A DNA stretch of 64,000 nucleotides from Komagataeibacter xylinus NBRC 15237 (GTDB lineage Bacteria > Pseudomonadota > Alphaproteobacteria > Acetobacterales > Acetobacteraceae): the NCBI RefSeq assembly GCF_001571345.1, contig NZ_BCTP01000014.1, positions 1 to 64,000 of the forward strand, written 5' to 3'. Position numbers and translations under genes: made by a program. The notes beneath the pieces were generated by a model. It worked only from the letters and a program-made list of their open reading frames with translations. It was not told where the DNA came from and did not search any database. How positions within the stretch are numbered: the first letter of the stretch is position 1; each line of letters begins with the position of its first letter. Below, piece by piece: positions 1-64,000 of the stretch.

Positions 1-48
1 GGCACCCAAAAACTTTTATCACTCTTTAATCAATGCGTTGTTTCAAAA
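1..48. repeat. Cruciform intergenic repeat, right end only (copy 1)
   Basis: The first 20 bases are the right outer arm (GGCACCCAAAAACTTTTAT) of the ~80-bp repeat seen complete at 2393-2471. They are followed by a tail, with AATGCGTTGTTTCAAA around 31-46, that recurs after the copy at 55668-55750. The left part lies outside the window. Confidence 0.75.
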
Positions 49-128
49 TAATGTCTTATCGGGGCGATGGATGCGCCCTGCCTCATGGATGGACAAGACA
101 CAGCCGATGCCTGACGGTAGAAAAACAC

Positions 129-2378
129 ATGCCGCATCGCAACCCCACCCAGACGGACCTGCTGCCCCCCGCCCCTGACGGGCGCGTGCGGGTCATGCTC
201 ACCCTGCCCTTTGCCGGGCCGCTGGACTACCTGCTGCCACCCCGGCTGGCCGCTGCCCGCCCCGGCGATATTGTAAGCGTGCCGCTCGGCCGCCGCACCG
301 AAACCGGCGTGATCTGGGATGCCGCACCCAGCCTGCCGCCCGAATTCAGGCCGCCGCCCCCGAAGGAAGTCGCCACCAGCCGCCTCAAGCCCGTGGCTGC
401 CCGCCTTGACCTGCCGCCCCTGCCCGCGCAACTGCGCCAGTTCGTGGACTGGGTAGCCGCCTATACGCTCTCGCCGCCGGGCATGGTGCTGGCCATGGCG
501 CTGCGGGCCAATGCGCTGGCCGCCCTGCCCAGGCCCGGCACGGGCTACAGCCCCGCGCCCGCATTGCCTGCCGACCTCCGGCTGACCCCTGCCCGCCAGA
601 AAGTGCTGGACATTGCAGGCAATGGCCCGCCCCTGCCCGCCGCCGAACTCGCCCGCCGGGCAGGCGTGGGGGCGGCCGTGATTCGTGGCCTGGCGCAGGC
701 GGGCGCGCTGCGGGCGGTTGAAATCACGCCCCCGCCGCCCTTCGCCGTGCCTGATCCCGCGCATTGCCCGCCCACGCTGGGCGGCAACCAGGCCGAGGTG
801 GCGACCGAACTGCGCGCAAGGGTGGGTGAAGACAGCTTTTCCATCACCCTGCTGGAAGGCGTGACCGGGTCAGGCAAGACCGAGATCTACATGGAGGCCA
901 TTGCCGCCTGCCTTGAGGCCGGAAAGCAGGCGCTGGTGCTGCTGCCCGAAATCGCGCTCTCGGCACAGTGGACCGGCCGCTTTGCCCGCCGCTTTGGCGC
1001 GGAGCCCGCGCTGTGGCACTCCGACCTTGGGGCAAGGCTGCGGCGCGTGACATGGCGGGCGGTGGCCGATGGCACGGCGCGGGTTGTGGTGGGCGCGCGC
1101 TCGGCGCTGTTCCTGCCGTTTGCCCAGCTTGGGCTGATCATTGTCGATGAAGAGCACGAGACCGCCTTCAAGCAGGAAGATGGCGTGACCTACCACGCGC
1201 GCGACATGGCGGTGGTGCGTGCGCGCATGAGCAAAGCCCCCATCGTGCTGGTCTCGGCCACCCCCAGCCTTGAAAGCCTGGCCAATGTGGGCGCAGGCCG
1301 CTACCGGCACCTCAAGCTCAATGCCCGCCACGGCAATGCCACCATGCCCGTGGTGGAAACGCTGGACATGCGCGCCGACCCACCCGAGCGCGGGCTGTTC
1401 CTCTCCCCCGTGCTGACCGGCGCGATCAACGATGCCGTGGGCCGGGGCGAGCAGGCCATGCTGTTCCTCAACCGCCGCGGCTATGCGCCACTCACGCTGT
1501 GCCGCACCTGCGGCCACCGCATGCAGTGCCCCAACTGCACCGCCTGGCTGGTCGAGCACCGCGCGCGCCATATCCTGACCTGCCACCATTGCGGGTATGA
1601 CGAGCCCATTCCACAGACCTGCCCCAAATGCGCCGATGCCGACAGCCTGACCCCCATCGGCCCCGGCGTGGAACGCATAACGGAGGAAGCGCGCGCCACC
1701 TTCCCCGATGCCCGGATTCTGGTCATGGCGAGTGATACGCTCAGCGGCCCCGCCGCCACGGCCGCCGCCGTCGAGCGCATTGCCCGGCGCGAGGTGGATC
1801 TTGTGATCGGCACCCAGATCGTGGCCAAGGGCTGGCACTTCCCGCACCTGACACTTGTGGGCATTGTCGATGCCGATCTCGGCCTTGGCGGCGGCGACCT
1901 GCGGGCCTCGGAGCGCACGGTGCAGCTTCTGCACCAGGTAGCTGGGCGCGCGGGCCGTGCGGAGGCGCCGGGCCGGGTGCTGTTGCAGAGCTACGTGCCC
2001 GACCACCCGGTAATGCAGGCACTGGTTTCAGGCAATTTCAGCAGCTTCATGGAGCAGGAGGCCGAGCAGCGCCGCCCCGGCTTCTGGCCGCCTTATGGCA
2101 GGCTCGCCGCCCTGATCGTGAGTGCCGAGACGCCGGATGCCGCCGAACTGACCGCCCGTGCCCTTGGCCAGAACGCGCCACGGCTTGATGGCGTGCAGGT
2201 TCTTGGGCCCGCCCCCGCGCCGCTGGCCATCCTGCGCGGGCGGCATCGCCACCGGCTGCTGTTGCGCGCGCGGCGCAACATTGCGGTGCAGCCCATCATG
2301 CGCGAATGGCTCAGCCGCGTGAAACCCGAGCGCGGGGCGCGGATTGACGTGGATATTGATCCGGTCTCGTTCCTGTAA
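129..2378 (+). CDS. priA: Primosomal protein N' (PriA helicase)
   Basis: This is a 749-residue superfamily 2 DNA helicase that reloads the replisome at stalled forks. Visible motifs are Walker A GVTGSGKTEIY near residue 244, the DEEH box (IIVDEEHETAF) near 337, and the zinc-binding region between about 457 and 500 with paired CxxC motifs (CRTCG, CPNC, CHHC, CPKC). The N-terminal DNA-binding part is preserved (RVMLTLPFAGPLDYLLPP). The frame is open back to 33, but I chose ATG 129 (MPHRN) because the residues before it look non-coding. Length is normal for PriA. It is convergent with the next gene, with a cruciform repeat between them. Confidence 0.95.
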   Translation: MPHRNPTQTDLLPPAPDGRVRVMLTLPFAGPLDYLLPPRLAAARPGDIVSVPLGRRTETGVIWDAAPSLPPEFRPPPPKEVATSRLKPVAARLDLPPLPAQLRQFVDWVAAYTLSPPGMVLAMALRANALAALPRPGTGYSPAPALPADLRLTPARQKVLDIAGNGPPLPAAELARRAGVGAAVIRGLAQAGALRAVEITPPPPFAVPDPAHCPPTLGGNQAEVATELRARVGEDSFSITLLEGVTGSGKTEIYMEAIAACLEAGKQALVLLPEIALSAQWTGRFARRFGAEPALWHSDLGARLRRVTWRAVADGTARVVVGARSALFLPFAQLGLIIVDEEHETAFKQEDGVTYHARDMAVVRARMSKAPIVLVSATPSLESLANVGAGRYRHLKLNARHGNATMPVVETLDMRADPPERGLFLSPVLTGAINDAVGRGEQAMLFLNRRGYAPLTLCRTCGHRMQCPNCTAWLVEHRARHILTCHHCGYDEPIPQTCPKCADADSLTPIGPGVERITEEARATFPDARILVMASDTLSGPAATAAAVERIARREVDLVIGTQIVAKGWHFPHLTLVGIVDADLGLGGGDLRASERTVQLLHQVAGRAGRAEAPGRVLLQSYVPDHPVMQALVSGNFSSFMEQEAEQRRPGFWPPYGRLAALIVSAETPDAAELTARALGQNAPRLDGVQVLGPAPAPLAILRGRHRHRLLLRARRNIAVQPIMREWLSRVKPERGARIDVDIDPVSFL

Positions 2379-2392
2379 GGACAAAACAGATC

Positions 2393-2471
2393 AAAGTTTT
2401 TGGTGAAGCTTTTTTCAAAAAGCTTCGAAGAACGCCGCCTTTTTGAAAAAAGGCGGCACCCAAAAACTTTT
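2393..2471. repeat. Cruciform intergenic repeat (copy 2, complete)
   Basis: This is a textbook copy. An outer inverted repeat (AAAGTTTTTGG ... CCAAAAACTTTT) encloses two perfect hairpins, GAAGCTTTTT/AAAAAGCTTC and GCCGCCTTTTT/AAAAAGGCGGC. Folded, it would be a three-way junction on either strand, and each hairpin has an A/T tract as in Rho-independent terminators. It lies between the convergent priA and the FAD oxidoreductase gene. Confidence 0.9.
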
Positions 2472-2485
2472 ACTTCTTTAAGGCT

Positions 2486-4171
2486 TTACTGCGCCTCCGT
2501 GGCATGGGTCATGCCCCGGTGCAGCGCCTGCTCCACATCCCGCCCCGCCAGCGACAGGGCCACTGCCTCGGCAATGCGGATGCCGTCAATACCCGCCGAG
2601 AGGATGCCCCCGGCATAGCCCGCCCCCTCGCCTGCCGGGAACAGCCCACGCAGGTTCACGCCCTGCCCGTCCACCCCGCGCGGAAGGCGCAGCGGGGATG
2701 AGGTGCGCGTCTCCACCCCCGTCATCACCGCATCCCGCATGGAAAAGCCTGCCAGCTTGCTGTCAAAATGCGGCAGGGCCTCGCGCATGGCCTCAACGGC
2801 AAAATCAGGCAGGCAGGCCGACAGGTCAGTGGGTGTCACGCCGGGGCGGTAGGACGGTACGACAGCGCCAAGCGTGGTGGAGGCCACGCCATCGAGGAAG
2901 TCGCCCACCGTCTGCGCGGGCGCGAAATAGGCCCCGCCCCCGGCCACGAACGCACGCCGCTCCCATTCGCGCTGGAAGGCGATGCCCGCAAGCGGGCCGC
3001 CGGGATAATCGCGCTCCGGCGTCACCCCCACCACCAGGCCTGCATTGGCGTTGCGCTCGGCACGGGAATACTGGCTCATGCCATTGGTCACCACCTGCCC
3101 CACCTCGGATGTGGCGGCCACCACCGTGCCGCCAGGGCACATGCAGAAGGAATAGACCGCGCGGCCATTGCTGGCGTGGTGCACCAGCTTGTAATCCGCA
3201 GCGCCCAGCAGCGGCACGGCCTCGGGCTGGCCATAGCGGGCGGTGTTGATGACCGATTGCGGGTGCTCGATGCGCACCCCGATGGAAAACGGCTTGGCCA
3301 CCATGGCAACGCCTGCCGCATGCAGCGCGCCAAAGGTATCACGCGCGCTGTGGCCAATGGCCAGCACCACGTGGCTGGCTGCGATCTCGTCCCCATCCGC
3401 CAGGCGCAGCGCGCGGATGCGCTGCCCCCCCGCGCCGTCATCACCGGTCACGAATTGGGTTACGTGCGCGCCAAAGCGGTATTCGCCGCCCAGCGCCTCG
3501 ATCTCGGCGCGGATATGCTCGACCATCGACACCAGCCGGAACGTGCCGATATGCGGGCGCGAGAGGTATTCGATCTCGGGCGGTGCGCCCGCGCGCACGA
3601 ACTCGGCCAGCACCTTGCGGCCATAATGGCGCGGATCGCTGACCTGGCTGTACAGCTTGCCATCGGAGAAGGTGCCCGCACCCCCTTCCCCAAACTGCAC
3701 GTTACTCTCGGGATTGAGGATGGATTTGCGCCACAGGGCAAAGGTATCGACCGTGCGCTCGCGCACCACCTTGCCGCGCTCGAGCACCAGCGGGCGCAGG
3801 CCCATCTGCGCCAGCACGAGGGCCGCCATCAGCCCGCATGGCCCCGCCCCGATCACCACCGGGCGCGTGAAGCCGGGCCGGGCCGCAAGGGCCGGGCCAT
3901 CATCCACTGCAAAACGGTAGGTGGTATCAGGCGTGGCCATGATGTTGCGCGCGCCTGCGTGGGCGGCGAGCACGGCGGCCTCGTCACGCACGGCGCAGTC
4001 CACCGTATAGACCAGCATCACGCGGTGCCGGTGGCGGGCGTCATGACCACGGCGGAAAATGGTGATGGCCTCGATCTCCGCCGTTGCCACACCCAGCCGT
4101 TCGGCCACCGCCTGTTCCAGTGCGGCGTCGTCATGCGCGATGGGCAGGCGCAGTTCGGTCAGTCGGATCAT
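2486..4171 (-). CDS. NAD(P)/FAD-dependent oxidoreductase, COG2509 type
   Basis: The protein is 561 residues. It has an N-terminal ~95-residue domain of the kind found in 'uncharacterised FAD-dependent dehydrogenases', then a dinucleotide-binding motif VVIGAGPCGLMAALVL near residue 103. The FAD-binding fold continues to a C-terminal GEGAGYAGGILSAGIDG segment typical of FAD contact loops. The substrate is unknown for this family. The start is placed at MIRLTELRLPI because the open frame upstream (to 4231) has no family-like residues. It is monocistronic and divergent from the CDF genes. Confidence 0.85.
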   Translation of the reverse strand: MIRLTELRLPIAHDDAALEQAVAERLGVATAEIEAITIFRRGHDARHRHRVMLVYTVDCAVRDEAAVLAAHAGARNIMATPDTTYRFAVDDGPALAARPGFTRPVVIGAGPCGLMAALVLAQMGLRPLVLERGKVVRERTVDTFALWRKSILNPESNVQFGEGGAGTFSDGKLYSQVSDPRHYGRKVLAEFVRAGAPPEIEYLSRPHIGTFRLVSMVEHIRAEIEALGGEYRFGAHVTQFVTGDDGAGGQRIRALRLADGDEIAASHVVLAIGHSARDTFGALHAAGVAMVAKPFSIGVRIEHPQSVINTARYGQPEAVPLLGAADYKLVHHASNGRAVYSFCMCPGGTVVAATSEVGQVVTNGMSQYSRAERNANAGLVVGVTPERDYPGGPLAGIAFQREWERRAFVAGGGAYFAPAQTVGDFLDGVASTTLGAVVPSYRPGVTPTDLSACLPDFAVEAMREALPHFDSKLAGFSMRDAVMTGVETRTSSPLRLPRGVDGQGVNLRGLFPAGEGAGYAGGILSAGIDGIRIAEAVALSLAGRDVEQALHRGMTHATEAQ

Positions 4172-4308
4172 GGGCGGGTTTTTCCGTGGCTGGTGGCAGT
4201 GCGGGAGCCATATCACGCCGGGGCAGCGCACAGGAATGTGCTAAATGCTGGTGACGCGCCGTAACCTTCTGCTAGGAAGGCGGCGATACCCTGCCCCTCC
4301 CGATCAAT

Positions 4309-5493
4309 ATGGATTCAGGCCCCATGGGCGAATGCCAGCACAACCATGGCGCGGATGGCCATGACCACTCCCATGACCATGCCGCCCCGCCAGCGCATGG
4401 TCCGGCCTGCAATGGCCACGACCACGCGCAGGACGCCCATGCGCACCCTGAGCAGGCTCCCACCGGGTCTGACGCGGGCCATGACTGCGGCCATGACCAT
4501 GACGCCCATGCGGGCCACGACCATGCCGATGATGGGCATGAGGGGGGCTGCGGGCACAATCACGGGCATGGCGGCGGACTGTTCGGCCACCACCATGTGC
4601 ACACGCCTGCCTCCTACGGGCGGGCGTTTGCCATCGGCATTGCGCTCAACCTTGTCTATGTAGCGGGCGAGGCGGTGTGGGGCGTGCGCAGCCATGCGCT
4701 CTCGCTGCTGGCCGATGCGGGGCATAACCTGTCCGACGTGCTCGCACTTGGGGCGGCATGGCTGGCCGAAATCCTCTCGCGCCGCTCGCCTACCGCCAAT
4801 TTCACCTACGGGCTGCGGCGGTCCTCCATACTGGCGGCACTGGGCAATGCCGTGGCCCTGCTGGTGGTGACCGGCGGCATCATGTGGGAGGCCGTGCTGC
4901 GGCTGATCCACCCGCACCCGGTGGCAGGCGTTGCGGTGATGGTAGTGGCCGGGATCGGCATCGTGGTGAACGGGCTGACCGCGCTGCTGTTTGCCAGTGG
5001 GGGCAAGAAGGACCTCAACCTGCGTGGCGCATTCGTGCACATGGCATCCGACGCCGTGATGGCGCTGGCCGTGGTGGCGGGTGGCGGCCTGATCCTGCTG
5101 ACCGGCTGGCTGCGCATCGACCCCGTCATCTGCCTTGTGGTGTCGCTTTCCATCATTCTCGCCACATGGTCGCTGCTGCGTGATTCGCTCGACATGGCGC
5201 TTGACCGCGTGCCGCGTGGCATCGACCCTGCGGCCGTCGATGCCTTTTTGCGCACGCTGCCCGGCGTGTGCGACCTGCATGACCTGCATATCTGGCCCAT
5301 CAGCACCACCGAAACCGCGCTGACCGTCCACCTCGTGCGCGGGGCAGGCGAGCAGGGCCATGCGCCTGATGGCCTGCTGAACCGCGCGGCAGCCGAACTG
5401 CAGGCCCGCTTCGGCATTGTTCACCCCACCTTGCAGATTGAAACCCTGACCGATGCCAACCAGTGCATTCTGGCCGAAGCCCACTCCGTCTGA
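4309..5493 (+). CDS. Cation diffusion facilitator with His-rich N-terminus (zinc exporter, CzcD/ZitB-like)
   Basis: This is a 394-residue inner-membrane metal/proton antiporter. The first ~100 residues hold about 25 histidines and four cysteines in HDH/GHDHD clusters, a likely cytosolic metal buffer. The membrane domain follows, with the zinc-type HxxxD sites GHNLSD in TM2 and HMASD in TM5, and ends in a small cytoplasmic ferredoxin-like domain (DLHDLHIWPIS). The HxxxD pairs point to Zn(II) (family knowledge); the metal is not proven. A second CDF gene starts 22 bp downstream, probably in the same transcript. Confidence 0.9.
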   Translation: MDSGPMGECQHNHGADGHDHSHDHAAPPAHGPACNGHDHAQDAHAHPEQAPTGSDAGHDCGHDHDAHAGHDHADDGHEGGCGHNHGHGGGLFGHHHVHTPASYGRAFAIGIALNLVYVAGEAVWGVRSHALSLLADAGHNLSDVLALGAAWLAEILSRRSPTANFTYGLRRSSILAALGNAVALLVVTGGIMWEAVLRLIHPHPVAGVAVMVVAGIGIVVNGLTALLFASGGKKDLNLRGAFVHMASDAVMALAVVAGGGLILLTGWLRIDPVICLVVSLSIILATWSLLRDSLDMALDRVPRGIDPAAVDAFLRTLPGVCDLHDLHIWPISTTETALTVHLVRGAGEQGHAPDGLLNRAAAELQARFGIVHPTLQIETLTDANQCILAEAHSV

Positions 5494-5515
5494 TCGCAAG
5501 GACCGCCTGTTCAGC

Positions 5516-6418
5516 ATGTTTGCCCGTACCGACCCCAAGATCCGCGCGGCCTGGTGCAGCGTTGTCGTCAGCCTCATCGCCCTGGGCATGAAATACGCCG
5601 CATGGCGCGTGACCGACAGCATCGCGCTGTATTCCGATGCCATCGAGACCATCATCAACGTGGTCTCCGCCGTGGCCGGGCTGTGGGCGCTGCGGGTGGC
5701 AAGCCTCCCGCCCGACCACAACCACACCTATGGCCACTACAAGGCCGAATACCTCTCCGCCGTGGCGGAAGGGGTGCTGGTGGTCATTACCGCCATCACC
5801 ATCGCGCATGAGGCGTGGATCGGCTTCCAGCACATGCATGCGCCACAGGATTCGCTGATGGGCATTGCGCTCAATGGCGGCGCGGGCGTGCTCAACCTGG
5901 TGTGGGGGCTGTTCCTGCTGCGGCTGGGGCGGGCGCGCCATTCACCCGCACTGGTGGCGAGCGGCCACCATGTGCTGTCCGATGTCTGGACATCGGCGGT
6001 GCTCATCACGGGGTTCGTGCTGATTCCGCTCACCGGCTTCCTGTGGCTCGACCCGCTGCTGGCCGCCCTGATTGCGGTGAACGTGCTGCGCACGGGGTGG
6101 GAGATGATGCGCACCTCCATCGCGGGACTGATGGACGAGGCCCCCAATTCCGAGACGCTGGGCGAGATCCGCTCCATCATCTCGCACACAGCCACCGGCG
6201 CCATTGAGGCGCATGACATCCGCGCGCGCATTGTCGGCGCCATGACGTTTATCGAGTTTCATCTTGTCGTGCCCGGCGCCATGAGCGTAGAGGAAGCCCA
6301 CCACATATGCGACCGGGTTGAGGATGGCCTGCGCGCGGGGCTGGGCGATGCGCTGATCAACATCCATGTCGAGCCGGAACGCAAGGCCAAGCATACCGGC
6401 GTGCTGGTGCTGCCCTGA
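5516..6418 (+). CDS. Second cation diffusion facilitator (FieF/COG0053-like)
   Basis: The protein is 300 residues with six expected TM helices and a C-terminal cytoplasmic domain (EFHLVVPGAMSVEEAHHICDRVE). Its TM2 site reads SDAIET and TM5 reads SGHHVLSD, unlike the HxxxD/HxxxD pair of the upstream CDF, so metal preference probably differs. The HxYGHYKAEYLSA stretch is typical of COG0053 members. The start is ATG 5516 (MFARTDPK); the open frame runs upstream into the previous gene's 3' end. It is probably co-transcribed with the upstream exporter. Confidence 0.87.
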   Translation: MFARTDPKIRAAWCSVVVSLIALGMKYAAWRVTDSIALYSDAIETIINVVSAVAGLWALRVASLPPDHNHTYGHYKAEYLSAVAEGVLVVITAITIAHEAWIGFQHMHAPQDSLMGIALNGGAGVLNLVWGLFLLRLGRARHSPALVASGHHVLSDVWTSAVLITGFVLIPLTGFLWLDPLLAALIAVNVLRTGWEMMRTSIAGLMDEAPNSETLGEIRSIISHTATGAIEAHDIRARIVGAMTFIEFHLVVPGAMSVEEAHHICDRVEDGLRAGLGDALINIHVEPERKAKHTGVLVLP

Positions 6419-6550
6419 CCTGGCAGAAGGGGCGGATATTCTGCCAGTGACCGCCTGACCTGCGATAAATACCACCCCTGCCGGGCAACCGGATGGCCTA
6501 AACCCGGTTTTACCCGTTTCAGGGCAGTTGCTGAAAGTACGTTACCGGGC

Positions 6551-7918
6551 ATGCGAACCGACCTTACCGAGATACGCCGGAAACACATGCGCCATCTGCG
6601 CCGTTCCGCGCGGATTACCACCGAGCAGTGGCGGCGCAAGCTCGCGTGCTGGGCGGCGGCCGTGGTGGTGGGCGTGGTGGCGGTGGGCTTTGCCATGGCG
6701 GCCGATGCGGCAGCGAGCCTGCGCACGCACATCATCGCGTTCAACCCGTGGCTCATGCTGGTGCTGACGCCAGGCGGGCTTGCGCTTTCAACGTGGCTGA
6801 CGCGCACATGGTTTCGCGGCGCGCAGGGCAGCGGCATACCGCAGACCATTGCCACGCTGCACCTTGAAAATTTCGCCATTGTTGACCGGCTACTGTCGCT
6901 GCGGGTGGCGGCGGGCAAGATCGTGCTGACCTCGCTGGGGCTGGTGGCGGGGGCCTCCATCGGGCGCGAGGGGCCGAGCGTGCAGATTGGCGCCGCCATC
7001 ATGCATGCGTGCGGGCGGTGGCTCAACCTGTCCACCATCAGCATGCGGCGCGGGCTGATCCTGGCGGGCGGGGCCTCGGGCGTGTCAGCCGCGTTCAACA
7101 CGCCGCTGGCAGGCATCGTGTTCGCCATCGAGGAACTCAGCCACTCGTTTGAGCAGCGCACCAGCGGCACCATGCTCACCGGCGTGATCCTGTCGGGTGT
7201 CACGGCCATCGCCCTTGTGGGCAATTACAGTTATTTCGGCCACACGGATGTGGTGGTGCCCATTGGCATAAGCTGGATCGCGGTGCCGACCTGCGGCATT
7301 CTGGGTGGTATTGGCGGGGGCGTGTTCTCGGCCATTCTCATCCGGGCCACGCGCGGCCTGCCCGGCGGGCTGGGGCGCTTTGCCAAGGGGCGGCCCGTGG
7401 CGTTCGCCGCCGTGTGCGGGCTTCTGCTGGCCATACTGGGCATTGCCTCGGGCGGGATAACCTATGGCACCGGCTACTATCAGGCGCATGAAATCATTGA
7501 CGGGCGGACACATTATCCCGCCTCGTTCTTCATCCTCAAATTCATCGCCACCATCATTTCCTACTGCTCGGGCATTCCGGGCGGGCTGTTTGCGCCCTCC
7601 CTTGCCATCGGGGCCGGGTTTGGCGGCTGGGTAGCGCAGTTCCTGCCGCACACCACGCCGGGCGCCGTGGTGCTGCTGGGCACGGTGGCCTATTTCTCCG
7701 CCGTGGTGCAGTCACCGCTAACGGCCTCGGTCATTGTCATGGAAATGTGCGATAACCAGCAGGTTACGCTGGCGCTGCTGGCCACGTCATTTTTGGCCTA
7801 TGGCGTGTCGCGCATGATCTGCTCGCAGCCGCTCTATGCGGCCCTGGCCGAGGCGTTTCTTGATGGCATGGCCTCTGCCCCCAAGCCCCCGCCTGCGGCA
7901 GAACCCGCCGTAAAATAA
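6551..7918 (+). CDS. ClC-family chloride channel / Cl-/H+ antiporter
   Basis: This 455-residue membrane protein carries all three ClC selectivity signatures: GSGIP near residue 95, GREGPSVQIG near 138 (containing the gating glutamate), and GIPGGLFAPSLAIG near 343. There is no CBS domain at the C-terminus, as in the short bacterial ClCs. The retained gating Glu suggests an exchanger rather than a channel. ATG 6551 is used; ATG 6587 is an alternative with a GGA upstream. It is convergent with a glycosyltransferase, with a cruciform repeat between. Confidence 0.92.
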   Translation: MRTDLTEIRRKHMRHLRRSARITTEQWRRKLACWAAAVVVGVVAVGFAMAADAAASLRTHIIAFNPWLMLVLTPGGLALSTWLTRTWFRGAQGSGIPQTIATLHLENFAIVDRLLSLRVAAGKIVLTSLGLVAGASIGREGPSVQIGAAIMHACGRWLNLSTISMRRGLILAGGASGVSAAFNTPLAGIVFAIEELSHSFEQRTSGTMLTGVILSGVTAIALVGNYSYFGHTDVVVPIGISWIAVPTCGILGGIGGGVFSAILIRATRGLPGGLGRFAKGRPVAFAAVCGLLLAILGIASGGITYGTGYYQAHEIIDGRTHYPASFFILKFIATIISYCSGIPGGLFAPSLAIGAGFGGWVAQFLPHTTPGAVVLLGTVAYFSAVVQSPLTASVIVMEMCDNQQVTLALLATSFLAYGVSRMICSQPLYAALAEAFLDGMASAPKPPPAAEPAVK

Positions 7919-7920
7919 CA

Positions 7921-7999
7921 GAAGTTTTTGGTGAAGCTTTTTGCAAAAAGCTTCGGAAAACGCCGCCTTTTTGAAAAAAGGCGGCACCAAAAAACTTTT
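7921..7999. repeat. Cruciform intergenic repeat (copy 3, complete)
   Basis: It has the same architecture as copy 2, with hairpins GAAGCTTTTTGCAAAAAGCTTC and GCCGCCTTTTTGAAAAAAGGCGGC inside an outer arm pair. It lies between the convergent ClC and glycosyltransferase genes. The loop of the first hairpin has changed while both stems stay perfect. Confidence 0.9.
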
Positions 8000-9035
8000 A
8001 TCCGTTTTTTGTCTTTATCACCCGGTCGTAAAAGGCCAGCCATTGGTTGGTTACGGCCTGCGGCGTAAAGCCTGCCTCGTAATCGCGCGTGCCGCCTGCC
8101 CTGATCCTTGCTGCAAGGGCGGAATCATCAAGCACCGCGCGGATGGCGGTAGCCAGGGCCGGGGCGTCATCAATCGGCACCAGCATGCCGTTTTCGCCAT
8201 TGCGGATATGTGCCTTTGGTCCATCCGCCGCACAGGCCACCAGCGGCACGCCTGCGGACCAGGCATCGAGTATCACGGTGCCAAACGGCTCATAGCGCGA
8301 GGGCAGCACGCACAGATCCGCTGCTGCCAGCAAGGCCCCCCGGTCCGAGCGCCAGCCCAGAAAATGCACCCGATCCGCCACCCCCAGCCTTGCCGCCTGC
8401 GCGCCAAGGGCCGCACGCAGCTCGCCCTCGCCTGCCAGCCATACATGGCAGCGCGGCAGGGCGGGCACCGCGTCAAGCAGGGTTTCCAGCCCCTTGGCCG
8501 GGTGCAGGCGCGAGAGCACCAGCAGCACCGGGGCATCGGGCGGCGTATCAAGTGCGTGCCGTGATACCGGCGGCTGCGGTTTTACGGAGGGGAAGGTGGG
8601 AATATAGGCCACGCGCTCCGCTGGCGCGCCACGCGCCACCATCGAGGCCGCCATATCCGCCGTGCAGCCCACAAACCAGTCGCAATGCGCAAAGGCACGC
8701 AGATCCTTGTAATTGCCGAACCAGCCAATCACCGGCACCCCGGTGCCCGCAGGCACGATCTCGGCAGCGCGCCGCAGCCAGCAATGAATGAGGTCGGGCC
8801 TGACGCGCCTGATCAGCCGCCGCATGGCGTAGCGGGCGGCAGAGCGGAGCGGCAGGCGCAGCGGGCCGGTATCCACCTGCATGCCCGCAGCGCGCATGGC
8901 GGGCACGCGGGGGGCGGCAGGGTGCATGACCACGCCCTGTTCAAGCCCGGCCTCATGCAGGCTGCACATGACATCGGTCGCATAAAGCTCCGCCCCGCCA
9001 TTGCCCCTTGCCGCCATGACATGCAGCACCCGCAT
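7998..9035 (-). CDS. Glycosyltransferase, GT4 family
   Basis: This is a 345-residue GT-B enzyme of the GT4 type. The N-terminus reads MRVLHVMAARGNGGAE, as usual for GT4 acceptor-side Rossmann domains. The donor-binding half has VLLVLSRLHPAKGLETLLDA near residue 175 and the E-x7-E motif YEPFGTVILDAWSAGVPLV near 250. Donor and acceptor sugars cannot be told from sequence; cell-surface polysaccharide synthesis is the likely pathway. Only 22 bp separate it from the WD40 gene upstream, so it may be the last gene of that transcript. Its stop codon overlaps the edge of the cruciform repeat. Confidence 0.88.
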   Translation of the reverse strand: MRVLHVMAARGNGGAELYATDVMCSLHEAGLEQGVVMHPAAPRVPAMRAAGMQVDTGPLRLPLRSAARYAMRRLIRRVRPDLIHCWLRRAAEIVPAGTGVPVIGWFGNYKDLRAFAHCDWFVGCTADMAASMVARGAPAERVAYIPTFPSVKPQPPVSRHALDTPPDAPVLLVLSRLHPAKGLETLLDAVPALPRCHVWLAGEGELRAALGAQAARLGVADRVHFLGWRSDRGALLAAADLCVLPSRYEPFGTVILDAWSAGVPLVACAADGPKAHIRNGENGMLVPIDDAPALATAIRAVLDDSALAARIRAGGTRDYEAGFTPQAVTNQWLAFYDRVIKTKNG

Positions 9036-9057
9036 GCGTTTTCCGCCCCCTGCTGCT

Positions 9058-10119
9058 TTATTTGGCCGACAGGTCGATCACGGCGGCGCGGCCATCTTCC
9101 GTGCCAAACGCCAGCGCGCAGCCATCGGGGCTGAAGGCCAGCGCGGTTACCGCCCCCTCGCCCGCCATGCTGACGGGCAGCAGGCGCTGGGCATTGGTAT
9201 CGACCATCAGCACCGCGCCATCGGCAAAGCCCGCGGCCACGATGTCATGCACGGGGTGGCAGGCAACACGGGTGCACATGATGCCGGGAATGCCGCCGGC
9301 CTCAGCCGGTGGCTTGCCCATCGGGCCGCCACCAAAGAACGGCCACATCACGATGGTGTCCGCCCCGCTGGTCACCAGCCACTTGCCATTGCGCGTAAAG
9401 GCCATGGACTGCACCTTGGTGGGGTAGCCGCTCATGCGCATGTTGTGCCCATCCGCCAGCCGCCAGCCATGCAGTTCCGATTCCTGCATGGAGGTGACCA
9501 GCGCCTCGCCCGCGGGGTGGATGGCGATGCCGATATGGCTGCCCTTCCATTCGAGCTGGCGGGGATTATCCACCTTGGCCTGCACGAACCACATCGACGC
9601 GCCATTATAGTGCGAGGCCGCGATGCGCTTGCCCTTGGCGTCAAACACGATACCGCTGACGGTGGAAGGATGCTCGAGCACCTTGAGCGTATCCCTGCCT
9701 GCCGCATCGCGCAGTTCGACCTGCTTGCCCGAGGCAAAGGCGATCACGCCGCCCTTGTCACCCGCCCAGGTGGTGATGTGCTCGATCCAGCGGCGGCCTT
9801 TTGCCAGTTCGCTCACGGTGCCATCAGCCGCAATCCGGCGCAGGCTGTTGTCATCGCCGCCGGTCAGGAAGCCGGTGGGCACGGCATCGGGGGCGATGGA
9901 CAGCACCGCGCCATCATGCACGGTCTGCACATCCCATGCATCCGATTGGCCCCAGTCGGCGCGGGCAGCCACCATCACGTCGCCCTCGGCGGTGGCGAAG
10001 GCGACCTGCTGGCTGTCACGCGCAATGGCGCAGCCGGTGATCTGCCCTTCAAGCTGGCGCTGCGCGCCCCGGCGTTCGAGCAGCGAGGGGGGCATGGTGT
10101 CGTTCATGGCGCCGCTCAT
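9058..10119 (-). CDS. WD40-repeat beta-propeller protein
   Basis: The 353-residue protein has no signal peptide and consists of degenerate WD40 blades (for example VTALAFSPDGCALAFGTEDGRAAVIDL at the C-terminus, and VQSMAFTRNGKWLVTSGADTIVMW). It probably forms one seven-blade propeller acting as a cytosolic scaffold. Its ATG overlaps the TGA of the CobW-type GTPase gene by four bases (ATGA), indicating translational coupling. The context suggests a role with the metallochaperone (inference). ATG 10107 (MNDTMPP) is an alternative start. Confidence 0.85.
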   Translation of the reverse strand: MSGAMNDTMPPSLLERRGAQRQLEGQITGCAIARDSQQVAFATAEGDVMVAARADWGQSDAWDVQTVHDGAVLSIAPDAVPTGFLTGGDDNSLRRIAADGTVSELAKGRRWIEHITTWAGDKGGVIAFASGKQVELRDAAGRDTLKVLEHPSTVSGIVFDAKGKRIAASHYNGASMWFVQAKVDNPRQLEWKGSHIGIAIHPAGEALVTSMQESELHGWRLADGHNMRMSGYPTKVQSMAFTRNGKWLVTSGADTIVMWPFFGGGPMGKPPAEAGGIPGIMCTRVACHPVHDIVAAGFADGAVLMVDTNAQRLLPVSMAGEGAVTALAFSPDGCALAFGTEDGRAAVIDLSAK

Positions 10120-11117
10120 TTCGCACGGCAGCTTTCAAAACCACGGCGCAGTTGCGGGCGGTTGAGGTTGCGGCCAATGAAGACAAGGCGCGACACATGC
10201 GGCTCATCCTTCTTCCACGGGCCGATAAAGCCGCCATCGGCCATCATGTGCACCGCCTGGAAAGCGAAGCGCTGGTCCTCGCCCGCATAGTTCAGGATAC
10301 CCTTGGCGCGCAGGATGTCCGCCCCCTGCTCCTGCAGCACCGCGCCGATCCATGCCTGGAACTTGGTGGCGTCGAGCGGCTCCTCCACTTCAAACGACAT
10401 CGAGGTGACATCCGCCTCATGCGAGTGGCTGGTGTCTTCAAGGAAGTTGGGGGCATGCTCGAGCGCGCGCTGGAGGTCAAAGCCGCCCTGGTCGAGCACG
10501 TCGGACAACGGCACGTCGCCGCGCTTTGCGCGGTGGATGCGGCACACGGCGTTGATGGAGCGGATGCGCTTTTCAATCGCCTCAAGGCCCGCTTCATCCA
10601 CAAGATCGACCTTGTTGAGGATGATCACATCGGCAAAGGCGATCTGGTTCACCGCCTCCGGGCTTTCTTCCAGCGTCTGGAGCACGTTGTAGGCATCGAC
10701 CACGGTCACGACCGCATCGAGCCGGGTCTTGCCGCGCACGTCCTCATCAACAAAAAAGGTCTGGGCCACGGGCGCGGGGGCGGCAAGGCCGGTAGTCTCG
10801 ACGATGATGCCGTCGAACTTGGCGCGCCGCTTCATGAGGTTGCCGAGGATGCGGATCAGGTCGCCGCGCACGGTGCAGCAGATGCAGCCGTTGTTCATCT
10901 CGAACACTTCCTCGTCGGCATCGACCACGAGGTCGTTGTCCACGCCAAGCTCGCCAAACTCGTTGACCACAACCGCGTATTTGCGGCCATGCTGGGCGGT
11001 GAGGATATGGTTGAGCAGCGTGGTCTTGCCTGCGCCGAGGAAGCCCGTCAGCACCGTAACCGGCACGAGGGCGTTCGCAGCTTTGGCGTCAGGAGCGGCC
11101 TGAACGGTATCGGACAT
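10116..11117 (-). CDS. CobW/COG0523 GTPase, putative zinc metallochaperone
   Basis: This is a 333-residue G3E-family P-loop GTPase. It has Walker A GFLGAGKTTLLNHIL near residues 22-36, the metal-binding GCICCTVRGDL (CxCC) near 77, the NKVD guanine-specificity motif, and a CobW C-terminal domain. A His/acid stretch (DTSHSHEAD) precedes that domain, as in ZNG1/YjiA-type zinc chaperones. These proteins load metal onto client enzymes under metal limitation (family knowledge). The start is ATG 11117 (MSDTVQAAP); the frame is open further upstream without similarity. It is coupled to the WD40 gene. Confidence 0.9.
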   Translation of the reverse strand: MSDTVQAAPDAKAANALVPVTVLTGFLGAGKTTLLNHILTAQHGRKYAVVVNEFGELGVDNDLVVDADEEVFEMNNGCICCTVRGDLIRILGNLMKRRAKFDGIIVETTGLAAPAPVAQTFFVDEDVRGKTRLDAVVTVVDAYNVLQTLEESPEAVNQIAFADVIILNKVDLVDEAGLEAIEKRIRSINAVCRIHRAKRGDVPLSDVLDQGGFDLQRALEHAPNFLEDTSHSHEADVTSMSFEVEEPLDATKFQAWIGAVLQEQGADILRAKGILNYAGEDQRFAFQAVHMMADGGFIGPWKKDEPHVSRLVFIGRNLNRPQLRRGFESCRAK

Positions 11118-11217
11118 GGAACCTCCAGTGTTTGGGCATGAGCCTTGTGTGCCCAGATATAGGACGGCGCACGGCCCCGTCCCATACCCGCGCGACATAA
11201 AAACGCAAAACGCGGCG

Positions 11218-12321
11218 TCAGGTGCGGCGGCGCAGGGCCTCGGCCCGCATGTGGGCGCGGCAGGCACGGGCATGCTCCACGCCAAAGTGCAGCGCCTGTG
11301 CGCGGCCCCGCGCGGCAAGGTCCGCGCGCAGGGCCGGCCCGTCCATCAGCCGGGCCATGGCCTGTGCCAGTTCGGCCGGGGGCTGGGGCGGGCACAGCAT
11401 ACCGCCATCGCCCACCACCTCCGGCAGGCCGCCGGTGGGAGCAGCCACGAGGGCGGCACCCGCCGCCATGGCCTCCAGCGCGGCAAGGCCAAAGGGCTCG
11501 GGCCAGCGGCTGGGCACCACCACAATGGCCGCCCGCGCCATGGCGGCCAGCACATCCGCATGGGGCCGGTAGCCCTCAAGCCCGATGCCTGCCGCCTGCG
11601 CGCGGGGCAGCAGTTCCGCCATGAAAGGAGTAAGCGGCGCATCGGCACGAAACCGGTCGGCCCCGATCATGTCAAAACGCCAGCCGGGATAAGTGGGGAC
11701 AAGCTGGGCACAGGCCGCAACGAACAGGTCAGCCCCCTTGGTCTCGACCATGCGCCCGGCAAACAGCACCTGTTGCGCGCGATCCGTCATGGGCGGCACG
11801 CTGGCGGGAATGGCCACCCCGTTGGGCGAGACGCCAACCCACTGCGCATCGGTAGCGGGCACGCCTTCAAGGAAGCGCTGGCGCACCCAGCCGGACACGC
11901 AGGCCACGTTCATCCACCGCAGCAGGTCCGCGCGGCGGGCGGGCGTCTCGGCCCCGCGCATGCCCTGCGGGTCGTTATGCAGCACCAGCAGCACGTGCTG
12001 GCCGGGGCGGCTGCGCGCGATATGCAGCGCGGTATCGGGGCGGTTATGCACCTCGACCACCGCAGGGCCGATGTCATGCACGATTCGCAGCACGGCGGCG
12101 GCATAACGGTGGCTGCGGCTGCCCGGCGGCCACAGGCCGGGGCGCACTGTCCGGTATTCATGGTCGGGCAGCAGCGTGGGGCCTGCGACCGGCGCGCCGA
12201 TGATGACATCATTCGGGCCGGCAAGGGCTGCCACCTGCAGGCCGATGGCGCCCACGGCCCCCGTGCTGAAACCTTCACGCGCGGGCAGCACCACCGCCAC
12301 ACGCCACGGCAGGGCGTCCAC
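11218..12321 (-). CDS. Glycosyltransferase, GT4 family
   Basis: The protein is 367 residues. A GT-B fold is indicated by QQVLFAGRMVETKGADLFVAA in the middle and an E-x7-E motif WPEPFGLAALEAMAAGAALVAA, followed by PTGGLPEVVGDGG, all typical of GT4 donor domains. The substrate is unknown. It starts 5 bp after the GST stop codon, so it is probably co-transcribed with gst and mnmA. It is not obviously close to the other glycosyltransferases in the window and so probably not a paralogous duplication. Confidence 0.87.
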   Translation of the reverse strand: MDALPWRVAVVLPAREGFSTGAVGAIGLQVAALAGPNDVIIGAPVAGPTLLPDHEYRTVRPGLWPPGSRSHRYAAAVLRIVHDIGPAVVEVHNRPDTALHIARSRPGQHVLLVLHNDPQGMRGAETPARRADLLRWMNVACVSGWVRQRFLEGVPATDAQWVGVSPNGVAIPASVPPMTDRAQQVLFAGRMVETKGADLFVAACAQLVPTYPGWRFDMIGADRFRADAPLTPFMAELLPRAQAAGIGLEGYRPHADVLAAMARAAIVVVPSRWPEPFGLAALEAMAAGAALVAAPTGGLPEVVGDGGMLCPPQPPAELAQAMARLMDGPALRADLAARGRAQALHFGVEHARACRAHMRAEALRRRT

Positions 12322-12326
12322 GGAGG

Positions 12327-12998
12327 TCAGCCGATGTCCTCAAAGCGCGCCTGCTGCCACTGCTTTGGCTCCTGGGCGGCAAGCTGGTACCATTCCGCCA
12401 TGAGCGGATGCGCGCGCACGGCGGTCATGTAGGCCCGTGATTCCGGCGAGGGACTGACCCCATAGGACAGGAAGCGCGAGACGATGGGCGCGAACATGGC
12501 ATCCGCCATGCCGAATTTTTCCCCGAACAGGAAATCGCCGTCCTTGCCAAAATCAAGCCGCGCCTCGGTCCAGATCGCGTCGATCCGCGCGATGTCGGCA
12601 TCGATATCCGCCGTGGTGCCCGCGGCCAGCGGGCGGTTCTCGCGCCCGGTATTCATGGGCATGGCGGCGCGCACGGCGCGAAAGCCCGCATGCATCTCGG
12701 CGGCGATGCTGCGGGCATAGGCGCGCGCGCGGGCATCGGCAGGCCACAGGCCGGGGGCCTGCTCGGCGCAGTATTCACAGATCGCGAGGCTCTCCCACAC
12801 GGCAGCGCCGTCGTGTTCAAGGTAAGGCACCTTGCCATTGGGCGAGATGGTGCGGATGGCGGGTGTCTCGCCATTATCGGCCAGCGGGATCACCTGCTCG
12901 CGCACGTCAAGCCCGGCCAGGCGCACCGCAAGCCAGCCGCGCAGCGACCATGATGAATACCGCCGCGTGCCAATGACCAGAATACTGTTGTTCATCAT
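12327..12998 (-). CDS. Glutathione S-transferase family protein
   Basis: This is a 223-residue cytosolic GST. The N-terminal thioredoxin-like domain begins ILVIGTRRYSSWSLRGWLA, where the RYSSWS region carries the likely catalytic Ser, and contains the cis-proline segment GKVPYLEHD followed by an ES pair. An all-helical C-terminal domain follows. ATG 12998 overlaps the mnmA stop (ATGA), so translation is coupled. The substrate is unknown. Confidence 0.88.
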   Translation of the reverse strand: MMNNSILVIGTRRYSSWSLRGWLAVRLAGLDVREQVIPLADNGETPAIRTISPNGKVPYLEHDGAAVWESLAICEYCAEQAPGLWPADARARAYARSIAAEMHAGFRAVRAAMPMNTGRENRPLAAGTTADIDADIARIDAIWTEARLDFGKDGDFLFGEKFGMADAMFAPIVSRFLSYGVSPSPESRAYMTAVRAHPLMAEWYQLAAQEPKQWQQARFEDIG

Positions 12999-14092
12999 GC
13001 CGCCTTTCCTTCGCCTCCGGCCTCGACCCGGCGGATGAACCCGCCGCCAAGCACCCGGCTGCCATCATACATCACGCAGGCCTGCCCCGGCGCGGGCACG
13101 GCCCCCTCATCCAGCACCACGCGGGCCGCGCCATCGGGCAGCGCCCATACGGTGGCCGCACGCGCGGCCTCGCGCGCGCGGATCTGCACCGCGCAACGCA
13201 GGCCATCAGGCCCCGGCTGCGGCACCAGCCAGTTCATGTTGCGCAGCACCAACGTGCGGGCCACGGCCTGCGCGCGCGGGCCGATCACCACGCGCCTGCG
13301 GGCAGGCTCGATGCCCACAACCATCTGCCGCTCGCCAGCCAGCATGGCGGCATTGCCCAGCCGCTTGCTCTGGCCCACGGTGTAGCGGCTCACGCCTTCA
13401 TGCTCGCCCACCACCTGGCCGGAGCGGTCCACGATCTCGCCCGCGCCGGTTATGTCGGGGCGCAGCTTTTCCACCAGGGCGGCGTAGGAGCCATCGGTCA
13501 CGAAGCACAGGTCCTGGCTGTCGGGCTTGGCGGCCACGGCGAGGCCAAAACGCTCGGCCTCGGCGCGGACGGCGGCCTTATCGGGCATGTCGCCCAGCGG
13601 AAAGCGCAGGAAATCAAGCTGGTCACGCGTGGTGGCGAACAGGAACCATGACTGGTCGCGCCCCTCATCAACGGGGCGGTGCATCTCAACGCCATCAGGG
13701 CCTTCCACGCGGCGCACGTAATGCCCGGTGGCCATGGCATCGACCCCAAGGTCACGCGCCATGCCCAGAAGATCGGTGAATTTCACGCCCTGGTTGCACG
13801 CAACGCACGGCACCGGCGTCTCGCCCGCAGCATAGGCATTGGCGAAGGTATCGATCACGCTGTCCTGAAAGCGGCGTTCGGCGTCGATCACGTAATGGGG
13901 GATGCCGAGCCTGTCGGCCACGCGGCGGGCGTCGTGTATGTCGCGCCCGGCGCAGCACGCACCCTTTTTCTTGCTCTCGCGGGAATCGTAGAGTTGGAGG
14001 GTCGCGCCAATGACCTCGTGCCCTTCGGCCACGAGGCGCGCGGCAACGACGGAACTGTCCACCCCGCCAGACATGGCCACAAGAATACGCAT
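12995..14092 (-). CDS. mnmA: tRNA-specific 2-thiouridylase MnmA
   Basis: This 365-residue enzyme thiolates U34 of tRNA-Lys/Glu/Gln using sulfur from a cysteine desulfurase. The PP-loop SGGVDSS sits at residues 8-14, the catalytic-cysteine region is CVACNQGVKF near 98, and the persulfide-accepting cysteine is in DSQDLCFVTD near 194. Two cysteine desulfurase genes lie just upstream on the same strand, which fits the supply of sulfur. The start is ATG 14092 (MRILVAMSGG); the frame is open further upstream. Confidence 0.95.
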   Translation of the reverse strand: MRILVAMSGGVDSSVVAARLVAEGHEVIGATLQLYDSRESKKKGACCAGRDIHDARRVADRLGIPHYVIDAERRFQDSVIDTFANAYAAGETPVPCVACNQGVKFTDLLGMARDLGVDAMATGHYVRRVEGPDGVEMHRPVDEGRDQSWFLFATTRDQLDFLRFPLGDMPDKAAVRAEAERFGLAVAAKPDSQDLCFVTDGSYAALVEKLRPDITGAGEIVDRSGQVVGEHEGVSRYTVGQSKRLGNAAMLAGERQMVVGIEPARRRVVIGPRAQAVARTLVLRNMNWLVPQPGPDGLRCAVQIRAREAARAATVWALPDGAARVVLDEGAVPAPGQACVMYDGSRVLGGGFIRRVEAGGEGKAA

Positions 14093-14218
14093 GGGCTCGG
14101 TTCCACTTCCCTTGAAACAGGCAATGCCCGGAGAACTATCAGCCTCCGGGCATCGCGCGTCAAACATCATCCTGCCCGGCCGCGCCACAAAATCACGCGG
14201 GCGGCATGAGCCGTCCGG

Positions 14219-14533
14219 TCAGGACGTGCTGGGCAGGCGCACCACGAGGCCATCGAGCGCCTCGGTCATCACGATCTGGCAGCCCAGGCGCGAGGTCTTT
14301 TCCAGCCCGAAGGCGAGGTCGAGCATGTCTTCCTCGTCCTCGGTCGGCGGCGTCAGCTTGGGCGCCCATTCGGGGTCAACCACCACGTGGCAGGTAGCGC
14401 AGGCCAGCGAGCCTTCGCATGCGCCTTCAAGGTCAACACCGTTCTTGTGCGCGATTTCCAGGACCGACAGGCCCAGCGGGGCCGCGACTTCGCGGCGGGT
14501 GCCATCACGCTCGATGAATACTATATGCGCCAT
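14219..14533 (-). CDS. 2Fe-2S ferredoxin, adrenodoxin (ISC Fdx) type
   Basis: The protein is 104 residues. Four cluster ligands are visible: C-x5-C-x2-C ([11 protein letters not shown]) around residues 37-46 and a distal Cys in LGCQIV near 83, the vertebrate-type/adrenodoxin spacing. Such ferredoxins donate electrons in Fe-S assembly, consistent with cysteine desulfurase genes immediately upstream. ATG 14533 has an AGGATGG Shine-Dalgarno-like stretch; ATG 14542 lacks room for one. Confidence 0.92.
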
Positions 14534-14563
14534 CTTTTCCATCCTGCCTGTGCGTTGCGCCCG

Positions 14564-15745
14564 TTACGGTTGCGCAGCGCTGCCTTGCGCGCGGCAATGT
14601 GCCACCGCGCGGCACAGGATCGCCGCCGCGCGATCCACTTCGGCGGGTGAGGTATAGCGTCCGACCGCCAGACGCAAGCCTTCCGCCGCCCGAGCCGCCC
14701 CAAGCCCCATTGCGCTGAGCACATAGGACGGCACCACCTCGGCCGAGGAACACGCCGACCCGGTGGACAGGCACAGTTCGGGGGCGGCGGCCAGCAGGTC
14801 GAGCGCGCGCACTCCTTCGAAGCCCAGGTTCAGGTTGGCGGCAAGCCTTGCCTGCATGCCGCCATGCACCCGCAGGCCGGGACAGCCCGCCGCAAGGGCG
14901 GCCAGCATGCGGTCGCGCAGGGAAGCGATGCGGGCACGCTCGGCCGCCCCTTCAAGGCGGGCAATGCGGCATGCCGCGCCAAACCCGATAATCAGGGGGG
15001 CTGGCAGCGTGCCCGAGCGCAGGCCGCGCTCCTGCCCCCCGCCCGAGAACAGCGGGGCAAGCCGCACGCGCGGCCTGCGCCGCACGAACAGCGCGCCCAC
15101 CCCCTTCGGCCCATACAGCTTGTGCGCCGAGACGGAGGCCAGATCGAGATCCCACGCCCTGACATCAATATCCACCTTGCCCGCAGCCTGCGCCAGGTCG
15201 CTGTGCAGCAGGCTGCCTGCCGCGCGCACGATGGGGGCGAGGGCGGCAAGATCGTGCAGCACGCCGGTCTCGTTATTGGCGGCCATGATGGAGGTGAGCA
15301 GGGTGGGCACCTCAAGGGCCGCGGCCAGCACAGCGGGGTCGAGCGTGCCATCGGGCCGCACGGGCAGGATCACCGGCTCGCAGCCCTCGTGCGCCAGGTC
15401 ACGCACCGATTCCAGCACGCATTTGTGTTCGGTCGCCACCGTGATGACCCGCCTGCGCGGATCGCCGCGCGCGATCAGGTGGCGCACGGCCCCCTTGATG
15501 GCAAGGTTGTTGGCCTCGGTCGCGCCCGAGGTAAACACGATCTCACGCGCATCAGCGCCGAGCAGGGCCGCAACCTCGCCACGTGCCTGCTCCACCGCAT
15601 CATGCGCGGCCCGGCCCGCCGCGTGGTCGAGGCTGTGGGGGTTGGCGAAGCTGTGGGCAAACCACGGCATCATTTCGTCCACCACGCGGGGATCGCACGG
15701 CGTGGTGGCCTGATAGTCGAGATAGATCAGGTCAGGGTCGGTCAT
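14564..15745 (-). CDS. Cysteine desulfurase (NifS/IscS class)
   Basis: This is a 393-residue class V aminotransferase-fold enzyme making persulfide and alanine from cysteine. The PLP lysine lies in SAHKLYGPKGVGALF near residue 208, and the catalytic cysteine loop LSTGSACSSAEVVPSYVL near 332. The N-terminal signature IYLDYQATTPCDP is a clean match to IscS/NifS. It is the second of two tandem desulfurases (70-bp gap) and is followed by ferredoxin and mnmA, suggesting service to tRNA thiolation and/or Fe-S assembly. No iscU or iscA is in the window. Confidence 0.93.
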   Translation of the reverse strand: MTDPDLIYLDYQATTPCDPRVVDEMMPWFAHSFANPHSLDHAAGRAAHDAVEQARGEVAALLGADAREIVFTSGATEANNLAIKGAVRHLIARGDPRRRVITVATEHKCVLESVRDLAHEGCEPVILPVRPDGTLDPAVLAAALEVPTLLTSIMAANNETGVLHDLAALAPIVRAAGSLLHSDLAQAAGKVDIDVRAWDLDLASVSAHKLYGPKGVGALFVRRRPRVRLAPLFSGGGQERGLRSGTLPAPLIIGFGAACRIARLEGAAERARIASLRDRMLAALAAGCPGLRVHGGMQARLAANLNLGFEGVRALDLLAAAPELCLSTGSACSSAEVVPSYVLSAMGLGAARAAEGLRLAVGRYTSPAEVDRAAAILCRAVAHCRAQGSAAQP

Positions 15746-15815
15746 GCCCGCCGCCCGTGCTGGGGGGGCATCCGTTCAGCCCCTCTGCGCGCCATATGGT
15801 TCGCGATGGATCTGG

Positions 15816-16949
15816 TCATGCAACCGCTCCGGCCTGTGCGGGCAGGCGGGCCGCCATGGCTGTGTAGGCGTTGATGAAGCCCTGCACGTCCGCCTCATCC
15901 ACCGACCATGGCAGCGAGACGCGGATGGCGCAGCCAGCACCCGCGCCCAGCCCCATGGCCTCGAGCACATGCGACCGCGCCACCTTGCCCGATGAGCAGG
16001 CCGCGCCAGCGGAGACGCCATAGCCCGCCATGTCGAGCGCGATCAACTGGGTCTGCGCCCGCCGTCCGGGCAGCACAAGGCTGGTGGTATTGGCCAGGCG
16101 CATGGCCCCTGCCCCGCACGCACTAGCCCCTGCCGCCACGGCCGCCGCCTCGATGCGGTCACGCCATGCGCCAAGCCGGTCGGCCTGCACCCCCATTGCC
16201 GCAACCGCAACCCTTGCCGCCGCCGCCATGCCAGCGATGGCAGGCAGCGCTGGCGTGCCGCCGCGCCGCCCCTGCTCCTGCCCGCCACCGGCCAGAAGCG
16301 GCGGCAGGGCATGGAACCGCGCGCCCGCCAGCAAAAGCGCGCCCGCGCCTTTGGGGCCGCCAAATTTATGACCCGATATGGCCACGCTATCCGCCCCGAG
16401 TCCCTCCAGCGTAAAGGCGATGCGCCCTGCCGCCTGCACCGCATCCACATGCAAAAGCGCGCCATGGGCGTGGCACAGATCAGCGATTTCACGCACGGGA
16501 TTGATCACGCCGGTCTCGTTATTGGCCAGCATGGCGCAGACCAGCGCGGGGGCCTGCCCGTTCGCCAGCATGCGCTCGAGGGCATCAAGGTCCAGCACGC
16601 CATCGGCCCGCACGGCAATGGTGGTCGCCTGCGTTGCCGCGCGCACGGCATCATGTTCACTTGCGCCCACCAGCACGCGCCTGCCGGCCGCCTGCCCGGC
16701 AATGGCCAGCATATTGGCTTCCGTGCCGCCGGAGGTGAACACGCAGTTCTCCGCTGCCCCCCCGAACAGGGCCGCGATGTCCTCACGCGCGGTCTCGAGC
16801 ACGGCGCGGGCCGCACGGCCCGCACGGTGCACGGAGGCCGGGTTGCCCGCCACCACGGCCGCCTGCATCATGGCCTCAAGCGCCTGGGGCCGGATGGGCT
16901 CGGCGGCATTGGCGTCAAGATATGTAAAACGCTCGCTCAGGGTGCTCAT
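15816..16949 (-). CDS. Cysteine desulfurase, second paralogue
   Basis: This 377-residue enzyme is of the same fold as its neighbour but clearly diverged. The PLP lysine is in SGHKFGGPKGAGALLL near residue 193 and the active cysteine in VSAGAACSSGKVARSHVL near 318. Both catalytic residues are intact, so it should be active. It is the first gene of the minus-strand sulfur cluster; the start is ATG 16949 (MSTLSERFTYLDANA). Upstream is a long non-coding region shared with the divergent hydrolase gene. Confidence 0.92.
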   Translation of the reverse strand: MSTLSERFTYLDANAAEPIRPQALEAMMQAAVVAGNPASVHRAGRAARAVLETAREDIAALFGGAAENCVFTSGGTEANMLAIAGQAAGRRVLVGASEHDAVRAATQATTIAVRADGVLDLDALERMLANGQAPALVCAMLANNETGVINPVREIADLCHAHGALLHVDAVQAAGRIAFTLEGLGADSVAISGHKFGGPKGAGALLLAGARFHALPPLLAGGGQEQGRRGGTPALPAIAGMAAAARVAVAAMGVQADRLGAWRDRIEAAAVAAGASACGAGAMRLANTTSLVLPGRRAQTQLIALDMAGYGVSAGAACSSGKVARSHVLEAMGLGAGAGCAIRVSLPWSVDEADVQGFINAYTAMAARLPAQAGAVA

Positions 16950-17533
16950 GCTGTCCAGCCATATGGGTTGCGCCAAGTCCTTTTGCGACGGCAATTACGA
17001 TTTATGTGGCATTTTGTGAATCCCCGCCGCTATAAGGCAGCGCAACATAATATTTATTGCAACGTGTTATGGGTGCCGGGCACCTCTTTATCCCATACCG
17101 CTGCCTCAATGTCGCCCGCCCAACATCGGGGCCATGGCAAGGAGAGCGAACCGACACGAGACACCCCGCGCAGGCCCGGAGGACTATTGCCCACGGCATG
17201 AACCGTGGCCATATCCCGCCATATCTGCCCCCCGCGCAGGGCACGCCTGCCGAAGATGCACTGTTACCCGGTAGGCATAATGCCCATTATTCAGGTGGGT
17301 TGGTATATTTGCGGTCTGGCGCGCCGGGCCGGGTCACTTCTGCTTTTCAGGCTGTACCCACCGGGTGCATACAGGCCGCCAGCCTGCATCCGGCGCGCGT
17401 AACAGCCCGAAGACAGCACTTTTTTTCTCTGCCTGCCGACCTGACGGGGCATCGCCGGTCGGGCAGGCTGTAACAGCAACCGTTCCCGTTGCAATGCCTG
17501 GAATGCACGGGAAGATGCAAATGCGGGACACCT
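16950..17533. other. 584-bp divergent intergenic region, no convincing gene
   Basis: This region separates the cysteine desulfurase operon from the alpha/beta hydrolase. I see an AT-rich stretch at 17035-17075 containing the imperfect inverted repeat GCAACATAATATTTATTGC, which could hold the desulfurase promoter and an operator. At 17277-17290 there is a perfect palindrome (ATAATG-CC-CATTAT), and at 17419-17425 a T7 run. Small ORFs here have no recognisable features. A small RNA is possible but unproven. Confidence 0.45.
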
Positions 17534-18199
17534 ATGCCTGAGGTCATGTTTGCCGGCCCTGATGGCCGCCTGGAAGGTCGATACCACCACTCAAGCGCGC
17601 CCAACGCGCCGCTTGCCCTGGTGCTCCACCCTCACCCGCTGCATGGCGGTACCATGAACAACCGCATCACCTACGCCATGTACCGCGAGTTCGAGAAAAT
17701 GGGCTTCTCGGTCATGCGCTACAATTCGCGCGGGGTCGGGCGCTCGCAGGGGCGCTATGATGGTGGCATTGGCGAGATTTCGGATGCCGCCGCCGCCCTT
17801 GACTGGATGCAGATGGTCAACCCCAACGCCAGCGGGCTGTGGATCGCGGGGTATTCCTTCGGGGCCTTCGTGGGCATGCAGCTGCTCATGCGCCGCCCCG
17901 AGATTACCGGCTGGATCAGTGTCGCCCCGCCTGCCAACTACTATGATTTCGGCTTCCTCGCCCCGTGTCCCTGCGGCGGGCTGATGATTGCGGGCGAGAA
18001 CGATGAACTCGTGCCCGAGCCCGCCGTGCGCAAGCTGGTGGACAAGCTGAACACCCAGAAGGGCGTGAGCGTGGATTACCGCATCTTCAAGGGTGCCGAC
18101 CATGTGTTTGCCAACCAGGCCGAGCAGGTGACCGAAGCGCTTGAAGACCATGTAAGCACGGTCATGAACCGCAAGATGCTCGCCCTCGCGGCGGACTGA
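17534..18199 (+). CDS. Alpha/beta hydrolase (COG2945-like)
   Basis: The protein is 221 residues. The oxyanion-side motif [13 protein letters not shown] is typical of this COG. The nucleophile serine is in GYSFGAF near residue 107, with a candidate acid in [10 protein letters not shown] and the histidine in GADHVFANQ near the C-terminus, giving a complete catalytic triad. The substrate is unknown; these are usually cytosolic esterase-like proteins. The start is ATG 17534 ([11 protein letters not shown]). Confidence 0.87.
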
Positions 18200-18311
18200 T
18201 TGCACCACCTGCCGGTTCCGGGCGGTTTCATCAACGCCTGCGAACATGCTAGAGGCTTGTCCGCGCCGGGGTCGCCCGGCCAGCGACGGACCTTACAGCG
18301 CGGAACAGATC

Positions 18312-19556
18312 ATGCCCAAGAGTGAATTCCTCCGGGAAGCCGAAGCACGCGGCTTCATATTCCAGTGCACCGACATGGAGGCCCTCGACGCCGCCATGCA
18401 GGCCGGACCGGTGGGGGGCTATATCGGGTTCGATCCCACGGCGGACAGCCTGCACGTGGGCAGCCTGATCCAGATCATGATGCTGCGCCTGATGCACCGC
18501 CACGGCCACCGCCCGGTGGCCCTGGTGGGCGGCGGCACCGCGAAAATCGGCGACCCCTCCTTCCGCGAGGAAGCCCGCCAGCTCATGACGGCGGAAACCA
18601 TCGCCACGAACCTGCGCGGCGTGGAAGCCTGCCTGCGACAGTTCCTGCCACTGGGCACCGGCCCCACCGAACCGCTCCTGACCAATAATGCCGACTGGCT
18701 GGACAAACTCTCCTACATCGACCTTCTGCGCGATGTGGGCGTTCATTTTTCCATCAACCGCATGCTCTCGTTCGACTCGGTGCGCTCGCGGCTGGAGCGT
18801 GAGCAGGGACTGACCTTCCTGGAGTTCAATTACTCCATTCTCCAGTCCTATGACTTCCGTGAACTCAACCTCCGTCATGGCGTAACGCTCCAGATGGGGG
18901 GATCGGACCAGTGGGGCAACATCGTGTCGGGCATCGACCTGGTGCGCCGCATGAACGGGGCGCAGGTTTTCGGCCTCACAACGCCGCTGCTCACCACGAG
19001 TTCCGGCGCCAAGATGGGCAAGACGGCGCAGGGCGCGGTGTGGCTCTCGGCAAAGCGGCTGCCGGTGTTCGATTACTGGCAGTTCTGGCGCAATGTGGAG
19101 GATGCGGATGTGGGCCGCTTCCTCAAGCTGTTTACCGAACTGCCCATTGAGGAATGCGAGCGCCTGGCAGCCCTCGGCGGCGCCGGGATCAACGAGGCGA
19201 AAAAAGTGCTGGCCACCGAGGCCACGGCACTGTGCCACGGCCGTGCCGCCGCCGAGGAAGCCGCCGAGGCCGCCCGCCGCACCTTTGAGGAAGGCACCCT
19301 GACGGCCGACCTGCCCACCTCCACCGTGCCCGCGGCCGAACTGAGCGGGGGCATGCCTGCCTTCCGCCTGTTTGCCGAGGCTGGCCTTGCCAGCACCAAC
19401 GGCGAGGCCCGCCGCCTGATCCGTGGCAAGGGCGCACGGGTGAATGGCGTCGTGATCGAGGACGAGGCGCAGGTCATTACCAATGCCGACCTGGTTGAAG
19501 GCGCGGTCAAGCTCTCGGCCGGGCGCAAGCGCCACGTTCTGGTCAAGCCAGCCTGA
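18312..19556 (+). CDS. tyrS: Tyrosyl-tRNA synthetase
   Basis: This 414-residue class I synthetase has the HIGH-equivalent HVGS near residue 46, tyrosine-binding segments ([20 protein letters not shown]), KMSKS-equivalent KMGKT near 234, and a C-terminal S4 RNA-binding domain ([16 protein letters not shown]) near 365-390. Length is typical of bacterial TyrS. The start is ATG 18312 ([10 protein letters not shown]), since the open frame upstream (to 18246) is not family-like. Confidence 0.96.
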
Positions 19557-19559
19557 GCC

Positions 19560-20039
19560 ATGGCGCGCAGGCCCGCACGCAAGGCAGCCCCGGCGCAACA
19601 GGCTGACCTGTTTGCGCCCGCTGCGCGCCCTGCGCCGCCACCTGCGCCTGCGCCACTGGCCGACCTGTCCGCACTGCCCCCTGTCGCACCCGAGTTATGG
19701 GCGCGGCTGGCCTACTCGAAATTCCGCGCCCGCTTTCACCTTGGGGCCAGGGAGCAGGCGTATCTGGCCAGCCGGGGCCTGCCTGAAGTCATGCGCCACG
19801 CAGCCGACTTCATCGCCACCCGCCTTGCCCCCGCGCAGCCCGCGCGTGATGGCAGGCAGACTCCATGGCGCGGGCACCCGGTGTTCATTGCCCAGCATGC
19901 CACCGGCACCTGCTGCCGGGGCTGTGTGGCCAAATGGCATGCCATACCGGAAGGCGAGAAGCTTGATGCTGCGCAGCAGGCCTACCTTCTGGCCGTGATC
20001 CAGGCATGGATCAGGCGCGATGGCAGCCAGCAATCATAA
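19560..20039 (+). CDS. DUF4186 family protein
   Basis: This 159-residue protein of unknown function has an Ala/Pro-rich N-terminal ~45 residues, then a conserved core: LWARLAYSKFRARFHLG, the HAADFIATRLAP segment, GHPVFIAQHATGTCCRGC with paired cysteines, and a final VIQAWIRRDG. The CCxxC and nearby His residues could bind a metal (inference). It starts three bases after the tyrS stop and so is probably co-transcribed with it. Confidence 0.85.
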   Translation: MARRPARKAAPAQQADLFAPAARPAPPPAPAPLADLSALPPVAPELWARLAYSKFRARFHLGAREQAYLASRGLPEVMRHAADFIATRLAPAQPARDGRQTPWRGHPVFIAQHATGTCCRGCVAKWHAIPEGEKLDAAQQAYLLAVIQAWIRRDGSQQS

Positions 20040-20040
20040 G

Positions 20041-20085
20041 CAAGTCTCTGGTAAAGCTTTTCCCCAAAAGCCTTGAACGGCGTCT
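20041..20085. repeat. Cruciform intergenic repeat, degenerate remnant (copy 4)
   Basis: The left arm and first hairpin are recognisable (CTGGTAAAGCTTTTCCCCAAAAGCCTTGAACGGCG), but the GCCGCC hairpin is lost. It lies between the convergent DUF4186 and Rieske genes. Confidence 0.6.
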
Positions 20086-20093
20086 GGCGACCG

Positions 20094-20441
20094 TTATCCG
20101 TCAACCCGCGCCCAGACTTCATCTTCGCTGATCCAGCTTTCATAGGCCTGCGGCATCGGCCCCGCCGCCTCCATGCGGCCACCGGGGGCCTGCGCATGGC
20201 CATCGGCGCCAAAGGTCCACATATGCAGCGGGCAGACGATGCGGCCATACAGCACGTATCCATCAGACAGGCGGGCGTTGCCGTGCGGGCAGCGGTCATC
20301 GATCACGGCGGGGCGGTCGCCCTCCACCATCCACACCACCACGGCCCGGCCTGCGCACATAACGCGCTGCGGGGCCTCGAGTGCTGCCGATACGGTGCAT
20401 AACGCGCGGGAACCCGATGGGGCCTGTTTCATTGAGTGCAT
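20094..20441 (-). CDS. Rieske 2Fe-2S domain protein
   Basis: The protein is 115 residues, essentially only the Rieske domain. The ligands are C-x-H (DDRCPHGNARL) near residue 47 and C-x2-H (IVCPLHMWTF) near 67. This is the size of nitrite-reductase small-subunit-like or dioxygenase-ferredoxin proteins. No oxygenase partner is adjacent, so the redox partner is unknown. The start is either ATG 20441 or 20432; the longer frame to 20480 is unlikely. Confidence 0.85.
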   Translation of the reverse strand: MHSMKQAPSGSRALCTVSAALEAPQRVMCAGRAVVVWMVEGDRPAVIDDRCPHGNARLSDGYVLYGRIVCPLHMWTFGADGHAQAPGGRMEAAGPMPQAYESWISEDEVWARVDG

Positions 20442-20561
20442 GCTCACGCTCCGCTGGTTTGCGGTTATCATTTTACGCACCGGGCGTGTGTCGTCTATCC
20501 TGCAGGGCAGTTTCCGCAGGCCTGCGGCACGCCGCCTGCCTTTTACAGGATATGATTACGC

Positions 20562-21809
20562 ATGGTTCTTTCCCCCCGGCATGAACATCTTCTGGACCGC
20601 CTGGCCGAAGTCGCCGTCCGCGTAGGCGTGAATGTCGCGCACGGGCAGCAGCTTCTCATCACGGCCCCGCTCGACGCCGTGCCGCTGGTGCGCCGCATTG
20701 CCGAGCACGCCTACAGGGCAGGCGCATCCCTGGTCACGCCGTTCTATTCCGATGACGTGACCACGCTGGCGCGCTTCCACCATGCGGCGGATGATACGCT
20801 CGACACCGCCGCCGACTGGCTGCACGAAGGCATGGCCAGCGCCTACCGCAAGGGGGCGGCGCGCATGGCCATTACCGGGGGCAACCCGGTGCTGCTGGCC
20901 AATGAGGATGCCGAGCGCGTCTCGCGCATTGGCCGCGCGGCCTCGAAGGCGGGGCGGCCCGCCATGGAACTGATCACGCGATTCGCCATCAACTGGAACA
21001 TCGTGGCCTTCGCCACCCCGGCCTGGGCGGCACAGGTCTTTCCCGGCGTGCCGGAGGCGGAAGCCGTCAGCCGCCTGTGGGATGCCATCTTCCAGGCATC
21101 ACGCGTGATGGTGGATGACCCGGTGGCGGAATGGAAAGCCCATAACGCCCACCTGCGCAAACGCGCCACGTGGCTGAATGAAAAACGCTTTGCCGCCCTG
21201 CACTTTACTGGCCCCGATACCGACCTGACCGTGGGCCTTGCCGATGGCCATGCCTGGGCGGGCGGCGCGGAACCCGCGGGCAACGGCATCGTGTGCAACC
21301 CCAACATTCCCACCGAGGAAGTGTTCACCACGCCGCATGCCCGCAAGGTCAGCGGCACGGTGCGGGCCACCAAGCCGCTGTTCCACCAGGGCACGCTGAT
21401 TGACGATATTGCCGTGCGCTTTGAAGAGGGGCGCATTGTCGAGGCCCATGCCAGCAGCGGGCTTGACGTGCTCAACCGCATTCTCGACACCGATGAGGGC
21501 GCGCGCCGCCTTGGTGAAGTGGCCCTCGTGCCCGCCTCCTCGCCCATCTCGGCAAGCGGCATCCTGTTCCGCAACACCCTGTTTGACGAGAATGCGGCCA
21601 GCCACATTGCCCTTGGCCAGTCCTACGCCAAGTGCATGCTCGATACCGACAGCCTGACCGAAGCCCATCTGGCCGAACAGGGTGCCAATACCAGCTTCAT
21701 CCATATTGACTGGATGATCGGGTCCAGCAAGATCGATGTCGACGCCATCAACCACGATGGCACACGCGAACCCCTGATGAGACAGGGCGAATGGAGCAAC
21801 CAGCCATGA
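20562..21809 (+). CDS. M29-family aminopeptidase (AmpS/T-like metallopeptidase)
   Basis: This 415-residue protein matches the thermophilic metalloprotease M29 family throughout. The catalytic Glu is in NIPTEEVFTTPHARKVSG (usual NxPxGEVFTxP motif), with DIAVRFEEGRI, LGEVALVP and a histidine-containing C-terminal segment (FIHIDWMIGS) carrying further metal ligands. It is a cytosolic dinuclear-metal aminopeptidase (family knowledge). Its TGA overlaps the ATG of the next gene by four bases. Confidence 0.92.
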   Translation: MVLSPRHEHLLDRLAEVAVRVGVNVAHGQQLLITAPLDAVPLVRRIAEHAYRAGASLVTPFYSDDVTTLARFHHAADDTLDTAADWLHEGMASAYRKGAARMAITGGNPVLLANEDAERVSRIGRAASKAGRPAMELITRFAINWNIVAFATPAWAAQVFPGVPEAEAVSRLWDAIFQASRVMVDDPVAEWKAHNAHLRKRATWLNEKRFAALHFTGPDTDLTVGLADGHAWAGGAEPAGNGIVCNPNIPTEEVFTTPHARKVSGTVRATKPLFHQGTLIDDIAVRFEEGRIVEAHASSGLDVLNRILDTDEGARRLGEVALVPASSPISASGILFRNTLFDENAASHIALGQSYAKCMLDTDSLTEAHLAEQGANTSFIHIDWMIGSSKIDVDAINHDGTREPLMRQGEWSNQP

Positions 21810-22363
21810 CCGCTTCCTTCCTGCGCCGCACCCTTGCCGCCAGCGCCTGCACGCTTGCGCTGGCCACCGGCCTGATGGCCGTGCGCCCGGCCCTGGCCCA
21901 GCAGCCGATGCAGCAGAGCACCACCGAGCAGGCCCAGCCGACGCCTGCCCAGCAGGCCGCCATTGCCCGTGACATGAAAACGGTGGCGGAATACAGGCTG
22001 CCCAAGGATTTCTTCACCCGCATGATGCCGGTGATCGAGCAGATCCGCCAGTCGCGCATCTCCCCGCCCGAGACACCCAACATGTCGCTTGAGGAAACGA
22101 TCAAGCGCACCGAGGCCATGCCCGCGCTCCAGCCCATTCTGGAGCATTATCACATGAGCGCGCGTGAGTTCGTGATGGGCATCACCACCTTTGGCCTGAC
22201 CAGCGCCGTGATGCAGCACCCGGCCCAGGACAGCAGGAACATGCCAACGCTGAACCCCGATAACGTCAAGCTGCTCCAGTCGCATCAGGCCCAGACGCAG
22301 GCGCTGATCCAGGCGATGGGCGGCAGCGAGGGGGAAGCCCAGCAGCCCGGCACGCCCCAATAA
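21806..22363 (+). CDS. Secreted protein of unknown function
   Basis: The protein is 185 residues. A clear Sec signal peptide (hydrophobic LAASACTLALATGLMAV, then ALA) is followed by a Gln-rich linker (QQPMQQ...QAQPTPAQQAAI) and a helical domain with repeated phrases such as LPKDFFTRMMPVIEQIRQS and MPALQPILEHYHMSAREFVMG. I do not recognise the family. The ATG overlaps the upstream aminopeptidase stop, so the two are coupled. It is probably periplasmic. Confidence 0.75.
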   Translation: MTASFLRRTLAASACTLALATGLMAVRPALAQQPMQQSTTEQAQPTPAQQAAIARDMKTVAEYRLPKDFFTRMMPVIEQIRQSRISPPETPNMSLEETIKRTEAMPALQPILEHYHMSAREFVMGITTFGLTSAVMQHPAQDSRNMPTLNPDNVKLLQSHQAQTQALIQAMGGSEGEAQQPGTPQ

Positions 22364-22381
22364 AATACTGAAAAAGAATAT

Positions 22382-22460
22382 AAAGTTTTTGGGTGCCGCC
22401 TTTTTTCAAAAAGGCGGCGTTCCTTGAAGCTTTAAAAAAAAAGCTTCACCCAAAACTTTT
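22382..22460. repeat. Cruciform intergenic repeat (copy 5)
   Basis: A complete copy in inverted orientation relative to copy 2: the GCCGCC hairpin comes first, then a GAAGCTTTAAAAAAAAAGCTTC hairpin with a slightly altered loop. It lies between the convergent secreted-protein and GT4 genes. Confidence 0.9.
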
Positions 22461-22462
22461 GA

Positions 22463-23584
22463 TCAGTCAGGCCTGCCCGTAAGCAATGCCGTAACCCGGG
22501 CCATGACAGCCGCCTGCGTATACCGCGCAAGGGCGCGGGCCCGCCCGGCTGCGCCCATGCGTTCGCGCAGGGTCGCATCCTGCACCAGCCGCCCAAGGGC
22601 ACTGGCCAGCGCGGCGGCATTGCCGGGGGCGACCAGCAGCCCGGTCTCCCCCGCCACGACCTGCTCACGCGGGCCGCGAATGGTTGTGCTGACAACCGGC
22701 AGGCCGCACAGCATGGCCTCGATCACGCTCATCGGCAGCCCCTCGAAATGGCTGGGCAGGGTAAAGATATCCGCCGCCGCCATCAGGGCCGCCACGTCCT
22801 CGCGGTAGCCCAGAAAAACCAGCCGCGCCCCCAGCCTTGCACGGGCCGCCGCAAAACAGGCCGCAAGGTCCGCGCCCCGGTCGCTCGGCAGGCGTTCCCC
22901 CACGATCCACAGCACCGCGTTATCGGGCACGCGCTCCATCGCCGCCAGCAGTTCGGGGTAGCCCTTGGCGCGCACCAGCCTTGATACGGCCAGGATGACC
23001 ACCTGCCCTTCCCTCACGCCCAGCGCCGCGCGCAGCCGGGCGCGGGCCTGCGGGTCAGGGTGGAAGGTGGCCGGGTCACGCCCGTTGCCAATGGCGGTGG
23101 CGTGGCGGTGAATGCCCAGCCTGCGGGCATCGCGCGCTTCTTCCTCCGATACGGTGAGGTAGATGTCGGTCACGCGCCCGGCCAGCCATTCCAGCACCAG
23201 CGCCGCAACGCGCCGCACCCTTGAGCCGGGCTGGTTGAACAGAAAGCCGTGGCAGGTATAGGCAATGCGCGGCACCCCGCACCACCGGGCGGCGAACCGC
23301 GCCAGCAGGCCGCTTATGGGCATGTGGGCATGCACCATGTCAGGCTTTTCCGCCCGGATGACACGCACCAGCGCCCGCCATGCCCGCCACTGCGCCCGTG
23401 GCGAGAGCGTGCGCGACATGGGCACGCACACAACCCGCAGTCCATCGGCACGCATTTGCGCCAGCAATGGCCCATCGGCGCATACGCCCGCAACCTCATG
23501 CCCTTCGGCCCGCAGCGCCTGCATGAGGGGAAAGAGAAACTGCCGCATCGAGAAATCGACATTCGTGATTTCAAGAATCTTCAT
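22463..23584 (-). CDS. Glycosyltransferase, GT4 family
   Basis: The protein is 373 residues. The N-terminus reads MKILEITNVDFSMRQFLFPLMQAL, and the donor half has VVILAVSRLVRAKGYPELLAAM and the E-x7-E motif FEGLPMSVIEAMLCGLPVVST, followed by RGPREQVVAGETG. This resembles EPS/LPS N-acetylhexosaminyl or galactosyl transferases, but the substrate cannot be fixed. Its ATG overlaps the heparinase-like gene's stop by four bases, so the two are translated together. Confidence 0.9.
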   Translation of the reverse strand: MKILEITNVDFSMRQFLFPLMQALRAEGHEVAGVCADGPLLAQMRADGLRVVCVPMSRTLSPRAQWRAWRALVRVIRAEKPDMVHAHMPISGLLARFAARWCGVPRIAYTCHGFLFNQPGSRVRRVAALVLEWLAGRVTDIYLTVSEEEARDARRLGIHRHATAIGNGRDPATFHPDPQARARLRAALGVREGQVVILAVSRLVRAKGYPELLAAMERVPDNAVLWIVGERLPSDRGADLAACFAAARARLGARLVFLGYREDVAALMAAADIFTLPSHFEGLPMSVIEAMLCGLPVVSTTIRGPREQVVAGETGLLVAPGNAAALASALGRLVQDATLRERMGAAGRARALARYTQAAVMARVTALLTGRPD

Positions 23585-25278
23585 GTCAGCAGCAGCAGTT
23601 TCTCACGCTTCAGCCCCCAGCGCACCACCTGCCGGATCTTGCCTGGCGGCACATCGCCAAGCGGCGTGCTGCCCTGTGGCGGCGGGGCCGCGGGCTCCAC
23701 GCCAGCCTCCTGCCCGCCTTCCGCCATCCTTGCCGCCGGTTCCACCTGCACCACAAGCTGAAGCGTGCGACACGGCACCTGCCCGCCGGAATAGACGCTC
23801 TCCTCGATCGAGACCACGCCGCCTTCCGCACGGAAGCGCCAGTGCTGCTCGCCAGCGGAAAGCAGGATGGAACCATCAAGCGCATCGACTGCCGTAACCG
23901 ACGGGTGCAGGTGCAGCCGCAGCGCGAAGGCCAGTTCGCGCTCGCCCTCCAGCGTTTCCTCGCCGCGCAGGACCTCGCCATCGGCCGAAAGGTAAAGCCT
24001 GCGGTAATACGTCGCCCCGGCGGAGGCATGGTAGCCATCATGCGACAGGTTGAGCCAGTGCGCCCCTTCGGCCACGGCGTGCTCCACCCCCACATGGGTG
24101 GGGCGGCGGCGAACGGTGCCATCCTCGCCAAATTCGGCGGATGACATGCCCTCCACCGTCACGACCGCGTGCGCCGCCGTCTGCCGCAGGGCGTCCTTCC
24201 ATGCGGGCAGCACGCCGCCCCCGCAATTGACGATCAGACGCTGACGCGCGCACGAGAACTCGAACGACAGCGTGCCCGCATGCGCATTGTGGTCAAACGG
24301 GGCCGGGGCGGGAATGCCCGCATCAACCAGAAGCAGCGAGCGCACGGCCTGCATGCGCACGAACCCGCCATCGGGCATGACACTGGCCACGACCCGCGTG
24401 CGCGTGGCCTGCGACAGCACCATGTCAATCAGGGCAGCACTGCGCTCATGGCTGCCATTGAACAGCGCCAGCCCCCCGTCGCCATGGCGCATGGCGCGCA
24501 GCACCGGGCTCATCTTGTCCAGCGCCAGGGCTACTGAATGCGGCAGCGCGTGCTGCACCGCCTGCATCATGGCCCGCATCTCGGCCAACTCGCGCAGGGC
24601 GCGCAACTGCACCTCCGGGCTGCGCTCGATGTGCCAGCCATCGGGCAGGACCTGGCTTTCCACCACGTTGTCGATATAGCGGCGGTAGCGGGTCAGGAAC
24701 CCGGTATATTCCGGCATGGCCACGGCCACGGCCAGCAGCCCCTTGAGTGCCGCCAGTCCCTGCCAGCCCGGCTGCTCGGGCGGCATGAGGGCGGCGATCA
24801 TGCGCCCTTCCACCAGAATGCGGGCCATGAGGCGCTGGCGGAACGCATCGCTGGCGGAGGCGGCAAAGAAATCATAATGCCCCAGCCACGCCGCGACCCG
24901 CGCGCCGATCACCCCGCATTCAAGCGCCATCGGGCTTTGGGAGGGATGGTGCAACCAGTCATCCACCAGCGCGCGCGCCTTGAGCCGCGCGGCATCGGTG
25001 CCCACGGCGCGCAGGTCGCGCAGCCAGCGAAAGCTGAGCAGCCCTTCACGGAAGGCAGGCTCGAATGCCGGGTCATCCCACTGCCCCGGCCCTACGGGGT
25101 GGGTATAGCCCGCCCATGTCAGGCTGCCACGCGCAAGCCTGGCGCCCGCGGTGGTATTGCCCGGCCACAGGTCGCGCACGTTGTGAACGGGGGCGGCAGG
25201 CAGGTACCTGCCATCACCCAGAAGCGGAAGGCGCGCAAAGGAGACGCGCACGACGCGCGCGAAGCGGGTCAGTGCCAT
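23581..25278 (-). CDS. Heparinase II/III-like protein
   Basis: The protein is 565 residues. The N-terminal part is an alpha-helical toroid domain with WPGNTTAGARLARG and SFRWLRDLRA. The C-terminal part is a beta-sheet domain with SFEFSCARQRLIVNCGGG and the metal/catalytic-type HWLNLSHDGY and HASAGATYYRRLYLS stretches. No signal peptide is visible with start ATG 25278. The family includes polysaccharide lyases, but cytosolic members next to rpe and rsmB in alphaproteobacteria have no known substrate. The usual purH neighbour is absent here and replaced by a GT4 gene. Confidence 0.85.
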   Translation of the reverse strand: MALTRFARVVRVSFARLPLLGDGRYLPAAPVHNVRDLWPGNTTAGARLARGSLTWAGYTHPVGPGQWDDPAFEPAFREGLLSFRWLRDLRAVGTDAARLKARALVDDWLHHPSQSPMALECGVIGARVAAWLGHYDFFAASASDAFRQRLMARILVEGRMIAALMPPEQPGWQGLAALKGLLAVAVAMPEYTGFLTRYRRYIDNVVESQVLPDGWHIERSPEVQLRALRELAEMRAMMQAVQHALPHSVALALDKMSPVLRAMRHGDGGLALFNGSHERSAALIDMVLSQATRTRVVASVMPDGGFVRMQAVRSLLLVDAGIPAPAPFDHNAHAGTLSFEFSCARQRLIVNCGGGVLPAWKDALRQTAAHAVVTVEGMSSAEFGEDGTVRRRPTHVGVEHAVAEGAHWLNLSHDGYHASAGATYYRRLYLSADGEVLRGEETLEGERELAFALRLHLHPSVTAVDALDGSILLSAGEQHWRFRAEGGVVSIEESVYSGGQVPCRTLQLVVQVEPAARMAEGGQEAGVEPAAPPPQGSTPLGDVPPGKIRQVVRWGLKREKLLLLT

Positions 25279-25318
25279 GGGCACCCACCACCACCATGAT
25301 GGATCGGCAAGCCCTGCC

Positions 25319-25996
25319 TCACGCCGGGCTATGCGCCCCGCTGCGCAGGGCCGCGATGGCGGCACCGTAATCGGGCTGCCCATAGACGGACGTGCCCGCA
25401 ACCAGCACGTCAGCGCCTGCGGCAACGGCCAGCGGCGCGGTTTCAGCGGTGATGCCGCCATCCACGCCAATGCGGATGTCGCGCCCGGTGGCATCAGCCA
25501 TGCGGCGCAGGGTCTCGATCTTGCGGAGCTGGCTGGTCAGGAATTTCTGGCCGCCAAAACCGGGGTTGACGGTCATGACAAGGATCATGTCCACCAAGTC
25601 GAGCACCTCGCCCACCGCCTCGGGCGGGGTGGCGGGGCAGATGGCAACGCCCGGCTTGACGCCATGATCGCGCACATGCTGCAGCGAGCGGTGCGTATGC
25701 GGCCCGGCCTCGACATGCAGGTGGATATGATCGGCCCCCGCCCTGGCGAAGGCTTCGATATAGGGATCGACCGGCGCGATCATGAGATGCACGTCAAACG
25801 GGAGCTTTGATGTGGGGCGCAGGGCCTTGATCAGTTGCGGACCCATGGAGAGGTTGGGCACGAAATGCCCGTCCATCACATCAAGATGCAGCCAGTCGGC
25901 GCCAGCGGTTTCAACCGCGGCGACTTCCTCCGCCGCGCGTGAAAAATCCGCAGCCAGCAGGCTCGGCGCGATAAGGGGGGTGTTCAGAGCAGCCAT
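25319..25996 (-). CDS. rpe: Ribulose-phosphate 3-epimerase
   Basis: This 225-residue TIM-barrel enzyme interconverts ribulose-5-P and xylulose-5-P in the pentose phosphate pathway. It begins IAPSLLAADFSR, has WLHLDVMDGHFVPNLSMGP (metal-binding His and catalytic Asp), the second metal site in FDVHLMI, MTVNPGFGGQKF, and the phosphate-binding VDGGI and VAGTSVYG loops. All active-site residues are present. It sits between rsmB and the heparinase-like gene on the same strand. Confidence 0.96.
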   Translation of the reverse strand: MAALNTPLIAPSLLAADFSRAAEEVAAVETAGADWLHLDVMDGHFVPNLSMGPQLIKALRPTSKLPFDVHLMIAPVDPYIEAFARAGADHIHLHVEAGPHTHRSLQHVRDHGVKPGVAICPATPPEAVGEVLDLVDMILVMTVNPGFGGQKFLTSQLRKIETLRRMADATGRDIRIGVDGGITAETAPLAVAAGADVLVAGTSVYGQPDYGAAIAALRSGAHSPA

Positions 25997-26090
25997 CCCT
26001 GTTTTTTAACAGAAATCCCTGCCCGACGCCAACCTTTCATCACACTTCCCCCGGTAATGTGTCCGCCTGCCCGCGGGGCCGCAGCCTCTC

Positions 26091-27449
26091 TCACCCCCGG
26101 CGGAAGCGCGCGGCAAAGAAGCCATCCATGCCGCCCCGATCAGCCAGCATGCCCGGATGGGTGCGCAGCCAGCCCTCCGGCGTGCGGGCTTGGGGCAGGA
26201 AGGCCAGTTCCTCGGGCGTGAACGGATCGGGGACCAGGCCCATGGCCTGCGCCGCGCGGGCGCGCTGCTCGCCTTCCTCGGGCTGGAGCGAGCACACGGC
26301 ATAGACGAGCCGCCCGCCGAGGCGCAGCATGTCGCGGGCGGCGGCGAGCAGGCGGTCCTGCCCTTCGGTCATGGTGGCGATGTCACGCGGGCGCTTGATC
26401 CACATGGCATCGGGGTGGCGGCGGATGGTGCCGGTGGCCGAGCACGGCGCATCGAGCAGGATGGCGTCAAGCGGGGCCTCGGGCCTCCAGGTGGCGGCAT
26501 CGGCGTGGATCACCTTCACGTCCGCCAGCCCCAGCCGGGCGAGGTTGGCGCGCAGGCGCTCAAGGCGGCGGCCCTCGCGCTCGATGGCGAATACCTCCGC
26601 CCCCGCGCAGGCCAGTTGCGCGGTCTTGCCGCCAGGGGCCGCGCACAGATCGGCCACGCGCTCGCCTGCCGTCACGTTGAGCAGGCGGGCGGGCAGCGTT
26701 GCCGCCATGTCCTGCACCCAGAAAGCGCCTTCGGCAAAGCCGGGCAGTTCGGCCACCTTGACCGTGCCCGCCGCGAAACGCACGCTGCCGTTGGGCATGA
26801 CCTCGCCGCCGGGCGGGGCATCGCAGCCGGGCCTGATGGTCAGGTCGAGCGGCGGCTCATGGCCCAGCGCACCCGCGATGGGGCGGACCAGCCTGCCCCA
26901 GGACTGCCACAGCCACGCCGGCACATCGAGCCGGGGCTGGTCCAGCCCCTCAAGCGCTTCGACGCCCCCAGCCGCCACCCGGCGCAGCACGGCATTGACC
27001 AGCCCTGCAAACGGCACCAGCCCCCGCCTGCGCGCCAGCGCCACCGAGGTGGCCACGGCGGCATGCGGCGGCGTGTCAAGAAACAGCAGTTGCGCCACGC
27101 CAATGAGCAGCACCACGCGCACCGGCTCGGGCGGCTCGCGCTTGAGGAAGGGGGAAAGCACCTCGTTTGCCGTGCCCATGTGGCGCAGCACGGTGGCGGC
27201 CAGCCGGTGGGCGGCGGCGCGGTCGCGCGGTTCGGCGGTGCGGGCGGCGGCGGAATGCTCGAGCGAGGTATCGAGCATGCGGCGATGGACGATCACCCCT
27301 TCAACGATATCGAAGGCAATGTCGCGCGTGGGGTCAGGGGCAACCTTGCCGCCACGCCGGTCGGGGCGACCCGCGCGATTGCGACGCCCATCGGGGCGGG
27401 CATCAGGGCGGCCATCGGGGCGGGACGACGGGGATGGGGGAGACTTCAT
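26091..27449 (-). CDS. rsmB: 16S rRNA m5C967 methyltransferase RsmB/Fmu
   Basis: The protein is 452 residues. It has an N-terminal Arg/Asp/Gly/Pro-rich extension of ~30 residues with repeated RPDGRPDARPDGR units, then a NusB-like RNA-binding domain, and then a SAM methyltransferase domain with VADLCAAPGGKTAQLA. The two catalytic cysteines are seen in LLDAPCSATGTIRRHPD near 333 and YAVCSLQPEEGE near 385. The basic extension is unusual and may add rRNA affinity (inference). Confidence 0.94.
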   Translation of the reverse strand: MKSPPSPSSRPDGRPDARPDGRRNRAGRPDRRGGKVAPDPTRDIAFDIVEGVIVHRRMLDTSLEHSAAARTAEPRDRAAAHRLAATVLRHMGTANEVLSPFLKREPPEPVRVVLLIGVAQLLFLDTPPHAAVATSVALARRRGLVPFAGLVNAVLRRVAAGGVEALEGLDQPRLDVPAWLWQSWGRLVRPIAGALGHEPPLDLTIRPGCDAPPGGEVMPNGSVRFAAGTVKVAELPGFAEGAFWVQDMAATLPARLLNVTAGERVADLCAAPGGKTAQLACAGAEVFAIEREGRRLERLRANLARLGLADVKVIHADAATWRPEAPLDAILLDAPCSATGTIRRHPDAMWIKRPRDIATMTEGQDRLLAAARDMLRLGGRLVYAVCSLQPEEGEQRARAAQAMGLVPDPFTPEELAFLPQARTPEGWLRTHPGMLADRGGMDGFFAARFRRG

Positions 27450-27536
27450 GTAATCCTGACCTGCAAATGCGGCACTTCACGGCGCGACGGCGCCTGGGGG
27501 CTTGACCGGGCCGCTATTCATGCCAAGCCTAGGGCC

Positions 27537-28220
27537 ATGTCAACATCCGCATCCATAGCACAGGCCCTGAGCGGTATCCGCACCCGCATTGCAACGAGTG
27601 CGCGCGAAGCAGGGCGCGACCCCTCCAGCGTAGGGCTGGTGGCGGTGTCGAAATTCCATCCGCAGTCCAGCGTTCTCGCGGCACTCGAGGCAGGCCAGCG
27701 CCTGTTTGGCGAGAACCGCGTGCAGGAGGCGGCGGCCAAATTCCCCCCGCTGCGCGAGCGTTTCCCCGACCTGAAGCTGCACATCATCGGCGGGTTGCAG
27801 ACCAACAAGGCGCTTGAAGCGGTAAAAATCGCGGACATGATCGAAAGCCTCGACCGCCCCGCCCTGTCGGATGCGCTGGCACGCGCGGCGGACAGGGCAG
27901 GCCGCTTGCCGCAATTGCTGGTGCAGGTGAATACCGGCGATGAAAGCCAGAAATCAGGCGTGAAGCTGGAAGAGGCCGATGCCTTCATCACCGACAGCAT
28001 GACCCGCTTTGGCCCCGCCGTGCGCGGGCTGATGTGCATTCCACCGCAGGGTGCCGACCCCACGCCACATTTTTGCACGCTGGCAGGGCTGGCGGCACGC
28101 CACGGGCTGCCGGTGGCATCCATGGGCATGTCGGCCGATTTCGAGACGGCAATCGCCTGTGGCGCCACGCTGGTGCGGGTGGGCAGCGCCATTTTCGGGG
28201 CCCGCCCCGCCCACGCCTGA
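27537..28220 (+). CDS. YggS/PROSC-type PLP-binding protein
   Basis: This 227-residue TIM-barrel PLP protein maintains vitamin B6 homeostasis (family knowledge). The PLP-binding lysine is in VAVSKFHPQ near residue 37. The conserved FGENRVQEAAAK, LHIIGGLQTNKA, VNTGDESQKSGV and SMGMSADFETAI motifs are all present. The start is ATG 27537 (MSTSASIAQAL); the frame is open far upstream only because it is antisense to rsmB. Confidence 0.93.
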   Translation: MSTSASIAQALSGIRTRIATSAREAGRDPSSVGLVAVSKFHPQSSVLAALEAGQRLFGENRVQEAAAKFPPLRERFPDLKLHIIGGLQTNKALEAVKIADMIESLDRPALSDALARAADRAGRLPQLLVQVNTGDESQKSGVKLEEADAFITDSMTRFGPAVRGLMCIPPQGADPTPHFCTLAGLAARHGLPVASMGMSADFETAIACGATLVRVGSAIFGARPAHA

Positions 28221-28346
28221 ACGGGGCGGAATGGCACCCGAGCACACAGGGGCCTTGCTGCACATGGGGCGAGGCGGTAATGCGGAACTATCCGGTCGCG
28301 ATGTGATGCCGGTTTTCAGTCTTCATTGCCGCGGAGCCGTCACGAC

Positions 28347-30347
28347 ATGACGCAACCCACGGGGCCTGTTGCCCCCGGATCCTCAACGACGCCGGATGGC
28401 GGCGCGCACCCCGTGCCTGCCGCACAGCAGGCCAATGCCGCGCCCAAGATTACCGAATACGGCGCCGACCAGCACGAGCATGCCGCGAACCCGGTCGGCT
28501 TTGCCGCCCTGCTCAGCGTGCTCGGCGTGGTGTTTGGTGATATCGGTACCAGCCCGATCTACGCCCTGCGCTCGACCATCATGGTCGTGTCGCAGCACCA
28601 CAAGATCGAGCCGTGGGAAATACTGGGTGTCCTGAGCCTCATCATCTGGTCACTACTGCTGATCGTGACGGTGAAATACGTCATCCTGATCATGCGCGCC
28701 GACCATAATGGCGAAGGCGGGATCATCTCGCTCATGTCGCTGGCCCAGCGCGTGGCACCGAGCAACCGCATGCGCATCGCGCTCGGCATGGTGGGAATCG
28801 GCGGCGCGTGCCTGTTCTTTGGCGATGGCATGATCACGCCCGCCATTTCCGTGCTCTCGGCGGTGGAAGGGCTTGAGGTCAGTTTCCCCGCCGCCCATGA
28901 CCTGGTCATTCCCATCGCACTCCTGGTGCTGGTGGGGCTGTTCTCGGTGCAGTGCTACGGCACGGGCAAGGTGGGCACCATATTCGGCCCCATCATGCTG
29001 GTGTGGTTCAGCCTGCTGGGCATCCTTGGCGGGCTTGAAATCCTGCACCACCCCAAGGTGCTGCTGGCCATCTCGCCCACCTATGCGGTGCAGTTCATCG
29101 TCTATCACGGGTGGCTGTCGTTCATTGCCCTTGGCTCGGTGGTGCTGTCGGTTACGGGTGCGGAAGCACTTTATGCCGATATGGGGCATTTCGGCCGCCA
29201 GCCCATCCGCTATGCGTGGCTGTTCTGCGTGCTGCCGTGCCTGGCGCTGAACTACCTGGGCCAGGGCGCGCTCATCATCTCCGAGCCCAAGGCGCTGGAG
29301 AACCCGTTCTTCCTGCTTGGCCCGCACTGGATGCAGGTGCCGATGATCATCCTGTCCACCATGGCCACGGTCATTGCCAGCCAGGCGGGCATTTCGGGCG
29401 GGTTCTCGCTGTGCCGCCAGATCATCCAGCTTGGCTACCTGCCGCGCCTGCGCGTGACCCACACCAATGCGGAGGAAGAAGGCCAGATCTACCTGCCCGA
29501 GTTCAACCGCTTCCTCATGGTGGGCGCGCTGCTGCTGGTGCTGGCCTTCCGCAGTTCCGATGCGCTGGCCTCGGCCTACGGCATTGCGGTGACGGGCACG
29601 TTCATGTGCACCTGCGTGCTGGCCATGGTGGTGTTCCGCAGGCTGTACCACTGGTCGCGCCCTGCGGCGATTGCCACGTTTGGCGGCTTCTTCCTGCTTG
29701 ATACGACGTTCTTTGCGTCGAACGCGCTCAAGATCCCGCAGGGCGGCTGGGTGCCGGTGCTGCTGGGCGTGGTGCTGACCCTGATGATGACGACCTGGAA
29801 AAAGGGCCGTCAGCTCATCATGAACCGGCAGAAGCAGGACAGCATGCCGATGAACTCCTTCCTGGCCCGCCTGCCGCAGTCGCGCATCATCCGCGTGCCG
29901 GGCACGGCGGTGTACATGACCGGCAACCCCGATTTCGTGCCCGCCTGCCTGCTGCACAACCTGAAACACAACAAGGTGCTGCACGACCACGTGCTGTTCG
30001 TGACCGTGCAGACGCTCGACCAGCCCGAGGCCGATCATGGCCACCGCGTGGCGTTGCAGGAGCTTGCGCCCGACATCTACCGCATCATCCTGCGCTACGG
30101 CTTCATGGAAATGCCCAACCTGCCCCGCGCGCTGGAAGACCTGAAGGCAAGCGGGCTGGACTTTGATGCGCTGCAGGCCTCGTATTTCACCAGCCGCGAG
30201 CTGCTGGTGCGCTCATCGGTGCCCAAGCTTTCACGCTGGCGCATGTCGCTGTTCCTGTTCATGGCGCGCAATGCGACGCCGGCGACCGAGTTCTTCCGCA
30301 TTCCGCCTGACCGCGTGGTGGAGCTGGGCGTGCGGCTGGGGATCTGA
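28347..30347 (+). CDS. kup: Low-affinity potassium transporter Kup
   Basis: This 666-residue K+/H+ symporter has 12 TM helices in the first ~480 residues, beginning [18 protein letters not shown], with [19 protein letters not shown] and [15 protein letters not shown], then a cytoplasmic C-terminal tail. The N-terminus has a ~50-residue polar extension ([19 protein letters not shown]). The start is ATG 28347 ([11 protein letters not shown]). A cruciform repeat follows the stop codon. Confidence 0.96.
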
Positions 30348-30358
30348 TAAAAAAAGAC

Positions 30359-30440
30359 AAAAGTTTTTGGGTGCCGCCTTTTTTCAAAAAGGCGGCATTC
30401 TTTTTGAAGCTTTTTGAAAAAAGCTTCCCCAAAAACTTTT
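30359..30440. repeat. Cruciform intergenic repeat (copy 6)
   Basis: A complete copy with hairpins GCCGCCTTTTTTCAAAAAGGCGGC and GAAGCTTTTTGAAAAAAGCTTC. This one lies between two genes in the same direction (kup and hemW), where it would separate the transcripts. Confidence 0.88.
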
Positions 30441-30461
30441 TACAGTTCGTAAGGAGTTTCG

Positions 30462-31667
30462 TTGGCCGGGTTTTCACACAGTCTCGCATCCAACATGGCC
30501 GAGCCGCTGGCGCTGTACGTGCACTGGCCGTTCTGCCTGTCCAAATGCCCATACTGCGACTTCAACAGCCATGTGCGCGATGAAATTCCCCGCGCCCGCT
30601 TTGGTCGCGCACTCAGGCGCGAACTGGCCCACGAAGCAGCATTGATGGGCGACACGCCCGCCGAGCGCCCGACCATCAGTTCCATCTTTTTTGGCGGCGG
30701 CACGCCATCCCTCATGGCGCCCGAGACGGTGGCGGGGCTGATTGCGGATGCCCGCGCCGCCTTCGGCTTTACCGACACTGTGGAAATCACGCTCGAAGCC
30801 AACCCGACAAGCGTGGAGACCGGCCTGCTCCGCGCCTTCCGCGCGGCCGGGGTCAACCGCATTTCAATGGGTATCCAGAGCCTTGAGCCCGAGGCCCTGC
30901 GCTTTCTGGGCCGCGAGCATGACGCGCCGCAGGCCATTACAGCCCTCGAGACCGCGCGCAAGCTGTTCGAGCGCATCTCGTTCGACCTGATCTACGCCCG
31001 GCCCGGCCAGACCGAAGCCGCGTGGCGCAGCGAGCTTGAAGCCGCCCTGGCGCTGGTGTCCGATCACCTGTCGCTCTATCAGCTCACCATCGAGCCGGGC
31101 ACGAAATTCGAAGGGCTGTACCGCCAGGGCCGCTTCCGCCTGCCCGAAGGCGATGACGCGGCAAGGCTGTATGAACTGACTGCCGAGGTGGCGGCTCGGC
31201 ATGGCCTGCTGGGCTACGAAATCTCGAACTACGCCCGCCCCGGCGCCGAGAGCCGCCATAACCTGACCTACTGGCGCTATGGCGACTACCTGGGAATCGG
31301 CCCCGGCGCGCATGGGCGGCTGACCCGCAATGGCGTGACCTGCGCCACCCGCCGCCACCGCGCGCCCGAGCCGTGGGCCGAGCGCGTGGAGCGCACGGGC
31401 ACCGGCGCCCACCCCGATGAGCGGCTCGATAACCGCGACCGCGCGCGTGAAATGCTGCTGATGGGCCTGCGATTGCGCGAGGGCATCGACACCGCCCGCT
31501 TTGCCCGGCGCACCGGCATGGCTGTGGCTGACGCGCTTGATGCCGACATCCTGAACATGGCGACTGATGAAGGCTATCTGGTACTTGACCCCGCAGCCCA
31601 GCGCCTGCGCGCCACCGACGCGGGCCGCCTGCGGCTGGAAAGCCTGCTGGCCGCGCTGGTGCTTTGA
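30462..31667 (+). CDS. hemW: Radical SAM heme chaperone HemW
   Basis: The protein is 401 residues. The radical-SAM cluster ligands CLSKCPYC are at residues 25, 29 and 32. Downstream are FFGGGTPSLM, EANP, the HemW-type RHNLTYWRYGDYLGIGPGAHG and a C-terminal winged-helix-like HemN_C domain. HemW transfers heme and lacks coproporphyrinogen oxidase activity (family knowledge). A TTG start at 30462 is likely: AAGGAG at 30451-30456 sits five bases upstream. ATG 30495 has no good ribosome-binding site but is the alternative. Confidence 0.93.
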   Translation: MAGFSHSLASNMAEPLALYVHWPFCLSKCPYCDFNSHVRDEIPRARFGRALRRELAHEAALMGDTPAERPTISSIFFGGGTPSLMAPETVAGLIADARAAFGFTDTVEITLEANPTSVETGLLRAFRAAGVNRISMGIQSLEPEALRFLGREHDAPQAITALETARKLFERISFDLIYARPGQTEAAWRSELEAALALVSDHLSLYQLTIEPGTKFEGLYRQGRFRLPEGDDAARLYELTAEVAARHGLLGYEISNYARPGAESRHNLTYWRYGDYLGIGPGAHGRLTRNGVTCATRRHRAPEPWAERVERTGTGAHPDERLDNRDRAREMLLMGLRLREGIDTARFARRTGMAVADALDADILNMATDEGYLVLDPAAQRLRATDAGRLRLESLLAALVL

Positions 31668-31718
31668 GGCATTAGGCCATACGATAGGGCCATGCATTCA
31701 GGGCAGGGAGATTGCCGC

Positions 31719-32834
31719 GTGTTGTCATCCATCCTTTCGCGGTCCACCCGCCTCGCCGCCACCGCCGCGGCCCTTGCCTTCATGGCGGCACCCGCCATGG
31801 CAGCACCCGCCACGGGCGGCCCGGAACTGATGATCGAGGATAACGACTTCCTCGGCCCCGGCGGGTCGGACCAGCTTTCCACCATTCCGCTGCTGTTCAA
31901 CCCCCATGTGCGCGTGCTGGGCTTTACGGTGGTGAGTGGCGACGGGTGGGAGAACGCGGAATCCGCCCATCTGCGCCGTCTGCTTGAAATCATTGGCAAG
32001 GCTGACGTGCCGGTGGCCGATGGCGCGGTCTACCCGCTGGTCAACACCCGTGCCGAAATGCGCCTGCATGAGCAGCAGTACGGCGCCATTCCGTGGAAGG
32101 GTGCCTGGGGCGGCATTGGTTCCATCGATACCGCGCCCGACATGCAGCCCGCCATCGGTACCATGAAGGAAGGCGCGCCCCATACGCCGCCTGCAAAACA
32201 GGACGCCGTGCAGTTCCTGATCGAGCAGGTGCATGCCCACCCGCATGAAGTCACGATTGTGGCCGCAGGCCCGCTGACCAACCTCGCCCTTGCCATCCGC
32301 CAGGACCCCACCTTTGCCGAGACGGCGAAACAGCTCATCTTCATGGGCGGCATGCTTGATACCAGCATGATGTCGATTACCGGCAACGCGGACTTCGCCT
32401 CCGACTTCAACATGATCTTCGACCCCGAGGCCGCCCACATCACGCTGACCGCGCCGTGGAAGGCGATTACGGTGGTGGGCAGCGTGTCGAACGACCTCAT
32501 GCTCTCACGCGAGTACCTCGGCCAGATCACCAGCAAAAAGACGCCGCTCACCACCTATATCGGCAGCTATTACGACCCGCTGCCCATGTGGGATGAAATG
32601 ACCACCGCCATCGCCGCCGACCCCACGCTGGTCACCTCCGCCGTCGATGCCCGCATGGATATCGACACCAGTCGTGGCCCGCATTATGGCCATGCCTTTG
32701 TGGTGCCCGAGGCCCTTGCCCCCAAAGACAGCCCCATGCGGGTAATGCATATCGTGCGCAGCATTGATGAAAAGCGCTTCCGCGAGACCTTCATGCATGC
32801 GGCGCAGGGCGATGCCGCACCCCCCGCGCGGTAA
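31719..32834 (+). CDS. Secreted inosine-uridine nucleoside hydrolase family protein
   Basis: The protein is 371 residues with a Sec signal peptide (LAATAAALAFMAAPAMA). The N-terminal calcium-binding aspartates read EDNDFLGPGGSD instead of the common DTDPGxDD. Later motifs are standard: VAAGPLTNLALAI and MGGMLDTSMMSITGNADFASDFNMIFDPEAA. It probably hydrolyses nucleosides in the periplasm for scavenging. A GTG at 31719 has AGGGAG eight bases upstream and gives a clean signal peptide, so I prefer it to ATG 31692. Confidence 0.85.
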   Translation: MLSSILSRSTRLAATAAALAFMAAPAMAAPATGGPELMIEDNDFLGPGGSDQLSTIPLLFNPHVRVLGFTVVSGDGWENAESAHLRRLLEIIGKADVPVADGAVYPLVNTRAEMRLHEQQYGAIPWKGAWGGIGSIDTAPDMQPAIGTMKEGAPHTPPAKQDAVQFLIEQVHAHPHEVTIVAAGPLTNLALAIRQDPTFAETAKQLIFMGGMLDTSMMSITGNADFASDFNMIFDPEAAHITLTAPWKAITVVGSVSNDLMLSREYLGQITSKKTPLTTYIGSYYDPLPMWDEMTTAIAADPTLVTSAVDARMDIDTSRGPHYGHAFVVPEALAPKDSPMRVMHIVRSIDEKRFRETFMHAAQGDAAPPAR

Positions 32835-32843
32835 GGGCCGGGC

Positions 32844-33287
32844 ATGCTGCATATGGTCAAGCTGGCGGTTGGCGTGCATTCCCTTGAGGAACTCGCTGCC
32901 CGCCAGTCGCTCCAGATCCCGCCAGCGGATGACCTTGATGGCACCAGCCCTTCGGGCCAGCCGTGGTTCCGCACGCGCATGTATCCACGCCGGGCGGCGG
33001 AAATACTTGATGGTGGGTCGATCTACCGCGTCATCGCCGGGCGCATCCTGTGCCGCCAGCGCATTACCGCCATCGAACCTGACACGCGCGATGATGGCGT
33101 GGCCTGCGCGCGGGTGGTCATGGCGCCCGAAATCATTCCCGTCAGCCCACGTGCCATGCGCGCCTTTCAGGGCTGGCGCTACCTCAAGCCCGCAGACGCG
33201 CCACCCGACCTTCTGGCAAACAGCCATGCGGGCGACATCCTGCCCGAAGCCCTACGCAACGAACTGGCGGAACTGTGCCTGATCTGA
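32844..33287 (+). CDS. DUF1489 family protein
   Basis: This 147-residue protein belongs to a conserved alphaproteobacterial family of unknown function. Recognisable parts are MVKLAVGVHSLEEL, the RTRMYPRRAAEILDGGSIYRVIAG core, ICRQRI-like ILCRQRITAI and the C-terminal FQGWRYLKPADAPPDL. No catalytic motif is apparent. It starts 9 bp after the nucleoside hydrolase stop. Confidence 0.88.
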   Translation: MLHMVKLAVGVHSLEELAARQSLQIPPADDLDGTSPSGQPWFRTRMYPRRAAEILDGGSIYRVIAGRILCRQRITAIEPDTRDDGVACARVVMAPEIIPVSPRAMRAFQGWRYLKPADAPPDLLANSHAGDILPEALRNELAELCLI

Positions 33288-33319
33288 ACATGCTCCCTGC
33301 ACCTCCCTCCCTGCGGGAC

Positions 33320-34381
33320 ATGACGCGCCTGTTTCTGCTTGCTATTGCAGGCCTCGGGCTTGCCGCCTGCGCCACGTCACCCGGCGGGGGTGGCAGCAGC
33401 CACACGCATGCCAGCTATGGCAGCTACTACAAGGGCAAGGCCGCCTACCGCCCGCCAGGTCCTGCGACCGACCCGTGGCAGCCCTATATTGCCGATGCCT
33501 CCAGCCGTTTTTCCGTGCCGCAGGAATGGATTCGCGCCGTGATCCAGAAGGAATCGGGCGGGCACGAATATATCGATGGCCGCCTCACGCGCTCGGCCAG
33601 CGGGGCGATCGGGCTGATGCAGCTCATGCCGCCCACCTATGCCGAGATGGAGCGGCGCAATCACCTCGGCTCCGACCCGTATGACCCGCACAACAACATT
33701 CTCGCGGGCACGGCCTATATCCGCATCCTGTACGGGCTGTATGGCGCGCCCGGCTTCCTTGCCGCCTATAACGCAGGCACGGAACGGCTGAACGATTACC
33801 TTGAAAAAGGTCGCCCGCTCCCCAGCCAGACGGTTCGCTACCTACGCATCATCACCCCCAATCTTGGCAATGAAGTGGCACTGAGCGGGCCGCTGGCGGT
33901 TTATGGTTCTTCCGGCCAGCGGGTAACATCCACGCCCACGCCGCTGGGCAACGGCACCACCATCCAGCCCGACCACACCTATGTGCAGTACGCGACCCTC
34001 AACCCGCCCGCCCCCGTGCAGCACCGCACGGCCTGCGTGCATGATGCCAACCTCGCCTATGATCCCGGCAGCAGCGCCTGCCACACCGATGCCCGCACGG
34101 CTGCCGCCGCGCCCAGTGCCGGTGCCGGATATGGGGCATGGATGGTGCAGGTTGGCGCGTTTTCAGCCGAGGGGCAGGCCCGCTTTGCCAACTCCATGGC
34201 GCGGCAGGGTGACTTTGCGGCCCTGCAGGGCGCGCGCAGCCTGGTCATTCCGGTCCGGCGGCCCGCGGGCGTGATCTACCGCGCCCGCCTCGCCGGGCTT
34301 TCGCAATCCGCCGCGACACGGGCCTGCGCCACGCTGAAGGACCAGGGCCTGCCCTGCACCGTCATCCGGCCCGGAGAGTAA
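33320..34381 (+). CDS. Lytic transglycosylase lipoprotein with C-terminal SPOR domain
   Basis: The protein is 353 residues. A lipoprotein signal peptide ends in LGLAACATS. An SLT domain follows with the catalytic Glu in QKESGGHEY near residue 78, then GAIGLMQLMPPTY and FLAAYNAGTERLNDY. After a low-complexity linker a SPOR domain (WMVQVGAFSAEGQARFAN...) occupies about 270-350. SPOR domains bind denuded septal glycan, so a cell-division-associated peptidoglycan lyase is likely (inference). The start is ATG 33320, because the lipobox then falls at the right distance. Confidence 0.9.
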   Translation: MTRLFLLAIAGLGLAACATSPGGGGSSHTHASYGSYYKGKAAYRPPGPATDPWQPYIADASSRFSVPQEWIRAVIQKESGGHEYIDGRLTRSASGAIGLMQLMPPTYAEMERRNHLGSDPYDPHNNILAGTAYIRILYGLYGAPGFLAAYNAGTERLNDYLEKGRPLPSQTVRYLRIITPNLGNEVALSGPLAVYGSSGQRVTSTPTPLGNGTTIQPDHTYVQYATLNPPAPVQHRTACVHDANLAYDPGSSACHTDARTAAAAPSAGAGYGAWMVQVGAFSAEGQARFANSMARQGDFAALQGARSLVIPVRRPAGVIYRARLAGLSQSAATRACATLKDQGLPCTVIRPGE

Positions 34382-34418
34382 GAAACTGTTCGAAAACAGT
34401 TCATTGATGAAAAACAAC

Positions 34419-34497
34419 AAAAGTTTTCGGGTGCCGCTTTTTTTCAAAAAGGCGGCGTTCTTCAAAGCTTTTTGACAAAAGCTTCACCAAAAACTTC
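34419..34497. repeat. Cruciform intergenic repeat (copy 7)
   Basis: Both hairpins are present with small defects (GCCGCTTTTTTTC...GGCGGC and AAAGCTTTTTGACAAAAGCTT). An upstream extension GAAAACAGTTCATTGATG at ~34392-34410 is shared with the copies near 43000 and 46190. It lies between the convergent transglycosylase and GH3-like genes. Confidence 0.85.
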
Positions 34498-34532
34498 CAA
34501 CAGTCTCACAAGAAACCTTCAATCGTTACCGC

Positions 34533-36569
34533 TCATTCAGCGATCACTATCGGGGCGGGCTGGTTTTCCAGCGTGGCGGGTATGTGCAGCGCGGGCAGGT
34601 GCAGTGTTGCATGCCGCACCAGCATGACCGATGAAAACCCGAGCGAGAGCGTATAGTCGCCTGCCGCCACGGCCCAGTTGCCAGCCATATTGTTCCACTG
34701 CCCCACCAGCCGCAGGCTGACCGGCACGCTCAGCCGCACCGGGTGCCCCGGCGTGACCATGACGCTGCGCCACGCGGCCAGCCTGCGCGGATTGCCCGGC
34801 AGGTCGGGCGGGGTTTCGACATAAAGCTGGGGCACGGCCCGCACCGCCGCCGTGCCGGGATTGGAAAGCGTGAAGCTGGCATTGAGGTGATTGCCCTCAC
34901 GCGCCACGTGCAGTTCGCTCAGCACCAGCCGCCCGCGGGCCGACAGCCCATAGCCAAACGGAAACAGCGGCACGACATGCGCGCGCTCGAACGCGCGGTA
35001 ATTCGCATCGACCATGCCCGGCGGGTAAAGCCCTCCCGTCAATGTCACCGGCAGATGACCCGAGAAATCCTGCTGCCCCGACAAAAGCGCCGATAAAGCC
35101 TGCGCATATTCATCACGCCATGCCCAGCCCTGCACCACGCTATCGACCGCATCAAGCCAGGGCATCTGCCGGTCGGGGTCATCGGCGGTCAGCACCACGG
35201 CCACGTGGCCGCCAAGCTCGGCCAGGGTGGTGATCATCTGGTTATCGTCATTGCTGGCGCTGAGCACCAGCGTGCGGGCCGCCTGCGCGCAGGCGGCCGG
35301 CAGGGTGCCCGTCGCCCCCGCGCCATCAGGCGCGATGGCCACCGTCACGTTCAGCCCGGCATGGCGCAGCCCGTCGGCCAGCAGGTCGGCCGCCCCCCGC
35401 ATGGCCGGGTGCACCAGCACCAGCACCGGGCCAAGGGCGGGATCAAGGGGCAGAACACGATTCTCGTTTTGCAGCAGCACCGCGCCCTCGGCCTCCACGT
35501 CACCCACCAGCGTATCAACGGGCGGGGGCTGCACGCCGGTGCGGGCGGCAGCGAAAGGCGGCGGATGGTCAAGGCTGCCCGCCATGTAGAACGAGGCCAG
35601 GATATGCGTAACCATGGCCTGCACCTGCGCGGGCTTTATGTGCCCATCGCGCACGGCCTCGCGCAGCATCTCGCCCAGCACGTCGGGCCTGCCGGGGCCG
35701 ACCTGCTCCATGTCCACCCCGGTCGCGACGGCATCGAGCGCGGGCGCGCCGTCCGTGCCATGCACGGCACCTGCGGGCACGGCCCCGCCCGGCACGGCCA
35801 TGATCATGCCGGAAAAATGCCATGCCTCGCGCACCATGGCCTCAAGCCCCGTAACCGCCGCGCAGGGGGCCATGCCGCCGCACAGCATCGCGCCGCCATG
35901 CGCCACCTCCAGCGCCATGGCCACGCCCAGCAGGCTGTGGGCCGCAAGGTCGGCAGCCTTGACCGGCGCGCCGCGCTCGGGGGCCGCGCCATCGGCACGC
36001 ACCTGCTCCTCACGCACGACCGAGCCAAAAACCGGCAGCACATGACCCGATAGCAGCCCCGCCCCGATCATGCCCGCCATGCTGCCCGCCAGCACCTGGT
36101 CCTCCCCGCCCTGCAACCGGCCCGAGGGCAGCGTGTCCACGCCGCCCACGCGCAGCACCGCGCGGCCATGCAGCCATTCCGCCCGGGCGCGGGCCACGCC
36201 TGCGCGGCGGGCGAGGTCGGGGTCCCATGTCGCGGCCAGCGCCAGCCATGGCAGCATGGGCCGGGGCGGGCCATCACCGGGTTGCGCGGGGGTGGCGAAG
36301 GTGGGCATGCGCAGCACCGGCAGCCCCAGCCGGGGCACGCCCGGCCAGGCCAGCAGGCCGGGGGCGTTCTCACCCCCGTCGGTAGCCGGAACGGGGCGGG
36401 CCTGGAGCACGGCCTGCTGCTCGGCGGGTTGCAGGCGGGCCGCCATGTCCGCCGCCCGCGCGCCAGTCGGGCTTGCGGCGAGTGCGACCGCCGCATGCGC
36501 CGGAACGGCAAAAGACAGCCCGGCCATGAGCAGGAAGGTAGCAGACCCTGTAAGCGCGTGTTTCATCAT
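34533..36569 (-). CDS. Secreted GH3-like protein lacking the catalytic aspartate
   Basis: The protein is 678 residues with a signal peptide (FLLMAGLSFAVPAHA). The overall GH3 architecture is recognisable: LREAW-type MVREAWHFSG near 245, the helical GVDMEQ/LLEAV region, QNENRVLPLD opening the second domain, and LFPFGYGLS near 536 before a fibronectin III-like C-terminal domain. Where active GH3 enzymes have the nucleophile SDW after W-x-F-x-G, this protein has AVPGGAVPAG (~255-262), and the KH motif is not visible. It is probably a non-catalytic binding protein or a pseudoenzyme. It stands alone between a convergent and a divergent neighbour. Confidence 0.78.
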   Translation of the reverse strand: MMKHALTGSATFLLMAGLSFAVPAHAAVALAASPTGARAADMAARLQPAEQQAVLQARPVPATDGGENAPGLLAWPGVPRLGLPVLRMPTFATPAQPGDGPPRPMLPWLALAATWDPDLARRAGVARARAEWLHGRAVLRVGGVDTLPSGRLQGGEDQVLAGSMAGMIGAGLLSGHVLPVFGSVVREEQVRADGAAPERGAPVKAADLAAHSLLGVAMALEVAHGGAMLCGGMAPCAAVTGLEAMVREAWHFSGMIMAVPGGAVPAGAVHGTDGAPALDAVATGVDMEQVGPGRPDVLGEMLREAVRDGHIKPAQVQAMVTHILASFYMAGSLDHPPPFAAARTGVQPPPVDTLVGDVEAEGAVLLQNENRVLPLDPALGPVLVLVHPAMRGAADLLADGLRHAGLNVTVAIAPDGAGATGTLPAACAQAARTLVLSASNDDNQMITTLAELGGHVAVVLTADDPDRQMPWLDAVDSVVQGWAWRDEYAQALSALLSGQQDFSGHLPVTLTGGLYPPGMVDANYRAFERAHVVPLFPFGYGLSARGRLVLSELHVAREGNHLNASFTLSNPGTAAVRAVPQLYVETPPDLPGNPRRLAAWRSVMVTPGHPVRLSVPVSLRLVGQWNNMAGNWAVAAGDYTLSLGFSSVMLVRHATLHLPALHIPATLENQPAPIVIAE

Positions 36570-36793
36570 GTTCCGCAGCAGTTGGCGTGTATGCCCATTT
36601 TTGCGCTTCAATGGCCCGATTGTCACGCAGGGCACGGTAAAGTGCCCATGCGACTTGGCGTGGCAGGCGCGGCAGGATATGAAGAAGAATAACGCGACAG
36701 GCCGCAACGCCCCTGCCCGGCATGCCCGCCGGTGTCCGGGCGGGTGGCCGGATCACCACATGCGGGGCCATCCCCGGCGTCCACAGAGGCATC

Positions 36794-37327
36794 ATGACCC
36801 TTCGCCCGTTCCAGCCTGCTCCCTCTGCCGCCCCCCCGGGCCGTGCCCTGCTGCCACGCGCCGCACTGCCCGCCCTGCTTGCCGCCAGCCTGCTGGCCGC
36901 CTGCGGCAGCGCGCCGCAGCACGACAAAAGCGGCCTGGCCGTGCCCCAGAACCGCCTGCTCAAGGAAGATCGTGGCGCCAATGGCGGCTCTACGCCGCTG
37001 GAAAGCAACGGGGTCAACGCCTTTTTGTGGCGTGGCGCGCTTGATACGCTGTCCTTCATGCCGTTTGCCTCGGCCGATGCCGTGGCGGGCGTGATCCTGA
37101 CGGACTGGTACACCCCGCCCGCCACCAAGGATGAACGTTTCAAGATCACCTGCTTCGTCCTCTCGCGCAGCCTGCGCTCGGATGCGGTGCGCGTGTCGGT
37201 TTTCCGCCAGGCCTATGAGGAAGGGCAGTGGGTCGATACCCCCGTTGCCGCCAATACCGTGTCCGACATTACGGCCCGCATCCTGACCCGCGCGCGCCAG
37301 CTCCGCACCGATAGCGGCCAGCACTAG
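36794..37327 (+). CDS. DUF3576 family lipoprotein
   Basis: The protein is 177 residues. A lipoprotein-type signal ends LLAACGSAP. The conserved body is [37 protein letters not shown] followed by [26 protein letters not shown], characteristic of this alphaproteobacterial family of unknown function. It usually precedes leuS and lptE, as here, which suggests an outer-membrane assembly role (inference). The start is ATG 36794. Confidence 0.88.
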
Positions 37328-37425
37328 GCCCCGCGCCCCGCATCAGTCCCGGCCGGGTCGTGCGCTGCCCGGCCCTTTTCAGCGGGCGCGTGCCGCCTGC
37401 CCTCCGCATACCGAACCAGAAGAAG

Positions 37426-40059
37426 ATGACCGAAACCAGCACCCCTGCCGATAACGCCGCCCCCGCCTATGATTTCCACACGGCCGAGCCGCAGTGGCAG
37501 GAACGCTGGGCTGCCTCGGGCATCTTCGACGTGCCGGACGTGCCCCCCGCCGACCGGCCCAAATACTATGTGCTGGAGATGTTCCCCTACCCGTCGGGGC
37601 AGTTGCACATGGGCCATGTGCGCAACTACACGCTGGGCGACGTGGTGGCGCGCTACAAGCGCGCGCGCGGCTTCAGCGTGCTGCACCCGATGGGGTGGGA
37701 CGCCTTCGGCCTGCCCGCTGAGAACGCGGCGCGCGAGCGCGGCGTGCATCCGGGCCAGTGGACGATGGACAACATCGCCGCCATGCGCGCCACGCTGAAG
37801 CGCCTTGGCTTCTCCTTCAACTGGGACCGCGAGATCGCGACCTGCCTGCCCGAATATTATGGCAAGCAGCAGAAGCTGTTCCTCGACATGCTCAAGGGCG
37901 GCCTGGTCGAGCGCCGCGAAAGCTGGGTCAACTGGGACCCCGTGGACAACACCGTGCTGGCCAACGAGCAGGTGGTGGACGGGCGCGGCTGGCGCTCGGG
38001 CGCGCTGATCGAGCAGAAGAAGCTCTCGCAGTGGTTCCTCAAGATCACGCAATTCGCCCCGCAACTGCTTGAGGGCCTGTCCACCCTGCCGCGCTGGCCC
38101 GAGCGCGTGCGCACCATGCAGGAACGCTGGATCGGCCGCTCGGAAGGGGCGAAGGTCCGCTTCGGCCTGCACGAGCCACCCACGGGATTCGACACCGACC
38201 TTGATTCGGTCGAGGTGTTCACCACCCGCCCCGACACGCTGTTCGGCATGTCCTTCCTGGCCATTGCCGCCGACCACCCGCTGGCGGCCAAGGTGGCCGT
38301 GGGCAATGCGAAGGCGCAGGAATTCATTGCCGAATGCCAGCGCCTTGGCACATCGGAAGAAGCGATCGAAACCGCCGAGAAGCGTGGCTTCGACACCGGG
38401 CTACGGGTCAGCCACCCGTTCATGCCCGATAAATCCTTCCCGGTCTGGATCGCGAATTTCGTGCTGATGGATTACGGCACGGGCGCCGTGTTCGGCTGCC
38501 CCTGTGGCGACCAGCGCGACCTTGACTTCGCGCGCAAATACAACCTGCCCGTCACCCCGGTCATCCTGCCGCCAGGCGCCGAGGCCGGGACGTTCACCAT
38601 GACCGACAAGGCCTGTGACGGCCACGGCACGCTGTTCAACTCCGGCTTCCTCGACGGGCTGGACACGGATGCGGCGAAGAAAGAGGCCATCACCCGGCTT
38701 GAGGGCATGGGCGTTGGCCAGGGCGTGGTCAACTGGCGGCTGCGCGACTGGGGCATTTCGCGCCAGCGCTACTGGGGCTGCCCGATCCCGGTCATCCACT
38801 GCACCGATTGCGGCGCGCAGCCCGTGCCCGATGACCAGCTGCCCGTAAAGCTGCCCGAGGACGTGACCTTCGACCGCCCCGGCAACCCGCTGGAACACCA
38901 CCCCACCTGGAAGCACGTGGCCTGCCCCAACTGCGGCAAGCCCGCCCTACGCGAGACCGATACCTGCGACACCTTTGTCGATAGTTCATGGTATTTCGCC
39001 CGCTTTACGGCACCGCACGCGCCAACACCCACCGTGCCCGCTGCCGCCGATGGCTGGCTGCCGGTGGACCAGTATATCGGCGGCATCGAGCATGCGATCC
39101 TGCACCTGCTCTATGCCCGCTTCTTTACCCGCGCCATGCACGAGACCGGGCACCTGCATGTGGATGAGCCGTTCAACGGGCTGTTCACGCAGGGCATGGT
39201 CAACCACGAGAGCTACCGCGACGCGGAAGGAAACTGGCTCTACCCCGAGGAAGTCGAGCGCCGCGCGGACAGCGCCGTGCGCCGCGACAACGGCGCGCCG
39301 GTCACGATTGGCCGCGTGGAGAAGATGTCCAAGTCCAAGCGCAATACCGTGGCACCCGTGGCCATCATCGAGCGGTTTGGCGCGGATACGGCGCGGTGGT
39401 TCGTGCTGTCGGACAGCCCGCCCGAGCGCGACATGGAATGGACGGAATCGGGTGTCGCGGCCTCCGCGCGCTTCCTGCAGCGCCTGTTCCGCCTTGCACG
39501 CGCCGTGGCCGAACAGACTCCGGCGGATGCGCCCTGCCCCGCCACCCTTTCACGCGCAGCTGACGGGCTGCGCCGCGCAACACACCGCGCCATCGCCGCC
39601 GTAACCGAGGCGCTTGAAGGCTTCAGCGCCAACGTGGCCGTGGCCCGCCTGCATGAACTGACCTCCGCCCTGGCCGAGGCCGAGAAGGCGGCAGGCGAGG
39701 ACGGCATGGCCTTTGCCCGCCGCGAGGCCGCCACCATGCTGGCCCTGCTCGCCGCCCCCATGGTGCCCCACCAGGCGGAAGCGATGATGGCGCTGCTTGA
39801 GCCCGGCGGCCAGCCCGTGGTGGAACGCGCCTGGCCTGCCGCCATCCCTGACCTGCTCAAGGCCAGCGAACTGACCATTGCGGTGCAGATCATGGGCAAG
39901 CTGCGCGGCACCATTGCCGTGGCCCCGGACACGCCCGCGGACAAGGTGATCGCCCTGGCGGAAGCCGAGCCGAACGTGGCCCGCCTGCTTGAAGGGGCGA
40001 GGATCGTCAAGCGCATCCATGTGCCCGGCCGCATCGTCAATTTCGTGGTTGCGAAATAG
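37426..40059 (+). CDS. leuS: Leucyl-tRNA synthetase
   Basis: This 877-residue class Ia synthetase has HIGH-equivalent HMGH at 61-64, the CP1 editing domain ([16 protein letters not shown]), zinc-region cysteines (CTDCGAQ, CPNCGK), KMSKS-equivalent KMSKSK near 633, and an anticodon-binding domain ending in the C-terminal module. Length is normal. The start is ATG 37426 ([10 protein letters not shown]). lptE begins two bases after the stop. Confidence 0.97.
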
Positions 40060-40061
40060 AC

Positions 40062-40916
40062 ATGGCCATTCCCGTCCGTCGCACCGGCGTGCTGTGCGCC
40101 CTGCTCATGCTGGCAGGGTGCGGCTTTTCCCCGATGTACAAGACGACGGGAAGCCATATCGGCCCGGATGGCAGGCCCACTGCCGGCAATGTGCTGGCCG
40201 AACTCAAGCAGGTCTATGTCGCGCGCATCAACGAGCGTTATGGCCAGTTGCTGCGCCAGGCCCTGCAACAGGACATGGGCGGCGCCGGGCCGGAAAACCC
40301 GACCCGTTACGTGCTGCGCATCCGCACCTACCTGATGAACGAGGCCGTGGACATCCACGCCGACAACACATCGGGCCGCACCCGCACCACAGCCTTTGCC
40401 CACTGGACGCTGGAAACCATGGCCAACGACCCGGAGATGCTGGCCGGGGGCGATGCCTCGGTGGTGGATGGCGTGAACAACAATTACGAGCAGTATTTCG
40501 CCCAGACCCTGAACCTTGAAGGCGTGCGCGCCCGCGTGGCCAAGAACCTGGGCGAGCAGGTCACGCAGCAGGTGGCCGCGTGGTTCCGCACCCATGCCAA
40601 GCCCGCCATCAGCGGCTCGGTGCGGGGGCAGAACCAGCCGCGCTACACCGACCCCAACGGCATCATCAACCCCAATAACCAGATGCCTGCCCAGCAACCC
40701 GGCGCCGACGGCATGCCCACCATGGCCACCGGCCGCACCGATGCCCAGCTCAACGGGGAAAACAACGGTGACATGATGACCCCCGATGAAAACGGCCCCA
40801 TGGACAATACGCCCGACACCACCACGCAGGCCCCTGCCAGCACCCGTCGGGGCACGTCCACGCTCGAGAACGATGACATGTCTGGCATCAGCATCGGGGG
40901 CAACGAGAACCGGTGA
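40062..40916 (+). CDS. lptE: LPS-assembly lipoprotein LptE with long C-terminal extension
   Basis: The protein is 284 residues. The lipobox LMLAGCGFSPMY is typical of LptE. The LptE domain occupies about residues 20-185 (VLAELKQVYVARINERYGQLLRQAL, YVLRIRTYLMNEAVDI). It would plug the LptD barrel in the outer membrane. The last ~95 residues are low-complexity and rich in N, Q, P, T, D and M (NPNNQMPAQQPGADGMPTM), an unusual tail. It sits between leuS and holA, the common alphaproteobacterial order, and its stop overlaps the holA GTG. Confidence 0.9.
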   Translation: MAIPVRRTGVLCALLMLAGCGFSPMYKTTGSHIGPDGRPTAGNVLAELKQVYVARINERYGQLLRQALQQDMGGAGPENPTRYVLRIRTYLMNEAVDIHADNTSGRTRTTAFAHWTLETMANDPEMLAGGDASVVDGVNNNYEQYFAQTLNLEGVRARVAKNLGEQVTQQVAAWFRTHAKPAISGSVRGQNQPRYTDPNGIINPNNQMPAQQPGADGMPTMATGRTDAQLNGENNGDMMTPDENGPMDNTPDTTTQAPASTRRGTSTLENDDMSGISIGGNENR

Positions 40917-41932
40917 AGATCGACGCCCGCTCCGTCAACGCGACCCTGAACGCGCCCGGCGCGCTGCGGGCCATCGTGCTGCATGGAGATGACGCCGGGC
41001 TGATCCGCGAACGGGCCACGACAGCGGCACGGGCCATATGCCCCGACCTCAACGACCCGTTTCGCGTGGCCATCCTGGGCCGCGAGGATCATGACCGGCT
41101 GGAGGAGGAAAGCACCGCCCTGTCACTGACCGGCGGGCGGCGCGTGATCTGGCTGCGCGAGGTGGGTGACAGCGTGCTGGCCGCCATGCAGCACTGCCTG
41201 GCGCAGGAGTCGGACACGCTGGTCATCCTTGAGGCGCCTGGCCTGGCCTCACGCTCAAAACTGCGCGCCTTTGCCGAAAAGGACCGGCATTGTGGCGTCA
41301 TCGGCTGCTACCCCGAGGAAGGCCGCGCGCTTGAAGGCGCGATCCGGCACATGCTGGCGGGGCATAAGGTAGACATTGACCCCGATGCGCTGGGCTGGAT
41401 GGTTGAACGCGCAGGGCCGGATCGTGCCGCTACCCGTAGCGAGGTGGAAAAACTGGCCCTGTTTGCCGGTGCCGGTGGCAGGCTGGGGCTGGAGGATGTG
41501 CGCGCCTGCGTGGGTGATGCGGCTGGCGTGTCGCTGGAGGATGCGGCGTTTGCCGCCATGGCGGGCGAGCGCGAAACCGCCGATGCCGCCGCCGAGCGCG
41601 CGCTGGTGACCGATGGCAGCAGCCCGGTGGCGCTGGCACGCGTGCTGCTGGGCCATATTCACCGCCTGCGCCGGGTGCGGCTGGCCATGGATGGCGGGAT
41701 GGGCCGGGCAGAGGCCATGCGGCAGTTACGCCCGCCGGTCTTTTTCAAGCGCACGGACAGTTTCGGGCAGGCACTCAATGCCTGGTCGGCTGCCGCCCTG
41801 CTGCAGGCGGCACAGGATACGCAGGCGCTGGAACTGGCCTGCAAGCAGACCGGCAGCCCCGATATCGTGCTGGGGCTGCGGCATGTGGCCCGCCTGTGCG
41901 GCCTGGCGCAGAAGGCACGCAGGCGGCGCTAG
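40913..41932 (+). CDS. holA: DNA polymerase III subunit delta
   Basis: This 339-residue clamp-loader subunit has an N-terminal degenerate AAA+ fold with LHGDDAGLIRERA, then LVILEAPGLASRSKLRAFAEK and a C-terminal helical collar (VFFKRTDSFGQALNAWSAAAL). The start is GTG 40913, overlapping the lptE stop (GTGA), so translation is coupled. Length fits the family. Confidence 0.93.
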   Translation: MKIDARSVNATLNAPGALRAIVLHGDDAGLIRERATTAARAICPDLNDPFRVAILGREDHDRLEEESTALSLTGGRRVIWLREVGDSVLAAMQHCLAQESDTLVILEAPGLASRSKLRAFAEKDRHCGVIGCYPEEGRALEGAIRHMLAGHKVDIDPDALGWMVERAGPDRAATRSEVEKLALFAGAGGRLGLEDVRACVGDAAGVSLEDAAFAAMAGERETADAAAERALVTDGSSPVALARVLLGHIHRLRRVRLAMDGGMGRAEAMRQLRPPVFFKRTDSFGQALNAWSAAALLQAAQDTQALELACKQTGSPDIVLGLRHVARLCGLAQKARRRR

Positions 41933-41946
41933 CGGGAAAATTGCCC

Positions 41947-41974
41947 TTGCCCACGCGCATGGGCTCGGTTAGAA
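41947..41974 (+). promoter_or_regulatory. Candidate sigma-70 promoter for tRNA-Arg
   Basis: TTGCCC at 41947-41952 and TTAGAA at 41969-41974 are 16 bp apart. The expected transcription start is then 5-8 bases before the mature tRNA 5' end at 41987. Confidence 0.45.
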
Positions 41975-41986
41975 AGCTGGCAGTAT

Positions 41987-42285
41987 GTCCGCGTAGCTCA
42001 GCCGGATAGAGCACAGGATTCCTGGTTTTCAAATTGGGCGCCATGACGGGAAACCCCATGGCGGATCTGCTCAAATTCGGGGAACGCTCTGGCGAAAGCC
42101 GTGCCAATCCCGAGCCAAGGCCGGTGTAACCGGCAAGGTGTAGAGACTGGATGGGCAGCACCTGTAGACCGCATGCGGTCCATGGTGAAGGGACAGTCCA
42201 GACCACGAACGCCATGCTCATGGCGGCGGTGAAAGCCGAAGTGGTATGAATCCTGGGGCCGTGGGTTCGAATCCCGCCGCGGACA
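41987..42285 (+). tRNA. tRNA-Arg(CCU), interrupted by a group I intron
   Basis: The exons are 41987-42023 and 42249-42285 (37 + 37 nt). The acceptor stem GTCCGCG pairs with CGCGGAC, and the D arm is GCTC/GAGC. The anticodon stem CAGGA pairs with TCCTG across the intron. The loop reads TT-CCT-AA, giving anticodon CCU (reads AGG). The T arm is GTGGG-TTCGAAT-CCCGC and the discriminator is A; CCA is not encoded. Introns in this tRNA are known from Agrobacterium and other alphaproteobacteria. A T7 run follows at 42289-42295. Confidence 0.95.
42024..42248 (+). other. Group I self-splicing intron (IC3-like), 225 nt
   Basis: The intron lies directly after anticodon base U36 and ends in the expected G (42248). 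The guide GGG at 42036-42038 pairs with exon CCU to form P1 with the U.G wobble. P2 is 42039-42045/42057-42063 (CGCCATG/CATGGCG, GGGAAACCC-type loop), P4 is CGGG/CCCG (42078-42081/42109-42112), P5 is GGCGAAAGCC (42091-42100) and P6 is CCGGT/ACCGG. P7 is GACTG/CAGTC (42145-42149/42194-42198), P8 is 42167-42180 and P9 is 42210-42225. The core phrases GTGTAGAGACTGG and GGTGAAGG..CAGTCCAG closely resemble the Azoarcus tRNA-Ile intron. There is no homing endonuclease ORF. Confidence 0.95.
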
Positions 42286-42288
42286 TAC

Positions 42289-42312
42289 CCTTTTTTTCAG
42301 GCATGACCTGAA
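42289..42312 (+). terminator. Probable tRNA 3' termination region
   Basis: A T7 run directly follows the tRNA, then a short hairpin TTCAGG-CATGA-CCTGAA at 42295-42311. The order (T-run before hairpin) is not classical, so the call is tentative. Confidence 0.35.
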
Positions 42313-42391
42313 TGAACAGGGAAAGACTTTTTCAGGTTCCTTTCCCACAACAGCCTTTTTCGCAAAAGCTGACCCCGGCATTGCCGCCCTT

Positions 42392-42975
42392 TCAAACAAT
42401 GGGCCGCGACAGCGTCGGGGTGGCCAGCCCGGCGGCACAGGCCCGGATGATATTATCCGCCTGATGTACTGCCTGCATCGGGACACTGATCGATAACGCT
42501 CTGGAAAATCGATGCGGGCATATGCCCCGTGACCTCGCCATGATAGCCAACAATCTTGAAATCGAACCCCATTTTGGCGACCTAGTAGAATTCATCCTTT
42601 GACAGTTTGATGGCGCCGCGTTCCTCGATCAGGCAGCCGTCCGCGCCCATACAGGCATGAGCATCCGATCCCAGGTCGTTATAGGTGTATTGATGCCCGT
42701 CGCTCCACACGGTTACAGGCGACAGGCGACAGGCGACAGGCGACAGGCGACAGGCGACAGGCGACAGGCGACAGGCGACAGGCGACAGGCAGCTTATATG
42801 AGTTATATTCAATTCCCACCGCGTAGCCCTTGCCCTGCACATATGTGGCGATGGTATTCAATGTCTGGAGCAGTCCGGAATGATCCGTATGCTTGCCCGA
42901 AACACAGGCCGTGGCGCCAGTGTATTTGTCATGTACTATCTGCGGGTGGCTCGGACATCCGCCAAGAGCCAGCAT
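42392..42975 (-). pseudogene. Decayed gene for a small lipoprotein-like protein, interrupted by a 7-bp VNTR
   Basis: Three minus-strand reading segments appear to belong together. Segment 1 runs from MLALGGCPSH at 42975 (LGGC lipobox-like) to GIEYNSYK just before the tandem repeat. Segment 2, in another frame, reads WSDGHQYTYNDLGSDAHACM to LSKDEFY, then a TAG at ~42582, and continues VAKMGFDFKIVGYHGEVTGHMP. Segment 3, in the third frame, reads HQADNIIRACAAGLATPTLS to a stop at 42392. So there is a repeat-induced frameshift, a nonsense codon and a second frameshift. No full signal peptide remains upstream, where a cruciform repeat begins. The original family is unknown. Confidence 0.65.
42721..42790. 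repeat. Heptanucleotide tandem repeat (GACAGGC)x10
   Basis: There are ten perfect copies of GACAGGC, preceded by one imperfect unit (TACAGGC, 42714-42720). Seven is not a multiple of three, so each gain or loss shifts the minus-strand frame. The repeat is the kind that changes copy number by replication slippage. Confidence 0.97.
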
Positions 42976-43030
42976 GACAGCACCAGACCCTGAAACACTA
43001 CTTGAAAACAACCCATTGATAAAAAATGAT

Positions 43031-43109
43031 AAAAATTTTTGGGTGCCGCCTTTTTTCAAAAAGTCGGCGTTCTTCAAAGCTTTTTGAAAAAAGCTTCACC
43101 CAAAACTTT
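43031..43109. repeat. Cruciform intergenic repeat (copy 8)
   Basis: Both hairpins are present, one with a single stem mismatch (GCCGCC...AAGTCGGC). The extension CTTGAAAACAACCCATTGATAAAAA is seen just upstream (~43003-43030). Unlike the others it lies on the 5' side of the decayed minus-strand gene, that is, between divergent units. Confidence 0.88.
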
Positions 43110-43276
43110 CTTCTGTTTTTGCCGCCACCTTCACGGGCAACAGGTTGGTGACTGTGCCTTTTGGCCGCATACCTCTTTCCTTTAGATTCCTGACGCGTGT
43201 GCGCGAAGTATGGGAACAGCATAAAAGTTCCCTTCACACTATTTTATTTATTCACAACCATAACGTGCAAACTGCA

Positions 43277-43295
43277 AACCGTACAGTTTACGGTT
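43277..43295. promoter_or_regulatory. Palindrome AACCGTA-N5-TACGGTT, candidate operator
   Basis: A perfect 7-bp inverted repeat with a 5-base spacer lies in the AT-rich leader about 260 bp upstream of the oxidoreductase gene. It resembles a dimeric regulator site; no regulator gene is adjacent. Confidence 0.4.
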
Positions 43296-43392
43296 AGTAA
43301 CTGTGTTATTTTTGCCAGATCACGTATCTATTACATATATTTATCTTTTTACGATTGTTGTCATTCATGGGGTAAATGTATGGTTAACGTAT

Positions 43393-43412
43393 GGCCAGAT
43401 CATGATCCGGCC
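43393..43412. promoter_or_regulatory. 20-bp near-perfect palindrome, candidate operator
   Basis: GGCCAGATCATGATCCGGCC is symmetric except for one base pair of positions. It lies ~140 bp upstream of the oxidoreductase start and has no following T-run, so an operator is more likely than a terminator. Confidence 0.4.
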
Positions 43413-43551
43413 CGCGCTCTGACACACTACCTCTTGTTTACCGTGCAAAGAGCACATCGGCATTTGTCATGAATGCCCAATACAGATTCACGTCTCCACA
43501 CTTTTACTGATCATTGTTCGCACTCCGAACCTACAGGCTGGTGGATTACTG

Positions 43552-44787
43552 ATGAATACCGACATCGCCATTATAGGGGCTGGTCCCTATGGTCTTTCCC
43601 TTGCGGCGCATCTGCGCGAGAGGGGGGTGAATTTCCGTATTTTCGGGCGGCCCATGGCGTTCTGGCGCGACCATGTGCCCGCTGCCCTGCGGCTCAAGGC
43701 GGAAGGCTTCGCGCTTGACCTGTTTGATCCCGCGCGGCAGTTCACGCTGGCGCAGTTCTGTCGTGCGCGGGGCTATCCCTACGCGCCAACGGGCGTGCCC
43801 ATTCCCGCCGAAGTCTTTCGGGAATATGGCGAAACGTTCCAGAAAACCCACGTGCCCCAGCTCCGGCCCTTTCTGGTCACGCACCTTGCGCGCGCGGGCG
43901 AAGGCTTCACGCTACGCCTGGAAAATGGCGAGAGCGTCACGGCGCGCAACGTGGTGCTGGCGATAGGCATCGAGCATTTCGCCTACCTGCCTCCCGCCGT
44001 GCGCGACCTGCCGCGCACGCGGATCAGCCATACGTTTGACGAGACGGAGTTCGCCCGCTTTGCTGGCAAGCGCGTGGCGGTGATCGGGGCCGGGTCATCG
44101 GCGGTGGATACGGCGTGCTTTTTGCATGATGCGGGGGCAGAAACCTTCATCTGCACCCGGCGGCCCAAGATATGGATCAATAACCCGCCACAAAAACTCA
44201 GCCCGCTCAGGCGGCTGGTCACGCGCATCAGGAAACCCCTCTCCGGCCTTGGCACGGGCTGGCGCTCGCGCATGGCGTGTGACCTGCCCGATGTGTTTCA
44301 CATGCTGCCCGCGCGCCTGCGGCTGCGCATTACGCGCGGGCATCTGGGGCCTGCCGCAGGCTGGGTGACCGGACAGGTCGTGCGCGAGAAGGTGCCGATC
44401 TGGCTCAACGTGGAACTCACCACCGCCACCATGCACGAGGGCGCCATTCACCTGACCTTGCGCGACAAACAGACCGGCCTGACCCGCACGGTGGATGTGG
44501 ACCACGTCTTTCTGGGCACCGGCGTGCAGGTTGCCGTTGACAGGCTGCCTTTTATTGATCCGGCACTGGCGCGCGCCGTGCGCACGGAAGACAGCATGCC
44601 CGCGCTGTCCCGCCACTTCGAATCCAGCGTGCCGGGGCTGTATTTCATCGGCCCGATGGCGGCTGGCAGTTTTGGCCCGCTGCTGCGCTTTGCGTGGGGC
44701 GCGCGCTTTACCGCCCGCAGGCTGACGGCGCGGTTCAGGCGGCAACGCGCCTTTGCCCCCATCGCGCAGCCGGCTTTCGCGCCGTAA
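43552..44787 (+). CDS. FAD/NAD(P)-dependent oxidoreductase (flavin monooxygenase-like)
   Basis: The protein is 411 residues. The FAD motif DIAIIGAGPYGLSLAAHL is at residues 4-21. A second Rossmann motif RVAVIGAGSSAVDTACFL near 175 fits NAD(P)H binding. The layout resembles class B flavoprotein monooxygenases and lysine/ornithine N-hydroxylases, with ALDLFDPARQFTLAQFC in the substrate region. The reaction is unknown. It is followed after 53 bp by an ATP-grasp gene, a pairing seen in small-molecule biosynthesis, so a tailoring role is plausible (inference). Confidence 0.82.
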   Translation: MNTDIAIIGAGPYGLSLAAHLRERGVNFRIFGRPMAFWRDHVPAALRLKAEGFALDLFDPARQFTLAQFCRARGYPYAPTGVPIPAEVFREYGETFQKTHVPQLRPFLVTHLARAGEGFTLRLENGESVTARNVVLAIGIEHFAYLPPAVRDLPRTRISHTFDETEFARFAGKRVAVIGAGSSAVDTACFLHDAGAETFICTRRPKIWINNPPQKLSPLRRLVTRIRKPLSGLGTGWRSRMACDLPDVFHMLPARLRLRITRGHLGPAAGWVTGQVVREKVPIWLNVELTTATMHEGAIHLTLRDKQTGLTRTVDVDHVFLGTGVQVAVDRLPFIDPALARAVRTEDSMPALSRHFESSVPGLYFIGPMAAGSFGPLLRFAWGARFTARRLTARFRRQRAFAPIAQPAFAP

Positions 44788-44840
44788 TGCTTCCCCTGCC
44801 GGTCATGGCCGCCATGACCTGAACTGGAAAGTCCCGACCC

Positions 44841-46169
44841 ATGAAAAACGATTTTACAGTTCTGATCGTCTCCTCCGTCTGGTGGTCCGCCATTACGCGG
44901 GCAGCGCTGGAATTCATCGAAAGCGGGGTGAGCGTGCATGCCATCTGCCCGCAGGGGCATTCGCTGCATTGCCTCGATGGCATCGAAAGTTTCAGCCGCT
45001 ACCCCTATTTTGCCGCCCCCGGCGTTCTGGCCGAGGCCGTGGCCCGCATCAGGCCCGACCTGATCGTGCCTGCGGATGACCGGGTGGTGCTGGCCCTGCA
45101 CCAGGCTTATGTCGAAGCCGATCCCGCTACCGAGGCAGGCCGCCTGTGCCGTGAAACCATTGTGCGTTCACTCGGGCAGCCTGAATTCTTCAGCTATGCC
45201 GAAACCCGGCTCAAGCTGATCGAGGCATTCCGGGCCAGGGGCGTGCCCACCCCTGCCGCGGCCGCCCTCGACACGGCGCAGGACCTGCGGGCATGGTGCG
45301 CGCGCACGCCCGGCCCGTGGGTGCTCAAGCGCGACCGGAGCTGGGGCGGGTCGGGCGTGGTCATTGCCGATACCCCGGCCGAGGCGATGACCGCCTTCCG
45401 CCGCCTGTCGCAGCCCGCGCGCATGGCCTGCGCGCTGCGCGTGCTGCTGGCCGATCGCGACATCTATTCCTTCATGGAGGCTTCAAGCCGCCGCCCCATG
45501 CCGGTCATGGCGCAGGCGCATGTGACCGGCATGCCTGCCAATATCATGGTGGCGTGCTGGCGCGGCGAGGTGATTGCCACGCTGGGGGCCAACGTGGTGG
45601 CCTATCAGGGGCGCACGGGGGCGGCCACGGTCATCGAGATCACCGATTCGGCGGATATGGCGCACGCGGCACGGGTGGCATGCGGCAGCCTGCAGCTATC
45701 GGGTTTTTTTGGGCTGGATTTTGTGCGTTGCGCCAGAACCGGCACCTATCACTTCATAGAAATGAACCCGCGCCTGACCCAGATCGGCCATCTGTGCCAT
45801 AATGGCACAACACTGATCCGCAGCCTGCTGCGCCATGTGCGCGGCACACAGGTTGCCGTGACCTCACCCGACATGCTCGAGCTTGGCACACGCGCGCTCG
45901 TGGCGCTGTTCCCGCAGGTATTGCGGGCGGAAGCCGACAGCGTGCGCAATGCCTCCGCGTGGATCGATATTCCGTGGCGGCACCCGGCTTTGGTGGAGGA
46001 ACTGCTGCGCCGCCCCTGGCCGCGCCGTGGCTCGGTGGCCCGGCTGGAGGAGCGCCTGCGACCCAACATGCCCTACGGCAAATCGGTGGACCGCAGCGAG
46101 GCCATGGGCAAACTCTCCACCCTGCTGCAGGCGGGCATGATTACCGACATGCCGCTGGCACTTTCGTAA
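44841..46169 (+). CDS. ATP-grasp family ligase
   Basis: The protein is 442 residues. An N-terminal Rossmann-like domain (TVLIVSSVWWSAITRAALEF) precedes the ATP-grasp fold: WVLKRDRSWGGSGVVIADT near 155-172 (ATP-binding Lys and Gly loop), FGLDFVRC, and the metal-binding HFIEMNPRLTQIGH near 303. It joins an acyl phosphate to a nucleophile, usually an amine, by family analogy. The acyl donor and acceptor are unknown. The C-terminal ~120 residues are less conserved. It is probably co-transcribed with the upstream oxidoreductase. Confidence 0.82.
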   Translation: MKNDFTVLIVSSVWWSAITRAALEFIESGVSVHAICPQGHSLHCLDGIESFSRYPYFAAPGVLAEAVARIRPDLIVPADDRVVLALHQAYVEADPATEAGRLCRETIVRSLGQPEFFSYAETRLKLIEAFRARGVPTPAAAALDTAQDLRAWCARTPGPWVLKRDRSWGGSGVVIADTPAEAMTAFRRLSQPARMACALRVLLADRDIYSFMEASSRRPMPVMAQAHVTGMPANIMVACWRGEVIATLGANVVAYQGRTGAATVIEITDSADMAHAARVACGSLQLSGFFGLDFVRCARTGTYHFIEMNPRLTQIGHLCHNGTTLIRSLLRHVRGTQVAVTSPDMLELGTRALVALFPQVLRAEADSVRNASAWIDIPWRHPALVEELLRRPWPRRGSVARLEERLRPNMPYGKSVDRSEAMGKLSTLLQAGMITDMPLALS

Positions 46170-46212
46170 ACCCCATGCCCCGTTAAGACATTGCTTGAAA
46201 ACAACTCATTGA

Positions 46213-46292
46213 TAAAAGTTTTGAGGTGCCACCTTTTTTCAGAAAGGCGGTGCTCCTCGAAGCTTTTTGCAAAAAGCTTAACCAAAAAACGT
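46213..46292. repeat. Cruciform intergenic repeat (copy 9)
   Basis: Outer arms AAAAGTTTTGAGG/CCAAAAAACG and both hairpins are recognisable with some decay (CACCTTTTTTCAGAAAGGCGGTG and GAAGCTTTTTGCAAAAAGCTTA). The upstream extension GAAAACAACTCATTGATAAAA is shared with other copies. Confidence 0.85.
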
Positions 46293-46370
46293 CCTTATGA
46301 TTTCTGGATGTTTTCCGGGCTGACTTTTCAGACAGTTTCTCATGTCTGAACGCAGACCACATGAATGCAA

Positions 46371-46401
46371 ACGGGCCGCATGGCATCACCATGCGGCCCG
46401 T
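46371..46401. terminator. Perfect 13-bp hairpin, possible terminator
   Basis: ACGGGCCGCATGG and CCATGCGGCCCGT flank a 5-base loop. Reading on the minus strand it is followed by TTTGCATT, a weak T-tract. It lies ~180 bp past the porin stop, so it is a candidate secondary terminator. Confidence 0.45.
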
Positions 46402-46516
46402 TGCGTAATCATAAGGGCGTAATGCCCCCTTCAATGCGGCTTGCCGTGGTCACCTGAAGACGGCGTAAAAACACCCACCCACAGAACAGTCTGAAAATTA
46501 CGAACGCATCTGTTTT

Positions 46517-46568
46517 AAAGCTGTTTTCAAAACTTCAGGAAACGCCGCCCCCATGAAGCAGGGCGGCG
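46517..46568 (-). terminator. Rho-independent terminator of the porin gene
   Basis: The hairpin CGCCGCCC/GGGCGGCG (46543-46568) lies 12 bases after the porin stop on the minus strand and is followed by TTTCCTGAAGTTTT. The flanking AAAGCTGTTTTCAAAACTT looks like a degenerate cruciform repeat, so this terminator may derive from one. Confidence 0.65.
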
Positions 46569-46580
46569 CCCCGAAGGCTG

Positions 46581-48290
46581 TTAGAAAGCGGCCTGGATAC
46601 GACCGGCCACGGAATTGCCATCACGGCCATACAGGTCATACAGCGCGCTGTTGCGGCTGACGATGATGTGGTTGAAGTCAAGCATGAAGCGGAAATGCCG
46701 GTTGGGATACCAGTTCACCCCTGCCGACCAGACCGTCTGCTGTCCGCCACGGATACCACCGGGAGTGCCCAGTGCGCTATCCAGATCCGCTACGCTGTAA
46801 CGGGCAGACAGTTCCAGCGCGCCCCAGTAACCGTGGGCGGGGTCAAAGGCATGGTCAACACCCGGAGCGGCGAATGCACCTTCCTTGATGTTGTAGCTAC
46901 GGGCCTTGCCAAACAGGGTGTAGTTGGCCGCGCCATAGTAACCCTGGAAATTGACGGAGCCACGGTTGGCGGCACTTGCACCGTAGTTATCACCACGGGT
47001 CACGCCGATGTGGTAGTATTCACCCTTCAGCACCAGGCGCTTCCAGCGGAAGCCAAGTTCGGGACCAGCCGACCAGATGCTGCCCACATTGCCCACCGTC
47101 GTGCTGAGGAACTTGGTGGTGGTCAGGTTGACTTCAGGCCCTTCGGAGAAGGTGTAGCTGCGCGAACCGCCATTCTCCGCAACCTTGAATGCGGTAATGC
47201 CAGACAGGCCAACATGCACGTCGATATCCTTCGACATGTAGGGACGGCCCGCCACGCGGAAGGTCGCACCGCTCTGGCTGTCGGCAATGCCGGTATAGCT
47301 GTTGACGCCGGTTACCTTTTCAGGCGAGCCGCCACGGCTGCCATAGCTCTGGCCGGTCACGTAACCCGCAATCCACCAGCGCTTGGCATAATGCAGTGCG
47401 CCGAGGCTCATGCGCGCATCGCCTGCGGCGATGTTACGCACGATATCGGTAATGGCGGGGCGTTCCATCATCTCGAATTCGTTCGAGCTTTCGGAGTCTT
47501 CTTCCGTCACGCGCGGCTGGAAGTAACCGGCGGTGATGACGGTGTTATGGAAGCCGGCATAGTTCAGGTTGGCTTCATACAACGTCGAGGCGCCATCGCC
47601 CGTGCCGTTACCGAAGTCAGGCGTGATGTTGGCAATCCAGTTCTTGTAACGGAACGAGATGGGAATACGCAGGCGGCGGGCGTTTTCGGCCAGGCTGGAG
47701 AAATCGCCACGCGCCTCGCCCCGGCGCGGGGACATGCCCATGAAGCCACCGATATCTTCATGGAAAGCAAGGCCGATGGACATGGCATACATGCCATCAT
47801 CAGATGAAATGGTCGGGCGACCACCGGGGAAGCCCACCATCATGCCACCAAGGTGCAGCGCCTCTTCCTTTTCCGTCGCGGCGCGGAAGGAGGCCCAGGA
47901 GGAAGACACGCCACGGTCGGACGGCGGCGTGCCGAGATCGGCCTTCTGCATCACGCTGCCAAAATTGCTACCCGTGCCGGTGTCGCCACCGATATGGATG
48001 TCACGCGCATAGCTTTCGGGCAGGGGCTGGCCATTGGCGGCGGCAACCCGGCGGGCCTGAGCCGCGTTGGCGGCGGTGGTGTTGGGGGCGTGCACTTCAG
48101 CACGGGCAAGGCGCTGGCGCAGGACATTGATCTGGCCTGACATTTCACGCCGCATTTCCAGCATCTCGCGCTGCAGGGCCTGAATCTGGGCCGCATCGGA
48201 GGCGGATGCCGCGTGAGCCGACTGCAGGGAGCACGCCCCCCACAGGGCAGAGGAACCAAGCAACAGTGAAGCAGCTGAGCGGCGAATCAT
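46581..48290 (-). CDS. Phosphate-selective porin (OprP/OprO family)
   Basis: The protein is 569 residues. A signal peptide (SAASLLLGSSALWGACSLQSAHA) is followed by a coiled coil (AAQIQALQREMLEMRREMSGQINVLRQRL, ~25-60) as in OprP-type trimeric porins, and then a long beta-barrel ending in aromatic F (GRIQAAF). ATG 48290 has GGA at suitable spacing; ATG 48299 is the alternative. A PHO-box-like triple repeat is upstream and pstS is the next gene, so uptake of phosphate across the outer membrane under starvation is likely. Confidence 0.87.
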   Translation of the reverse strand: MIRRSAASLLLGSSALWGACSLQSAHAASASDAAQIQALQREMLEMRREMSGQINVLRQRLARAEVHAPNTTAANAAQARRVAAANGQPLPESYARDIHIGGDTGTGSNFGSVMQKADLGTPPSDRGVSSSWASFRAATEKEEALHLGGMMVGFPGGRPTISSDDGMYAMSIGLAFHEDIGGFMGMSPRRGEARGDFSSLAENARRLRIPISFRYKNWIANITPDFGNGTGDGASTLYEANLNYAGFHNTVITAGYFQPRVTEEDSESSNEFEMMERPAITDIVRNIAAGDARMSLGALHYAKRWWIAGYVTGQSYGSRGGSPEKVTGVNSYTGIADSQSGATFRVAGRPYMSKDIDVHVGLSGITAFKVAENGGSRSYTFSEGPEVNLTTTKFLSTTVGNVGSIWSAGPELGFRWKRLVLKGEYYHIGVTRGDNYGASAANRGSVNFQGYYGAANYTLFGKARSYNIKEGAFAAPGVDHAFDPAHGYWGALELSARYSVADLDSALGTPGGIRGGQQTVWSAGVNWYPNRHFRFMLDFNHIIVSRNSALYDLYGRDGNSVAGRIQAAF

Positions 48291-48358
48291 ATTAACCATT
48301 CCGTAATGAAGAATGGGTTCATTTAAGGGCGCGACACAGTTTTGTGTGTTATGTTTCC

Positions 48359-48387
48359 GATACAGTTTCATGAAGGTTTTATGACAA
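48359..48387 (-). promoter_or_regulatory. PHO box-like site upstream of the porin gene
   Basis: On the minus strand there are three 7-base units at 11-bp spacing: TTGTCAT-AAAA-CCTTCAT-GAAA-CTGTATC. This matches PhoB-site organisation (CTGTCAT-N4-CTGTCAT). It lies ~70-95 bp upstream of the porin start. Confidence 0.7.
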
Positions 48388-48400
48388 TCCTCCATACAGA

Positions 48401-48424
48401 AAAACCGCCCGGAAACCGGGCGGT
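48401..48424 (-). terminator. Rho-independent terminator of pstS
   Basis: On the minus strand the hairpin CCGCCCGG-TTT-CCGGGCGG is followed by TTTTT. It lies about 30 bp after the pstS stop codon. Confidence 0.88.
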
Positions 48425-48453
48425 CCTGTTACATCATTACTTGATGGGAGGTC

Positions 48454-49473
48454 TTATTTAGCGCTGTCCCACTGGCGCAGGATCTCGGTCCTGACCGTGG
48501 CGGGAACCGTGACGTAGTCAAGCTTGTAGGCCGCGGCATCGCCGCTCTTGAGCGCGTAGCCAAAGAACTTGCGCACCGCAGCGCCATGCTCGGCCTTGGC
48601 GGTGGGCACCGGCACGAGCACATAGGTGGGCGAGACAATCGGCCATGCACCCGCACCTGCCGTGTCGAGCAGGTCAACGGCGAAGTGGGAAGCGTCCTTC
48701 CAGTCCGCGGCCTCGGCAGCGCTCTTGAAGCTATCCATATCGGGGGCGACATAGGCGCCGCTATGGTTCTTCAGCTTCACGGTCACCATGTGCGCGTTGG
48801 CGGCGAAGGCATATTCGACATAACCGATCGCGCCCTCGGTGTTGCGCACGGAGGCGGCAACCCCATCATTGCCACGCGCGCCAATGCCACCGGGCCAGGC
48901 GATGGATGCGCCTGTGCCCTGCCCTTCGCGCCACTCGGGCGAGACACGGGCGAGATAGCCGGTAAACACCGCCGTCGTGCCCGAGCCATCGGCGCGGTGC
49001 ACGGTGGCGACTGCCGTGTCAGGCAGTTTCACGCCAGGGTTGAGGGCGGCGATGCGCTTGTCGTTCCACTGCTCGATCTCGCCACGATAGATAGCGGCGA
49101 GCGTGGGGCCATCAAGCTGGATCTGGTTGGCGGCAATGCCCGGCAGGTTGATGACCGGCACGATGCCACCCATGACCGTGGGGAACTGGAACAGATGGGC
49201 GTTTTCCAGCTTCTGCGCGTCCATTGGCACGTCGGAAGCGCCAAAATCAACCGTGCCCGCCAGGATCTGGTTCTGCCCGGCAGAGGAGCCGACCGTCTGG
49301 TAATTCAGGTTGACGCCCGCAGCACTGCGCGCATCCGCCCCCCAGGCGCCATAGATGGGCGCGGCGAAGCTGGAACCGGCCCCTGTAATGTCAGCGGCAT
49401 GGGCCATGACGGGCAGGGCGCTTGCCAGCAGGGCACAGGTAAGCATTCGAGCAGGAAAGGACATAATACTCAT
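48454..49473 (-). CDS. pstS: Periplasmic phosphate-binding protein PstS
   Basis: The protein is ~339 residues with a signal peptide (LTCALLASALPVMAHA). The phosphate-binding motifs ITGAGSSFAAPIY, VGSSAGQNQI, DFGASDVPMDA and HRADGSGTTAVFT are intact. It would feed an ABC phosphate importer, but pstCAB are not adjacent; the gene is followed by its own terminator. Start choice is uncertain: ATG 49473 has GGAG close upstream, and 49485 and 49464 are alternatives. Confidence 0.93.
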   Translation of the reverse strand: MSIMSFPARMLTCALLASALPVMAHAADITGAGSSFAAPIYGAWGADARSAAGVNLNYQTVGSSAGQNQILAGTVDFGASDVPMDAQKLENAHLFQFPTVMGGIVPVINLPGIAANQIQLDGPTLAAIYRGEIEQWNDKRIAALNPGVKLPDTAVATVHRADGSGTTAVFTGYLARVSPEWREGQGTGASIAWPGGIGARGNDGVAASVRNTEGAIGYVEYAFAANAHMVTVKLKNHSGAYVAPDMDSFKSAAEAADWKDASHFAVDLLDTAGAGAWPIVSPTYVLVPVPTAKAEHGAAVRKFFGYALKSGDAAAYKLDYVTVPATVRTEILRQWDSAK

Positions 49474-49566
49474 GTTCTCCGACATGAAGAATACAGACGC
49501 GTCTGGCCTTGCAGCCGACAGGCCGGAGAATAAAAAATTAACATCCGTAATGAAAATGATATGTCC

Positions 49567-49595
49567 ATGACAGTTTTATGAAGGAAATATGAACC
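49567..49595 (-). promoter_or_regulatory. PHO box-like site upstream of pstS
   Basis: The minus strand reads GGTTCAT-ATTT-CCTTCAT-AAAA-CTGTCAT: three 7-base units at 11-bp spacing, the same pattern as upstream of the porin gene. It sits ~95-120 bp before the pstS start. Confidence 0.72.
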
Positions 49596-49619
49596 CCCAA
49601 TACCTGCCACGGCCCCCCG

Positions 49620-51062
49620 TCAGGCGCGGCTGTACACATCCTCGAGCCGCACGATATCATCTTCGCCCAGATACGGGCCGGACTGCACCTCGATCAGCGT
49701 GAGCGGAATGCGGCCGGGATTTTTCAGCCGGTGCGTGGTTCCCAGCGGCAGGTAGACGCTCTCGTTCTCGCGCACCAGAATCTCCTCCTCATTGCGCGTG
49801 ACCAGCGCCGTGCCTTCCACCACCACCCAGTGCTCGGCGCGGTGATAATGTTTCTGCAGCGACAGCATCTGCCCCGGCTCCACCACAATCCGCTTGACCT
49901 GGAAGCGGGTGCCCATGATCAGCGTTTCATAAAAGCCCCAGGGGCGGTAGCGGCGGCGATGGGCGGTGGCCTCGGGGCGGTTGGCCTTTTTAAGCCGGGC
50001 CACGATCGTTTTCACATCCTGCGCATGCTGGCGGTGGGTGACCAGCACCGCATCCTCATTGACCACCACAAGCAGGTCTTCCACCCCGCTCACCGCGGTC
50101 AGCACGCCATCGGTGCGCACGTAGCTGTTGGTGGTGTTATTGAGCACCACGTCGCCACTGACCACGTTGCCTGCGTCATCCTGCGGGCCGAGTTCCCACA
50201 GCGCATCCCAGCTACCCACGTCCGACCATCCGAAATCTCCGGGGATGACGGTCATGAGGTCCGTGCGCTCGGCCACGGCGTAATCGATCGAGATGTCGGG
50301 CGAGGCTGCGAAGGCGGTCGGGTCCAGCCGCTCAAAATCGATGTCGGAGCGCCGCTCGCGCACGGCCTCGCGCACGGCGGAGAGAACGGCGGGCTCGAAT
50401 TTTTCCATCTCCTGCAACAGCGTCCGGGCGGTGAACACGAACATGCCCGAATTCCATAAAAAACGCCCCGAGCCGAACATGCGCCCGGCATTGGCCGCAT
50501 CGGGCTTTTCAATAAACCGCTCGACCGCGAAGGCACCGTCATACCCCGCGAGCGGCGCCCCCTTTTCAATATAACCATAGCCGGTCTCGGCGCGCATGGG
50601 GGTCATGCCAAAGGTCACGATCCGCCCCGCGCGCGCCACCTGTGCCGCCAGCGCAAGTGCCGGGGTAACGTTCTGCGGCTTCTGCATCGCGGCATCGGCG
50701 GCCATGATCCACAGCACCGCATCGGGGTCGGTCTCGGCCGCGAGCACGGCGGCGGCGGCAATGGCGGGGGCGGAATTGCGCCCCACCGGCTCAAGCAGGA
50801 TGCGCGGCGCGGTAATGCCCACCTCGCGCAACTGTTCGGCCATGATGAAGCGGTGCTCGTTGTTACACACCACGATGGGTGCGCTGAAACCCGGCCCGTG
50901 GCTGCGCAGCGCGGTTTCCTGCACCATGGTGCGCTGCGAGACCAGTGGCCAGAACTGCTTGGGGTAGGCACTGCGCGAGACAGGCCATAACCGGCTGCCA
51001 CTCCCGCCTGACAGGATGACCGGAACCACGGACGAGGCAGGATGCGGGAGGGAAACGGTCAT
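49620..51062 (-). CDS. manC: Mannose-1-phosphate guanylyltransferase / mannose-6-phosphate isomerase
   Basis: This is a 480-residue bifunctional enzyme supplying GDP-mannose for exopolysaccharide. The N-terminal nucleotidyltransferase signature is VILSGGSGSRLWPVSRSAYPKQF, with FGMTPMRAETGYGYI and FVEKP-like RFIEKPDAANA. The C-terminal cupin isomerase domain has VEPGQMLSLQKHYHRAEHWVVVEG. Several glycosyltransferase genes lie in the same window, including three just beyond the next gene. Confidence 0.95.
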   Translation of the reverse strand: MTVSLPHPASSVVPVILSGGSGSRLWPVSRSAYPKQFWPLVSQRTMVQETALRSHGPGFSAPIVVCNNEHRFIMAEQLREVGITAPRILLEPVGRNSAPAIAAAAVLAAETDPDAVLWIMAADAAMQKPQNVTPALALAAQVARAGRIVTFGMTPMRAETGYGYIEKGAPLAGYDGAFAVERFIEKPDAANAGRMFGSGRFLWNSGMFVFTARTLLQEMEKFEPAVLSAVREAVRERRSDIDFERLDPTAFAASPDISIDYAVAERTDLMTVIPGDFGWSDVGSWDALWELGPQDDAGNVVSGDVVLNNTTNSYVRTDGVLTAVSGVEDLLVVVNEDAVLVTHRQHAQDVKTIVARLKKANRPEATAHRRRYRPWGFYETLIMGTRFQVKRIVVEPGQMLSLQKHYHRAEHWVVVEGTALVTRNEEEILVRENESVYLPLGTTHRLKNPGRIPLTLIEVQSGPYLGEDDIVRLEDVYSRA

Positions 51063-51116
51063 GGAAACTCCTGAAGCGAAACGGGATGCGGGATATTTAC
51101 AAAGCGTTTAAAAATG

Positions 51117-51200
51117 AAGGAAGTTCTGGAATGCGCTTTTTTTCGGGAAGCGTCGAAGATCACGGCCTTTTTGCACGGAACCGCCCCCCGGGAATTCTGA
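51117..51200. repeat. Highly degenerate cruciform-repeat relic
   Basis: GGAAGTTCTGGAATGCGCTT..GCGTCGAAGA and CCTTTTTGCACGG follow the element's order (outer arm, GAAGC hairpin, CCTTTTT), but the pairings are mostly broken. It sits between manC and the unknown membrane protein gene. Confidence 0.4.
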
Positions 51201-51226
51201 TCAGCGCCCTGTTTTAAAGCTGGCGC

Positions 51227-51880
51227 CTAGTGAATTTTCTGGGCATCGGCGCGCAGCACGTCAAGCGAGGTGCGCAACTGCATCTCCTTCTCGAAAGCGC
51301 TCATCTGCTCGCGCCGGTCGGCAAACAGGATGGCGTCGATGCGCAGGACCAGCTTGCGCAGCCGCCAGAACTGCTCGGCATCGACAATCAGCGTACGGGA
51401 CATGTCTTCCAGCGCGCCGACCTGGATGTATTTGCTGTTGTGGAGCGGATCATCATGCAGTTCCTCCACGAAAATGGGCACGAAGCACAGCGCCACCGAA
51501 CAGGGCGTGGGCGTGAAGGGGCGGGTTGCGTGGCCATCATACACCTTGGCGCGGGTGATATCGAACTTGGCATATTCCTTCAGCAGCCACGCCATCTGGG
51601 TGGGCGGGGCGATGCGGGCAAAGTCCGCGCGGGTGAAGTCAAGGAAGACCTTGCGGTCCCTGATGACGGTCTGGTCATCAAGGGCAAGCTGCTGGGCAAA
51701 GGCTGCTTCCTCCTGTGAATGCTTGATCAGGATATTATGCCGGGAAAAATTCGTTTCGCTGCGCGCGCTCCAGTTCAGGTAGAGCGCGAATGCCGCTCCC
51801 AGGCACAGCAGCACCGGCACGCTCATGCACGCCCACCAGTGCCGCCGCGCAAAGGCCCGCAGGCCCTTATCTTCATCCAT
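51227..51880 (-). CDS. Single-pass membrane protein of unknown function
   Basis: The protein is 217 residues. One TM helix (VPVLLCLGAAFALYLNW) lies near residues 20-38, then a periplasmic domain with several basic/aromatic helices (FLDFTRADFARIAPPTQMAWLLKEYAKF, AEQFWRLRKLVLRIDAILFADRREQ). Cysteines occur in PTPCSVALCF. I do not recognise the family. It lies upstream of manC on the same strand, so it may act in polysaccharide export, but this is only context. ATG 51895 is the alternative start. Confidence 0.6.
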   Translation of the reverse strand: MDEDKGLRAFARRHWWACMSVPVLLCLGAAFALYLNWSARSETNFSRHNILIKHSQEEAAFAQQLALDDQTVIRDRKVFLDFTRADFARIAPPTQMAWLLKEYAKFDITRAKVYDGHATRPFTPTPCSVALCFVPIFVEELHDDPLHNSKYIQVGALEDMSRTLIVDAEQFWRLRKLVLRIDAILFADRREQMSAFEKEMQLRTSLDVLRADAQKIH

Positions 51881-51895
51881 CCGGGCCGGATACAT

Positions 51896-52266
51896 GCACC
51901 CGATCTCCCTTATCTGCGCCCCAAGGTTGGACCCGCTTTTTCCGGGTCATGATAGCAGACGGACAACAAAGCTGTCATGTCGCGGGCATGCACAGAGCCG
52001 CCCCCTGCCCTTCCTGGCTGCCCGCCGCATCATATCCATCATGGTTGATAATACCAGAAAGATGCGGCCCGATTCCGATGCCGGGCCACGGCAGCACGAC
52101 CCGCATGACCGGGCCTTTTATGACTGCACGGTACAGGATACGGCCTGCAACCCGCGCCCCAGCACCAGAAACCGCGCCTGCAATAATCAATTCTTAAGGG
52201 ATGTGCCCTAGCAGGAAGGATGTGCCCCGGCACGCCCCATGATGCCCCCAGCCAAGGTAAGAGCCA
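51896..52266. other. 371-bp divergent intergenic region
   Basis: This separates the unknown membrane protein from the glycosyltransferase cluster. A 56-codon ORF (52041-52211, +) is open but has no recognisable features and codon use unlike neighbours. Promoters for both flanking units must lie here; none stands out. Confidence 0.4.
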
Positions 52267-53835
52267 TTGTCCGCGGACCTGCTCCTGACACTGACACCGA
52301 CGGAACAACAGGACCTCCAGCAGATCAGGGAGTCCGGCCAGTTCGACGCCGCTTTCTATCTCGCCACCTATACGGATGTGGCCGGATCGGAACTCGATCC
52401 CCTGCTGCATTACGTCAAATACGGCTACCGTGAAGGGCGGCAGCCCAACCGCAACTTCCGGCCCGATGCCTATCTGAGCCAGCACCCCGATGCCGGTGCC
52501 CGCAACCGCAATCCCTTCATCCACTTCCTGCACACGCATGCGGGCTGCCATGTGGCCCATCAGGGCCTGCTCACGCGCTTCCACCTCGAGGATCTGAGCA
52601 TTGGCGTGCGCACGCTGGAGCAACTGCCGTTTTTTGAACCCGGCGCCTATCACGACAGCAACCGCGACCTCGACCGCGACATGACGGACATGGCCGAGCA
52701 TGCCCTGCTGTATGGCGTGCCCGAAGGGCGGCGCATCTTCAGCCCGCTGCGCGTATCGGAAACGCTGGGCGCGCTGTGCGCGGCAAAGGGGCTGGATGAT
52801 GCCGATTACCTCACCCCCGGCGGCCCGGTGCCCGAAAGCATCGGCGTCTATTCCAATTCAGCGGGGAATGTCTTCATCCACGAAATCGCGGCCGACCTGC
52901 ATCGCAGCCTGAGCGAAGCCGGGCTGGACTGCCGCCTGCTTGATGAGACCGCCAGCATCGATGACCGGCCCGCGCTGTGCATTTTCGTCGCCCCGCATGA
53001 ATTCTTTCACCTCGGGCGCGGGCGGGACTGGGCCACGGGCGCCATCATCCGCGATGCCATCATGTTCAATACCGAACAGCCCCAGACCCTGTGGTTCGAG
53101 CGTGGCCTGCCCTTCATGCTCATGGCCGCGGGCGTGATCGATATCTGCCACCAGATGGCCGAGAGCTTCCGGCAGGCCGGGCTGCCCGCCATCCATTTCA
53201 CGCCCACGATCGGCACCGCGCGGGATTATCTGCAAAAAGACGACATGCAGCACCCCATGGCGCGCATCCTGCCGCCCGCATGCCGCAAGCGCCCCGACCC
53301 CAAGACCCCTTTTGCCGATCGCGGGCTGGATATCAGCTTTTTTGGCGGCCTCTCCGCCCACCGCGAGAAGTTCTTTGCCCGCAATGCCGGTTTTTTCGCG
53401 CAGTACCGCACCTATTTCTACTACCGCAAGTTCACGACACCCATCGATACCAGCCCGCGTGACCGGCCCCTCTCGCGCCTGGCCGCCCATGTGGCGGGGC
53501 ATTCGCGCATTGCACTGAACATTCACCGCGATGATTACGGTTTTTTTGAATGGCACCGCATCGTCAAGGGCGCCATGGCCAATGGCGCGGTGGTGGTGTC
53601 CGAGCCGTGCCTGCCGCATCCGGTCTTCCGGGCGGGCGAACACTTCCTTGAGGAAACGGGCCGCCATATCCCCAACCTGATCGAGTGGCTGACCCACACG
53701 CCCCAGGGGCAGGCCAAAGCCGAAGCCATCCGCCAGAACGCCCTGAAACTGATTGGCACGCCATCGGGCAACCGGGCGTGCTGCACGCGCATCCGCGACT
53801 TTATCGCCCATGTATGGAGCACACCGGAAGAATGA
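52267..53835 (+). CDS. Glycosyltransferase-like protein with N-terminal DPLLHYVKYGYREGR repeats
   Basis: The protein is 522 residues. The N-terminal ~160 residues hold about three copies of a module found in polysaccharide glycosyltransferases: FDAAFYLATYTDV..DPLLHYVKYGYREGRQPN (~25-60), FRPDAYLSQHPDAGARNRNPFIHF (~62-90) and YHDSNRD..HALLYGVPEGRR (~120-158). The C-terminal half resembles GT-B spore/CgeB-type transferases (HSRIALNIHRDDYGFFEWHRIVKGAMANGAVVVSE). The start is TTG 52267 with AAGG upstream. It overlaps the next gene by four bases. Confidence 0.72.
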   Translation: MSADLLLTLTPTEQQDLQQIRESGQFDAAFYLATYTDVAGSELDPLLHYVKYGYREGRQPNRNFRPDAYLSQHPDAGARNRNPFIHFLHTHAGCHVAHQGLLTRFHLEDLSIGVRTLEQLPFFEPGAYHDSNRDLDRDMTDMAEHALLYGVPEGRRIFSPLRVSETLGALCAAKGLDDADYLTPGGPVPESIGVYSNSAGNVFIHEIAADLHRSLSEAGLDCRLLDETASIDDRPALCIFVAPHEFFHLGRGRDWATGAIIRDAIMFNTEQPQTLWFERGLPFMLMAAGVIDICHQMAESFRQAGLPAIHFTPTIGTARDYLQKDDMQHPMARILPPACRKRPDPKTPFADRGLDISFFGGLSAHREKFFARNAGFFAQYRTYFYYRKFTTPIDTSPRDRPLSRLAAHVAGHSRIALNIHRDDYGFFEWHRIVKGAMANGAVVVSEPCLPHPVFRAGEHFLEETGRHIPNLIEWLTHTPQGQAKAEAIRQNALKLIGTPSGNRACCTRIRDFIAHVWSTPEE

Positions 53836-54635
53836 GCATCGCTGCCCCCTGGATGGCGGCCGACCAGACCGCCTTCGCCTTCAGGCACCGCCGCAGGAAG
53901 CCTGCCGATCTGGTCAGCCTGTGCGTCACCAACTTCAATTATGGCTGCTACATCATTGAAGCCCTCGACTCCCTCGCGGCCCAGACCCACCCTGACCTTG
54001 AACTGGTGGTGGTGGATGACTGCTCGACCAGGGATGATTCGGTTGCGCTGATCACCGCATGGATGGAGGCAAACCACGCGCGTTTCTGGCGCTGCACGCT
54101 GGTGGTGCATACGCGCAACCTTGGCCCGTCAGCCGCGCGCAACACCGCGTTTCGCCATGCGGGCGGGGCGTTCGTGTTTGTCATGGATGCGGATAACATG
54201 ATCTACCCCCGCGCCATTGCCCGCCTGCACGAGGCGGCGGTGGATGGCGGGTTTGACGCCACGTACTGCCAGCTCGAATATTTTGGCAAGGAACAGCGCA
54301 TCGGCTCGGCTGACATATGGGACCCGGCCCAGATCGTGCGTGAAAACTACGTGGACGTGATGGCCCTGCTGCGCCGCGAGGCGTGGGTGGCGGTGGATGG
54401 CTACAGCCATATTGACGAAGGCTGGGAAGACTACGATTTCTGGCTGAAATTCATCGACCGCGACTTCCAGGCCGCCTACGTGCCCGAGATCCTGTGCCGC
54501 TACCGCGTGCATGGCAATTCGCGCACCACCAACGAGGCCTGGGTCGCGCATGAAAGCCTGCGCGCCATCATGGCCTTTCGCCACCCCGGGCTGAGCGCGC
54601 GCTATCGCCCCGCGCCTGCCGTGACAAAACCCTGA
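53832..54635 (+). CDS. Glycosyltransferase, GT2 family
   Basis: This is a 267-residue GT-A enzyme. It starts (after ~25 residues) VSLCVTNFNYGCYIIEALDSLAAQ, then ELVVVDDCSTRDDS and a DxD motif VFVMDADNMIYP near residue 117. It ends with EGWEDYDFWLKFIDR, the usual ED acceptor motif. Substrates are unknown. It is translationally coupled to the upstream gene (ATGA overlap), implying they act on the same glycan. Confidence 0.9.
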   Translation: MSIAAPWMAADQTAFAFRHRRRKPADLVSLCVTNFNYGCYIIEALDSLAAQTHPDLELVVVDDCSTRDDSVALITAWMEANHARFWRCTLVVHTRNLGPSAARNTAFRHAGGAFVFVMDADNMIYPRAIARLHEAAVDGGFDATYCQLEYFGKEQRIGSADIWDPAQIVRENYVDVMALLRREAWVAVDGYSHIDEGWEDYDFWLKFIDRDFQAAYVPEILCRYRVHGNSRTTNEAWVAHESLRAIMAFRHPGLSARYRPAPAVTKP

Positions 54636-54683
54636 GAGAAGCCGCGTATTCCCGCCCACGCCGTCCTGTGCCTATATGGGGCC

Positions 54684-55622
54684 ATGACGCCGCCTGACCA
54701 CCTGCAAACGCCTGCCGCCCGCCGGATTATCGTAACCGGGTGCGACCATGCCTATTTTGAACTGGTGGCCGAACTCATCGCCTCCATCCGCGACCATGCC
54801 GACACGGCCATCGCCGTGATCGACTGCGGCATGACGGCAGGGCAGCGCACGGCATTGCAGGCGCAGGGCGTGCGACTGCTGGCACCCCATATTCCCGATT
54901 ACGCGCCACGCCGCGCGCTGGCAAAGCGGCCTAGCCTTGCCATCAACATCAGCAAGCTGTGGCTTGACCAGATGCTACCTGATTTTGACCTGATCCTGTG
55001 GCTCGATGCCGATACATGGGTGCAGGACGGGCAGGCGCCTGAACGCATGTTTGCCGCGGCACAGAGCCAGACCCTCGCCATCGTGCCCGAAATCGGGGCC
55101 AAGCGGGCCGACCTGCTCGGCGTGCGCTGGATGTGCCCCGGCTGGATGCAGATCCGCTCGTTCCTGTATAAAAACGCCACCCGCGCCCGGTTGCCATTTG
55201 CCATCCGCAGGCGCATCGGGGCCAAGCCGCTGCTCAATGCGGGCGTGTTCTGCCTGCACCGCAATGCCCCCATCTGGCCCGTGCTGCGGCGGTGGCAGGC
55301 GCTGATCCTGCCCCGCCGCCACATGGCCTTTACGCAGGACCAGCTCTGCATTGCACTCGCGGTGTATATCGACGGCCTGCCCGTGACCTTTCTTGATAAC
55401 AGCCACAACTATATCGGCCCCTGGCTGCTTGATGAGACCACGGGCACGCTGGCCAACCTGTTCTTTCCGCACGCGCCGGTGGGCATCGTGCACATGGCCT
55501 CGCAAAAGGCCATGCGCAGCGGGCTGGAGAACACCCTCACCATCCCGACCGTGCAGGGCGGGCAGGCTGCGGTCAATTTGCGCTATGGCGGCATGCGGGC
55601 GCGCTCGGCCCACGCGGGCTGA
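54684..55622 (+). CDS. Putative glycosyltransferase, GT8-like
   Basis: The protein is 312 residues. IIVTGCDHAYFELVAELIASIRDH opens a GT-A fold; LILWLDADTWVQDG near residue 107 supplies a DxD motif; LLNAGVFCLHRNAPIW and FTQDQLCIALAV follow as in GT8/GT24-like enzymes. Substrates are unknown. It is the third gene of a glycosyltransferase run and ends before cruciform repeat copy 10. Confidence 0.82.
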   Translation: MTPPDHLQTPAARRIIVTGCDHAYFELVAELIASIRDHADTAIAVIDCGMTAGQRTALQAQGVRLLAPHIPDYAPRRALAKRPSLAINISKLWLDQMLPDFDLILWLDADTWVQDGQAPERMFAAAQSQTLAIVPEIGAKRADLLGVRWMCPGWMQIRSFLYKNATRARLPFAIRRRIGAKPLLNAGVFCLHRNAPIWPVLRRWQALILPRRHMAFTQDQLCIALAVYIDGLPVTFLDNSHNYIGPWLLDETTGTLANLFFPHAPVGIVHMASQKAMRSGLENTLTIPTVQGGQAAVNLRYGGMRARSAHAG

Positions 55623-55667
55623 GCGACTGCCTGAAAAGTTGGCCCGGAAAACATCCAGCACTCATAA

Positions 55668-55750
55668 GAACGTTTCTGGTGAAGCTTTTTTCAAAAAGCT
55701 TCGAAGAACGCAGCCTTTTTGCAAAAAGGCTGCGCCCAAAAACTTTTATC
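55668..55750. repeat. Cruciform intergenic repeat (copy 10) with compensated stem
   Basis: The first hairpin (55681-55702) is the standard GAAGCTTTTTTCAAAAAGCTTC. In the second the usual GCCGCC/GGCGGC stem has changed on both sides to CGCAGCC (55709-55715) and GGCTGCG (55728-55734), so pairing is kept. The tail ATCAATGCGTTGTTTTCAAACAGTCT continues to ~55775. Confidence 0.92.
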
Positions 55751-55762
55751 AATGCGTTGTTT

Positions 55763-56026
55763 TCAAACAGTCTCCGAGCCTTTGGCCTGCTTTTCGGCAC
55801 GGGCGGTCTGACAGTGCTCGGCGGCCTTGCGCAACTGCTCGGCAAGGTTGAGGGCCAGTTCAGGCGGCAGCACGGTCACCACGCGCCTGTCACCCTTGGG
55901 CATGTGCTCGGGCGCTGTCGCCATGAACAGGTCCATCACCACGATGGAATCCTGCACGGCCTCCGCCCCGCAGCTTACGGTGAGGTAGACCACGGCCCGA
56001 CCGGCGGCGTCGCGTTCCTCTTTCAT
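55763..56026 (-). CDS. Small protein of unknown function (last of a three-gene set)
   Basis: The protein is 87 residues, soluble: KEERDAAGRAVVYLTVSCGAEAVQDSIVVMDLFMATAPEHMPKG, then VLPPELALNLAEQLRKAAEHCQTARAEKQAKG (amphipathic helix). I do not recognise the family. The start is ATG 56026, which has GAGGGAG eight bases upstream; an upstream in-frame ATG at 56053 abuts the previous stop and has no ribosome-binding site. The segment VVMDL also occurs in the first protein of the set. Confidence 0.6.
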   Translation of the reverse strand: MKEERDAAGRAVVYLTVSCGAEAVQDSIVVMDLFMATAPEHMPKGDRRVVTVLPPELALNLAEQLRKAAEHCQTARAEKQAKGSETV

Positions 56027-56053
56027 GGCGGGTTCTCCCTCGGGCGGGCGCAT

Positions 56054-56206
56054 TCAGCGCGTGGTGGGGCGTGACGCATCACGCCGCAGTTGCAGGTTCA
56101 GGCCCTGTATGGTCTTGCGGGCCTGTGCGAGTTCTTCACGCAGGCGGGTGAGTTCCGCCTTCAGCGCCACAATTTCTGCCCGCAGGGCAGGAGGATGATC
56201 GGCCAT
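56054..56206 (-). CDS. 50-residue coiled-coil protein
   Basis: The frame is ATG 56206 to TGA 56054. The product begins MADHPPALRAEIVALKAEL and continues with heptad-spaced Leu (TRLREELAQARKTIQGL), so a short two-stranded coiled coil is likely. AAGGAAG sits eight bases before the ATG, which supports translation. It lies between two other small genes on the same strand with 21- and 27-bp gaps. Function unknown. Confidence 0.55.
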   Translation of the reverse strand: MADHPPALRAEIVALKAELTRLREELAQARKTIQGLNLQLRRDASRPTTR

Positions 56207-56227
56207 GTGCAACATCTTCCTTGCAAA

Positions 56228-56512
56228 TCAGGTTTTGGGGGCGGGCGACGCAAAACGGGCGCGCACCTGCTCGAACAGGGCGCGCGCGGCCATGTCCTTC
56301 GTATCGGTATGCTCGATATGGTGGCGCATGCGGGCAGCGATTTCATCACCATGCAGCACCTTTGCCTCGACGAGCATCTGCATGAGGTCCATGACAACGA
56401 TCTGCTGGGCCGCGATCATCTTGACCACGGGCATGACCTTGGCCTGCGCCGCATCGCCCGCCGCCTGGGCCAGCGCCTTGCGCAGATGGTCCGTTTCAGC
56501 CTGATCGTTCAT
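56228..56512 (-). CDS. Small protein of unknown function (first of a three-gene set)
   Basis: The protein is 94 residues and predicted to be mostly helical: TDHLRKALAQAAGDAAQAKVMPVVKM, IVVMDLMQMLVEAKVLHGDEI, AARMRHHIEHTDTKDMAARALFEQVRARF. GGAGGAG lies six to ten bases before the ATG. No family is recognised. A divergent gene (arfB) starts 133 bp away. The three genes are likely one transcript. Confidence 0.65.
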   Translation of the reverse strand: MNDQAETDHLRKALAQAAGDAAQAKVMPVVKMIAAQQIVVMDLMQMLVEAKVLHGDEIAARMRHHIEHTDTKDMAARALFEQVRARFASPAPKT

Positions 56513-56645
56513 GATTGTGCTCCTCCGCTCTTGTCATCACGCGGCAGGCATGGTGATAGCAAACAGCCCGTGCAGCAATGCCGCCCACGCAGGGCGGCCC
56601 ATAGGCGGATGCCACACCTCCCGCCCTTCAGGACCGTAAACCGCC

Positions 56646-57053
56646 ATGCCGCCCCCCACCATCCCCGATGATGAATTACATGTGACCTACATCCTGGCCT
56701 CGGGACCGGGCGGGCAGAACGTCAATAAGGTGGCAACGGCGGCGCAGTTGCGTTTCGATGCGCGCAATTCCCCTTCACTCTCCGCCCGCGTCAAGAGCAG
56801 GCTGGTTACGGTTGCGGGCAGCCGTATGACGGCGGATGGCGTGATCGTGCTGACCGCGCGGCGCTTTCGCAGCCAGATCCGCAACCGCGAGGATGCCGTG
56901 GCCCGCCTGCATGAGATGATTGCCGAGGCCAGCCATGTGCAGGCCTACCGCGTGCCCACCCGCCCCTCGCGCACGCAGCGCCGCAAGCAGGTGGACAACA
57001 AGAAGCACCGCAGCCGCATCAAGCAGGGCCGCAGCGGCAACCACATGGACTGA
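56646..57053 (+). CDS. arfB: Alternative ribosome-rescue factor ArfB (peptidyl-tRNA hydrolase)
   Basis: The protein is 135 residues. The catalytic GGQ is in ASGPGGQNVNKVATAAQLRFD near residues 20-25, as in class I release factors. A basic C-terminal tail (RPSRTQRRKQVDNKKHRSRIKQGR) would insert into the empty mRNA channel of stalled ribosomes. Length and architecture fit ArfB/YaeJ. It is convergent with the efflux operon; a cruciform repeat lies between. Confidence 0.93.
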   Translation: MPPPTIPDDELHVTYILASGPGGQNVNKVATAAQLRFDARNSPSLSARVKSRLVTVAGSRMTADGVIVLTARRFRSQIRNREDAVARLHEMIAEASHVQAYRVPTRPSRTQRRKQVDNKKHRSRIKQGRSGNHMD

Positions 57054-57063
57054 AGATAAAAAA

Positions 57064-57143
57064 GAAAAGTTTTTGGCGAAGCTTTTTTCAAAAAGCTTCA
57101 GAAGAACACCGCCTTTTCGAAAAAAGGCGGCGCCCGAAACTTC
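57064..57143. repeat. Cruciform intergenic repeat (copy 11)
   Basis: Hairpins GAAGCTTTTTTCAAAAAGCTTC and ACCGCCTTTTCGAAAAAAGGCGGC are in the same arrangement as copy 2. It lies between the convergent arfB and the outer-membrane efflux gene. Confidence 0.9.
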
Positions 57144-57148
57144 CTCCC

Positions 57149-58645
57149 TCACCCCTTCCCGGTCACCTTCTGCCCCTTGGGCGGCGCGGGCACGGGCGTA
57201 TGTTCCGTCCAGCCGCCGCCAAGGGCGCGGTAGAGGGTGATGAGGTTCTGGTAACGCGACACCGCAATCCAGATCTGCCACTGCTGGGCCTGCAACAGCG
57301 TGCGCTGCGACACCAGCGAGGTGAGGTAGGAATCCGTCCCTGCCCTGTAGCGCATCATGGCCAGGCTGTACGCATCGGCCGAGGTCGAGACATACCGGTC
57401 CATCTGCCCCGTCTCGTCGCGATAGGTGTCACGCGCGGCCAGCGCATCCGCCACTTCACGGAAGGCGGACTGCACCGCCTTTTCATATGCCGCAGCCTTC
57501 GAGGCCCGCATGGCGCGCGAGGCCTTCAGGTTGCCGCTGTTCTGCCCCCAGTTGAGCAGGGGCACCTGCAACTGCGGCGACACGCCCCATGTGGTTGCAG
57601 CCGAGGTAAACAGCTTGTGCGGCTGAAGGCTGCTGATGCCATCGGATGCGGTGAGCGTGATACGCGGGTAGAACGCCGCCTTGGCCGCGCCAATATCGGC
57701 ATTGGCGGCCAGCAGGTCATGCTCGGCGGCCATGATGTCGGGGCGGTGTTCAAGCACCTCGCCGGGCAGGCCCGGCGGCAGGTCCTGCATGATGGTCTGC
57801 TGCCCCAGCGGGCTGGCAGGCGGCAGGTTATCGGGGATGGGCTCGCCGATGAGCATGGTCAGCAGGTTCTCATCCTGCCGCACATGCCGGCGCGATTCAT
57901 CGCGGAAGGCCCCGCTCTGCGCCACCTGTGTTTCCGTCTGGCGCAGGGTCATCTGGTCGGTCTCGCCATGGGCGAAGCGGGCCTTGACCATCTCCAGCGT
58001 GGCTTCCTGCGAGGTCATCGTCTCATCGGACAGGCGCAGCGAAGCCTGGTCGCCCAGCCACGAAACATAGGCCGTGGCCACCTGTGAGATGATGCTGATC
58101 AGCATGGCGCGCGCGTTTTCGCGCTGCATCAGCGCATGTTCCGCCGCCTCGCGCGACATGCTGCGGATGCGCCCGAACAGATCGATCTCATACGACGAGA
58201 CGCCAATGCCCATCTGGTAATATTTGAACATGGGCGGGTTGCCGGTATCGAGGCCAGGCGCAAAGCTCAGGCCGGCGGCATCCGATGGCCCCTGGAACAT
58301 CGCCTCGCCACCGCCACTGATGGCAGGGAACAGGCTGGCATGCTGGATGTCAAACTGCCCCTGCGCGCGGCGGATATCGGCTGCCGCCTCCCGCAGGTCG
58401 CGGTTTTGCCGGATGGCGATGGCAATCAGCACCCTGAGCCGGGGGTCGGTAAAGAATTCCGCCCAGCCCAGATTGGCCGCGAGCGGGTTCTCGGCCACCG
58501 CGTCGCCCGTGGTGGCGTAAGCGGGCCATGCCTTGGCCAGCGGCGGGGTGGGGCGCTTGTAATGCGGGATCATGGTGCAGCCCGCCAGCAGCATGGCCGC
58601 AAGCGTTGCGGCACCGGCCCGCCTGAGTGTGGGGAGAACGGTCAT
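57149..58645 (-). CDS. RND efflux outer-membrane lipoprotein (NodT/OprM family)
   Basis: The protein is 498 residues. The lipobox is AAMLLAGCTMIPHYKRPTPPL. Two TolC-like repeats follow (LRVLIAIAIRQNRDLREAAADIRRAQGQFDIQHASLFPAI and LEHRPDIMAAEHDLLAANADIGAAKAAFYPRITLTAS). It forms the trimeric outer-membrane channel of the tripartite pump encoded upstream. It starts 4 bases after the permease stop; ATG 58645 is used because the longer frame to 58816 overlaps the permease gene. Confidence 0.93.
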   Translation of the reverse strand: MTVLPTLRRAGAATLAAMLLAGCTMIPHYKRPTPPLAKAWPAYATTGDAVAENPLAANLGWAEFFTDPRLRVLIAIAIRQNRDLREAAADIRRAQGQFDIQHASLFPAISGGGEAMFQGPSDAAGLSFAPGLDTGNPPMFKYYQMGIGVSSYEIDLFGRIRSMSREAAEHALMQRENARAMLISIISQVATAYVSWLGDQASLRLSDETMTSQEATLEMVKARFAHGETDQMTLRQTETQVAQSGAFRDESRRHVRQDENLLTMLIGEPIPDNLPPASPLGQQTIMQDLPPGLPGEVLEHRPDIMAAEHDLLAANADIGAAKAAFYPRITLTASDGISSLQPHKLFTSAATTWGVSPQLQVPLLNWGQNSGNLKASRAMRASKAAAYEKAVQSAFREVADALAARDTYRDETGQMDRYVSTSADAYSLAMMRYRAGTDSYLTSLVSQRTLLQAQQWQIWIAVSRYQNLITLYRALGGGWTEHTPVPAPPKGQKVTGKG

Positions 58646-58649
58646 TGCA

Positions 58650-61600
58650 TTACGCTCCCTTGGTCCGCTCGGACAGGCGCCTGACGCGGAACAGGCGCAG
58701 CACCACCACAAAGAACAGCGGCACGAAATACACCGCCAGCAGGGTGGCCGTGAGCATGCCGCCCACCACGGCCGTGCCGATGGCGACACGCGCCGCCGAA
58801 CCGGCCCCCGAGGCAATGGCCAGCGGAAACACGCCCACCACGAAGGCGATGGACGTCATGAGAATGGGGCGCAGGCGCTCGCGGCCTGCTTCAAGCACCG
58901 ATTCCTCAAGTGTTGCCCCGTTCTCGAAAAACGCCTTGGCGAATTCCACGATCAGGATGGCGTTCTTCACCGCCAGCCCCACCGTGGTCAGCAGCCCGAC
59001 CTGGAAATACACGTCATTGGCCATGCCGCGCAGCAGGGTGGCCACGATCGCACCCAGCACGCCCAGCGGAATGACCAGCAGCACGGCAAACGGAATGGCC
59101 CAGCTTTCATACAACGCCGCCAGGCAGAACAGGATGACGATCACCGCCAGCGTGTAAAGCGGCCCGGTGGAAGAGCCCGAGGCCATCTGCTCGAACGAAA
59201 GCCCGGTCCACTCATACCCCACGCCGGTGGGCAGCTTGGCCAGGATTTCCTTCATGGCAGCGATCGAATCTCCCGAACTGTAACCCGCGGCGGGCTGGCC
59301 AAGGATTTCGAAGGCATTGAGGCCGTTATAGTCCTCGACCTTCTGCGGCCCCATGATCCACTGCCCGGACACGAAGGCGTTGAACGGCACCATGCTGCCG
59401 GTGGCGTTGCGGATATACCATTTGCTCAGGTCATCGGGGATCATGCGCGCATCGGGCTCGCCCTGAATGTAGACCTGCTTCACGCGGTCATCACGCAGGA
59501 ACTGGTTGACATAGATCGACCCCAGCGCCCCCTCGATGGTGGTGTTGATGTCGGCAATGGTGATGCCCAGCGCATTGGCCTTCTCGCGGTCGATATCGAG
59601 CTGGAACTGCGGCGCGTCTTCCATGCCGTTGGGGCGCACGGCGGTCAGGCGGCGGTCTTTCGCCGCCATGCCCAGCACCATGTTGCGCGCCGCGAGCATT
59701 TTGGTGTGGCCAAGGTGGCCACGGTCTTCCAGTTCAAGGTCGAAGCCGGTGGCGTTGCCGAGTTCCAGCACGGCGGGCGGGTTGACGGCAAAGATCTGGG
59801 CGACCGGATCGGTCCAGAAATGCATCATGATGCGCATGGCAATCGCAGCCGAGGTCTGGCTGGCGGCGGGCCGCTCATCCCAGTCCTTGAGCCGGATGAA
59901 GAAGGCGCCCGCAGTCTGCCCCTGGCCTGCAAAGTTGAACCCGTTCGTGGAATAGACGGATTCGACATTGTTGCCCTCGGTCCTGAGCACGTAGTCGGCA
60001 ATCTTGCGGTTGACGGCCGCCGTCTCCTCCAGCGTGGCCCCCGCGGGCATGGTGACCTGGCCAAAGATCAGGCCCTGGTCCTCATCAGGCAGGAAGCCTG
60101 AGGGCAGGCGCATGAACAGCCAGCCCACGCCCACCGTAATCAGCACGAACATCAGCATGGACAGGCCCGCATGCCCGAGCACGCGGCCCACCCCGTTCTG
60201 GTAGGCCGTGGTCATGCGCGCGAAATGGCGGTTGAACCAGCCTGCGGCCCCGGTGGTCTTTTCATGCGTGCCGGGCTTGAGCATGGTGGCGCACAGGGCC
60301 GGGGTCATGACCATGGCCACCACCACCGAAAGCCACATGGCCGCGACGATGGTGATGGAAAACTGCCGGTAGATCACGCCCGTCGAGCCGCCAAAGGCCG
60401 CCATGGGCAGGAACACCGCCGTGAGCACCAGCACGATGCCGACCAGCGCGCCCGAGATCTCGTCCATCGACTGCCGGGCCGCATCACGCGGGGAGAGCTT
60501 CTTCTCGGTCATGACGCGCTCGACATTTTCCACCACCACGATGGCGTCATCGACCAGAAGGCCCACGGCCAGCACCATGGCCAGCATGGTCAGCGTGTTG
60601 ATGGAAAAGCCAAGGGCAGCCAGGATGCCGAACGTGCCCAGCAGCACCACCGGCACCGCGATGGTGGGGATCAGTGTGGCGCGGAAGTTCTGCAAGAACA
60701 CCAGCATGACCAGGAACACCAGCGCGATCGCCTCGATCAGCGTAATGACCACTTCCTTGATCGACAGCACGATGAAGGGTTCGGTATCAAGCGGATAGAC
60801 GGTTTTCAGCCCCGGCGGGAAGAACTGCTCGAGTTCCTTTATCTGCTCGCGCACCGCGTTCTCGGTCTGGAGCTGGTTGGCGCCGGGGGCGAGCTTGAGC
60901 GCCATGCCCGAGGCCGGCATGTTGTTGTAGTAGGAATGGGTGTTGTAGGTCTGCGGCCCCAGTTCGACGCGGGCCACGTCACGGATGCGCACCTGCGAGC
61001 CATCCTGCTGCACCTTGAGCAGGATCTTCTCGAACGCCTCGGCCGAGCGCAGGCGCGTCGGCCCGATGATGGTCGCATCCAGCCGCACGCCCTTTACCGC
61101 CGGCACGCCGCCAAGTTCACCCGATGAAACCTGGATGTTCTGCGTCTGGATCGCGGTCTGCACATCGCCCACTGTCAGGCCGTATTTGTACAGCTTCGAC
61201 GGGTCGAGCCAGATGCGCATGGCGTATTCCGCGCCGAACAGCGTGTGATCGCCCACGCCGGTCACGCGGCTGAGCGGATCAGAGATGTTCGATGCCACGT
61301 AATCGGCGATGTCAGCGCCGGTCATGCTGTTATCGGTCGAGATGAAGCCGAGCACCATCATGAAGTTCTTGACGGCCTTGGTAATGCTCAGGCCCTGCGC
61401 GGTCACTTCCTGCGGCAGCTTGGGCTGGGCAAGCTGGAGCTTGTTCTGCACCTGCACCTGCGCAATGTCAGGGTTGGTGCCCTGCGCGAAGGTCAGGTCG
61501 ATTTCCATCTGCCCCGAGGCATAGGACTGCGAGGAGATGTATTCGAGGTGATCGAGCCCGAACATCTGCTGCAGGATGGGGCGCACCACCGTATCGTTCA

Positions 61601-61775
61601 CCGTATCGGCCGAAGCACCCGGATAGGTCACGGTAATGGCGATCTGCGGCGGCGCGATGGAGGGATACTGCGCGATGGGCAGGCGGAAGATCGACACCCC
61701 GCCCACGAGCATGATGATCAGCCCGATCACCCATGCGAAGATGGGCCGGTCAATGAAAAAGCGCGACAGAGACAT
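58650..61775 (-). CDS. RND multidrug efflux permease (HAE1, AcrB/MexB-like)
   Basis: This is a 1041-residue trimeric inner-membrane drug/proton antiporter. It begins MSLSRFFIDRPIFAWVIGLIIMLVGGVSIFRLPIAQYPSIAPP, as in AcrB, with the proton-relay helix MLAMVLAVGLLVDDAIVVVENVERVM (paired Asp) and a duplicated TM region ending in LLAVYFVPLFFVVVLRLF. Two large periplasmic loops are present. It lies 6 bases after the adaptor gene. Substrates cannot be predicted; the family exports solvents, dyes and antibiotics. Confidence 0.96.
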   Translation of the reverse strand: MSLSRFFIDRPIFAWVIGLIIMLVGGVSIFRLPIAQYPSIAPPQIAITVTYPGASADTVNDTVVRPILQQMFGLDHLEYISSQSYASGQMEIDLTFAQGTNPDIAQVQVQNKLQLAQPKLPQEVTAQGLSITKAVKNFMMVLGFISTDNSMTGADIADYVASNISDPLSRVTGVGDHTLFGAEYAMRIWLDPSKLYKYGLTVGDVQTAIQTQNIQVSSGELGGVPAVKGVRLDATIIGPTRLRSAEAFEKILLKVQQDGSQVRIRDVARVELGPQTYNTHSYYNNMPASGMALKLAPGANQLQTENAVREQIKELEQFFPPGLKTVYPLDTEPFIVLSIKEVVITLIEAIALVFLVMLVFLQNFRATLIPTIAVPVVLLGTFGILAALGFSINTLTMLAMVLAVGLLVDDAIVVVENVERVMTEKKLSPRDAARQSMDEISGALVGIVLVLTAVFLPMAAFGGSTGVIYRQFSITIVAAMWLSVVVAMVMTPALCATMLKPGTHEKTTGAAGWFNRHFARMTTAYQNGVGRVLGHAGLSMLMFVLITVGVGWLFMRLPSGFLPDEDQGLIFGQVTMPAGATLEETAAVNRKIADYVLRTEGNNVESVYSTNGFNFAGQGQTAGAFFIRLKDWDERPAASQTSAAIAMRIMMHFWTDPVAQIFAVNPPAVLELGNATGFDLELEDRGHLGHTKMLAARNMVLGMAAKDRRLTAVRPNGMEDAPQFQLDIDREKANALGITIADINTTIEGALGSIYVNQFLRDDRVKQVYIQGEPDARMIPDDLSKWYIRNATGSMVPFNAFVSGQWIMGPQKVEDYNGLNAFEILGQPAAGYSSGDSIAAMKEILAKLPTGVGYEWTGLSFEQMASGSSTGPLYTLAVIVILFCLAALYESWAIPFAVLLVIPLGVLGAIVATLLRGMANDVYFQVGLLTTVGLAVKNAILIVEFAKAFFENGATLEESVLEAGRERLRPILMTSIAFVVGVFPLAIASGAGSAARVAIGTAVVGGMLTATLLAVYFVPLFFVVVLRLFRVRRLSERTKGA

Positions 61776-61781
61776 GGGGGG

Positions 61782-62924
61782 TTATCCTGCCTTGGCCGGT
61801 TCGGCGGCGTCCTGCGGGGCGACGGTGTCGCCGGAGTGGATTTTCTGCACGCCCTCAAGCACCACGCGCTCGCCGCTTTTCAGCCCGTCGGTCACCAGCC
61901 AGTCCGTGCCGATGGCCTGCCCGACCATGATGGCGCGCAGGCTGACCTTGTTATCGGCATCGACCACCCATACCTGCGGGTCACCGTGGGAGTTGCGCTG
62001 CACGGCCTGCTGCGGCACCAGCAGGGCGGTGGGGTCAAGACCCTCCGCCAGTTGGGCATGCACGTACATGCCGGGCAGCAGCAGCCGCTCGGGGTTGGGC
62101 ATGACCGCGCGGACCACGACGGTGGCGGTGGCTTCATCCACGTTCACTTCCGAGAACTGCATGCTGCCGGAATGCTCGTAGGTCGTGCCATCTTCCAGGG
62201 TCACGGTAATGGAGGCGGCATTGTCGCCCGCGCGCGTCAGCCGCCCCTGCGCCAGCTCGCGCTTGAAGCGCAGCAGTTCGGTCGCGGGCAGGTTCACATC
62301 CACATAGATCGGGTCAAGCCGGGTGACGATGGCGACGTTGTTGGTCTGGTTGGCGGTGACCAGCGCACCCACGGTCAGGATGGAGCGACCGATGCGGCCC
62401 GTGATCGGGGCATTCATGTGGGTGTAGCCCAGATCGACCGTGGCGCGCTCGAGCTGGCCCTTCGCACTCAGGATATCGCCCTGGGCCGCGCGTTCGGCGG
62501 CCAGCGCGTCATCATATTCCTGCTGGCTCACGGCATGGGCCTTGAGCAGCGGCCCGTAGCGGGTAAGCTTGGCGCGCGCCGTGACCTCGCTGCCCTGGGC
62601 ATGCAATAGCTGGCCCTGGGCGCTGTCCACTGCCGCCTGATAGATGCTGGGATCGATCTGGTAGAGCTGCTGGCCCACCTGCACGTCCGTGCCTTCAACG
62701 AACAGGCGCTTCTGGATCACGCCGCTGACCTGCGGGCGCACCTGCGCGATCTCGAACGCTTCGGTGCGGCCGGGAAGCTGGGTGTGAATTTCCACCGGGG
62801 CGGCCTTGAGCGTCATGACCGTAACGGGCTGGGGCGGCATCTTGTGGGGGGCGGCATGCTTCTGGCACCCCGCCAGGGCGAGTATCAGAGCCGCCGGGGC
62901 TACGACACGGGAATATTGCATCAT
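61782..62924 (-). CDS. RND efflux periplasmic adaptor (membrane fusion protein)
   Basis: The protein is 380 residues. A lipoprotein signal (ALILALAGCQKHAA) anchors it in the inner membrane. Lipoyl halves flank a coiled-coil hairpin (IYQAAVDSAQGQLLHAQGSEVTARAKLTRYGPLLKAHAVSQQEYDDALAAERAAQ), followed by beta-barrel and membrane-proximal domains (GRIGRSILTVGALVTANQTN). It is the first gene of the minus-strand efflux operon. The start is taken as ATG 62924; an in-frame TTG lies nine bases upstream. Confidence 0.94.
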   Translation of the reverse strand: MMQYSRVVAPAALILALAGCQKHAAPHKMPPQPVTVMTLKAAPVEIHTQLPGRTEAFEIAQVRPQVSGVIQKRLFVEGTDVQVGQQLYQIDPSIYQAAVDSAQGQLLHAQGSEVTARAKLTRYGPLLKAHAVSQQEYDDALAAERAAQGDILSAKGQLERATVDLGYTHMNAPITGRIGRSILTVGALVTANQTNNVAIVTRLDPIYVDVNLPATELLRFKRELAQGRLTRAGDNAASITVTLEDGTTYEHSGSMQFSEVNVDEATATVVVRAVMPNPERLLLPGMYVHAQLAEGLDPTALLVPQQAVQRNSHGDPQVWVVDADNKVSLRAIMVGQAIGTDWLVTDGLKSGERVVLEGVQKIHSGDTVAPQDAAEPAKAG

Positions 62925-63011
62925 GGTCACCAACCGGCTTGAGGGCCGTAATCTAAAAATGTTTCTGAATCACGTCCGTGCTGTTTGCCGCACATGGCCG
63001 CCATAGGAAAG

Positions 63012-63035
63012 CCAAATAAGGAAACCATTTGGTTT
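63012..63035. promoter_or_regulatory. Nested palindromes, candidate TetR operator of the efflux locus
   Basis: In the 190-bp divergent gap there is a perfect AAACCA-TT-TGGTTT palindrome (63022-63035) and an overlapping inverted repeat CCAAAT...ATTTGG (63012-63032). Position between the regulator and the pump operon fits a TetR-type operator. Confidence 0.5.
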
Positions 63036-63115
63036 TCAATGAATGGAAAACTATATCGTCTCCATAAGGCGGTCAAGCAGGGCACCCATTCAAAAATGGC
63101 CGGAGCAGATTACGA

Positions 63116-63817
63116 ATGAGCAAGATTGGACGGGAAGGACACGGCTCCATGCATGATAACTGTGATACCCCGCGCCGCGGCCCCGGTCGCCCCCCGGAAA
63201 TGGAGGAATGCGAACGCCGTGAACGTATTCTCGACGCAGCCAGCGAAGTGTTGCAGAAATGCGGCTATCATGCGGCCTCGATGGACAAGGTGGCCCAGCA
63301 TTCCGCCATGTCCAAGCGCACGCTGTACCTCATGTTCCATTCCAAGCAGGACCTGTTCCACACGCTGGTCAGCAACAGGCTGTTCAATGTCAGCCTCGGC
63401 AAATGCCTGCACATGGCCGACCCGGTGGAAGAGCTGACCGAACTGCTCATGCGCCTTGGCGGCGTGATCCTGCGGCCTGATCGCATCAGCCTGATCCGCG
63501 CGCTCGTTACCGAATCGCCACAATCGGAAGACATCCGCCAGATCCTGACCAGCCTGCGCGCGGGCGGAAAGGACAATGTGCTCACCGCCTGGCTCGACCG
63601 TTACGTGCGGGCGCGGAACGGGCCGATGGAGAATATATCGATGTACGGCAACATGCTGTTTGGCATGACCATTGGCGACCTGATGCTGCAAAACCTGGCC
63701 TGCGCGCCTGATCAGTCATGGAGCGAGCAGAACATACGGCCGCGTTTTCGCAGGGCTGTGCAGATTTTCCTGACGGGCTTCACCGATGGTTGCCCTGCAG
63801 CTTCACAGAGCGTTTAA
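63116..63817 (+). CDS. TetR/AcrR family transcriptional regulator
   Basis: The protein is 233 residues. The N-terminal HTH (ERILDAASEVLQKCGYHAASMDKVAQHSAMSKRTLYLMFHSKQDLF, ~38-82) is a standard TetR DNA-binding domain. The C-terminal ligand domain is variable (VRALVTESPQSEDIRQILTSLRAGG). It is divergent from the RND operon and so probably its local repressor. ATG 63149 (MHDNCDTPRRG) is a possible internal start. Confidence 0.92.
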   Translation: MSKIGREGHGSMHDNCDTPRRGPGRPPEMEECERRERILDAASEVLQKCGYHAASMDKVAQHSAMSKRTLYLMFHSKQDLFHTLVSNRLFNVSLGKCLHMADPVEELTELLMRLGGVILRPDRISLIRALVTESPQSEDIRQILTSLRAGGKDNVLTAWLDRYVRARNGPMENISMYGNMLFGMTIGDLMLQNLACAPDQSWSEQNIRPRFRRAVQIFLTGFTDGCPAASQSV

Positions 63818-63828
63818 AAATAGCGCTT

Positions 63829-63908
63829 CGCGTTTCGAAGTGCCGCTTTTGTTTACTGACAGCGGCTGCACCTGAAGCTTTTTGAAAAAAGCTTCACCAA
63901 AAACTTTC
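63829..63908. repeat. Cruciform intergenic repeat (copy 12, degenerate left half)
   Basis: The right half is intact (GAAGCTTTTTGAAAAAAGCTTCACCAAAAACTTT). The left GCCGC hairpin is weakened (TGCCGCTTTTGTTTACTGACAGCGGC). It lies between the convergent tetR gene and the gene at the window's end. Confidence 0.75.
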
Positions 63909-63911
63909 CGA

Positions 63912-64000
63912 TTATTGCTGAACCGGCTTTTCCGCTTCAGGTGGCCCGGCTTGCGTGCCGCCTGCGGGCGCCACGCCATATGGCCCTCCTTCCAGAACCT
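63912..64000 (-). CDS. 3' end of an unidentified gene (partial)
   Basis: A minus-strand frame is open to the window edge and ends TAA at 63912-63914. The visible C-terminus is VLEGGPYGVAPAGGTQAGPP followed by EAEKPVQQ, a Gly/Pro/Ala-rich tail. It is too short to identify. Placement directly after a cruciform repeat matches the convergent-gene pattern seen elsewhere. Confidence 0.5.
   Translation of the reverse strand, partial: VLEGGPYGVAPAGGTQAGPPEAEKPVQQ

Follow-up and report, generated by a model that had tools for sequence, protein, structure and literature searches.

Inverted uptake signals of Haemophilus and Neisseria are dispersed inverted repeats lying behind genes, and they are thought to be terminators. 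The repeat element described here is like them in this description, and differs from them in that those repeats are uptake signals and not MITEs. In Streptococcus pneumoniae, RUP, BOX, SPRITE and IS elements are over-represented between convergent genes according to the portion of PMC3049150 available to us, whose authors propose that these repeats survive where they are harmless; the same portion reports that a resident IS has ends like those of RUP and that SPRITE resembles a Rho-independent terminator. Our element shares with RUP, BOX and SPRITE, as presented in that portion, its short, dispersed, MITE-like and structured nature and its excess in convergent gaps. However, it is found in another taxon, the IS related to RUP is IS630-Spn1, and here two hairpins lie within an outer stem, the core can stand alone and its orientation changes in place. 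The REP/BIME sequences, as described in the accessible part of PMC3733652, are also numerous intergenic hairpins, found mainly in tandem and convergent gaps, for which a role in termination or mRNA stability has been proposed. Unlike them, the core consensus contained neither the GTAG nor the CGTC tag when inspected by eye under the definition given there, and CGTC repeats are stated in that part to be absent from Acetobacteraceae. Like the prokaryotic MITEs covered in the available part of a review (PMC10969869), the extended form of our element is non-autonomous, measures about 160 bp, has ends similar to those of an IS and duplicates its target; unlike MITEs in general, it has a structured core, which is found also without the ends. 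The same part of the review considers MITE-derived Rho-independent terminators conceivable, with SPRITE as a pointer.

No published account of the element was found in open-access PubMed Central, where broader queries were covered by their best-ranked matches (15 of 81, 10 of 28 and 12 of 718). The accessible text of PMC4666352, on intrastrand triplex repeats, makes no mention of Acetobacter or Komagataeibacter, and that of PMC12306157, which reports many REPs in Lichenicola cladoniae, offers no link to the core. Rfam gave no matches in the window, and a search with one copy of the core and with one distant look-alike at E-values up to 10 remained well below every gathering score; many microRNA models were among these near-misses, which were taken as chance, as was a match of 42 bases to a Clostridioides difficile plasmid. 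We propose, with a probability of roughly 0.55, that this dispersed repeat acts at the 3' ends of transcripts, as a terminator or a stabiliser and whichever way round it lies, and that it has partly spread as MITE cargo.

The window is the whole stretch of 64,000 nt that was analysed from Komagataeibacter xylinus NBRC 15237 (contig NZ_BCTP01000014.1). The core is an 82-nt element with an AT-rich outer stem enclosing two A/T-looped hairpins, one AT-rich and one GC-rich, which are closed by the inverted arms AAAAGTTTTTGG and CCAAAAACTTTT. It is nearly palindromic, A-rich on its left side and T-rich on its right side, and as a consequence the RNA of both strands has the same anatomy of strong hairpins and a T-rich tail. 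The outer inverted repeat with two A/T-looped hairpins given in the preliminary description was borne out by folding, which was carried out for three copies: that at 2393 formed a three-way junction on either strand (z of -5.96 and -5.85, with 0 of 200 shuffles as good), as did that at 22382, and that at 63829 had its AT hairpin intact and its outer stem and second hairpin degraded (z of -2.5 and -0.8). The 15 nt flanking 32 core-only copies were 39% A on the left and 41% T on the right, against 20% A and 19% T in whole element-free convergent gaps (n = 22), a comparison that is not position-matched.

All ten copies listed in the preliminary description are present and all align. Core copies lie in convergent gaps at 2393–2471 (plus strand, gap 2379–2485), at 7921–8000 (plus), where the copy fills the gap 7919–7997, at 22382–22459 (minus), and at 57066–57143 (plus). 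The core at 34419–34497, also in a convergent gap, is joined to a right arm at 34379–34416 (element 34379–34497, minus) which begins at the stop codon TAA. Two copies are tandem, and not one tandem and one divergent as first described, none being clearly divergent in the window: that at 30358–30439 (minus) follows the gene 28347–30347 and has a linker variant placing TTTTT behind the GC hairpin, and that at 42992–43110 (minus; core 43031–43110, right arm 42992–43030, no left-arm match) is in a poorly resolved 1.7-kb gap in which the genes are uncertain. The half-degraded copy at 63830–63908 (minus) follows a plus-strand gene at a distance of 12 nt, and the next called gene is about 1 kb away on the same strand as that gene. 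Full MITEs are found at 46187–46339 (minus; 153 bp, core 46213–46292, flanks TGA/TTA) and at 55623–55774 (plus; 152 bp, core 55668–55748), the left end of the latter abutting the upstream stop codon TGA. Regarding the supposed remnants, that at position 1 is the right end of a copy truncated by the contig start (1–58, plus; core end 1–17, right-arm remnant 25–58, 19.9 bits), and that at 46517 is a weak second copy (46514–46575, plus; 28.1 bits) in the same convergent gap as the MITE at 46187, whereas those at 20042–20080 (plus; 19.3 bits, convergent gap 19557–20093) and 51138–51189 (plus; 17.5 bits, tandem gap) are marginal.

Gene calls were made throughout with a self-made gene caller. All eight convergent gaps called in the window were occupied, seven by a copy scoring 25 bits or more and the eighth by a 19-bit remnant, so the claim that nearly all such junctions carry the element held there; in a 769-kb sample of the same Komagataeibacter genome, however, it applied to about half (43 of 92), and tandem gaps (24 of 441) and divergent gaps (1 of 93) were occupied much less often. 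Matches below 25 bits being dropped, this sample contained 72 non-overlapping matches, 2 at sequence edges and 70 in gaps (44 convergent, 25 tandem and 1 divergent). Convergent gaps make up 10% of the element-masked intergenic bases, and 44 of 70 copies is thus an enrichment far beyond chance (p = 6e-27); when junction types were counted against random expectation, the convergent preference held in this sample. Filling the gaps of the caller with long ORFs left 39 of 63 placed matches convergent (p = 1e-20) and 9 further matches in ORFs or at edges. The element lies at the 3' ends of genes: 21 of the 25 tandem copies were closer to the 3' end of the upstream gene, and the median distance to a stop codon was 19 nt (n = 113), that to a start codon 120 nt (n = 27). 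The convergent excess was not replicated in 400 kb of four other species (G002, G004, G009 and G018), where 17 matches, none of them in G002, were 5 convergent, 12 tandem and 0 divergent (p = 0.36; 6 convergent and 11 tandem in a first gene call, p = 0.14). Gene calling in this sample was poor, with 64% and then 73% of the DNA called coding; with long-ORF filling (86–89% coding) 5 of 13–14 placed matches were convergent (p = 0.16–0.17).

In some copies the core occupies the middle of a MITE of 150–165 bp with the ends GAGACTGTTTGAAAA, and most copies are core-only, 32 of 50 strong copies having no MITE arm. The extended form has paired 15-bp terminal inverted repeats, which core-only copies do not have, and is too short for a transposase gene. 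A search that tolerated as many as 4 mismatches in each end gave 23 end pairs, of which 9 had identical 3-bp flanks (8 TNA and 1 TTG) and 14 had differing ones. At the orthologous sites the MITE at 46187 (gap 46170–46580) was absent from all five resolved relatives (G003, G008, G004, G018 and G015), and that at 55623 was present in G003 and absent from three of four resolved relatives (G008, G004 and G018). The extended form is therefore a miniature mobile element, as had been suggested, on the evidence of its paired ends, identical flanks and same-site absence in close relatives. In its ends and its 3-bp duplications it resembles an IS5-family IS. This candidate relative, an IS of G013 which encodes a 274-aa DDE/DUF4096 transposase, has near-identical ends (13/15 and 14/15 like the MITE end) and TAA/TTA flanks. 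Neither a search for the end pattern in the genome of the window nor 30 loci inspected among the DUF4096 matches listed for 7 genomes gave an IS with exact MITE ends. One copy of the own genome (L168) has the exact 15-bp end of the G013 IS joined to a MITE left arm. Phage records searched with one full MITE gave no match.

The core-only copies behaved differently from the full MITEs. Among own core-only sites (C1 and C4) resolved in G003, 18 of 20 had a core match of at least 18 bits there, against one of four own full MITEs, which had the core only, the other three having no core match. Core-only copies are often common to several species at one junction, sometimes reversed with identical flanks. 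Thus, the core is present at junction 2379 in 12 of 14 resolvable genus genomes, in both orientations, with at least three orientation changes on a 16-tip tree (12 tips scored); the flanks are equally unchanged around the reversals at window junction 22364, where the copy at 22382 is opposite in G004, G006 and G015, and at C1:137693. Both orientations also occur within the genome, as had been stated, with copies on the plus and minus strands of the window and with 12 tandem copies in the same orientation and 13 in the opposite one. The gap at 7919 has the same size, and its copy lies the same way round, in each of the 5 close relatives that were compared, the copy at 30358 is present in 6 of 6, and the remnant at 20042 has better copies in the orthologous gaps of G008 (71 bits), G015 (65) and G006 (61). 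Weak matches also accompany the second copy at 46514 (23–38 bits in the 5 relatives compared) and the remnant at 51138 (G003 and G004). The species names of G003, G006 and G008 were checked through sequence that they share with named loci. Other sites have decayed, with nothing more than short remnants at 34379 in G004, G006, G015 and G018, and with a partial deletion of the copy at 57066 in G004 and its loss in G018, where a short arm remnant was left. Empty sites in relatives were seen for the MITEs, but the aligned core-only junctions showed no clean empty site with duplication.

These patterns bear on the possibility that the element is a selfish MITE with no function, which inserts at many places and is retained solely where it does no damage, downstream of genes and in convergent gaps. 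This is favoured by the existence of full MITEs, some of them recent, by losses through deletion at several junctions, often with one arm left behind, by the lack of the element at junction 7919 in 8 of the 15 genomes that could be resolved in the wider genus set, and by the parallel of the pneumococcal repeats, which their authors themselves read in this manner (PMC3049150, available portion). Nevertheless, tandem gaps hold 63% of the masked intergenic bases and only 24 of 441 are occupied, the core persists at junction 2379, pairing of the GC hairpin is kept by compensatory changes and most strong copies have no MITE arm. We consider this explanation rather unlikely.

Covariation was weak overall in a 48-copy alignment. 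When a larger set of 129 unique copies was aligned by sequence alone, the GC hairpin had 22 double changes that kept Watson-Crick pairing, compared with 4.5 ± 2.0 in shuffled data (0 of 500 shuffles), these counts including orthologues, which are non-independent. One further alignment was excluded because it contained antisense matches. Template switching in DNA hairpins can be another source of compensatory changes. The outer arms showed no covariation (12 double changes against 15.4 expected), and they are alike across the genera inspected, as would be expected of a protein site; together with the palindromic DNA, this would fit a DNA-level element acting through gyrase, a nucleoid protein or chromosome structure, as in some REP/BIME proposals. 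Its near absence from divergent gaps (1/93) and its proximity to stop codons indicate instead a role in the transcript, and we regard a DNA-level function as very improbable.

The terminator reading was confronted with a consensus terminator scan of window positions 1–60000, in which only one core (30369–30400) and a MITE arm (46303–46319) were flagged, and in which the 12, 13 and 11 sites counted in all did not exceed the numbers in shuffles (11.1, 11.5 and 17.1). Apart from 30369–30400, no core in this region was flagged as a GC-rich hairpin directly followed by a U-run, the flanks being T-rich with no classic run. Canonical terminators were not depleted at element-bearing ends in convergent gaps of at least 30 nt (21/86 vs 16/54, p = 0.56); the proportions were 21/86 with and 18/98 without the element for all convergent ends, and 4/23 and 13/147 for tandem gaps of at least 100 nt. 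A test of whether the element replaces canonical terminators thus gave no anti-correlation of the two; at C1:137693 both stand side by side. This coexistence, and strong hairpins mostly lacking a classic U-run, would suit an element that only stabilises mRNA 3' ends, its hairpins halting exonuclease trimming while Rho or other terminators act further on. Stabilising alone would not call for one A-rich and one T-rich flank, and we judge it improbable as the sole role. The bidirectional termination suggested in the preliminary description fits the gene-end placement, orientation changes, GC-hairpin compensation and the A/T flanks, although one core alone was flagged and canonical terminators were not depleted; termination by the element is a predicted activity.

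Under the transcript 3'-end reading, the core, which lies between a few and several tens of bases past stop codons, would end transcription or block 3' exonucleases and so fix the mRNA 3' end, serving one gene in tandem gaps and both genes in convergent ones. The MITE of 150–165 bp, with the core as cargo, would be moved in trans by a putative IS5-family transposase to TNA targets, stop codons included. At useful sites the core would be retained by selection while the MITE ends decay or vanish, and core-only copies would thereby derive from MITEs. Further Acetobacteraceae genera contain divergent look-alikes with similar outer arms and different hairpin stems, according to a comparison for which 42 loci were fetched from other genera and three opposite-strand repeats of another place were left out. 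A more tentative possibility is a family-wide set of mobile bidirectional terminators, in which the outer-arm sequence was kept, the hairpins were swapped per genus, and copies delivered to stop codons by MITEs were recruited; since the module would work either way round, copies could afterwards be exchanged or inverted on the spot.

Should the core indeed form transcript ends, one repeat family, part of it demonstrably mobile, would supply them for about half of the sampled convergent gene pairs (43 of 92), a clear case of transposon cargo adopted as a routine component of gene expression. Its presence, absence and orientation differ between close species, so its effect would be measurable in natural comparisons. 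Moreover, Komagataeibacter serves in the production of bacterial cellulose, and a native two-way terminator would therefore be of practical use.

All ten copies of the repeat listed in the preliminary description were found in the window. They share an 82-nt core whose consensus, GAAAGTTTTTGGTGAAGCTTTTTTCAAAAAGCTTCGAAGAACGCCGCCTTTTTGAAAAAAGGCGGCACCCAAAAACTTTT, has an AT-rich hairpin followed, after a linker, by a GC-rich one, with an inverted arm at either outer end. For the copy at 2393, the folding energy was −36.2 kcal/mol on one strand and −37.1 kcal/mol on the other, versus shuffle means of −16.5 and −18.3, respectively. The copy at 63829 is degraded, and the window remnants score weakly (17.5–28.1 bits). 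A 7-bp unit, ACAGGCG, repeated about 11 times in tandem (42715–42791), lies in a poorly resolved gap before the copy at 43031. Beside two degraded copies the stretch GCGTTTAAAAAT was observed (51104–51115 and 63810–63821), possibly the edge of another subfamily. Covariation was studied after aligning 129 unique copies on sequence only, with shuffles that ignore relatedness. Double Watson-Crick changes numbered 22 in the GC-rich hairpin versus 4.5 ± 2.0 after shuffling (0 of 500 shuffles had as many) and 5 in the AT-rich hairpin versus 1.3 (5 of 500); the outer stem gave no covariation excess, with 12 versus 15.4 (450 of 500). This pattern suggests structural constraint on both hairpins; for the arms, any constraint would be on sequence.

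A half-element pattern with up to three mismatches occurred at 188 places in the genome (reversed control, 0), and a covariance model built from 48 copies gave at least 150 matches. Placement was analyzed in a 769-kb sample consisting of the window and contigs C1–C4 (21% of the assembly), in which genes were predicted with a self-made caller and 86% of the bases were coding. The sequence profile identified 72 non-overlapping matches of at least 25 bits, weaker ones being left out, and 70 were located within gaps: 44 convergent, 25 tandem and 1 divergent. As convergent gaps hold 10% of the element-masked intergenic bases, this excess (p = 6e-27) upheld, against random expectation, the preference for convergent junctions initially proposed. 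Near-universal occupancy of those junctions was true of the window, where the eight called convergent gaps all carry a copy or remnant, and was too strong a claim for the genome, in which 43/92 convergent, 24/441 tandem and 1/93 divergent gaps were occupied. Orientation in tandem gaps was even (12 same, 13 opposite) and 21 of these 25 copies were closer to the upstream 3′ end; copies lay a median of 19 nt from stop codons (n = 113) and 120 nt from start codons (n = 27). The convergent excess was not significant in four other species with poor gene calls (17 matches: 5 convergent, 12 tandem, 0 divergent). Eight matches in incompletely annotated public plasmids from Komagataeibacter, Novacetimonas and Pseudoroseomonas fell in three convergent gaps, four tandem gaps (two of which are one site seen in two K. 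saccharivorans strains) and one unresolved place.

Reading of the flanks revealed that some cores are embedded in a longer element. Paired ends (GAGACTGTTTGAAAA, up to four mismatches each, 140–185 bp apart) were searched in the 769-kb sample, in 30 loci of this genome coming from an end-pattern search and in the regions of six relatives. The 24 rows obtained became 23 once one overlapping duplicate was removed, one of them being the orthologue of a window element in the relative G003. The script's motif test detected the core in 19 of the 23, and one of the four coreless pairs may be due to chance. The 3-bp flanks were identical in nine pairs (TTA in five; TCA, TAA, TGA and TTG in one each) and different in 14; the flanking TGA at 55623 and TAA at 34382 are stop codons of the upstream genes. 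Paired ends with identical 3-bp flanks are the hallmark of a MITE, and the extended form passes the main tests for one. Among 50 matches of at least 55 bits, 32 had no arms, nine had one (four left, five right) and nine had both. At locus L109 (G000:C9:45854–48868), two full MITEs (1501 and 2698) are about 1.2 kb apart and point the same way.

Among the 30 IS loci inspected, the closest autonomous element was an 883-bp IS in genome G013, with ends GAGCCTGTTTG(G/A)AAA and flanks TAA / TTA, encoding a 274-aa IS5-family transposase (DDE_Tnp_1, DUF4096, NF033580). At locus L168 of K. xylinus NBRC 15237 the exact end of this IS is fused to the left arm of the MITE. We infer that this IS may move the MITE. 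TNA targets are used by IS1031-type elements. Matches to DUF4096 transposases were most numerous, among seven genomes searched, in G002 (63 on its contigs C1–C3; others 14–47), and many of these share one score and a 278-aa frame.

Orthologous regions of the window were drawn from six close relatives, and the empty sites previously suggested were found for two full MITEs: that at 46187 occurs only in this genome, versus five relatives with the gap resolved, and that at 55623 is shared with G003 and absent from G008, G004 and G018. Core-only copies showed another pattern: that at 7919 was the same in the five relatives having that gap, and the core at 30348 was held by all six. Where a core has been lost, one arm with its T-rich tail remains (34382, 57054, and 2379 in G006), and certain copies carry a single hybrid hairpin, a deletion product. 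On contigs C1 and C4, with cut-offs of 25 bits for own matches and 18 bits for the relative's, 20 core-only sites compared with G003 were 16 in the same orientation, 2 opposite and 2 absent, and the three one-arm sites were all in the same orientation; one of four full MITEs was there as core only and three were without a core match. Because G003 retains the MITE arms at one of these three, C4:27218, with the core deleted, this site is not a new insertion in our genome. The comparison with G004 gave 21 same, 1 opposite and 2 absent for 24 core-only sites, 2 opposite and 1 absent for three one-arm sites, and a core match in two of four full MITEs. That the element is mobile and simply tolerated where it is found is a live reading of its placement.

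A reversed core between matching flanks was observed at 2379, 22364 and C1:137693. At C1:137693–137884 a canonical-looking terminator adjoins the core and is kept in both relatives, the core being reversed in one. Of 16 genomes compared, 14 were resolvable at the 2379 junction, 12 of them with the core (5 plus, 7 minus) and two with short remnants; at 7919 the core was present in 7 of 15 resolvable genomes, all within the own clade, and the site was empty in eight. At least three changes of orientation at 2379 are required by a tree from three neighboring genes, with low backbone support (34–54); the nodes are firmer for the grouping of our genome with the two K. xylinus genomes (supports of 89 and 98) and for the pair K. 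swingsii–K. diospyri (86). Because the hairpin and linker sequences of the reversed copies differ as well, such changes could equally reflect true inversion or an exchange for another copy by way of the arms.

At least 35 matches were present in each of the 18 congeneric genomes searched; outside the genus, the same search was positive in 1/17 genomes of other genera of the family and 0/24 of other families. A family-wide search gave matches in 21 of 150 genomes, spanning 14 of 102 genera. Copies in one further genus (g97) equal in quality those of the own genus (112.9 bits), and the remaining genera have diverged copies (best 50–63 bits or less). Nearly all of 26 such copies inspected in seven genomes retain arms resembling AAAAGTTTTT(T)G and CAAAAA(A)CTTTT; examples of their stems are GGTTC/GAACC, GCTTC/GAAGC and GTGGGGGC/GCCCCCAC. 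Single-sequence folds were a three-way junction in some and one long stem in others. Thirty-nine of their loci, chosen by score, were in tandem (22), convergent (9), divergent (2) and unresolved (6) gaps. These forms may share with the element either common ancestry or architecture alone. Pseudoroseomonas cervicalis plasmids gave half-length matches, and among 80 named loci surrounding a single gene of the window a match appeared in 11/13 from Komagataeibacter and 0/67 others.

Rfam contains no family for the element, and no description was found in the open-access literature, which the broader queries covered in part. Its distribution resembles that of RUP/BOX/SPRITE repeats (PMC3049150) and of REP repeats (PMC3733652). 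Identity with REP was rejected, the core being without the REP tag. We infer that the element may terminate transcription; the classic U-run missing from most copies, and gene ends with the element that do not avoid canonical terminators, count against this. Stabilization of transcript 3′ ends is another live explanation. Flanks of 32 core-only copies were 39% A on the left and 41% T on the right, versus 20% and 19% in 22 element-free convergent gaps, and therefore RNA from either strand has a T-rich tail. Placement, indifference to orientation, constraint on the hairpins and this two-sided tail fit a putative role of the element in forming transcript 3′ ends in both directions.
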